35,004 bases of DNA from Chrysochromulina parva (Eukaryota > Haptophyta > Prymnesiales > Chrysochromulinaceae). Position 1 is the first letter of the stretch; the number at the start of each line of letters is the position of its first letter. The DNA lies in NCBI GenBank assembly GCA_002887195.1, contig PJAB01000195.1:1-35004 (forward strand). Reading direction: 5' to 3'. Both the position numbers and the translations under genes were made by a program. Shown here piece after piece: positions 1 through 35,004 of this stretch. The notes under the pieces are model-generated. The model was given only the letters and a program-made list of their open reading frames with translations. It was not told the origin of the DNA and made no database searches.

Positions 1-1165
1 CGAAGCGCCGCGGTAGTGTTGCGCGGGTTTGTCGACTTACCCCTCTTTGCTCAAGGACAACACTATGTCTTCTATCTCTCCTACACCACAGGGGGAGGTG
101 GGTCAGTCTCACTCATCACGACGGGCGCACACGGGCTCCACACGGATCACAGACGAACCTCACAACCATCCCCCCCAAAAAGTAAAAAGACACCGGGCGC
201 CCGCCCGCGCGCGGCCCGCGCGCCAAGGCCCGCGCGCGTTCACAACACCTCTATAGCAGGCTCCGCCTAGGCTCCGCCTTTAACGTACTTATAACGTACT
301 CCGCCCATGACTCGGCCTCTCGCAGATCGGCGGACACCATCACGCACGGCCTGAACGACGAGCACTTACTTCAAGGATGCACCCTGAGACCGTGAAGCGG
401 GCCTGCAAAAGCGGCTGGCCACCAACTGCTGGAAGAAGTGGGCCAAGCACAGTGATGAGCTCCAGTCGACCAGCAATCAGCTGCCAGGGTTCATGTGTCC
501 CGTGTGTGTCCCGGCTCGGCCCGAGAGTGACACGCGACCTGACTACGCCGACTATACGCCGACGCCCAGCGCCGCGGTCACCCGGTGACCCTACTGGTTT
601 TCTGGTTACCGAGACCACGGGCGCGCTCTCCCCCACCTTCGACCGCGCGCTGCGAGCACTCGGTAAGCACGACCACCCATGACTCCACCCGGTATGGCCT
701 CTCGCGGTCCTCCCCCCGAACCTTCCTTGCACACCATCGCGCGGCTATCTTGGCAGCCGTCGTTCTCCGGATTCAACTACAATGTACCATACATGTACTC
801 CTCGCCGCTCCCGGCCTCCCGCCATGAGCTTCAAGCTCACCATGGGCATGTCGCCCTTCTAAACCGCCCCCGCGCGGCACCCAGACACATTCACACATTC
901 ACACATTCACACATTCACATTCACAATCACACATTCACATGGCGGGAACACCGAACACGTGTGTGCGCGCAAGAATCATGCTTCGAGTCGAGAACGCATG
1001 CACATCCCATCATACACGGAATCGGCACCGACGCAGAAGAGTCTGTGACTCTTTGCGCTGGCCAAGGCTGCTGAGCCTCTCGGCACTCCACCCCATTCCA
1101 TTCGTCCCTTTGCCCTTGCGCCATCAAAGGTATGTTCTTTGCTCTGAGCAGACTGTGGCGATATC
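1..1165. other. No confident gene
   Basis: No open frame here resembles a known family. A stop-free frame without ATG at 388-588 (+) reads like a real 66-residue peptide, rich in Lys/Trp near its start and with a CPVC motif; it could be the last exon of a gene beginning outside the window or a decayed element, but splice sites are not clear. The stretch 150-250 is a run of Pro/Arg-coding GC-rich sequence. The end of the stretch is the putative 5' region of the oxygenase gene. Confidence 0.5.
885..940. repeat. ACACATTC short tandem repeat
   Basis: About six slightly irregular copies of an 8 bp unit (ACACATTC with some ACATTC and AATCAC variants) lie about 225 bp upstream of the oxygenase start. 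It is a simple microsatellite-like tract; no function is apparent. Confidence 0.8.
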
Positions 1166-2412
1166 ATGAGTATCCCGCCATATCTCGAGGCGGCACGCGA
1201 CGCTGCGATGCTCGCGTACCTTCGGTCCGAGAGCGACGATCGCGGCGTGCGCATTTGCCATGCGAATAATCTGTCCGTCTATTGGAGCGGTGCCGACCCC
1301 TTTGAAGCTGAGCGCACGTCGGCCGTACGTCTGCCGCGCCTGCTCGGCGCGAGTGACATTGCAGAAGTGCATCAAGCCGCTGCTGGCCGGATCTCTGGAG
1401 GAGCGCCTGTGGTGATTTTGCCTGTGGGCGATGCGGCATCTGTGGAGGAGCGCGCGGCCGCGGCTGGCGCGGCCGGCAGCGCTCCTGGGCCGCCGGCGCA
1501 GTGGCAGTGCACGGGAGGGCGTCCGCCTTTAGCCGAGCTGCTGCGCCGGCGTCGCGCGACGGAGGCAGTGTGTGCTGAACTAACGGACCAGCCGTACGAC
1601 GTCGTGTACTCCCCAGAGCACGTCGCATGCTACCTCCACCGCGAGGCCATGTTTTCCAAGGCGTGCCCGCGGCTCCTCCTCATGCTTGTCGACGCCATGA
1701 CGAGAGAACACCCGGGCCTGCTCCCCACAAAGGTGCCTCTGCATGTGCGGTGCGTCGAGCTGCACGCGTACTCGAAAGGCGGAGCCCTGCTCGATGCGGG
1801 CCACCGGGACAATGGCTCCAAGCGCACCCTCATTGTTCAGCTATCGGAGGTGCGCGATGCCTCAGCGCCCCCTGTTCGAAGCCCCTCATCGGCTGCCCCT
1901 CCCCTCCGGCTGCCCCTCCCCTCCCATTCCCGATGATGAGAGTTCATGAACTTTAGCGGGTTCCTCTGACTGCCACTGTGAGGACCGCACATGAATAGTC
2001 CTGAGGACCTCTGCCCGTCGCCACACTGCGCTCCATGCACTTGCCGCTCTCCCCTCTCCCCTGCTCCTCCCCCACCCTGCTCTCGCCTACCCTGCTCTCG
2101 CCGCTCTCCCCCACCCTGCGCATGCCCGGCTCCCGAGCTCTTGCTGCGCGATGTCATTCACGCGTGCTCGCTTGCCGTGTGTCATTCACGCTCGGTCGCG
2201 TGCCATGCCTGCAGGCGGCAAGCTTCGAAGGTGGCCATTTCGTCACGTGGCATGAGGGACAGCCTGTGCTGCACGAGCTGCAGGCAGGCGATGGCGTACT
2301 CATTCACTCGGAGCGGATGCACAACGTGGCGCCTGTAACGCGAGGCGTGCGCCACTCGCTTGTCATCGAGCTGTGGGTGGCTCCCGACAACAAACAGGAT
2401 CGTTTCAGCTGA
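1166..2412 (+). CDS. 2OG-Fe(II) oxygenase, prolyl 4-hydroxylase-like, two exons
   Basis: Exons 1166-1849 and 2215-2412 join in phase 0 through a GT-AG intron (donor GTGCGCG, acceptor CATGCCTGCAG) to give 293 residues. The C-terminal half is a double-stranded beta-helix of the 2-oxoglutarate/Fe(II) dioxygenase superfamily: HRD at residues 213-215 is the metal HxD, H264 in ERMHNV is the distal ligand, and R274 in GVRHSLV would bind 2-oxoglutarate. The stretch GGHFVTW (235-240) is the usual glycine-rich strand before the distal histidine. The intron separates HxD from the distal His, so the unspliced frame is inactive. The N-terminal 140 residues match nothing I recognise and include an Ala-rich stretch. 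The protein could hydroxylate a protein or a small molecule; the substrate cannot be told. No signal peptide is obvious. The 365 nt intron is very pyrimidine-rich and carries no exon copies, unlike many introns in this window. Confidence 0.82.
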
Positions 2413-2724
2413 GGACGCGTTCTTGAGCCGGCAAGATGGCGTTTTTCGAAAATGCGGGAGTGAGGCTGGAGTACCGATGTAGCGGCGGCTGCGGCGGTCG
2501 GGACCCACACGTTACAAGCGGTGGTAAAGCAGTGGCTGTCCTGTAACGTCACTACGTCAGCGCTCACAACGACGTTTTTGTTCTACTGTAAAGGGACGAC
2601 CCGCGAGGGTAGGCTGTGCCTCCACGGGACCTCCGGGCAATAACAGTGCGGTACCGGAAGCGCCGGTTGTCGCGTGCGTCGTGTTTGTTCACGTTCACGC
2701 AACAAACAAGACCCTTGAAACTCC
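2413..2724. other. Intergenic, no gene seen
   Basis: The 3' region of the oxygenase gene and the 5' region of the following unknown gene. I see no RNA gene or repeat in it. Confidence 0.5.
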
Positions 2725-3363
2725 ATGGCTCACGAGCACTGCATGCTCTGGGCCAAGCTTCGCGAGTGCGATCACAACGCAGAGGCCATGCGGGCCATCT
2801 GCAGGCCGGCTTGCGTCACGGCACAATCCGGCCACCTGCCAATGCTCCCATACGCTTTGCATGATCTGATGACGATTCCGCCAACCGCTAGCGTTGAGCT
2901 AAAGAGCGACATGACGAGCGCGTTGTGCACGCTTTCGCACAGCCCCGACCAGGGGGCATCTTGGATGATGGATCGACCGTCTGGTCTGGAAGCTGTCGAC
3001 CAGAACGGGATGGTGCAAGTCATTTTGATAACGTCGTGCATCAAGTACGAATTACGCGCTGACGGGCAGACCAGGATCATCAAAACAAACTCGCGTACTG
3101 GCGTACCGCGCGTGTCCAACCCGCAGGAGAAAATGCAGCCGAGCGAAGAGTACATTAGCTGGCAGCCGCATAAGCTCGCCCAATTCGCCCAGCTACTGCT
3201 CGCCAAGCGCTTCACCCCTTTGGAATCCATCATCGCCGTTCTCTTGGCCGTGTGCGCCTTTGTAGCTACGGCCCTAATGCGGCACCGCATCGCGAACCCA
3301 GCCTCAGGCAGTCTCGGGTCAAAGAGGATCGCACAGGGCAAGCCCAAGGCGCATCGGCATTAG
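2725..3363 (+). CDS. Unknown protein with one C-terminal membrane segment
   Basis: A 212-residue frame that I do not recognise. The first 160 residues are mixed, with several Cys (6, 15, 26, 30, 68, 105). Residues 165-185 (LESIIAVLLAVCAFVATAL) form a convincing membrane helix followed by a basic tail rich in Lys/Arg/His, which suggests a tail-anchored or single-pass protein with the tail in the cytosol. The frame ends at a TAG at 3361; the same frame stays open downstream and encodes further hydrophobic sequence, so the stop may mark an unrecognised intron or a broken longer gene. No intron with good splice sites is visible inside the frame. Function unknown. Confidence 0.5.
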   Translation: MAHEHCMLWAKLRECDHNAEAMRAICRPACVTAQSGHLPMLPYALHDLMTIPPTASVELKSDMTSALCTLSHSPDQGASWMMDRPSGLEAVDQNGMVQVILITSCIKYELRADGQTRIIKTNSRTGVPRVSNPQEKMQPSEEYISWQPHKLAQFAQLLLAKRFTPLESIIAVLLAVCAFVATALMRHRIANPASGSLGSKRIAQGKPKAHRH

Positions 3364-3933
3364 TTAGAAGCGGAGCACCAACGTGCTCAGGCAAGGGGCA
3401 GGGAGGCTCAGGGCTCGACGGCGGTTGGCCGCCCGCCGCTGCCTGCGCCTAAAGCTTCCTCCAAAGCCGCGACGGTGGGGTCTGTGTCCAGCAGGGAAGC
3501 CGCGACGTTGACCAAGGTGGAAGCGTATCCGGCCTCGTCGACCTTGGTCAAGGTGGAAGCGCACGTGACCTATCTCACGTCCTCAGTGCTACTATTCACG
3601 ATTGCGGTCCTTATGGTCTCGTTCGCCGTTACCTACGTCAAGGGTTTCGTCTTTGGGATCTTATGGTCTCGTTCGCCGTTACTGATACCTACGTCAAGGG
3701 TTTCGTCTTTGGGATCTTCTGGTCTCGTTCGCCGTTACCTACGTTAAGGGTTTCGTCCCTGGGATTAATACGCCAAGGGTTTCGTCCCTAAGATTACGTC
3801 AAGGGTTTCGTCCCTGGGATAACGTCAAGGGTTTCGTCCCTAAGATTACGTCCTCATCGCAGCGCTGATCTCGGGCATGTACATCATCGCGGCGGCCGGC
3901 ATGCAGTTCTTCCTCGCCGCGCGGCACGTTTGA
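3364..3933 (+). CDS. Possible membrane-protein exons interrupted by a tandem array
   Basis: After the TAG at 3361 the same frame runs open to 3747. It encodes a charged stretch, a Lys/Val repeat (TKVEAY, VKVEAH) and a membrane helix (TSSVLLFTIAVLMVSFAVT) at about 3574-3630. A second hydrophobic block, VLIAALISGMYIIAAAG, lies at about 3850-3900 and ends at TGA 3931-3933. Between the two helices is an array of 26-55 bp units that copies the end of the first helix-coding segment. The two blocks would make a sensible two-helix tail if the array is an intron. The donor GTCAAGG at 3637 and the acceptor CGCAG at 3862 do not keep frame together; a donor at 3644 with acceptor CTAAG at 3844 does. There is no good ATG, so it may be the end of the preceding gene or a pseudogene. 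Confidence 0.3.
3610..3850 (+). repeat. Tandem array copying an exon end
   Basis: Three copies of a roughly 50-55 bp unit (ATGGTCTCGTTCGCCGTTAC, then TACGTCAAGGGTTTCGTC and TTTGGGAT) are followed by four shorter 26-29 bp units that keep only the CAAGGGTTTCGTCCC part. The first copy of ATGGTCTCGTTCGCCGTTAC is the coding end of a predicted membrane helix, so the array grew from coding sequence. Confidence 0.85.
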
Positions 3934-4253
3934 CCTGAAGACGATAATACTGGAGAATACAATGCAGAGTTGAGACATTGTGAGAGAGAACGGAACGGAC
4001 CCGCACAGCGAGTCGGCAGCCGACGCCACAGTGCACAGATGAGGCCGGGCGCACCACACAGTGACAGTCACGTCACGCTCCGGCGCAGGGCCTCTTCCGT
4101 TCTGAACGTATGATCGCATCATTATAATGTAACGATAATTTTAAAAGACGACGCTGACGCTCGAACGGAACGGGCTTTTTCACAGAAAAAGCGGCGCGTC
4201 TACCGCTCAGAACCCTCCCTGTGACTGTGCGGCGCTCCCGGGGTGCTCCACTT
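3934..4253. other. Intergenic between convergent 3' ends
   Basis: Lies between the stop at 3933 (+) and the stop of the PWWP gene at 4254 (-). An AT-rich patch at 4110-4145 (ATCATTATAATG, ACGATAATTTTAAAAG) could carry 3' processing signals. No gene seen. Confidence 0.5.
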
Positions 4254-5626
4254 TCACTCCTCCGCTCTCGGCCGCTTGGCGCCGCCCGCCTGTGCGCGCC
4301 GCTTGGCATGGGCGGCCTGCCTGGACTGCCACGCGGCCACTTCGTCCTTGTACCGCTCGAGATCTGCCGCCGCGAGATCTTCGAGCTCCTCGCGCTCCTC
4401 GGCGGGCAGCTGACGAAACCCGCAGTGGAGCAGCTCGGCCACCGCTGGGCCGAGCTCAACCTCGTCGCCGCCCAGCCTCACCCCGAGCGCCACCTCACAT
4501 CGCTCGCGGAAGAAACCGAGCGCGGGCAGCGGCGGGAGCGGCCCATGCGCCCGACCGTCGCCCTCGCCATCGGGCGCGAGCCCAACGGCCGCGCACTCCG
4601 CAAGGTAACGTTGCCGATCGGCCGCAGCGGTGGCCTCGTGCTCGGCGTGCGTGCGTGCGTCTGCTTCGCGCCATGCCGCCATGACAAGTCGCGAGAGTTC
4701 GGTGGCTGTCGCGGCCGGATGAGCTGCAAGCAGCGCGGGGCGCACTGCTTGGCTGAATGAGGCGAGGGCACTGCGAGGCTTGCGCGGCTGGCGTGCGCGC
4801 TCCTCAGCTTTCCGTTGCTTCTCCTCCTTCGCCACATGCTGCTCGTGCTTGCGACGGCGCGCCTCGGGCTGCCGACGGTACGCCGAGATCGCCTTGCGGA
4901 CCTGTGGGAAAAGGAGGGCGCTGTGGTGAGCACTTGCATGCAGAGGGCACGGAGCAGTTGGCGACGGTACGCCGAGATCGCCTTGCGCACCTCCTCCTCC
5001 TCGAGGTCCTCCTCGTCGCCGTCATCGTGCAGAACGTGGAACAGGTTCGTATCCTCCCAAGGGGACCAGCGCGTGATCACAGCCAGGTACGCACGCACCT
5101 TGGGCCCTTGCGACGCGCCGAAGAAGCGTGCCACGTGCTGCCCGAGCAGCTCATGTCCCTCGGAGCGCCACGCTGCGCGGTGCGCGGAGGCCTCTGCCCG
5201 TGCGGCCTCAACCTCCTCCTGCTCGACCACCTCGTCGTCGCTCCACTCCTCGGGCTCTGCGGGCGGCGGCGGCGGCCAAGCGTCCGCCTGCGCCACGGCC
5301 GTGAGGAACTTCTTCTTCAGCCCGTCCGACTTGAACATTTTGGGTTTGACGATGCCCAGCTCAGCATTTGCCTCCGTGTACGGCAGCAACTTATCGGGCG
5401 CCACCTCCGCATTGTCCTTGGTGTGCAGGAAGCGCACGCGCACGTACGGCACATGGTCCTCGCTGCGTTGGCGGAGGTTTCGCACGCTCCGGATCTGCGA
5501 TGGCCACCACGGGAAACCCTTGATCTTGGCCCACACGAGGTCGCCACGTTGGTAGTCGGGGATCACAGCAGGCACAGCGGCTTGGGCTGCTTCAGCAGGA
5601 GCGGTCGCCATATACGCGTCGGCCAT
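4254..5626 (-). CDS. PWWP / Tudor-like / double HMG-box chromatin protein
   Basis: Exons 5626-4991 and 4901-4254 join in phase 0 to give 427 residues. The start MADAYMATA at 5626 was chosen because the PWWP domain begins soon after it. Residues about 26-44 (RGDLVWAKIKGFPWWPSQI) are a textbook PWWP domain, which reads methylated histone tails and DNA. Around residues 160-212 a second Tudor-like fold is suggested by the stretch ending HVLHDDGDEEDLEEEE, the pattern seen in PDS5/MSH6-type Tudor domains. After a Lys/Arg/Glu helix, exon 2 encodes two HMG-box-like units: RKPRSALASFSQAV through DRQRYLAEC, and LPALGFFRERCEVAL through DLERYKDEVAAW. Both keep the helix spacing, though some core aromatics are missing. 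It is probably a nuclear chromatin reader or architectural protein. It shares a 195 bp divergent promoter with the SPFH gene. Its intron is a young introner-like element. Confidence 0.82.
4902..4990 (-). mobile_element. Introner-like intron in the PWWP gene
   Basis: 89 nt GT-AG intron. Its first 29 bases (from GTGCGCAAGG) are repeated with one mismatch as the first 29 bases of the downstream exon (4901-4873). The rest is a TGCATGC palindrome, the core GTGCTCACCACAGCG, a pyrimidine tract and CACAG. Length is not a multiple of three, so retention would shift the frame. Confidence 0.8.
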
Positions 5627-5821
5627 TCTACACGAGACGTGTGAAGGGTCTTGTGAACAACGGTCGCGTGAACAGTGCGTTATGAGTCGTGCCATACGGT
5701 GTGCGTCGTCGCACAGGTCCAACCGGTTACATGTTTATGTTTCAGAAAGCCTTTTTTGGGTCGTTCGCATCGGCAAAAGCCGGCGGGCGGAATCCTTAGA
5801 TCCTTACCATCTATTATCGCC
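5627..5821. promoter_or_regulatory. Putative bidirectional promoter
   Basis: 195 bp between the divergent starts of the PWWP gene (-) and the SPFH gene (+). No TATA box at a useful spacing was seen. The call rests on geometry only. Confidence 0.4.
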
Positions 5822-6664
5822 ATGGGCAGTGACCTCTCATGTTGCCGGCGCAAAGACGAGAAGCTCGACGAGAAGGGGCAGCCCCTTGTCGAAGTGCCCG
5901 TCGAGGGCGTCGCCGTCGAGGAAGTCGGAGACTGTACCAAAGTCTGCGAGAGAGTCTTCCTCGTGTGCACTCTCGGGCTGTGGGGCGTGTTCGGATTGTA
6001 TACCGTGTCGCCCAAGAAGACCGTGGTAATCCAGCACAATGGGAAGATTACGAGCGTGACAACAAAGACGGGGCTGCACTGGGCCCCTGCTCTCTTTCGA
6101 GACGAGTTCACCGTTTACACAGGCGAGGCGGCGTTCGAAACGGAAGTGCTCAAGATTGTGGACAAGAGCGGCGTGCCGATCATCGTGAGCGCAATCATCG
6201 TGTACAAGGTGGTGGACGTGCTCAAGGCGGCCTTTGAGGTGAACGACTATCAGAAGTTCGTGCGCGCGCAGAGCACGGCCGCACTCAAGATCGTCGTGCA
6301 GAAGTACACGTACGAGGAGTTGAAAGTGGAGGGCGAGCAGCTGAGCCAGGAGACGGTCTCGGCGCTGCAGGTGCGGGTAGAGGTGGCAGGCGTGCAGGTG
6401 CAGTCGATGACGCTCAACGAGCTCAACTACGCCCCCGAGATCGCAGGCGCCATGCTCAAGAAACAACAGGCGGGGGCCCTCCTCGAGGCTCGAGAGATCA
6501 TCGTCGACGGCGCCGTCGGGATCGCCATCGAGGCGGTGAAGAAGCTCGAGGAGCAGGGCGGAATGACGGTCTCCTCCGAGGATAAGGTGAAGATCATGAC
6601 CAACATCATCACGGTGCTTACGGGCGAGGGATCGGCCACGCCCGTGCTGCCGGTCGGCGCTTGA
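5822..6664 (+). CDS. SPFH / band 7 (stomatin-prohibitin) family protein
   Basis: Intronless, 280 residues. The start at 5822 (MGSDLSCC, context GCCATGG) is preferred over the in-frame upstream ATG at 5675, because Met-Gly plus a serine and two cysteines is a typical N-myristoylation/palmitoylation signal. Residues about 44-62 (VFLVCTLGLWGVFGLYTV) form one hydrophobic segment, as in stomatins. It is followed by the SPFH domain (VSPKKTVVIQHNGKITSV onward, with an ALKIVVQKYTYEEL stretch) and a short Ala/Glu-rich C-terminal helix (KKQQAGALLEAREIIVDGAV). Members scaffold membrane microdomains, regulate channels and form oligomeric rings on the membrane. The short form without a long coiled coil resembles hypersensitive-induced-reaction and small stomatin-like proteins. 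Membrane anchoring is well supported; the exact membrane is not. Confidence 0.87.
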   Translation: MGSDLSCCRRKDEKLDEKGQPLVEVPVEGVAVEEVGDCTKVCERVFLVCTLGLWGVFGLYTVSPKKTVVIQHNGKITSVTTKTGLHWAPALFRDEFTVYTGEAAFETEVLKIVDKSGVPIIVSAIIVYKVVDVLKAAFEVNDYQKFVRAQSTAALKIVVQKYTYEELKVEGEQLSQETVSALQVRVEVAGVQVQSMTLNELNYAPEIAGAMLKKQQAGALLEAREIIVDGAVGIAIEAVKKLEEQGGMTVSSEDKVKIMTNIITVLTGEGSATPVLPVGA

Positions 6665-6969
6665 TCCTCGGAATGTGACGAACGATGGATGCGCGTGCTT
6701 ATGTGACGGCTGACGGGATGCCGCAGGATGACGATCAAGGATACATGTAGACTCACTGTGGCTTGTATCATGTATAGCCTGTTCAGCGAATTTCACTGTC
6801 GGCCCTGTTTTAACTTCACACACACGTTCCACATTTCCACACATGGTGGCGCGTGAAATTACTCATGAATTGAAATGCCATGGCGATACCCGTAAGTTTG
6901 GCGTTTCTATTCATAGATGTTTGAGGAATTTCTTGACTCTTCTCTCGCCTCCCTGCGTTGTGTGTATGA
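6665..6969. other. Intergenic, no gene seen
   Basis: 3' region of the SPFH gene and 5' region of the RCC1-permease gene. It has lower GC than the flanking coding sequence. No RNA gene or repeat was recognised. Confidence 0.5.
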
Positions 6970-9900
6970 ATGCTGCCTCCCGACGACGACGACAAACATT
7001 TACACGGCACTCCGATGTTAAAAGTGCAGTGGCCAGCAGCGAACGAGCAGTCCCGCACGCCCTCGCCCAAAATATTCTCGCCGCCTGAGCCGACTGCGGG
7101 CTCGGCGAATTCGGTGGCGGGATGGGCGAATTGGGCCGAGCACCTTTCTCGTGCGATCCAGCCGGCACTACACACGTTCACAGGGGGCGAGGCGAGCCCA
7201 GAGGCCCGGCTGATGCTGCCGGCGAGCATCGAGGATCGATCGCCCAGCCCAGAGGCTGCAGCTGAGACACTGCCGCCTCTGTCTCTCGCGTCGTCCGAGA
7301 CGATGCGTGAAGTGCCGACGGTCGAGGCTCGCCGACGCACGGTACTGCTCACATGGGGCCTCAATTCGAGTGGCCAGCTAGGCTTCGGCGATTTTTCGAC
7401 GCGCATCCTGCCGCGTGCGGTCGATTACTTCAAAGCGACGCGCATGGCGGGCGTCGTGTGCGGTTCGCGTACGACCTTCGTGCTCGACGCCGAAGGCAAG
7501 GTCTTCTCGTTTGGGAAGGGCGAGGACGGTGCGCTCGGCAGCGGCGACCGCGCCACGGCGATGACGCCCCGACTCATCGAGTCTCTCCAACGGCAGCCGA
7601 TCGCACAGATCAAGTGCCGTGGCGCCCACGTGCTGGCCCTGACGGCGCGCGGCCAGCTGTGGGCGTGGGGTCGCGATGAGGACGGACAGCTCGGCAGCAC
7701 CAAGACCGCCTCTGGCAAGCCTCGCGAGCATCACCATTCGATCCCCGAGCGCGTATCCGATCTGATGGGGACACGTGTCCTCCACGTGGCCTGTGGACGG
7801 TGCCACTCCATCGCCGTCGATAGCAACGGGCGGCTGTTCTCATGGGGCGGTAACGACGATGGCGCGCTCGGGCACGGCGATCGCCTCTCCCGCGCCACAC
7901 CCACTGCATGTGCTGCCCTCGAAGGCATGGTGGTGGTCGGAGTAGCATGTGGCTCACGACACACCCTTGCACTCGTCCGCGACGTACCGATGCTTGAGGG
8001 CGGCAAGGAGCGCGCGCTCGACGGCGGGCAAAGCGCTCACGGCGGTGCTTGCGTGTACTCTTGGGGCTGGGGCGTGTATGGCCAGCTCGGGCACGGAGAC
8101 GTGGTGAGCCGTTTGGAGTCCCTTTCGGTTGCATGCGAGCCGTTTGGAGTCCCTTTCGATTGCATGCGAGCCGTTTGGAGTCCCTTTCGATTGCATGCGA
8201 GCCGTTTGGAGTCCCTTTCGATTGCATGCGAGTGCTCACCACGGTGCCACCCTCTTCCCCACAGGCGAGCCGTTTGGAGCCGCGCCGCGTCGAGGCGCTC
8301 TCAGAATTCCCAATTAGGCAACTGGCGTGTGGCTACCGTCACTCGATGGTTGTGTCCGATGACGAACCGCGAGAGGTGCTTGCATGGGGATGGGGCCACG
8401 ATGGGCAGCTGGGTACGGGTAGCTTGCGCGATGCGCTGCTGCCCCAAGTCGTCTCCGGTCTGCCGACGACGGGACGTATCGAGTTGCGGCTAGGTGGTCG
8501 TCACTCGTTGGCTCTGTGCGATGACGGCAAAGTCTTTGCGTGGGGCAAGGACGATGACGGTCAGCTTGGACTCGGGGTGCAGTCCAAGGCCGTCCCCACA
8601 CGGATTGATGCTCTGCGCTCGTCGTCGGTGGCGTTCGAGGTGGTGGATGCCGATTGCGGCTGGGCGCACACAGCGCTGCTCGTCGCCTTCCCAGAGCCCC
8701 AAAGCGCCCCGTCGGTTGACAAGGGCGACGCCGCCGCTACCGAGTCCGGCGGCGAAGAACACGTCTTCGCGTCGCTCAACCGTCGTCCCCATTCGAGCGA
8801 CTCCTCGAACCACAAGTACCCACGCATCTTCGCCTCGGGCGATCTGGAGGGGCTATTCGGGCAGGTGCACTTAATTGCCCCTTAATTGCCCCTTAATTGC
8901 CCCTTGATTGCCCTATTCGGGCAGGTGCTGGGCTCGTCCAACCCATTCATGCTCATCCAGTTCATGAACCCCGTTGCCTCTTAATTGCCCCTTAATTGCC
9001 CCTGTGGCAGGTGCTGGGCTCGTCCATCCAATTTATGCTGATCGAGCGCGTGCTGCGCGCCACGTGCGGCATGACGAGTGAGACGCTGCACAACCAGCTG
9101 CTGCCTGGCTCCACGGTGATGATCGTCTTGGGGCATCTCTTCTTTGCCGTCCAGGGCACATTACTCTCTCGGCGCACGCGTCAGCCGGTGACTGCGCTGC
9201 CGCAGGGCATCAACATCGTCACATTCTTTGCGTGGTCGACTCTCATCATGGCGCCCGTGTATCGTACCGCCCTGCAGCGTAGCGTGCCGGCGGCGGTGGC
9301 CGCGCGCAAGGCGTACGATGCTGGGCTGTGCGCATGCCTCCTCCTCGGCCTACTCGAGCTCGTCGGGGTCCTCTTTGTGGAGACGCTGCGCTCGGTCATC
9401 CCACGTGCAGCGATGCTGAGCGCCATCGCGGGCGTCTCGCTCACCTTCATGGCGATGGGCTTCGCGGTCCAGATCTTTGCCGCTCCCGCCACAGGGATTG
9501 TGTCCATGCTCCTCATGCTCCTCTTCTATGCGGGGCAAGTGAAGCTTCCTTTCAAGATTCCGGGCGGCGTCCTCGCTGTGACGGTCGGTTGGGCACTAGC
9601 AACCCTTTCCGGCGAATTGGGCTACAACTGGTTCGTGCCGAGTGGCGGCGGGCTGCGATCGTTCGCGCCTTATTTTGCAATGCCGACGGTGCAGACCGCC
9701 TTCCTCACCACCCTCTGCGAGCCCGAGTTCTGGCAGTGCCTGTCCGTAGTTATCCCCATGTGGACCGTGACGCTTGTCAACAACCTGTCCAACATCCAGT
9801 CCGCCTCGTTCGTAGGAGATGAGTACTCGCCACGCGAGTGCCTGCTCGGTTGCGCCCTGATCGACCTGGCATGCGTCTTCGTGGGCAATCCCTTCCCATC

Positions 9901-11272
9901 GTGCGTGTACATAGGCCATCCGGCGTTCAAGGCCATGGGTTGCCGCGTCGGCTATCTGTATCTCAACATCCTGCCCACCATCTTCTTCGGGTGCCTGCAG
10001 GGTGCGGTGCTGCTGCAGCAGATCGTCCCCATTGAATCGGGCGTCGGCTTTATTCTTTGGGTCGGCCTGCAGATCACTGCGGGTGGCTTCGAGGGCGACC
10101 ATACGCCTGAGGGATGGAAGCATGGGCCGGCCGTCGCGCTTGGGTTGCTCCCCTCCATTGCTGCGTGGTCGTGGCAGTCGATCGAGACGACTTTCACAGC
10201 AACGCGCACCCTTTACTGCAAAGCCATGCCATATCCGGCAGGCCCGTCGGGAGAGCGCATGTGCCAGATGGAGCTGCACGAGCTCATGCAGCCGGCGTCG
10301 ACACCGATGGCCAGCGCAGACTCCGACGTGGGCGTGTTCCAACGAAACCTGTACAACCTCTATCTCTCGGGGGTGTACGCGCTCGCCAACGGCTACCTCC
10401 TCACGGCAATAGCGCTCTCCTCCATGCTCGTGCATATCATCGACGGCAACTTCGACCGCGCGTCGCTCTGGCTCATGCTCCTTGCCATCTTCGCATCCGT
10501 CGGGATCATCCACTCGCACAAACTCGACCCCTTCTCAGCCAACCAGCTCTTCCCCGCCATGTACTTGCTCGGTGCTCTCATCCTCCTCCTCTGCCACCAA
10601 CTCAAGAATCGGGAGGAGCAGGTTCGCGAGCTGCAGGTCCGGTGGGTTTCGTCATTAGTCGAGCTCGCCGAGCGCTTCCCCGATGCCCTCGCGCCCGCCC
10701 AGAGCACCATCGACCAGCTTGCGAGCCGTTTCGGCCTCGCCGGAGTTGGCGGCAGCGGCGGTGGCGTCGGTGGCGGCGGCCGCGGCGGCGGCGGCGGCAG
10801 CGGCAGACCAATCTCGCCCCAAAGGGGCGAGGCGCGCGGTGTGACGCCGAGGCCGTTCAAACGCGCTTCGAGTAGCGGCCCATCGCCCGTGCCTGCTTCT
10901 CTCTCGAGGACTCTCCTCGAGACTTTCGGCGTCGATTGGCAAACGACCCCCGACGCCGGCGGCACGCTAGGCGGCGCACGCCGCGTCACCCACGTACCGG
11001 TAACCGCTGACGACGCCGCCAAAGCGGAGGCCGACGAGCCGCTCGACACGGCGCCTCTTGCCGAGATGCCCACGCCCGCGAGCCAGGTGCACCGTCGACG
11101 CGAGCCGCAGCTCGGCACGAGCGCAGGCAGCTCGCGCTTCGCGGGCGGCCTCTTCCATTCACAGGTCAATTCACAGGTCCATTCACAGGCTGATATCAGC
11201 AGGAGCGTGCCCTTCGGCAGCTTCCCCGACTCCAAGGCCGAGCCCTTGCTGAATGATGTGCAGCCGGTGTAA
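6970..11272 (+). CDS. RCC1 beta-propeller fused to an NCS2-type permease
   Basis: Exons 6970-8103, 8265-8864 and 9011-11272, both joins in phase 0, give 1331 residues. Residues about 127-520 hold seven RCC1 blades, each marked by a W/F-G...G.LG.G pattern (for example SWGGNDDGALGHGD). From KYPRIFASGDLEGLFGQ (562-578) the protein becomes a polytopic NCS2-like (xanthine/uracil permease superfamily) transporter: the GDLEG start, TALPQGINIVTFF near 640, many helices, and GIIHSHKL near 1075 are family landmarks as I know them. Exon 2 spans the RCC1/permease boundary, so the fusion does not depend on guessing a splice between domains. After about residue 1150 there is a Gly-rich linker and a disordered tail. 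Propellers of this kind bind small GTPases or act as scaffolds, so one could regulate or place a nucleobase transporter; this is inference. The start at 6970 is the first ATG of the frame and is uncertain. Confidence 0.8.
8104..8264 (+). mobile_element. Introner-like intron with tandem expansion
   Basis: 161 nt GT-AG intron. It opens with GTGAGCCGTTTGGAG and the downstream exon opens with GCGAGCCGTTTGGAG. Inside, a 31 bp unit (GAGCCGTTTGGAGTCCC, then TTTCGATTGCATGC) is repeated four times. It ends with the core GTGCTCACCACGGTG, a pyrimidine tract and CACAG. The exon-derived part is the piece that expanded. Confidence 0.85.
8865..9010 (+). mobile_element. Intron holding a copy of the old exon junction
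   Basis: 146 nt intron. At 8913-8940 it contains CTATTCGGGCAG followed by GTGCTGGGCTCGTCCA, a copy of the upstream exon end joined to the downstream exon start. On both sides lie TTAATTGCCCC repeats. The true downstream exon copy starts at 9011. The outer GT and AG keep frame; the inner copy would read into a stop. Confidence 0.75.
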
Positions 11273-11797
11273 TAGAAGTGACCTTGAAGAGGCACAGTAG
11301 CCTCACAAAGGTCCCAGCAACTCACGCGTGCTGCGCCTCCCGTCCCCTGCGCCCTCCGCCCTGCGCTGTGGTTTCGTCGTCTCGTTGGTTGGCGGCGGTT
11401 TACACGTCCGCGTCGAATGTCCTCTCGTCTCTGGCACGTGTGTGCGGACTGTGTGTTCTCCAGTTCCTTCGCCCGGTTCGGTTCTTCCACGAGGCAGCTT
11501 TCCCCCGTTTCTCTACTAACAAGGCTCTTACTGGCAGTGTCTCATTCAACTACTCTGTTCCACTCCCGCTCTACATGTATAACGTCTTGAGTACACGCTC
11601 ACGGTCGCTCGCCGCTCGCCCTGCCGTCGGACTCCAACACTCTCCACTAACTGTCTGTCGTACCCCCCCCGCGTGCTCTGCTGCCAAAATCCATGCAAGA
11701 TGGCGTCGTCGGACCGTCATCGTAGTCTCTGCAGCGCCTTCAAGGCTGCGAAGGATTCCCTCCACAGGCACGTCAAGTTGGGCCCGTTCAGAGCCCT
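11273..11797. other. Intergenic between convergent 3' ends
   Basis: 525 bp between the permease stop and the EF-hand stop. Frames that cross it have no recognisable protein content. I see no RNA gene. Confidence 0.55.
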
Positions 11798-12304
11798 TCA
11801 AAAGTCAGTGCCCATGGGGTCTTTCATCGCCGTGATCTTGCTGGCAATCGCTGATTCGGACGCCGCGTAGTGTGTAGTCAGGGAGAAGGGCTTCTTGTAG
11901 GGTGCCGAACGGAGCGCCTGCAGCAGGATGTGGTCCGCATCCACCCCAAACGTCATCCGCCACCCGTTCATAAACTCGCCAAAATCGAGGACGCCATCCC
12001 GGTTGGTGTCAAACTTCCGTAAGAATCCCTGAGGCAAGGGCACACACACGAGGCTGTTCGGCGCTAGCGGCTCTATGGACGGGAAAGGCACGAGTGTTCA
12101 TACCTTGATCTGTTCGGGCGTCATCGGCGTGCCCGTTCCTGTCTCGGTCCCAGGCTGCTTGAACACCTTAGCGAGCTCCTGAAAGCGAAGCCCGCCGCTC
12201 GCGTCCCAATCAAATTTTTTGAGGGCCTCACGAATTTGCCGGTCGTACTTGGGGATCTCGTGAGGCACGGAAAACTCTTCGTGGATGCGCATCGCGACGG
12301 GCAT
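11798..12304 (-). CDS. Two-EF-hand calcium-binding protein, two exons
   Basis: Exons 12304-12104 and 12028-11798 join in phase 0 across a 75 nt GTATGA...CCTCAG intron, giving 143 residues from MPVAMRIHEEF. The frame is open further upstream to 12523, but that start would leave only 6 bp to the kinase stop, so the inner Met at 12304 (or 12292) is preferred. The loop DWDASGGLRFQE comes before the intron and DTNRDGVLDFGE after it; both are 12-residue EF loops with acidic residues at positions 1, 3 or 5 and 12, so the intron falls between the two hands. The N-terminal sequence HEEFSVPHEIPKYDRQIREALKKFD resembles calcium-binding proteins of flagellates. It is probably a small calcium sensor; the partner is unknown. 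It lies 3' of a kinase gene on the same strand but is not joined to it. Confidence 0.75.
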
Positions 12305-12529
12305 GGCTGGAGCTTGCTGCACGAGCTTGTGTGCGGGCGCGAGGGCCCCGCGAAAGCAAAGTTGGAAAAGTATATTCGTCGTTTCAAGTTCTCCCCACAA
12401 GCAAAGTGATCCGACGGCAACGTTTCCAAAATATGCGTCACAAAAAACAACACTCGGACACAGCTCTTTTTCTACTCTTTCTATTTTCCGTTCCTCCCCC
12501 ATGCACGTTCTCAAGTGCCCCACTTGCGA

Positions 12530-13945
12530 CTAAAGCGTGAAGGCCTGCCGACAGATCATCGGCGGCCCCGAGCCCGCGGAGGACGAGGACGATTGGTAGC
12601 TCGATAGCTTAATATGGGTCGAGTCTGCGGAGGAGAACGTCGAGTGGGAGCTCGATTCCTTCTTCTCAAGCACGTAATACTCGTCAGCCTTGTCGTGGGA
12701 GCCGCGGAAGAGCTGCTGCAAGTCGCCCCGATTTTTGTCGTCGTCATTGTCGTTGTCTTGGGGCGAAGGCGCCTCGAGGAGCGGCGGCGACTGTGCCTCC
12801 TCGCTCCTCGGCGACTGCGTGTCCTCTGCACGTTGCACGTTGTCGAAGGCCACGTCAGCACAGTCGAGCACGAGCGCTTGGAAATAGAGGCGTTCGGACG
12901 CATCCGTAGCCGTCTTGGGCGCGGCCTTGGGCGCCCGCGCACGCGTGACCTCGTTCTCGTACCGGGGCTGTGCTTCGAGGATGAGATTGCCGGCGCCCTG
13001 GAGCCAGCTCGCCTCGAGCACCTGTTTCATCGTAGGGCGCGCAAGCGGCTCGACGAGCAGCATGCAATCGATCAGCTCCCTCAGCTCAGGCGCCATGTCG
13101 CTCGTCGAGCGCTTGTACCATCCAAAGATGGTCTCGCAAGAGGAGGCACCCTTCGCTTGTGCCTCGATGAGCTTCTTGAAACGCCAATCGTTCGACGATG
13201 CCTCACGCAGGGGCCAGTAGCCCGTTGCTAGGGCGAAGAGGCACACGCCGAGTGACCAAACGTCAGCAGCGCGCGTGTCATACCTCGTGGCGCCCTTGGC
13301 AGCTTCTCGCACCTCGGGGGCTTGGTACGCGCGCGATCCTAGCTCGCGGTCGCTTGCCATGTCAAAGAGGTCGTCGGAGCTCGCGGGTACGGCCGCCATA
13401 TGCCCGAGGCCAAAGTCAATCAGCTTGACCACCCCCGCCTTGGTGAGCAGCATGTTCTCAAGTTTGATATCGCGGTGCGCCACGCCCAGCGTGTGCATGT
13501 GCAGCAGGCCCGCAGCCGCCTGCACGAAATAGTCGCGCACGGTGGACTCACCGACCCCCCTCGCGGGAGCGCCGGCGTCGATAAGCACGTCGAAGACCTC
13601 TTGCGCGCATCGCTCGAGGACCATGTAGAGCTTGCCGTCACGCTCGAGCGGTGGGGCCTTGAGTGCGACCACGTTGGGGTGGGGCGGCTCGGTGGCGATG
13701 CGTTCCGTGATGGCCTGCTCCACAGCATGAGTCTCAAAATGGCGAGGGCAGTGCTGGACCACCTCCACGGTCACCACCACCTCTTCTTGAGTGGAGTCGA
13801 GCTTGCCCGCGTAGACCGTCTTGAAGCCACCAGTCTTGAGTGGCGTGAGTGGTGAGCTGGTGTGATGAGCGGGCCCAGGGGCCACGAGTGTGACGCCGAG
13901 AGCTCGAAGCACGTCTGCACTGGGAGCGGGCAGCGTCTTATTCAT
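12530..13945 (-). CDS. Ser/Thr protein kinase without the VAIK lysine (WNK-like site)
   Basis: Intronless; 471 residues from MNKTLPAP at 13945 (a further in-frame ATG lies at 13975). The kinase domain spans about residues 36-316: glycine loop GGFKTVYAG (39-47), HRDIKLEN (157-164), DFG (177-179), QAPEV (208-212) and DVWSLGVCLF (228-237). The beta-3 lysine is missing: the strand reads VVVTVEVV with T59 where VAIK has Lys. A lysine sits instead in the glycine loop (K42 of FKTVY), which is where WNK kinases carry their catalytic lysine. The HRD Asp and DFG Asp are intact, so activity is plausible. The rest of the domain looks CAMK-like. The C-terminal 150 residues are acidic and Ser-rich and probably disordered. 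It is divergent to the Nudix gene, 256 bp away. Confidence 0.87.
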   Translation of the reverse strand: MNKTLPAPSADVLRALGVTLVAPGPAHHTSSPLTPLKTGGFKTVYAGKLDSTQEEVVVTVEVVQHCPRHFETHAVEQAITERIATEPPHPNVVALKAPPLERDGKLYMVLERCAQEVFDVLIDAGAPARGVGESTVRDYFVQAAAGLLHMHTLGVAHRDIKLENMLLTKAGVVKLIDFGLGHMAAVPASSDDLFDMASDRELGSRAYQAPEVREAAKGATRYDTRAADVWSLGVCLFALATGYWPLREASSNDWRFKKLIEAQAKGASSCETIFGWYKRSTSDMAPELRELIDCMLLVEPLARPTMKQVLEASWLQGAGNLILEAQPRYENEVTRARAPKAAPKTATDASERLYFQALVLDCADVAFDNVQRAEDTQSPRSEEAQSPPLLEAPSPQDNDNDDDKNRGDLQQLFRGSHDKADEYYVLEKKESSSHSTFSSADSTHIKLSSYQSSSSSAGSGPPMICRQAFTL

Positions 13946-14201
13946 CGTTGATCTGCAGTGCAAGTAAGTAAGCAAGCTTGTTTTCTTTGTAGCTTGCTTG
14001 ATGCAATGCGAGCGAATGAGCGGGACGTGCTTGTAAAAAGAAACGCGATCGCGACGGCGCCTAATGGCGTTTGTGAGTGTGTACCCGTGATAAATGGGCG
14101 CGAAAGGTAGGGGAGGCTCGGCTGCGTTGAGAGGATCTCAACAAAATGCTCGGTACGGCGCTCACGCTCGGAAAAAGGTACAGAGAGGAAAGGGCGGTGA
14201 G
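13946..14201. promoter_or_regulatory. Putative bidirectional promoter
   Basis: 256 bp between the kinase and Nudix starts. A TATAAG at 14265, just inside the Nudix frame, would fit transcription starting near 14295 and translation from the ATG at 14310. The evidence is geometry plus one short motif. Confidence 0.35.
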
Positions 14202-15191
14202 ATGCAGCGCATCCTTTCGGCACGAGGCGGCTGGGCATGCCGATCGGCGAGCCGCTCGGCCGTCTATAAGCTGCCTTCTTTCCATGGTCTTCAGTATCCG
14301 CCTTCTTTCATGTTGGCCGCCGCCGCCACAGCGTCATGCGCGGCGGCAACGCTTGCCATGTGCGCAGCGAAAGAAGAGGAAGTCTTCCCGTCGAAGGGCG
14401 ATCCTTACAAGGGCGTGTCCGTCTCAGCACAGGACGTCGCAGCGTGCGCCTCGACTGAATCATTCTCGCAGAAGCTCGCTTCGAGCATTGATTCGTGGCG
14501 TGCGGCCGGCCGGCTCGGCGTGTGGATTGAGGTGCCAGCGATGCGCTCGGAGCTCATCGGTGCTGCGCAGGCCCAGGGCTTCACGTTCCACCACGCTGAG
14601 CCCGGATATCTCATGATGTCACTGTGGCTGGGCAAGGGCGGTAACAGCCTTCCGTCCAACGCAAGCCACTCGGTCGGCATGGGCATCGTGTGCATCAACG
14701 AGCATGACGAGGTTCTCGTGGTGCAGGAAGCGAGCGGGCCGGCAGCTATGCGCAAGGGCGGGTTCTGGAAGGTGCCCACCGGGCTGGTGAACGCGGGCGA
14801 GGAGTTGAGTGCATGCGCCGTCCGCGAGATGAAGGAGGAGACGGGCCTCGACGTGACCTTCATCAAGCTCCTTGGGATGCGTGACCTGCAGCGCGCGCTG
14901 CACGGAAAAGGAAACCTCTTCTTCATGTGCCAGTGCATGCTAGTCGAGGGCTCGTCGGCTGAGATCCGCCGCCAGGCCGAGGAGCTCGCCGATGCCCGGT
15001 GGATGAAGATCGACGAGTATCTCGCACTGCCGTACTACCAACATGACGGAGCGTACGCTGAGCTCGCGCGCGCTACCATTGCGGCCGCACGCAGCGAGGG
15101 TGAAGGTTTGCGCCGGCTCCGGCTCGCCAACGACCCCAAGGATCCCCGACGCGGCGAGACGAGCATCTACGTGCACAGCGCACGGCTTTGA
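14202..15191 (+). CDS. Nudix hydrolase with N-terminal extension
   Basis: 329 residues from the ATG at 14202; other in-frame starts are 14094 and 14310 (MLAAAATASC). The Nudix box lies at about residues 194-216 (GLVNAGEELSACAVREMKEE, then TGL) and matches G-x5-E-x7-RE-U-x-EE-x-G-U perfectly, so the metal-binding glutamates are present. The preceding GGFWKVPTG and the upstream domain (SWRAAGRLGVWIEVPAM, then FHHAEPGYLMMSLWL) match the eukaryotic NUDT6/plant NUDX2-8 group, which has an extra N-terminal domain. Members hydrolyse nucleoside diphosphate-linked compounds such as NADH, ADP-ribose or CoA; the substrate is not evident. The hydrophobic Ala/Cys-rich N terminus (residues 37-55) could be a signal or transit sequence, so an organelle location is possible. 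No intron seen. Confidence 0.86.
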   Translation: MQRILSARGGWACRSASRSAVYKLPSFHGLQYPPSFMLAAAATASCAAATLAMCAAKEEEVFPSKGDPYKGVSVSAQDVAACASTESFSQKLASSIDSWRAAGRLGVWIEVPAMRSELIGAAQAQGFTFHHAEPGYLMMSLWLGKGGNSLPSNASHSVGMGIVCINEHDEVLVVQEASGPAAMRKGGFWKVPTGLVNAGEELSACAVREMKEETGLDVTFIKLLGMRDLQRALHGKGNLFFMCQCMLVEGSSAEIRRQAEELADARWMKIDEYLALPYYQHDGAYAELARATIAAARSEGEGLRRLRLANDPKDPRRGETSIYVHSARL

Positions 15192-15648
15192 TCGTTTGAG
15201 AGCGCGGTTGGATTTATGACGTTCTCGTTAAGTTGATGACCAGAGGTCATTTGAGCTCTACTACTTTTGGCTGAGGGACCCTCCAGGGTGTGAAACGGCT
15301 GAGTGCCGATTCTGAATGGCTAAGAGGCTGACCCATCCATGCCCAGCCTGGGCCACGCCCCCAGCTCTGTCTGTGAGCCCATGTGTGCGCCGGAGCTTGC
15401 GGTTTCCGAGAACCGAGAAGGCACCAACTCGCAGTTGAAAAGGTCGTGCCTGCTCCTTTCCTCCGACAGTTCCCCCGGGTCCGTTTTTTCATTCACAGAC
15501 TCCGATCACAACCTCGTCTCGTGGGCAAGAGGTCCCAGACGTCGTTCTTTCGCCGCGATGGCAATCCCTGTGCGCGAGGAGCTATCACGTTCTTTCGGCG
15601 CCAACCCTAATCCCAAGCACAGACCGCATAACCCGCCAAACCTCTTCC
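15192..15648. other. Intergenic with a dispersed repeat
   Basis: 457 bp between the Nudix stop and the VTT start. It holds a 69 bp dispersed repeat (15384-15452) that occurs again, inverted, at 18891-18953, and a second shared block (CAGCCGTTTCACAC on the minus strand) near 15286-15300. Nothing else recognised. Confidence 0.6.
15384..15452 (-). repeat. Dispersed repeat, copy 1
   Basis: Read on the minus strand, this matches 18891-18953 on the plus strand with few mismatches and one short gap (shared GGCACGACCTTTTCAACTG, GAGTTGGTGCCTTCTCGG, CCGCAAGCTCCGGC). Both copies lie upstream of a plus-strand gene but in opposite orientations. Both can encode GTTFST-SWCLLG, which suggests a remnant of one mobile element. 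Confidence 0.8.
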
Positions 15649-16533
15649 ATGGCGGCGACGGCACCAGCTCCGCCTCCAGCCTCGAGCGACGCTGAATTCC
15701 GGAAATCTGTGCTCACCTACATTGCTTGCGTGTCGTCGCTTGCGGTCGGCCTTGCGACGGTCATGGCGTACGCGCCGCCAGCACCGGCCGGTGGCGTGTG
15801 CGACAACGTCTCAATCCGTCTGTTGCCCAAACTCATTCCCACGCCCAAGTTCCTCGCTCCGTACCTCCCTTTCTTGGGCACTGACGAGACGAGCACCCAA
15901 GGCATCATCAGCATGTGGAAGTGCGCAACCGAGTACCAGAAGACGAACTGGTGGTTCGTGCTCTTCTTCTTCGAGCTCACCTACCTCAGCCTCAAATCCT
16001 TTGCCATACCGGCGACCTTCGCCATGTGCATCCTCGCTGGCGCCATCTTCCCGTTGTGGCTGTCGCAGCTGCTCACGAGCACAGGCGAGGTGGTGGGCTC
16101 GTCGATGTGCTACGCGCTATCGAGCGTGATGGCCAAGCCGATGCTCGAGCGCTGGGCCGCAGACAAGCTCGAGGACTTTCGCAAGAAGGCGCACGAGGAG
16201 CGCGACCACCTCTTCCTCTTCAACGTCTTTTTGCGCCTCTCGCCCTTCCCGAATTGGCTCATCAACGCGTCGTCACCGATCGTGGGCAACCCGCTGCCGC
16301 AATTTGTGCTGGGCACTTTCTTCGGCACGCAGCTGAGCATCTGCTTCCTCGCGCAGGGCGGTTCCGTGCTGAAAACGCTTGGCGAGAAAGGCTTTAGCAT
16401 CACGCAAATGACCAAGGACATGCTGCCCGTCGCCTCCGCGATGTTCTTCTTGCAATTCATCCCGCTTGCGATGATCAGGCACCTGAAGCGCAAGAAGGAG
16501 GAGAAGGCGGCGGCCTTGCACAAAACCGAGTGA
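15649..16533 (+). CDS. VTT-domain membrane protein, TMEM41-like
   Basis: Intronless, 294 residues, start CCATGG at 15649. Hydrophobic segments lie at about 20-42, 101-115, 118-140, 146-162, 217-238 and 259-277. The motif FLRLSPFPNWLINASSP (194-210) is the signature of the VTT (DedA/SNARE-associated Golgi) family as in TMEM41A/B, where the R...P.P.W..N block lies in a re-entrant helix. TMEM41B and VMP1 are ER lipid scramblases needed for autophagy and lipid supply. An ER location is therefore likely, though a plastid DedA-like role cannot be excluded. The C terminus is strongly basic (KRKKEEK) but has no canonical KKXX. All family landmarks are present, with length as expected. Confidence 0.88.
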   Translation: MAATAPAPPPASSDAEFRKSVLTYIACVSSLAVGLATVMAYAPPAPAGGVCDNVSIRLLPKLIPTPKFLAPYLPFLGTDETSTQGIISMWKCATEYQKTNWWFVLFFFELTYLSLKSFAIPATFAMCILAGAIFPLWLSQLLTSTGEVVGSSMCYALSSVMAKPMLERWAADKLEDFRKKAHEERDHLFLFNVFLRLSPFPNWLINASSPIVGNPLPQFVLGTFFGTQLSICFLAQGGSVLKTLGEKGFSITQMTKDMLPVASAMFFLQFIPLAMIRHLKRKKEEKAAALHKTE

Positions 16534-16983
16534 TGGCCCGCGCACAGGCCAGCGCACCACAGGCGCAGCCGGCCGAGCGCGAGATCGCAAGAGAGGGCAT
16601 ACTGTTCCAATCGTTGTGTACCTCGCAACGTGGGGACTGCGGTAATTCCTTTCGATACCGATCGATGCGGGCAGATTACTTCATGTTACAGTACTACACT
16701 GCGTTCAGTAAGGGTGAGCTACGCGTACGTACCGTGCATGTTTGATGTTACGTGAGTCTCTTAATGATATCTTATTATAATTGCTGCTCCTTTGAGCTTT
16801 GTCATGGGTCGGATGTCCCCTTTGTCCTGACGGGTCATCAGACGCGCGGGCGCGTGACCGGATCCGCGCGCGCGCTTCGCTTCGCCTTCGGGTCGTCGTT
16901 TGGACGTGGCGTTCCGGGCGTCTACGGTATGAGTTTTTCTACCTGACGCCCCCCCCCTCGTAGTGGCAAACTGGCAAAACATG
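16534..16983. other. Intergenic between convergent 3' ends
   Basis: 450 bp between the VTT gene (+) and the M20 gene (-). AT-rich patches at 16740-16800 could contain 3' processing signals. A run of nine C bases follows 16945. No gene seen. Confidence 0.55.
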
Positions 16984-17737
16984 TCAGAGGTCGGGATAGT
17001 CGGCCACATTGAGCAACTCGCCGTCCACACTCGCCACCTCCTCTGAGCGTCCCTCCTCCCGCTCATCCTCCCGCTCCGCCTCGGCCTCCTCGCCGGCAAG
17101 ATGAGCACTCCAAGAAGGATTGGCGAGGCGCACATTTCGCCGCTTGTCGCCGACGATGCACGTGGGGCCTCTCTCGCTCTGGCACGCTCCGAACGCCACG
17201 CCCACGGCGGCACGTACGAAGGCCCTCGCGCCGTCGGCGATGAGGCGCGCGGTGTGCTCGTCGTCCCACGGGCGTTCCTCCTCGCGCCGTGGTGGGCGTT
17301 CCTCCTCCTGCCGGCCATGCTGCTCGCCGATCGGGCGCGCGATCAGCAGCAGCGCCGCAGGCATCACCTGCGCCATCGGAGAGGCGCCCACCACGGCGCT
17401 CAGGAGCGCCCGAGAGTGTATCCGATGTGTCCGCACCTCGCCCACCGTCGCCATCGTGGCCTCCCGCATGCACTCGACCAAGCCCGGGTCGAGCGTGCTC
17501 ACTGGAAACGCCGCGCGCGCCAGAGGAAGCAGAGTGCATGCGCGGGATGAGAGCGCCGTGTGGAGCGGCGCCGTCGCGGAGCCATCCGAGATGGCGGCGG
17601 CGAGGCGACTCATGCGATCAAGGAGCTCCTCGTCGGTTGCACGGAGCTCGAGCGTAATGTTCGCGCCGCCGCCTGCGTGCATGTGAGCGCCGTGTCGAGC
17701 GTACATGTGAGCGCCAGCAAAGCGGCCGCTGCCGCCA

Positions 17738-17768
<31 letters not shown>

Positions 17769-18789
17769 CCTCGCGATGAGTTTTGTCACGGGACGGGAAG
17801 CCCTCAAAATCAAAGAAGTGCCAGCTGCCTGAGCACCCTCCGGCGTCCCACGCCGCGCAGAGGGCACGCAGCCCGTCATCGAGGGCGGCGGCCATCCGCA
17901 TGGCCTGCAGAGGTGCCGTGAAGAGCACCGCCCTCGGCTCGGCAGCTGATGAAGCTGACGAAGCTGACGAAGCCGCTCTCGGCTCGGCAGCTGGACCCGA
18001 AGGAGCAGGGCAGACGAGACGCAGCTGGCGCGAGCCCGCGATCGCGTGCACGACGCCCAGGCTGGCGTTGGCCCGCAGGAGCGCCGAGCCGCGCTCCACG
18101 TAGCCCTCCAAGTAGCCCGCCCAGCCGCCCTGCCGACCAGACGCGTGCATGATCGGTGTACCGGCGACCGCCGCAGCCGCGCGCGCGCGCCAGAGCTCCT
18201 TGGATGGGATGAATTTGGCGTCCTCGGCCACGAATGCCGTCGGCGCTGCAAGCGGGTGCCCGAAATTGCCCTCTTCGTCGAGCTGCCAGTTGATGACCGA
18301 CCAGGCCGTCCAGTCGGCCGCGCCACCCTCGTGCAGGACTCTGGCAGCCTCCAACGCATAGGCCAATCCGAGCGTGCCGTCGAGCCAGCTCGTCCCGGCC
18401 GCAGATGTGTCCGTGTACCCGCCCATCAGCAGAGCGGGCGCGTTATCCACGCCAGCGCTGCCATACACGGACCCAAGGCCGTCGATCTGCACTCCGAGCA
18501 GTCCGGCCGCCTCCATCCGCGAGGCCACCCATCGCCGCGTGGCCATGTCCACGTCGGAAAAGGAGGGGCGCGAAACATGAAGCCCTTGGCCCGCAGACTG
18601 ATGCAATCCAAAGGCGGCTAACGTTCGCAAGTCCTCGAGCACGCGGGTGGTGTTGGTGAGCGCGAGATGGGAAGCGACCGACATTACCATTATAACCTTC
18701 TGGTTCACGCGCTTTGCCCCCTGGGCAGGACGCTCGACCACCGGCTTTCCTACCGGGTACTGTTGCCGTGAACAACTCCCCGGCGTCAC
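16984..18789 (-). CDS. Divergent M20 amidohydrolase (allantoate/carbamoylase group)
   Basis: Intronless, 601 residues from the ATG at 18789 (inner starts at residues 34 and 36 are possible). The fold is that of the M20 amidase group (allantoate amidohydrolase, N-carbamoyl amino acid hydrolase, beta-ureidopropionase): VSRPSFSDVDMATRRWV, AAGLLGVQIDGLGSVYG, then GGYTDTSAAGTSWLDGTLG and QLDEEGNFGHPL. Asp137 (WLDG) and Glu172/173 are kept. The His of the usual GSHxDT is Tyr125, and the His of the usual HIEQG is Tyr230 (EGYVERG); the later GAGHDA motif reads GASPMA. As I recall the family, these histidines bind the two metals, so catalysis of the usual kind is doubtful. A Gly/Ser insert (GSGGGGGGSGGGGSG) and an ASSASSASS stretch break the lid region. 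The C-terminal 90 residues are Glu/Arg-rich. It is either a pseudoenzyme or uses another metal arrangement. Confidence 0.75.
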
Positions 18790-19040
18790 ACTACATTAAC
18801 ACGGTTTGTCCTCCACGCTCCACGATGACTTGATTTGACTCCCATTTCTATTCGTCCAAGTGTCGAATTAAACCTTTGAATGTAAAAGGCGTAGGCACGA
18901 CCTTTTCAACTGTGAGTTGGTGCCTTCTCGGGAACCGCAAGCTCCGGCACACAGCCGTTTCACACAGTGCTGTGAATCGCGTGCAAGCAGCGTGTGGGGG
19001 GACGTATCGCGGAAGTTCTCGCGTGCGCGGGTTCGCGCAG
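18790..19040. promoter_or_regulatory. Putative bidirectional promoter with repeat copy
   Basis: 251 bp between divergent starts of the M20 gene (-) and the GT2 gene (+). It contains copy 2 of the dispersed repeat. The frame of the GT2 gene is open from 18876, but the membrane anchor starts right after the ATG at 19041. Confidence 0.35.
18891..18953 (+). repeat. Dispersed repeat, copy 2
   Basis: Inverted partner of 15384-15452. It lacks a 6 bp TTCTCG segment present in copy 1, and is followed directly by CAGCCGTTTCACAC, which in copy 1 lies about 85 bp further away. Copy 1 therefore has an insertion or copy 2 a deletion. Confidence 0.8.
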
Positions 19041-21699
19041 ATGAGATGTCGTGAACGCCTCGTCAGGCCGCTCCTCCTCGTCTGCCTCGTTGGTTACGTT
19101 CTGATTGCAACGTATTGCGTTGCAGTCTACTTGCCGGGCTCGCCAACGTTGCCTTCATCAGGCCAGATCGCAAGCGTTGGCTGGCCACGCATTTGCTTCG
19201 TGTATGACGGTACTCACGCAGACGTTCTGACCTCGAGAACGTTGAACGACTTACTGCGCGAGCTTGCAACAGCATCGCCGCACGCAGACGTGGTCGTTCT
19301 ACATGCAGGCTCTGGCGTGCCGTTGCACGTTCCCGACGGCGTGCGCTCAGTCGGCCTGCCCCGTTCCGGCCACAAGTACGACGCATCGCCAGCGCTCGCC
19401 ACGTCCCTCAGGGTGCTCGAGTGGCTGCGTGGGCAGTTGCCGTTCACGCACATCGTCTTCCACTGCACTGGAGGAGCCGCACATTACGCCATCCTCGCCC
19501 GGGGGCAGGCTCTCGCCCTGCAAGGCACCTCCATCACGCTTGTTCACTCTGGGTCCGAGCCGTTGCGTTGTGGGCATGGGCGCGGTGGTCTGGGTGAGAC
19601 CGCGGGTGGGGCCGCAGCTGCGATCCCGGGCGTGGCGACGATCAACGTGTCGGCGGACGGGCTCGAGCAGGAGCACATGCAGCGTCGCGCAGCCGCACAT
19701 GCAGACGCTTTCCTCGCGCCGCGCGCTACCCTCCGCGCGCTGCGCTCGTGTGAATGGGTGCCCAGGACGGCGCTTCGTCCGCGTCTGGGCGCCCTGGACG
19801 ATGGTGCCCCTGACGGCGCTATGGACGAAGACGGCCAGGGCGGCGCTCGGGGGGGGGCGTTGATTGGGCCGGTGGTTGGGCCTGCGGAGGCAGCCGCTTC
19901 GTCAGCTTCGTCAGCTTCGTCAGCGGTGGTTGGGCCTACGGGGGTAGCGGCTTCGTCAGCGGCGATGGCGGCGTGGTCGCGCTCGGCGTCTTCGCTCCTC
20001 CGTCTCTGGTCTGGGCTGGCGCCGCTGACGAAGCTGACGAATTCGGCGTACCGGTACGGGCTGGCGCACTCGGCGCCGATTCATGGCAACGCTACGCGCA
20101 TGCGCGCACTATACCCGCGCACGGCGGCATGGGCCCGCGAGCAAGAGCAGACTTCACGAGGGTCGCTCTCTGGAGGGTCGCTCTCTGGAGGGTCGGCCAG
20201 CTTCGACGGCGCTGGCGCCTCCCTTGCTGCCCTCGACGGAGGCATCGGCGCGCCTCTGGTGAGCGTGTGCATCGTCCATCACGAGCGTGGTACGCTCCTC
20301 AAGCAAGCACGTGCTCACCACGGCGTCCGTCGCGCTCGCTGCGCATGCAAGTGCTCACCACGGCGCCCCTCCCTCGCCCCGCAGGTACGCTTCTCAAGCA
20401 AGCGCTCCGCTCGCTGCGCATGCAGACTCTGCCGGCGGCTCTGTTCGAGGGTCTCGTCGTCGACGACGGCTCGACAGGCCGCGAGGCAATTGAGGCCCTC
20501 GACGAGGTGAGTCGACGATTGCCTGCTGATTGCCTCGATGATTGCATGCGGTGAGGCAATTGAGGCCCTCGACGAGGTGAGTCGACGGGCCGAGTTGCGA
20601 AGTGGTCGCTACGCGGCATTCAAGTGCTCCCCACGGCGCCCTATGCCCGCAGGTGAGTGGGTGGGATGAGTTGCGAAGTGGTCGCTGGCGACTGATTCGG
20701 CTCGTATCTCCCGTGTATCTCGGAAGAGCTCGCAACGAGGCGGCGAGGCACGCCCGCGGTGAGTCCCTCCTTGTATCTCCCCTGTATCTCCCCCTATCTC
20801 CCTTGTATCTCGGAGGAGCCCGCGGTGAGTCCGAGACCCTCCTTCTTCTCAAGGACGACAACGGCCTCTGATGGCCTCTGATTGCCACTGATGGCTTCCC
20901 CTCATTGCATGCACAGGTGAGTTCCTCTACTTTCTGGACGACGACAACGCCCTCAAACCGCACGCCCTTGCCACACTGCTCCGTGCGGCTGTCGCTTCGG
21001 GCGCACACATCCTCACCACCCCGAATGAAAAGTGGCCCTCGCTCGAGCCACCCCCTACAGCCGACGCGTACGACACGGAGCTCTGGCTTCCCTTGGGGGG
21101 GTCGGCCGCCCTCGGCATCGTGCGCAACTGCTTCGGCGACGCAGCGGCGCTGGTGAGCCGCGCTGCCGTTGTGAAGACCTCCGTGCCTTGCATGCAAGTG
21201 CTCACCACGGCGCTCCTCCCTCGTTCACAGGTGAGCCGCGCTGCCTTTGAGGAGCTCGGCGGCTTCACGGAGGATGTGGGAGTTGGTCACGAGGACTGGG
21301 AATTATGGGCGCTTGCCGTGCTCCGCGGCTACGTACTCCAGGTGAGTGCCACCGAGTGCCACCGAGTGCCACCGAGTGCCACCGAGTGCCACCGAGTGCC
21401 ACCGAGTGCCACCGAGTGCCACCGAGTGCCACTGAGTGCCCCCCTCATTGCATGCCGTGCTCCGCGGCTACGTGCTCCAGGTGGTGCCTGAGGCGTTGTA
21501 CTGGTATAGGATCGGCCCTGGACGCGGCGGCGCTATGTTGGGCGATTCCCTCGGCAGTACGGCGCGCGCGCGCGCCCAGCGGCAGGCGAACCTAGCACGC
21601 AGCCTTCGACCGTACCGCGCAGCCCTCGGCAGTTGGCCTGAGGGGCGGGCAGTGCTGCAGCTCGCGCAGAGCCTCGAGCGCGAGCCACCGCCGAGCTGA
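19041..21699 (+). CDS. GT2-family glycosyltransferase, type II membrane, six exons
   Basis: Exons 19041-20289, 20385-20506, 20653-20758, 20917-21152, 21231-21341 and 21481-21699 keep frame throughout (2043 nt) and give 680 residues. Residues 11-30 are a signal anchor (LLLVCLVGYVLIATYCVAVY), so the enzyme should be a Golgi type II protein. Residues about 60-410 have a Rossmann-like start (ICFVYDGTHADV, VFHCTGGAAHYAI), perhaps a second GT-B-like domain, then a variable Ala/Ser/Gly region. The GT-A domain starts at VSVCIVHHERGTLLKQALRS. VVDDGST (441-447) and YFLDDDNA (497-504) give the nucleotide-sugar and DXD metal sites, and GVGHEDWELW (588-597) is the conserved ED motif of GT2 polymerases. 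The five introns all contain exon copies; two carry the introner core. GT2 with HEDWELW suggests a glycan polymerase-like activity; donor and acceptor are unknown. Confidence 0.85.
20290..20384 (+). mobile_element. Introner-like intron 1 of GT2, two cores
   Basis: 95 nt. It opens with GTACGCTCCTCAAGCAAGC, repeated with one mismatch at the start of exon 2. The core GTGCTCACCACGGCG occurs twice (20311 and 20351), the second after GCATGCA and before the pyrimidine tract and GCAG. CGCTCGCTGCGCATGCA is also shared with exon 2, so the first core sits inside an exon copy. Confidence 0.85.
20507..20652 (+). mobile_element. Intron 2 of GT2 with intact old junction
   Basis: 146 nt. In its middle (about 20531-20611) lies a copy of exon 2's last 24 bases (GAGGCAATTGAGGCC, then CTCGACGAG) joined to GTGAGT and a copy of exon 3's first part (GAGTTGCGAAGTGGTCGCT). 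A decayed core (GTGCTCCCCACGGCG) and CCCGCAG close it. Confidence 0.8.
20759..20916 (+). mobile_element. Intron 3 of GT2 with copies of both flanks
   Basis: 158 nt. It contains TATCTCGGAGGAGCCCGCGG then TGAGTCC, a copy of the end of exon 3 and the donor, and TTCTCAAGGACGACAACGGC, a copy of the DDDN-coding start of exon 4. It ends ATTGCATGCACAG. No GTGCTCACC core is present. Confidence 0.7.
21153..21230 (+). mobile_element. Introner-like intron 4 of GT2, stop-free
   Basis: 78 nt, a multiple of three, with no stop. It opens with GTGAGCCGCGCTGCC, identical to the first 15 bases of exon 5. TGCATGCA, the core GTGCTCACCACGGCG, a pyrimidine tract and CACAG follow. Retention would add 26 residues in frame beside the conserved GGF motif. 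Confidence 0.8.
21342..21480 (+). mobile_element. Intron 5 of GT2 with a 10 bp minisatellite
   Basis: 139 nt. It starts GTGAGTGCC, then eight to nine copies of ACCGAGTGCC. Its last 28 bases (from TGCCGTGCTCCG to CTCCAG) copy the last 28 bases of exon 5 with one mismatch. The duplicated unit therefore ends at AG and the intron runs from the GT after copy one to the AG of copy two. Confidence 0.8.
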
Positions 21700-22384
21700 G
21701 CCGTGCGGCGCTCATGATTGCGCGGGGAGTTTACTTGGCACGCCCCACCCCCGACAGCGTCAGCGGCACAGCGCGGCACCGTCGCCGTCGGCGACAACAT
21801 GGGCGACACCCGACAAGCACGGACCCGCACGTCATCACAATCATACTCATAGCAGAAAGTAGACAGACACTTGTCCGGTCGCATGGTTCACGCGATCACG
21901 ACGTCACGAATCTCATAAACATAAAAGAAGTTATGTGTAAGTGTGTGTATATACCGAATCATCGGACCTGAGTGCCCGGCGACGATGTCACGGCCGAGCA
22001 CATCGCGACGCACATATCGCGCACGCGCGGGACACCGGGCCCCCGCTCTTCATCCACTCGACTTATGTCGTTATGTCAGCACACATGCTACTGTACAGTG
22101 TACACACGCCATGCGTCCACACACATGATGTCACATTCCATACATACGCATGCACACAGAGAAACGCGCGCGCACATGCGCCACATCAGCCATGCACTGC
22201 TCCTGCGATGCCACTGCCTCGGGTTGGCTGTGGCCTGTGCACCTGGAGCACTTGGGAGGCAAGTTCCACACCGCTTTTGGGAGGCAAGTTCCACTCAAGC
22301 CTAATTTGGGAGGCAAGTTCCACACCGCCGCCACTCAAACCGCCGCTGCATGTTGGCTTGCCGAGGACTCTACCAGGACTCATT
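21700..22384. other. Intergenic between convergent 3' ends
   Basis: 685 bp between the GT2 stop and the ankyrin stop. It holds purine/pyrimidine-alternating CA-rich stretches around 22070-22170 and a three-copy repeat at 22253-22329. No gene or RNA was recognised. Confidence 0.55.
22253..22329 (+). repeat. GGGAGGCAAGTTCCAC triplicate
   Basis: Three copies of GGGAGGCAAGTTCCAC at 22253, 22279 and 22308 with spacers of 10-13 bp, close to the 3' end of the ankyrin gene. It could lie in that gene's 3' UTR. Confidence 0.85.
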
Positions 22385-25300
22385 CTACCAGTCGCAGGTG
22401 ACGCAACAGAGACATCGATTGGTCACACCACTGCTGTGAGTCGGGATGGTTCCCGCAGCACCAACTGGCGCTGCTAACGGCTCCTCCCACGGCCAGCGCC
22501 ACGGGCCCGGCGCTGGAGTGGACGCAAGCGCGGGCGGCAAAGAGACGAACAGCCCAGCTGCACTGGTGGCCTCGGTGTTCACACCGGAACGGCCGGTGTG
22601 ATGATGGAAGCCCAACCAACCGCCGTGGTTCAGTTTAGCGTCAAGTTGCCCAAACCAGCCACCGCTGCTGGTCGAGTCACTCTTCTGAGCGCCCGTAACG
22701 GCGCCCTCAGCAGCGGCCCCATCAGCCCAGGCGCCGTCCCGAGCACCGAGTCCAAACCAGCCGCCCTGACCACCGCTGCTGGTCGATTCACTCGATGGCC
22801 GACGCTCACCACGACGCTCAGCACGATGGCCGACGCTGCTGGTCGGGTCACTCGATGGCCGACGCAACTGCCCTGACGGCTCGGGACGACGCCCTGCCTG
22901 CTCGGGACGGCGCCCTGCCTGCTCGGGACGGCGCCCTGCCTGCTCGGGACGGCGCCCTGCCGGCTCGCCTCCGATCTTCATCACGCTCTCAGCAGCGGCG
23001 GCCCCTGCAGCGCTCGCGTCAGCACTGCCAGCCTGCGAGGCGCCGTCCCGAGCACCGAACCCAAACCAGCCCCCGCCGCCGCCCGAGCCACCGCCGGAGG
23101 GCACACCGCCCCCGCTGCCACCGGCTTGCTGACGGTGCTGTGAACGTTCACCGTGCTGACGTTCACCGGCTTGCTGACGGTGCTGGAGGATGAGGTTACG
23201 CTCCTCCGGCGTGACAACTAGCATTACGCCGGGCCCCGCCACCGTCCGCTGCTCGAGCCGTTGAGCTTGTCGTTGAGCTTGCCGTTGAGGAGCGCGGTGA
23301 GGGTCAGCAGCGCGCGCAGCAAGCTCCGCTTCGATGAGACGCACAATCATTGCGTGAGTCTTGGCCTCTTCTCCCTTGGCGTGCCGCTTGGTGGTCGTCT
23401 GCAACGGCTGCTGCGGCGGCGGCAGCGGCGGCTGGTGCTGCTTCCCCATCTTTGCCCAGCCCAGCGCGTCACGACCATGCTTATCGCGCACGTCGAGGCT
23501 CGCCCCCGCCACCAGCAGCGCCTCGACGACTCGTATGTGCTGATGGAAGCACGCGATCATGAGTGGAGTCGAGCCATCGGCCATCGGAAGATCTGGCGTC
23601 GCGCCGCCGTCGAGCAAAGACTCAACACACTGGGCATGCCCATTCTGGCACGCGATGTAGAGCGCGGACGAGCCTGGCACGCGGATGCGCCCTGTGGGAT
23701 CTTTCCAAGTCGCCTCGTCGGGTATCGCATGCCACTCGAGCAGTGCATTGACGCACAGCGTATGCCCCTCCTGCGCCGCAATGTACAATGGCGAGAAGTC
23801 GTCTTTGCGTGACGCACCCACATCCGCGTGGTTCTCGAGTAACAAGCGGACCACCTCGGTGTGACCGTTGAGGCACGCTTGGTAGAGCGCCGTGTAGCCG
23901 CGCCCCACCCGGGTGTTCACGTCCGCATGGGCATTCAGCAAGGCACGCACCACCCTCGTGTGCCCTGCCGCGGCCGCTTCCACAAGAGGTGTGCTCGGCC
24001 ACTCCCGCCACGCCACTGGAACCAGAACGTTCGGATCGACATTCGCCTCGAGAAGCTTGCTGAGCGCCTCGGCGTGCTTCTGCGGTCCTCCGGCGAGCGG
24101 CCCTCCAGTGGCCTGCCGCCCGGAGGCGTACTTGACAAGCTGCCACGCCGTCTCCACTTCGCTCAGCTCGCTCGGCGCCGCGCCGGCCGCCCCCGGCTGG
24201 ACGGCGGAGGAGGATAGAGCGGTGTTGCCAATCGAATCGCACCGGCGTCCGAACGTGCTGTGAATGTGAACGCTGTTCGTCCGGAAGGCGGAGCCGTCGA
24301 GGCTACCAGCCGCGCCACCCGCTGCGCCGCCCGCTGCGCCGCCAAAAGCTTCGCCTCCAGCGATGCCGCTGCTCCCACCTTTCTGACTCGCGCCGAGGTG
24401 CTCGAGCTTGTCCAGGTAGTCCGCATCGTGCTCCATGGGTCGCAAGAGCTCGTCACGGCGCGTTTCGTCAGGCTCGCCCTGGTGCCCACGGCGGCGCGTT
24501 TCGTCAGGCGGGATCCCGAACGTGCCGGCTCGGTACACGTCTGCCTGCGCCATGGCGGAAAGCTTCCTCTTCGTATACTCCTTGTACGCGTCGGTCGTGA
24601 ACCCGTCGCTTGGGATCGGGCCGCTCGCAATGTTCGGACCCGTGCGGTCGAGCGTTACGCCCAAGTCGAGCGTTGCTGCCTGCTTGGCCGCCCGGGCCGC
24701 GGCGTGCTCCTTGGCTTCAGCCAGGGCTGTCGCCTTGACCACCGCTCGCTCAGCCCGCGCCGACTCGTGCGCGGCCGCCTTTGCCGCCGCCTCGGCCGCC
24801 TTGGCTGCCTTGGCTTTGGCCCTGGCTGCCTCTTCAGGGCCCACCATTTGATTTGGGCCCTCCATGTCGTCGTCGGCCTTCGGTGCCTCTATGCCCGCCG
24901 CCTTGCGCGTCGAGCGAAAGCCCGAGGTGACTGCATTCCGCGTCGAACGGAAGCCTGCGGCGACCGCCGCCGCCGCTGCAGTCCCTGCCTTTGATGCCGC
25001 ACTCGCAGACGCTGCTTTTGATGCCGCAGGCGCAGCTTCCGCTTTTGCTGGCCCTGCCTTTGATGGCGCAGATGCCGTAGACTTCGCCTTTGGTGCCGCA
25101 GCTGCCGTCCCTGCTTTCGGTGCTGCTGAAGATGCCACCCCTGCCTTTGGTCCCACAGCGGACGGAAGTGCTCGCGGCAGCAACGGGTCAGCTAGCGGCA
25201 CTGAAGGAGCTGGGGGAGCTGTCGGCTCTGGAGCAGCTGCTGGCGCGGGATTGGGTGCGGGCGATGTCTGCTGGACATCTTCGCCGCCCTCGGCACTCGT

Positions 25301-25498
25301 GGGGTCGTGCTGTCTTTCCTCTGCATCCGGAAGAGATCTCTGCACGAATAGTTCCTCTGCATGCCGTGCAGCCAAAGAGAGATCCGTATCATCCGTATCC
25401 GTGCGCTGAATTTTGCTTGGCTGCTCGAATGAGACAGGCTTTGAGGCCAGGTTGGGTTCGGTGTCGGGAACCTCTATGGTGCTCTGTTGGGCTCCCAT
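22385..25498 (-). CDS. Ankyrin-repeat protein with Ala-rich N terminus
   Basis: Intronless, 1037 residues from MGAQQSTIE at 25498 (the frame is open to 25567). Met-Gly-Ala-Gln-Gln-Ser could be myristoylated. Residues 1-290 are an acidic then Ala/Lys-rich, probably helical low-complexity region with a repeated GFRSTRN/GFRSTRK element. At about 495-685 there are five to six ankyrin repeats (STPLVEAAAAGHTRVVRALL, TALYQACLNGHTEVVRLLL, SPLYIAAQEGHTLCVNALL, SALYIACQNGHAQCVESLL, TPLMIACFHQHIRVVEALL). The C-terminal 300 residues are Gly/Ser/Gln-rich with four RRPEQAG units and three to four GWFG motifs, two in the longer form GWFG[FL]GARDGA. The ankyrin stack is a protein-binding scaffold. The repeated WFG motifs could be short linear binding motifs, like the phenylalanine repeats of trafficking proteins. 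Partners are unknown. Confidence 0.83.
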   Translation of the reverse strand: MGAQQSTIEVPDTEPNLASKPVSFEQPSKIQRTDTDDTDLSLAARHAEELFVQRSLPDAEERQHDPTSAEGGEDVQQTSPAPNPAPAAAPEPTAPPAPSVPLADPLLPRALPSAVGPKAGVASSAAPKAGTAAAAPKAKSTASAPSKAGPAKAEAAPAASKAASASAASKAGTAAAAAVAAGFRSTRNAVTSGFRSTRKAAGIEAPKADDDMEGPNQMVGPEEAARAKAKAAKAAEAAAKAAAHESARAERAVVKATALAEAKEHAAARAAKQAATLDLGVTLDRTGPNIASGPIPSDGFTTDAYKEYTKRKLSAMAQADVYRAGTFGIPPDETRRRGHQGEPDETRRDELLRPMEHDADYLDKLEHLGASQKGGSSGIAGGEAFGGAAGGAAGGAAGSLDGSAFRTNSVHIHSTFGRRCDSIGNTALSSSAVQPGAAGAAPSELSEVETAWQLVKYASGRQATGGPLAGGPQKHAEALSKLLEANVDPNVLVPVAWREWPSTPLVEAAAAGHTRVVRALLNAHADVNTRVGRGYTALYQACLNGHTEVVRLLLENHADVGASRKDDFSPLYIAAQEGHTLCVNALLEWHAIPDEATWKDPTGRIRVPGSSALYIACQNGHAQCVESLLDGGATPDLPMADGSTPLMIACFHQHIRVVEALLVAGASLDVRDKHGRDALGWAKMGKQHQPPLPPPQQPLQTTTKRHAKGEEAKTHAMIVRLIEAELAARAADPHRAPQRQAQRQAQRLEQRTVAGPGVMLVVTPEERNLILQHRQQAGERQHGERSQHRQQAGGSGGGVPSGGGSGGGGGWFGFGARDGASQAGSADASAAGAAAAESVMKIGGEPAGRRPEQAGRRPEQAGRRPEQAGRRPEPSGQLRRPSSDPTSSVGHRAERRGERRPSSESTSSGGQGGWFGLGARDGAWADGAAAEGAVTGAQKSDSTSSGGWFGQLDAKLNHGGWLGFHHHTGRSGVNTEATSAAGLFVSLPPALASTPAPGPWRWPWEEPLAAPVGAAGTIPTHSSGVTNRCLCCVTCDW

Positions 25499-25741
25499 GT
25501 TTGCAGCTGGTGACGGCTTATGCGGCGCTCGCCAAGCCGTCCTCTGCTGACCCTGCACTGGCAGCACATGGGAATTCGACGGTTACAAAATGAACTTTTA
25601 TGTTCGAGACGAAACCAGAGGACCAGTGAGGTGAGAGCTGAGAGGAGACTAACAGACAAGATCGAGGCTCAAAATGGACGCTCGGAAAACTTGCTCCCTT
25701 TTCGGCAAGTTTCGCGTCGCGACCAGCCCCAGCTTCTTCCG
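25499..25741. promoter_or_regulatory. Putative bidirectional promoter
   Basis: 243 bp between the ankyrin gene (-) and the small gene (+). Geometry only; no motif was recognised. Confidence 0.3.
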
Positions 25742-26289
25742 ATGATCAACGTCACGCCCTACCACGTGTATAGAACACGCCTCTACTACGAAAACTTGCA
25801 CAAAGCGTATCGGTCTGAGCATGCAACAAATGCACTCAACCCACCCATCTTTAGCCGCGCGTTCTGCGGAGGAGGCAACGGCAACGGGCCCGCATTCCGC
25901 CAAGATGTGCGCTCGCACGTAGCACTGCCACTGAGCTCGCACCATGCTGATGCGCATGTCGCCGTGCCTTCTCGCAGATGAACACGCTGCCCACATCCCC
26001 CAGGCCTCTGTTCATCGAGTCTCACCAGAGGAAGAGGGAGCCGTTCGCCCGCCCGGGCAGCACAGCGCTGGCCTTTGAGAACACCGGACGTCACTTCACG
26101 CAGAGCGGAGCCAGCAGAGTCATGCCCATGAGGAAAGATGGAACGCTGATGTCGAATCCGGCGTCGGATGGTGTGCAACGCATGGACAGGCCAACTTTCA
26201 CTCCGCGTCCTCGAACAGCGTTTGAGGCACGGCCAGCATACGATGGCGATCTCCGTCGCTTCTCGTCGAGCACGGCTCGCAGCTTTTGA
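25742..26289 (+). CDS. Small unknown protein, tentative two exons
   Basis: Exons 25742-25906 and 25978-26289 join in phase 0 across a 71 nt intron (GTGCGCTC to CTTCTCGCAG), giving 158 residues. The N terminus MINVTPYHVYRTRLYYENLH is Tyr-rich. The C-terminal part has Pro/Arg-rich short motifs (RPLFIESHQRKREPF, DRPTFTPRPRTAFEARPAY). The pattern of scattered Pro, Arg and aromatic residues resembles small flagellar or axonemal proteins, but I do not recognise a family. If the splice is wrong, 25978-26289 can stand alone as 103 residues from its own ATG. The composition looks coding, and the intron is free of exon copies. Confidence 0.45.
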
Positions 26290-26796
26290 CGACGCGCAGT
26301 CGTCGCGGAGTTGCTGCAGCAGTTATCACAGCAGTTACGACAGCCCAATCTCGTCGAGGATTCGAGACGAGCATGGCGCTCGCGGTGCGCACTTTGGAGC
26401 GATCTGTTCGTCGCAGCCGTCGCAGGGCGACCATATCCGCTGTCGTGTGAACGCGCGGTCCGACGTCAAAGCGTACTTGTGAACTAGACGTATCCTAAAA
26501 GAGTCGACGACGTGTACTGTGCGAGCCACTCGGTCATGATTGAATCATTCCTGTGCGATGTTTTCGGCGTGGTGATCACTGTGTCTCACTGTGACACATC
26601 GAGAGAAGGCGGTGCCGCACCGGGACCCCGCCGCGCCGGGACGCGCGCACGGATACGCCGCTATTAGAAGGAAAGCTGTAAGCTCACTGCGCCAAGGGGT
26701 ACTCCTGCACCGCTCGAATGACATACGACTCGAACAGGAAAACGTTCGAATGTCATCTGTGAAGTCGAACGGTAGGTCTGCAACGGCTGCTACATC
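26290..26796. other. Intergenic between convergent 3' ends
   Basis: 507 bp. It contains a short repeat AACGGTAGGTC at 26769 and 26800 that partly overlaps the end of the GT77 coding region. No gene seen. Confidence 0.55.
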
Positions 26797-28718
26797 CTAC
26801 AACGGTAGGTCGGCGGGTAGCGCAAAGCCCTTGGTGCAGTTGATTAGAGGGCGCGTGCCCGGCGGCAGCAGCTCCCACGCCCTCCATCCGGGGAAGTTTG
26901 GGTTCTCCTCCTCCGCGCAGAACGAGGCCGAGTCTGCATGCATGCAATCAGTCGCAATCAGTCGCAACCAGTCGCAATCAGTCGCACTCAGGGTGCACTC
27001 AGCATCCAATCAGTGCAATCAGGGTGCCTCGTCGCTCACCTGCCAGGGCGTGACGCATGCGTGCATTGAAGAGGCGGGTCTGCTGCGCACCTGTGGGGAG
27101 GCAGGGCGGGGCGCCGTCGTGAGCACTCGCATGCGCGCGTTGAAGAGGCGGGTCTGCTGCGCACCGCCCACGTCTGTGTACCGGAGCCGACGCATCTCGG
27201 GTAGCGTGAGCTCGACCACGCGGGCGTCGTACCTGCATGCAATCAGTCGCAATCAGAGACGCATCTCGGGGAGGGAGATCACACCTCGCGAGTGGGGCGT
27301 ACTGCGGAGATCGGAGCTCCCGCGGGGAGCATCATGGGCAATCAAGGGAGATCGCACCTGGGAGATCGCACCCTCGCGAGTGGGGCGTACTGCGGAGATC
27401 GGAGCTTCCGCGGGGAGCATCATGGGCAATCAAGGGAGATCGCACCTGGGAGATCGCACCCTCGCGAGTGCAGGGCGTACTGCGGAGATCGGAGCTCCCG
27501 CGGGGAGCACTGCGCTGACCCGAGCTTCCGCCGAGCCCGCTGCGGCGCTAGCGCCGTCGTGAGCACCCATCCAGACGCTCAATCGCACGGCGCCGTCGCG
27601 AATGTGCGTCGGCAAGCTCGGATGGTACCAGAAGCTGTGCGCGCGGAAGGGCAGGTCGCCGCCTCCGAGGGCCTTCGGCAACCGGTGCCATCGCGCCACG
27701 TTGAACATCGAATCCAGCGGGCAGGGGAAGGGAAGGCGCATGGACCGAGGTGCATTCACATGACGGCAGCCGCGCAGCAGGCCCCACCACTTGTCACACG
27801 CACACTCAAGCGGGGGCACCAGGAGCGTCGCGTTGAGCGCCGTCGCGAACGCGAGCCAATCGCGCACGGCCGTGCCTGATGAGGGAGGTCATCAGAGGCC
27901 ATCAGAGGCCATCAGCATGCAGTCAGCGGCAATCAGCGATGGGCCCTCAAGGCCTATCAGCATGCAATCAGCATGCAATCAGCATGCAATCAGCGAGGGG
28001 CCCTTCATGCGCATCAGAGGCAATCAGCGGCAATCAGCGAGGGGCCCTCCATGCCTATCAGAGGCAATCAGCGGCAATCAGCGGCAATCAGCGGCAATCA
28101 GCATGCATTCAGGCGTACGTTGCAGGTCGGCGAGCGCCACGTGGCGGCGCGGGTCCGCCTCCGACGGGTAGGCGCGCCCGATACGGCGCCATGCGTCGTC
28201 GTCCACTAGGGACCCTAGCGGACGGACGAGGAGCGTTGTATCGGGCACGTCGTAGTAGCTCGGAGGGTCGGCGAACCTGATGAGGGACGCAATCAGCATG
28301 CAATCAGCATGCACCCGAGCGTTGTATCGGGCGCGTCGTAGTAGCTCGGAGGGTCGGCGAACCAGAGGCCTGCCTCGCGCGCGCGCTGCCGCTTGCCGTA
28401 CGCGTAGGTCGGTGCGTCGCCAAACTGGAACGTGAGGTGCACAGCGAGCGGCTGCTGCGCGAGCGCCGTGTCGGGCGCACCGGGCAGCGCAGCGGTGGCG
28501 TGCCAGCGGTGAGCGTGCTGTGCGAAGAACGCATGCCCGGTGAGGAAGGCATGGGCAGGCAGCGTGCCGATCGCAAACGGAACTTGGGCTTCGTCAGTCT
28601 CGAGGGCGGCCTCGCTAAGGAAGATGTCCCGAGTCGCCGGTGTGAACGATGCAAGCAGCTCCTCATCCGCCGACGCCGCGGCGTACGCGCCGCCGCCGCC
28701 GCCGCTGATGCCGCCGCC

Positions 28719-28750
<32 letters not shown>

Positions 28751-29944
28751 CGCCGCTGCCGCCGCCGCCGCTCCCGCGCACCGCGTGTCGCCACTTAGCC
28801 CACACGCTCGGGTCCTTCAAGACGGACCCTAATTTCGAACTGAGCACTAGATGATCAAAGACGAGCTGATCGTTGGTGGGTGTGCCCGCGGTGGTGGCGG
28901 CGATCGCGCGCCGCCAGGCATGCACCAGTGCCTTCCCGCCGCGCGTGGGGCGGAGGAGCATGATTCCCGTGTTCATCTCGGACCGCATCCCGTTGCCTAA
29001 CCAGCCACGATCGCCAGGCCCGTGGGAGATACCTGATGATGGAGGCCATCAGACGTCTGAGTGGGTGAGTGAGGTCATCAGAGGCCATCCGGTAACTGAT
29101 GATGGAGGCCATCAGACGTCATCAGTGACACTCTCAGTGGCCATCAAGAGGCAGTCGAGGTACCAAGGGCGTCCTCGTGGGCGTCTAGCTCGTCGGTGGA
29201 GACGAGTATGTCGGCGTGCACGAGCAGCCGTGCCTCCGCTAGAGGGCCGTCTCTGCCAGCCGTCCTCATAGGAGCGGCGACCATCCAACGCTCCCAGCCC
29301 GGCGCGAGCCAGACCACGTCCAAGTCGGAGTACAGCACTGCGAACCCGAGCTCGAGCAGGTTCGTCAAAAACTCGAGCTTCAGATCTCCGAGCTCGAGGA
29401 AGGCGGCTTCGTGACGGATGTAACCGCCGCCGACACGCGTACTCTCGCTCGCATTCTTCGAGCGACGACGCTGGGCGGCTGGCACGGCGCGCTGTTGGCA
29501 CCAATTGCCCAGCGGCTCGTCGGCGACGCCGACCAGCACTGGCGCCAGCGCCGCTCGATTCACAAAGTGGAGCCAATTGGTGAGGAAGTCGGACATCGAA
29601 GATGTGCCAAAGGTGAAATGCAGGACAGTGTGACGTGGCTCGATGGAGGCGAGCGCGGCCTGTGCGTGCGAGTTGAAGGCCAATGCACTGTGTTCGGACT
29701 GCAGCCACGCTGGAAGCGTCGCGGGCGGCGATGCGGTGCTGGGCTGGAGTTCTGAGGGCTGGGCTGCAGTTGGCGCCGGCGGTGCCTCTGCAAGTGCCGG
29801 CGGATTCGGTGACGAGGCGTACATGGCCGTCGATGGTCGAAACGTGGCCGACAGACCTGCGCAACCACCGATCGGCGCATATAGCACGCTGTATGCGGCT
29901 GCTGCCGCTAGTACCAGTACCAGTGCTCTCGGGCTGGCCTTCAT
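26797..29944 (-). CDS. GT77-like (arabinosyltransferase-type) glycosyltransferase, seven exons
   Basis: Exons (minus) 29944-29164, 29032-28363, 28276-28119, 27875-27446, 27232-27165, 27090-27040 and 26933-26797 sum to 2295 nt, in frame, giving 764 residues. An N-terminal hydrophobic anchor (residues 6-23) suggests a Golgi type II protein. The nucleotide-diphospho-sugar transferase core shows SDFLTNWLHFVNR, GDLKLEFLTNLLELGFAVLY and SDLDVVWL, with the DXD at 207-209, then NTGIMLLRPTRGG and TPTNDQLVFD. A later block (ALNATLLVPPLECACDKWW, RLPFPCPLDSMF, FRAHSFWYHP) is typical of RRA/XEG113-type GT77 enzymes, which add arabinose to hydroxyproline-rich proteins or pectin. The sugar here is not proven. 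A polyglycine insert interrupts the protein after KWRHAVRG. The exon 4 tail (ALARVRSPR) before YDARVVELTLPEM is the least certain part of the model. Confidence 0.8.
26934..27039 (-). repeat. Intron 6 of GT77, CTGATTGC-rich
   Basis: 106 nt from GTGAGCG to GCATGCAG. Most of it is degenerate tandem CTGATTGC(G/A) units, ending in ATTGCATGCATGCAG. No copy of the flanking exons is visible. Confidence 0.75.
27091..27164 (-). mobile_element. Introner-like intron 5 of GT77
   Basis: 74 nt. It opens with 37 bases (from GTGCGCAGCAGACCCGCCTC to GCATGCG) repeated with two mismatches at the start of exon 6 (27090-27054). Core GTGCTCACGACGGCG, pyrimidine tract and CCCACAG follow. Confidence 0.85.
27233..27445 (-). 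repeat. Intron 4 of GT77, tandem copies of exon 4 end
   Basis: 213 nt. About two and a half copies of a roughly 90 bp unit (GTGCGATCTCCCTTGATTGC, then CTCCCCGCGGGAGCTCCGAT, then CGCAGTACGCCC and CTCGCGAG). The last 70 bases of exon 4 are one more copy, so the array grew from the exon end. It closes with CCCGAGATGCGTC, a short copy of exon 5, and ATTGCATGCAG. Confidence 0.8.
27876..28118 (-). repeat. Intron 3 of GT77, CTGATTGC satellite
   Basis: 243 nt from GTACGCC to CTCATCAG. It is nearly all GCTGATTGC(C/ATG) units, with two longer GGGCCCCTCGCTGATTGCC blocks. CTGAT fits the branch-point consensus, so the array holds many candidate branch points. Confidence 0.8.
28277..28362 (-). mobile_element. 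Intron 2 of GT77 born by tandem duplication
   Basis: 86 nt. Its first 46 bases (from GTTCGCCGACCCTCCGAGCT to ACAACGCTC) are repeated with one mismatch as the first 46 bases of exon 3. The other 40 bases are GCATGCTGATT units and CTCATCAG. This is the longest, best-preserved exon copy in the window and probably the youngest. Confidence 0.88.
29033..29163 (-). repeat. Intron 1 of GT77 with internal duplication
   Basis: 131 nt from GTACCTC to ATCATCAG. The segment GACGTCTGATGGCCTCCATC then ATCAG occurs twice, once in the middle and once as the 3' splice site. So it carries two equivalent acceptors; only the last keeps the frame used here. Confidence 0.75.
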
Positions 29945-30130
29945 ATGAAGAGCACTTGGTTTTCACAAGTGAGTGTGAACGTCACGTCTTGAGATGAAGA
30001 TGCCGCTCGTCAGCGAGCGGATGACCGAGCTGACCTCACTCGTGACCTTCATACGAGAATTCACAGTAAACCTCCGAGAAGCGTCCTCGCCACTGATCGA
30101 GCGGTCCACGAGTCTTGGACTGATTGAATC
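29945..30130. promoter_or_regulatory. Putative bidirectional promoter
   Basis: 186 bp between the GT77 start (-) and the RNA-binding protein start (+). Geometry only. Confidence 0.35.
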
Positions 30131-32938
30131 ATGTCGCCCATCCTCTTGTGCGGCGCTGCTAGCGCCCTGCTCCTCCTGCAGCCGCCGCCTCTGCAGCCTC
30201 TTCGCCACTGTTCGTTCCTCGACATCCGTATGGCGCTCGGCGGCGAAGCGTACCTCTCGCGAAAAGAGCGCCGGGCAATGTACTGGGACGAGAAGGCGGG
30301 AGAAAAGGCGCCGCCCACGGCAGAGGTTTCGACCCCGTCTCCGCACCCGCTCGTCGAGCTCATCGATTGGCATGTGCGCGAGGAGCGCCGCTTCGCGTCG
30401 ACGCCGCTGCAACCTGGCGAGCGCGTCATGGTGCTCGTCACGGAGTCGTCTCCGCTCGGGCTCGGAGTCTCCGTCGTGCCCGGTGGCGACTCGGGCCTCG
30501 TGTACAATGACGAAGCGGGCTTCGTGCCCGACGCGTCGGGCATTGCCGTTGGTGTGGGAGACGTGGTGCCCGCGTGGGTGCTCAAGGTCGGAGTCGGCAC
30601 GACACGTGACCGCATCGACTTCGCCTTCCGCGAGCAAGGTGCCAAGCCGCGGCTCACGGACGGCACCACGGCCATCTTCGACGCGCTGCTCGCCTCGCGC
30701 AAGCGTGGCGAGGAAGGCGTGCTCGCCGTGGGCGACGCCTCGACACCCGCTGAGATCAAGCTCGCGCTCGGGCTGAGCAAGGCCACCTTCAAGGCCGCTC
30801 GCGGCGCGCTCCTCCGCGCGGGCGTGCTCGCCTTCCCATTGGCGCCGAAGTTGACGAAGCTCGTGCCGGCGGCGGCCACGTGGTCCGACGAGGACGTGGC
30901 GCGTGTGTGGAAGGCACTCAGCCCGAGTGGTGGCGCCGTCGCGAGCACCGACGGTAGCTCCGCACGCGCCGTCTCGGGCGGAAACCGCGTCGTACCGGGC
31001 GCGTACCTCGAGCTCGCGGCTCTGCCACGTGGCGCGCTCGGTACGGCGCTCGGCTCCTCTGCAGGCGCCGCCGCGCTGCTCGAGTGGATCGAAGGTGAAG
31101 CGGCGGCCGCTCAAGCGACCACGGGTGCGGCCAAGGGCCCGAAGGCGGGAGATCGCATCTCCGATGCGGGAGATCGCATCTCCGATCTGGGGCCGAGCCT
31201 CCCAGAGGAGATCGCATCTCCGAGCGAGGGTTTCGTCATCTCTGTGCGCGCGGTGCGCGACGATCCGAGCGCGGTGCGCGTCTACCTGCGTGCCGACGCC
31301 GCCGCGAGCGCGTCCATCGCCAGCCGCCTAGCGAGCTACATCGGGCCACCGTTTGTGCGTACCGCCGAGCAGAGCGAGCGTCTGCGCCGGGGGCTAGGCT
31401 CAGCTGTGAATGGAGGCGGTACTGTGAATTCACGCTCCGGGCCGCAGCCTGGCGACAAGCCCAGCGGCGGGCGCGGCGGCAGCAGCGGCAGCAGCGGCAG
31501 CAGCGGCAGCCGCAGCCGCGGCGGCGGCGACGGGCGCGAGGCGCCGACGGCCCACTGCGCCTATGTGGGGAATCTCGCGCAGTCCGTCGACGAAGATGCG
31601 CTCTGGGAGGCCTTCCTTGATTGCGGCTACATCTCGCGCCTCGAGATCGCGACCGATGAGCGCGAGAGCGGCCACCGCGGCTTCGGCCGGCTTTGGTTTG
31701 CGGATGAGCTCGGCCTCGAGCGTGCCCTCGTGCTGCGCGGCTCTGACTTGCACGGCAAGAAGCTGCGCGTCGAGCGTTCCAAAGACGATCCTTCACAGGA
31801 TGCTTCACAGGATGACGCCGCGCCATCGGGCGCCGTATCGGGCGCCGGCGCCGCCTCTCCACGTCCCAGTCGAACCGCGCCGCCCACGCGCCGTGATGAG
31901 CGCGCCGTGATGGGCGCCCGTCCGGCGAGCGCGCGCCGTGATGGCGAATTCTTCCGAGCGGAGCGCCGTGATGGGCGCCCCTCCGACCCATATTTGGATC
32001 GAGGAGCGCCGCAGACGCGCCGTGGTGAGCACTCGTTCGATCGCGGTGCGCCGCTGTCGACCCACGACTACACTCGCGAGCCGGGAGATGCGGCGCAGAT
32101 CGATGTGGCGCGTGTCGACCAACTGCTCGTCGAGCGCATCGGCGCGAAGCGTTCACGCGACTTTGCGGCGGCGGACGCCCTCCGTGACACGTTACAAGCC
32201 ATGGGCGTTCATGTGAATGACAAGGAGAAGCTGTGGGCTGTCAGTCGCGGTGCCGGCGTTCGTGGCGCCCAGGACGGCGCTCGTCGAGGCGAGGGCAGCG
32301 ACCGTCGTGCTGAGCGCTCATCCCAGCGCGTCTCGCTGGTGGCCGATCCCAAAACGGGCGAAGTTCGGAACCCGAGCGCCGCGGACGAGATGTACTTTTC
32401 GACACAAGGCTTTCTCAGAGCCGGTTTGCCGCCGCCGCCGCCGCCCGTGCTCGGCCGCCGCAAAGATATCACGTCCCGCGCGCCTGCGGCGCGGTACAGC
32501 GCTGGTGGCGCTCAGTACAGCGCTGGCGGCGGGCGTGACGGCACGTTTTCGGGGCGCGGCGAGGGCGGGCGCCGTAATGAGCGACCCTTCGAGCTCGGCG
32601 TTTCCATTTCGGGCCGAGGCGGGGGCGAGGGCAGCCGGCGTGACGAGCGCCGCTTCGATCGCTTCAATCCGTTCGATGAGAGCTCCTTCGAGCGTGACGT
32701 GGCGCCGCTCTCGACGGTGGAAAAGGTCGCGTCGCGTCGCGGCACTGGCGGCGGTTACGGCGCACGTGGTGATGGCGGCGCGCGTGGTGATGGCGGCGGG
32801 CGTGGTGATGGCGGCGGGCGCGGTACTAGCCGGGGGCGTGGCGCAGCCGCTGGCAAGTCACGCGAGAATCCATGGCTTGCGCGCCGTGGTGAGCGCCGTG
32901 AGCAGCCGACCACGAGAGGGCGATACGGAGAGCGCTGA
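30131..32938 (+). CDS. CvfB-like S1/winged-helix, RRM and RGG RNA-binding protein
   Basis: Intronless, 935 residues. The N terminus (MSPILLCGAASALLLLQPPP) is signal-like and is followed by a basic stretch (SRKERRAMYW), which would suit plastid targeting in an alga with a complex plastid. Residues about 97-170 look like an S1/OB fold (VLVTESSPLGLGVSVVP, GFVPDASG, DRIDFAFRE), and about 203-245 like the winged helix of bacterial CvfB (STPAEIKLALGLSKATFKAA). At 475-551 lies an RRM with RNP2 (AYVGNL) and RNP1 (HRGFGRLWF). Near 655-700 is a helical motif (RDFAAADALRDTLQAMGVHV) of the kind seen after cysteinyl-tRNA synthetases and in other algal RNA-binding proteins. The remainder is Arg/Gly/Asp-rich with RR[DGN]E and GDGGGRG repeats. 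It is probably an RNA-binding or translation-related protein, perhaps plastid. The bacterial-type S1/WH half joined to an RRM is unusual. Confidence 0.8.
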   Translation: MSPILLCGAASALLLLQPPPLQPLRHCSFLDIRMALGGEAYLSRKERRAMYWDEKAGEKAPPTAEVSTPSPHPLVELIDWHVREERRFASTPLQPGERVMVLVTESSPLGLGVSVVPGGDSGLVYNDEAGFVPDASGIAVGVGDVVPAWVLKVGVGTTRDRIDFAFREQGAKPRLTDGTTAIFDALLASRKRGEEGVLAVGDASTPAEIKLALGLSKATFKAARGALLRAGVLAFPLAPKLTKLVPAAATWSDEDVARVWKALSPSGGAVASTDGSSARAVSGGNRVVPGAYLELAALPRGALGTALGSSAGAAALLEWIEGEAAAAQATTGAAKGPKAGDRISDAGDRISDLGPSLPEEIASPSEGFVISVRAVRDDPSAVRVYLRADAAASASIASRLASYIGPPFVRTAEQSERLRRGLGSAVNGGGTVNSRSGPQPGDKPSGGRGGSSGSSGSSGSRSRGGGDGREAPTAHCAYVGNLAQSVDEDALWEAFLDCGYISRLEIATDERESGHRGFGRLWFADELGLERALVLRGSDLHGKKLRVERSKDDPSQDASQDDAAPSGAVSGAGAASPRPSRTAPPTRRDERAVMGARPASARRDGEFFRAERRDGRPSDPYLDRGAPQTRRGEHSFDRGAPLSTHDYTREPGDAAQIDVARVDQLLVERIGAKRSRDFAAADALRDTLQAMGVHVNDKEKLWAVSRGAGVRGAQDGARRGEGSDRRAERSSQRVSLVADPKTGEVRNPSAADEMYFSTQGFLRAGLPPPPPPVLGRRKDITSRAPAARYSAGGAQYSAGGGRDGTFSGRGEGGRRNERPFELGVSISGRGGGEGSRRDERRFDRFNPFDESSFERDVAPLSTVEKVASRRGTGGGYGARGDGGARGDGGGRGDGGGRGTSRGRGAAAGKSRENPWLARRGERREQPTTRGRYGER

Positions 32939-33786
32939 CCGGTACACATTTGATAATGCTTAATGGACGGTCGGGTGTTGTCTCGGTGTGACCGGGTGAT
33001 CCGGTCTACCTTACCCACATCGCCAAGTAGCTACAATAATCAATAAAACCGCCACGCGGGTAAGTGGGCATTCAATCGGAGCGTGTCGCACACTGTCTCT
33101 ACTACGCTAGATAAACGTGAAACTCTACAGACTACACGCAACGTAGACGTACCGCGCCGCACACGCCGGCGCGAGATTTTGACCTTCCGGTTCCAGAGGG
33201 GGGGTCATTTCAACACTCAGGTAATTACCCTACATTGTATGGTGTTTCAACATAGTGGGGCGCGAGATTTGACCTTGGGGGAGGGTTTCAACTCTCAGGT
33301 AACTACTCTGATGGTGTTTCAACATAGTGCACGCGAGGACGCGAGACGTACGCGAGACGCGGACAGCGACAAGGCTCCAACAGAATAAAACGCACATCCC
33401 GAGATGCCTCGGCCATCGCGGCTTCCGCCGGCGCCGCGCTATACACGAGTCCGCTCTCGCACTCCTTCGTGCTTCGAGTCAACACAGTTGCGCAACGGGA
33501 AGTAAGCGGGATCCGGGAACTAGGGATACGCGCGCAAGTGCGCCGCAGCCACTCGTTTGACTCGGGCCACAGCACTTCAACTTGTACTAACTCGGTGTTA
33601 CGAACGCAACGGAGACCTGTCACGATGTAGTCACGATGACACCGACTCTGTACAGAGGCAAACAACAAACAAAGCACACCGTTCTCGTGCATGCAAGGTG
33701 AGCAACGTTTTTTCTAGACACGGTTACGACCGAACGGCCGGTTCGCTTCCTATTTGCTCCCTAATCGTCCCTTACGTCGACGCACC
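32939..33786. other. Intergenic with a tandem duplication
   Basis: 848 bp between the RNA-binding gene and centrin. It contains two tandem units at 33169-33330. The rest has no recognisable coding content; 33600-33786 is the 5' region of centrin. Confidence 0.55.
33169..33330 (+). repeat. Two-copy tandem repeat, 70-90 bp
   Basis: Shared blocks in order: GCGCGAGATTTTGACCTT, then GGGTTTCAAC or GTCATTTCAAC, CTCAGGTAA, and ATGGTGTTTCAACATAGTG. The first unit is about 20 bp longer. Confidence 0.8.
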
Positions 33787-34574
33787 ATGGCGAAGGGCAA
33801 GAAAGGCCTCAGCGCTGAGCAGCAGGCGGAGCTCAAGGAGGCATTTGACCTCTTCGATGCTGACAAGAGTGGGCAGATCGATGTGAGAGCGCGCGCTCGC
33901 GGTCCTTGCGCACAATCACTTTTCTACACTTTTCGTGGCGTGCTCGAATGATGGACGTGATTGCTGACATGCGCGCCGCATGCGCATTGTGGCAGTTTAA
34001 GGAATTGAAAGCCGCGTTCAAGGCGCTTGGATTTGACACACCAAAAGAGGAGATCCGGAAGATGCTCGCGGACGTCGACACTGATGGCTCAGGCACCATT
34101 GAGTTCCCCGAGTTTCTCCAGATGATGACGGGCACGAGTACGCGCACGCTCCCACCTCCCCCATGAACCTCCCGCCTCTCTCGAGCACGTCATATGAGTG
34201 CCAACCCCAAACCGACGACTTGCCTCTCTCACCCGTGTGCTGGGCCCCTCTCTCTTACCCCTCTCTTCGTACCTCTCTTCACCCCTCTGTCTTTGTGCTG
34301 TCGTGCAGTCAGCAAGGACACCAAGGAAGAGACGATGAAGGTGTTCAAGCTCTTCAATGGCGGCGCAGACGGGGGCAAGATCACGCTCGCCAACCTGAAG
34401 ACAGTCGCCAAGGAGCTCGGCGAGAGCATGACCGACGAGGAGCTGCAGGACATGATCGATCACGCCGACAAGTCGAGCACCAACGCGGTTTCATTCGACG
34501 ATTTTTACCGTTTAATGGCCAAGCGCAACGCACCGCAGAGTGCGATCGACGACCTGCTCGGAGACGACGATTAG
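33787..34574 (+). CDS. Centrin (four EF-hand family), three exons
   Basis: Exons 33787-33882, 33996-34137 and 34309-34574 (504 nt) give 167 residues, the usual centrin length. The sequence [20 protein letters not shown], then [20 protein letters not shown] and [15 protein letters not shown], then [18 protein letters not shown] follows centrin order. EF1 loop [12 protein letters not shown] (24-35) and EF2 loop [12 protein letters not shown] (60-71) are complete. EF3 ([14 protein letters not shown]) has lost its first Asp and has one extra residue, and EF4 ([12 protein letters not shown]) is degenerate. Centrins organise basal bodies and centrosomes, so the cell should have flagella or centrioles at some stage. 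The second donor was taken as GTACGCG at 34138 (phase 1), which gives the normal spacing; a GC donor five bases upstream also keeps frame but shortens the linker. Neither intron has exon copies. Confidence 0.88.
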
Positions 34575-35004
34575 TTGCTGTAGTCGCCACACATGCGCGT
34601 GACATGCGAGCGACAGGCAGCGCCCATCGACAGCGCCCACGACCCTTGTGCTGGGACGGCGGGCCGACAGGGCACCTCAGGTGACATGAGGAGAGCTTCC
34701 ATTGTAAGCGTGTGTGACTGGAGGTAGACTGGAGGTGAGCAGATCTCGTAAAATACACGTGCACAAAAGACAATTTACATTTAAGACCGTACAAAAAAGC
34801 CGAGAGGAGACTAAAATAGTGACTATACACAAAAATTTGCATTTTGATGTTGATGATGTATGATGATGCGTCTACGCACCCACGGGCACGGCCTAGAGGC
34901 TCGCGGTCAGTCTTCCTCTCAATTGGTCTTCCTACGGTCCAGGACTTCCACAGACTTACCACACCACTTTTATCGTATTAGGATTAGGTTTAGCGCATTA
35001 GCGG
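34575..35004. other. 3' flank of centrin, no gene seen
   Basis: AT-richer than the coding parts, with a GATGATGTATGATGATG tract near 34850. It may be the 3' UTR of centrin and the flank of a gene outside the window. Confidence 0.5.

Follow-up and report, generated by a model that had tools for sequence, protein, structure and literature searches.

A probable family of introners with a very short repeated unit and long flanking direct repeats in Chrysochromulina parva

The window, that is, the whole stretch of DNA analysed, comprises 35,004 nucleotides of the Chrysochromulina parva contig PJAB01000195.1, and a 15-bp core recurs in it within predicted introns of several genes. The introns and core matches referred to below are as follows.

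4902..4990, minus strand: putative introner-derived intron of 89 nt in the PWWP gene (PWWP domain match), core at 4919-4933
8104..8264, plus strand: putative introner-derived intron in the RCC1-repeat gene, core at 8232-8246 with one mismatch
8925..9010, plus strand: predicted intron with a CTTAATTGCCC-type repeat payload and a 36-nt repeat
20290..20384, plus strand: putative introner-derived intron of 95 nt in the GT2-like gene, two cores at 20311-20325 and 20351-20365
20577..20652, plus strand: putative introner-derived intron of 76 nt, core at 20624-20638 with one mismatch
21153..21230, plus strand: putative introner-derived intron of 78 nt, core at 21198-21212, exon ORF with a weak GT2 match
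27091..27164, minus strand: putative introner-derived intron of 74 nt in the gene labelled GT77 by an earlier note on this DNA, core at 27112-27126 with one mismatch
27358..27445, minus strand: predicted intron with no recognised payload and a 45-nt repeat
28277..28362, minus strand: predicted intron with another payload, TGCATGCTGATTGC repeats ending in CCCTCATCAG, and a 45-nt repeat
32018..32032, minus strand: exact core match, not clearly a family member, without GCATGC or acceptor

The core was present at every place where the earlier note had reported it, always in the sense of the host gene, and the six core-bearing introns were recovered by a splice-and-repeat scan that ignores the core. 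The same scan reproduced to the base the limits that had been given for the PWWP and RCC1 introns, as well as the end of the last intron. The palindrome described before the core was also found, as GCATGC lies just upstream of five of the seven cores; the core at 20311 is preceded by GCAAGC and that at 20624 by GCATTC.

Direct repeats, which were absent from the earlier description, lie around each of these copies. The PWWP intron is flanked by copies at 4959-4992 and 4870-4903 (32/34 identical), with compatible exon frames on both sides, while the RCC1 intron carries the exon repeat GAGCCGTTTGGAG at both ends and, from 8106 on, some four tandem copies of a 31-bp unit. Because of this tandem array, core-anchored calling, which agreed with the scan on the other introns, had started the RCC1 intron at 8135, a start with which the phase is incompatible. 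In the GT2-like gene, the repeat copies of the 95-nt intron lie at 20289-20308 and 20384-20403 (19/20 identical). Those of the 76-nt intron are at 20575-20610 and 20651-20686 (31/36, with a coding signal that is not sense), and those of the 78-nt intron at 21152-21171 and 21230-21249 (19/20 identical), followed from 21172 by a filler common to three other places in the genome (2-3 mismatches). Finally, the GT77-labelled intron has copies at 27128-27165 and 27054-27091 (36/38, the coding signal of its right flank not being sense), and the Pfam domain Nucleotid_trans is matched on the same strand in the ORF 28296-29048.

Not every core match is an introner. In the window, the exact match at 32018 has a weak repeat (16/19, inserted length 42), and both it and four near matches at 27552, 30934, 31889 and 32882 lack GCATGC and, by eye, the tract with CACAG. 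Conversely, long repeats flank some payloads without the core elsewhere in the genome too. The payload-blind scan returned 72 places, enriched for the core because most loci had been fetched by it, and six of them are core insertions read on the wrong strand; the reversed control returned 10 places after deduplication, five of which are reversed core insertions and the other five of which score at most 14.5.

Across the 45-Mb genome, the core occurs 1,981 times with up to one mismatch, against 25 for a reversed control, and is thus not confined to a few genes; such confinement would, according to the earlier note, have refuted a mobile family. The 23-mer formed by GCATGCAA and the core occurs 1,563 times with up to two mismatches, and the exact core followed by a gap and YACAGGT 390 times, both against 0 in the control. 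Within the window there are 30 core matches with up to three mismatches, where 3.26 were expected and the maximum of 100 shuffles was 9. Chance or low complexity as the source of the core is therefore excluded by the shuffles in the window and by the reversed-control counts in the genome. The repeated unit is about 40 nt long and reads (TT)GCATGCAA-GTGCTCACCACGGCG-C-pyrimidine tract-CCCCACAG, the order being GCATGCAA, the core with the branch point CTCAC, the pyrimidine tract and CACAG. In 56 in-register introns sampled from the genome, the distance between the A of CTCAC and the end of the AG is 20-34 nt, with a median of 27 (about 25-30 nt had been proposed earlier), and the median length of these introner-derived introns is 76 nt. 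Near-identical introns are found at many positions across genes, as expected of introners.

The flanking repeats are a general property of the family. Among copies with at least 120 bases upstream and at least 100 downstream, direct repeats with a local score of at least 13 flank 75 of 105 exact-core copies and 13 of 23 one-mismatch copies, compared with 3.1% of 798 mispaired controls; the other 30 exact-core copies have no repeat above this threshold. The aligned length ranges from 13 to 66 bp in the 88 repeat-flanked copies, and 28 of these repeats are perfect. As a rule the right repeat starts at the acceptor: of 92 copies that have an acceptor-like site, 70 lie above the 99th percentile of controls. 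The left copies of those 70 start with GT in 60 cases and with GC in 3. Thus, the earlier proposal that one short sequence supplies branch point, tract and acceptor stands, with the refinement that the repeat of the target exon contributes the donor together with most of the intron's 5' half, so that splicing would restore the exon. At the sequence level, the arrangement is that of introners: insertion into exons, splice sites from element or target, and an mRNA predicted to be restored. We looked for a target motif at the far end of the repeat and found none that was clear.

The predicted splicing also agrees with the coding frame. The 59 in-register GT/GC introns compared had 90 nt or more of flanking sequence in each direction; 38 of them had a sense coding signal on both sides, and phase was kept in 32 of these 38 (expected one third; p about 1e-10). 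The remaining 21 of the 59 introns do not have a sense signal on both sides, and after splicing, 14 of the 59 have no frame that stays open over 120 nt in both directions; some of these non-open or non-sense flanks may be due to neighbouring introns. In addition, Pfam domains continue across 9 of 10 junctions spliced as predicted, the 10 peptides having been chosen by eye from 34 for their resemblance to known domains. The mobile intron family put forward in the earlier note is therefore borne out by a copy number near 2,000 where controls gave 25 or 0, by flanking repeats individual to each copy, by the sense bias and by the conserved phase. We consider it highly probable, taking the anatomy and the introner identity together, that the family consists of mobile intron-making elements (introners) with a very short repeated unit and long flanking repeats.

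According to the earlier note, hundreds of copies, nearly all of them in sense introns, would support a mobile intron family. The high copy number was confirmed; however, not all copies are introns, and among 60 exact copies sampled regardless of splicing, 27 are in-register introns. Another 11 have an acceptor-like site, 9 lie in tandem arrays, 4 have neither repeat nor acceptor, 2 are apparent chance matches, and 7 have a repeat without an acceptor, the insertion being a multiple of three in 6 of these 7. In a comparison of disjoint sets, where non-introns are copies that are not in-register GT/GC introns, the insertion has a triplet length in 11 of 14 non-tandem non-introns against 12 of 56 introns (Fisher p 0.00012), and in 6 of the 11 remaining tandem or GCATG-less copies. 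Copies that lack usable splice sites would thus tend to be in-frame exonic insertions. Their repeats are as long as those of intronic copies (30.5 against 28, p 0.32), the 14 exonic copies compared having been hand-picked after their multiple-of-three lengths were seen and three of them (L020, L026, L045) being flagged as tandem. Since exonic copies have equally long duplications, a minimum intron length as the cause of the long duplications is unsupported.

We infer the insertion step itself, and favour for it a retroposition- or template-switch-like mechanism. A target exon would be hit at a staggered break, and the copying of a template, either excised intron RNA or a DNA copy, would be primed from the 3' end of the target. 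In about one copy in three, copying would stop at the GCATGC palindrome or close to it, otherwise farther upstream, and the rejoining would duplicate the staggered region, leaving a direct repeat of 13-66 bp around the unit. Where this repeat begins with GT, its left copy would become the donor and the 5' half of the intron, and splicing would remove the unit with one repeat copy; where no splice site is usable, the insertion would survive mainly if its total length is divisible by three. It is tempting to speculate that excised spliceosomal introns are mobile molecules, RNAs sharing a 3' segment that are copied into staggered breaks and truncated at either end, in which case any spliced copy, or another branch-point-bearing payload, can serve as parent. 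We offer this as a tentative proposal, and regard an RNA template for the insertion as possible, at less than an even chance.

Retroposition of the SINE/LINE type leaves target duplications of variable length, with frequent 5' truncation. The likeness lies in the variable duplication, found here over 13-66 bp, whereas the unit is only about 40 nt and no poly-A or similar tail was seen; at the domain level, the genome contains five RVT_1 matches. The left edge of the unit is variable and its right end is constant in intron copies, while several exonic copies are cut at ...CGGCG, a truncation that would not be expected if an intact intron were simply reverse-transcribed with priming at the 3' end. 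Moreover, selection for spliceable or in-frame products explains both the GT at repeat starts and the AG at unit ends, so these edges are no proof of an RNA template. The unit starts at or near the palindrome in 21 of 66 copies and farther upstream in the others. Fillers are common to small groups of loci, two of the four tested being shared (one of them picked for its known presence in three loci) and two being unique or nearly so, and these latter contradict the left half of a parent intron as the source of all fillers. Two copies (L012, L052) have an intact 5' start, GTACGT, and no acceptor of their own.

Template switching during DNA repair or replication could produce much of this anatomy with neither reverse transcription nor a dedicated enzyme: by microhomology, a polymerase at a break would jump to a genomic copy, copy about 25-60 nt and jump back behind its point of departure, duplicating sequence around the templated insert. 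We hold this to be a real possibility that falls below an even chance. The units cut at both ends and the long repeats around other payloads agree with it, as do the 12 of 66 copies in which the repeat end overlaps the first 1-8 bases of the unit, and the four exonic copies (L125, L057, L045 on the minus strand, L028) with GGCG or CCACGGCG, like the end of the unit, before the left repeat. However, filler longer than 3 nt separates repeat and unit start in 45 of the 66 copies, and the GGCG match is missing from most exonic copies. In addition, template switching alone leaves unexplained why a single 23-base sequence feeds so many insertions, and accounts for intact ends that are splice sites by selection only.

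Two further explanations fare worse. A non-autonomous, MITE-like cut-and-paste DNA transposon, as in other algae and dinoflagellates, is suggested by precedent, since the sections of a 2022 survey cited here report TSDs, TIRs or both in 59.2% of 130 assessable families and its authors interpret the majority of introners as DNA transposons (PMC9860276). Cut-and-paste transposition nevertheless fits poorly, and we regard it as very unlikely here: the unit ends vary and are not inverted (the longest inverted match between them is 2-3 nt in 50 of 53 copies, with a maximum of 5), and the duplications measure 13-66 bp instead of the 3-9 bp given for introners in those sections (PMC9860276). Alternatively, pieces of exon containing AG|GT could have been duplicated in tandem in the ordinary way, the shared sequence spreading later by gene conversion or by convergent selection on splice signals. 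Duplicated exon sequence does surround every copy counted in register, and the payload of 27358-27445 is unrecognised; yet splice selection cannot create a 23-mer with 1,563 copies where the control has 0, copies without splice function carry this 23-mer too, and copies with perfect repeats already contain the shared unit. We therefore give this explanation hardly any weight.

Several described systems resemble the family in part, as far as the cited sections describe them. Family 1 introners of Symbiodinium microadriaticum also obtain their donor from the target duplication, which in that case is 4 bp long and accompanied by terminal inverted repeats, in contrast to the 13-66 bp without inverted termini found here (PMC9860276). 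Similarly, family 5 of the haptophyte Chrysochromulina sp. TARA_PON_109_MAG_00232 makes short introns (70 nt in one example) without TIRs; compared by description, it has a 4-bp duplication, brings the donor and co-opts the acceptor, the reverse of most copies here, which also have a long duplication (PMC9860276). The introner elements of Micromonas likewise comprise thousands of repeat introns at new positions, and the short introns of their IE-C class (67 nt on average) share a conserved branch-point motif; partial IE-A-like copies are described as never lying in coding sequences, whereas in-frame exonic copies appear to exist here (PMC3879977). Direct repeats were reported at or near the borders of all 213 introns examined in another study, with error-prone repair at breaks as the model, although those introns are single, diverse and of several classes, with repeats of 4-30 bp (mean 11.4 bp, similarity from 71%); here, a repeat family shares one payload, and repeats reach 66 bp and are perfect in 28 of 88 copies (PMC11782384). 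In intron gain by tandem AGGT duplication, duplicated exon sequence also joins the intron, and the difference is the shared repeated sequence between the duplicates (PMC4974935).

The origin of new introns is a long-standing question, and most introners known so far have been interpreted as DNA transposons whose target duplications are short. A duplication of 13-66 bp exceeds what the papers cited here describe for other intron-making elements and suggests that new introns may arise by another route. Moreover, little sequence seems to suffice, namely a branch point, a tract and an acceptor, with everything else contributed by the target. The length of the duplications and the exonic in-frame copies give direct access to the insertion reaction and to what is eliminated by selection, and the perfect repeats in 28 of 88 copies suggest recent activity of the family, so that the process might be caught in living populations. 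If excised introns are indeed mobile, an RNA-mediated introner engine distinct from DNA transposition would exist, and failed splicing would write new in-frame peptides into proteins.

The exact 23-mer was also seen in an IMG/VR contig (L130, the sole stretch examined of 14), at the end of a contig that we take to be cyanophage-like from the resemblance of its frames; this position suggests that L130 is probably a chimeric assembly, and viral carriage was set aside. A search for relatives of the protein at another locus (L110) gave one distant protein. Among the protein matches, a single one to Prymnesium polylepis was the basis for reading the host as a haptophyte. For the ERO1 junction (L109), 26 relative proteins were found, 14 read and 10 aligned, and 8 of these 10 read straight through the junction, their records possibly deriving from transcripts as well as from DNA. 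The frames of three relatives (P0028, P0029, P0030) start exactly at the junction. Several relatives may therefore share an intron position there, and this is hard to reconcile with a 27-base repeat that is perfect and looks young, unless insertion at the site happened repeatedly. A further relative, P0032, enters the junction from a Leu-rich run ending in Q, as the translated tract and CAG would read.

The 15-bp core GTGCTCACCACGGCG matches the window 30 times at up to three mismatches, while shuffled sequences average 3.26 matches with a maximum of 9. An earlier note had placed this core in introns of four genes, and it is not confined to them: one assembly of the genome, with 45.07 Mb in 2,199 contigs and the window as contig C195, holds about 2,000 copies at up to one mismatch (1,004 + 977), against 25 for the reversed pattern (8 + 17). 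Longer patterns had no control matches, with GCATGCAA plus core found 789 + 774 times at up to two mismatches, a 24-mer 896 + 895 times at up to three, and the exact core followed by 4-24 bases and YACAGGT 193 + 197 times. A scan that looks for repeats at splice sites and makes no use of the core recovered the introns proposed in the window:

4902-4990, minus strand, intron
8104-8264, intron
20290-20384, intron
20577-20652, intron
21153-21230, intron
27091-27164, minus strand, intron

A core-anchored caller gave the same introns, except that the second starts at 8135 instead of 8104, where there is a 31-bp tandem array. Several core matches within 27552-32896 lack GCATGC immediately upstream and were excluded from membership. 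Clustered GCGCCCATCACGGCG/GCGCTCATCACGGCG repeats at 31889-32032 are core-like and lack introner anatomy. An exact GCATGCAA plus core, with tract and CACAGGTGAG, also lies at the end of a phage-like contig (IMG/VR 3300027760_000958, fetched as L130, 4495-4554), which is probably a chimeric assembly containing alga DNA of another sample.

The anatomy of the family was studied in 128 distinct copies at up to one mismatch, 105 of them exact, from 129 fetched stretches and the window (about 0.32 Mb, overlaps counted). A local direct repeat is shared by the sequences on the two sides of the core in 75/105 exact and 13/23 one-mismatch copies, compared with only 5/32 two-mismatch copies and 3.1% of mispaired controls (n=798). 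Among the 88 exact and one-mismatch copies with a repeat, its length is 13-66 bases and 28 repeats are perfect. The right repeat copy mostly begins immediately after ...CACAG, and the start of the exon is repeated upstream, above the 99th percentile of controls, in 70 of the 92 copies with an acceptor-like site, the left copy starting with GT in 60, GC in 3 and something else in 7. Thus, the usual order is exon, GT + left copy, filler, GCATGCAA, core, tract, CACAG, GT + right copy, with the predicted intron running from the left GT to CACAG. A short repeated unit sits in genes between two copies of the target, one of which provides the donor. The proposal that one short sequence supplies branch point, tract and acceptor is supported, with the refinement that the donor comes from the target repeat. 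In-register introns have a median length of 76 nt (10-90% range 70-89, n=56), and the distance from the A of the putative branch point CTCAC to the end of AG has a median of 27 nt (20-34) in these 56 introns. GCATGC is the start of the conserved unit; the preceding sequence is mostly unlike between copies, and filler of more than 3 nt separates repeat and GCATGC in 45/66 copies. The two ends of the unit do not form inverted repeats. Tandem arrays were also seen, unit and exon repeat alternating two to three times at a spacing of about 60-90 bp in the fetched stretches L012, L045, L058, L026 and L129 and at G000:C475:16343-16531. In L054 (two copies) and L105, core copies carry the alternative acceptor end ...CCTAATTAG in place of CCCCACAG, as if 3' modules had been swapped.

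Evidence for the predicted splicing comes from the coding DNA around 59 in-register introns, scored for codon usage by a model that was self-trained on open frames. A sense signal was present in the left flank of 46 and the right flank of 49; both flanks were sense-coding in 38, and the frames join across the predicted splice in 32 of these, where one third is expected (p about 1e-10). Against this, joining the exons gives no frame that stays open for 120 nt both to the left and to the right in 14 of the 59 cases. Of ten spliced peptides picked by eye from 34, nine have Pfam alignments that cross the junction (helicase C, ABC transporter, melibiase, pyridine-nucleotide reductase, metallophosphatase, AMPK glycogen-binding, ERO1, myosin head and one gelsolin), and the tenth has a gelsolin match stopping just short of it.

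The ERO1 gene (stretch L109) has a perfect 27-base repeat, and its junction is read straight through by 8/10 aligned relatives, whose records bear out the junction but, as they may come from transcripts as well as DNA, do not prove an empty site. A haptophyte host is probable on one match, that of the ERO1 query to a Prymnesium polylepis protein (78%, over 30% of its length). The predicted frames of three relatives (P0028, P0029, P0030) start exactly at the junction. A fourth (P0032) reaches it through a stretch rich in Leu whose last residue is Q, as a pyrimidine tract plus CAG would read in translation. An intron may thus occupy this position in some relatives too. Shared ancestry of these introns does not easily fit the perfect repeat; independent introns at the same AG/GT in related species, through repeated hits, are possible.

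Not all copies are introns. Sampled without bias, 60 exact copies comprise 27 in-register introns, 11 more with an acceptor-like site, 9 in tandem arrays, 7 with a repeat and no acceptor, 4 with neither and 2 probable chance matches. Fourteen copies with a strong repeat lie outside both the in-register GT/GC introns and the tandem arrays; in 11 of them the whole insertion (unit and a single repeat copy) has a length divisible by three, versus 12/56 introns (Fisher p 0.00012). The exceptions are L048, L051 and L012, the last of which reads as a predicted intron that carries its own donor. L110 illustrates such a copy clearly: an armadillo-like protein (likeness by eye; a relative has Pfam PF00514) reads ...SSG[QTVLQATAALHASAHHGAISP]QTVLQATAALAEVSLVPANRELIARAGAIPALVSLL..., and the repeat, of 30 bases, is perfect. 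Several non-intron copies end at ...CGGCG, with tract and acceptor missing. The duplications of the 14 hand-picked non-intron copies are as long as those of the 56 introns (median 30.5 vs 28, p 0.32), so their length seems to arise during insertion rather than through selection on intron length.

Insertion is inferred to involve a staggered break of 13-66 bases at the target and a template copied starting from the target's 3' end. A template of excised-intron RNA would account for intact ends that coincide with intron ends; however, selection for splicing accounts for them too, and DNA template switching is a competing explanation to be taken seriously. Five RVT_1 reverse-transcriptase domains were matched in the genome (contigs C324, C103, C34, C1434 and C2182; four in open frames of 1345-2709 aa, the match stop-free), and nothing ties them to the introner process. 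The window filler occurs at three other genome places at 2-3 mismatches and the filler AGGCAACTCAGCATGC, picked because it is common to three loci, at nine places at up to one mismatch, while two further fillers are unique or nearly so. Fillers common to few copies suggest that daughters can inherit part of the parent's left half.

A 2022 survey gives repeats of 3-9 bp for previously characterised introner families, presents 4-bp repeats in a Chrysochromulina MAG and remarks that splice sites are recruited in varied ways (PMC9860276). Direct repeats of Amoebophrya introners are 3-5 nt long (PMC7789003), and partial IE-A-like copies of Micromonas are described as never within coding sequences (PMC3879977). 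Long repeats at single introns are not unprecedented, since a general study gives lengths of 4-30 bp (mean 11.4) for direct repeats close to the borders of 213 diverse introns (PMC11782384). Among the matches listed, titles and abstract openings of the open literature on introners and intron gain, which leaves most subscription papers and all preprints outside, contain no description of long-duplication introners, and novelty is not thereby proved; within the same bounds, the core sequence had no match in the open literature.

The same anatomy occurs with other payloads. A payload-blind scan found 72 places and its reversed control 10. The core is in sense at 49 of the 72 and in antisense at 6, where the same insertions were scanned on the wrong strand; 7 places have CTGAT/TTGAT repeats, 1 has TTAAT repeats, and a further 9 have neither these nor the core. 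The score is at least 23 in 10/17 core-free places; in the control, reversed core insertions account for 5 of the 10 places, and none of the remaining five scores above 14.5. The window contributes 6 places with the core and 4 without, of which 3633-3682 is doubtful, being within a block of 50-bp repeats. This block, at 3580-3843, is made up of repeats 50-56 bp long that include ACGTCAAGGGTTTCGTCCCTGGGAT units. A second intron family, of CTGAT type, is found genome-wide, with 10-bp CTGATTGCCT/CTGATGACCT repeats ending in TGCNTCCCTCATCAG (28277-28362 in the window). Its acceptor end TGCATCCCTCATCAGGT has 475 + 432 (907) genome matches at up to one mismatch vs 0, and the examples inspected have similarly long duplications. 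Similar repeats (TTGATTGCCACTGATGACCTGCCTTGCATGCAA) lie upstream of some core copies. Two core copies (L012, L052) have an intact donor GTACGT at the start and lack their own acceptor, which they would take from the right repeat. At up to two mismatches, TTGATTGCCACTGATGRCCTG is found 263 times in the genome vs 0.
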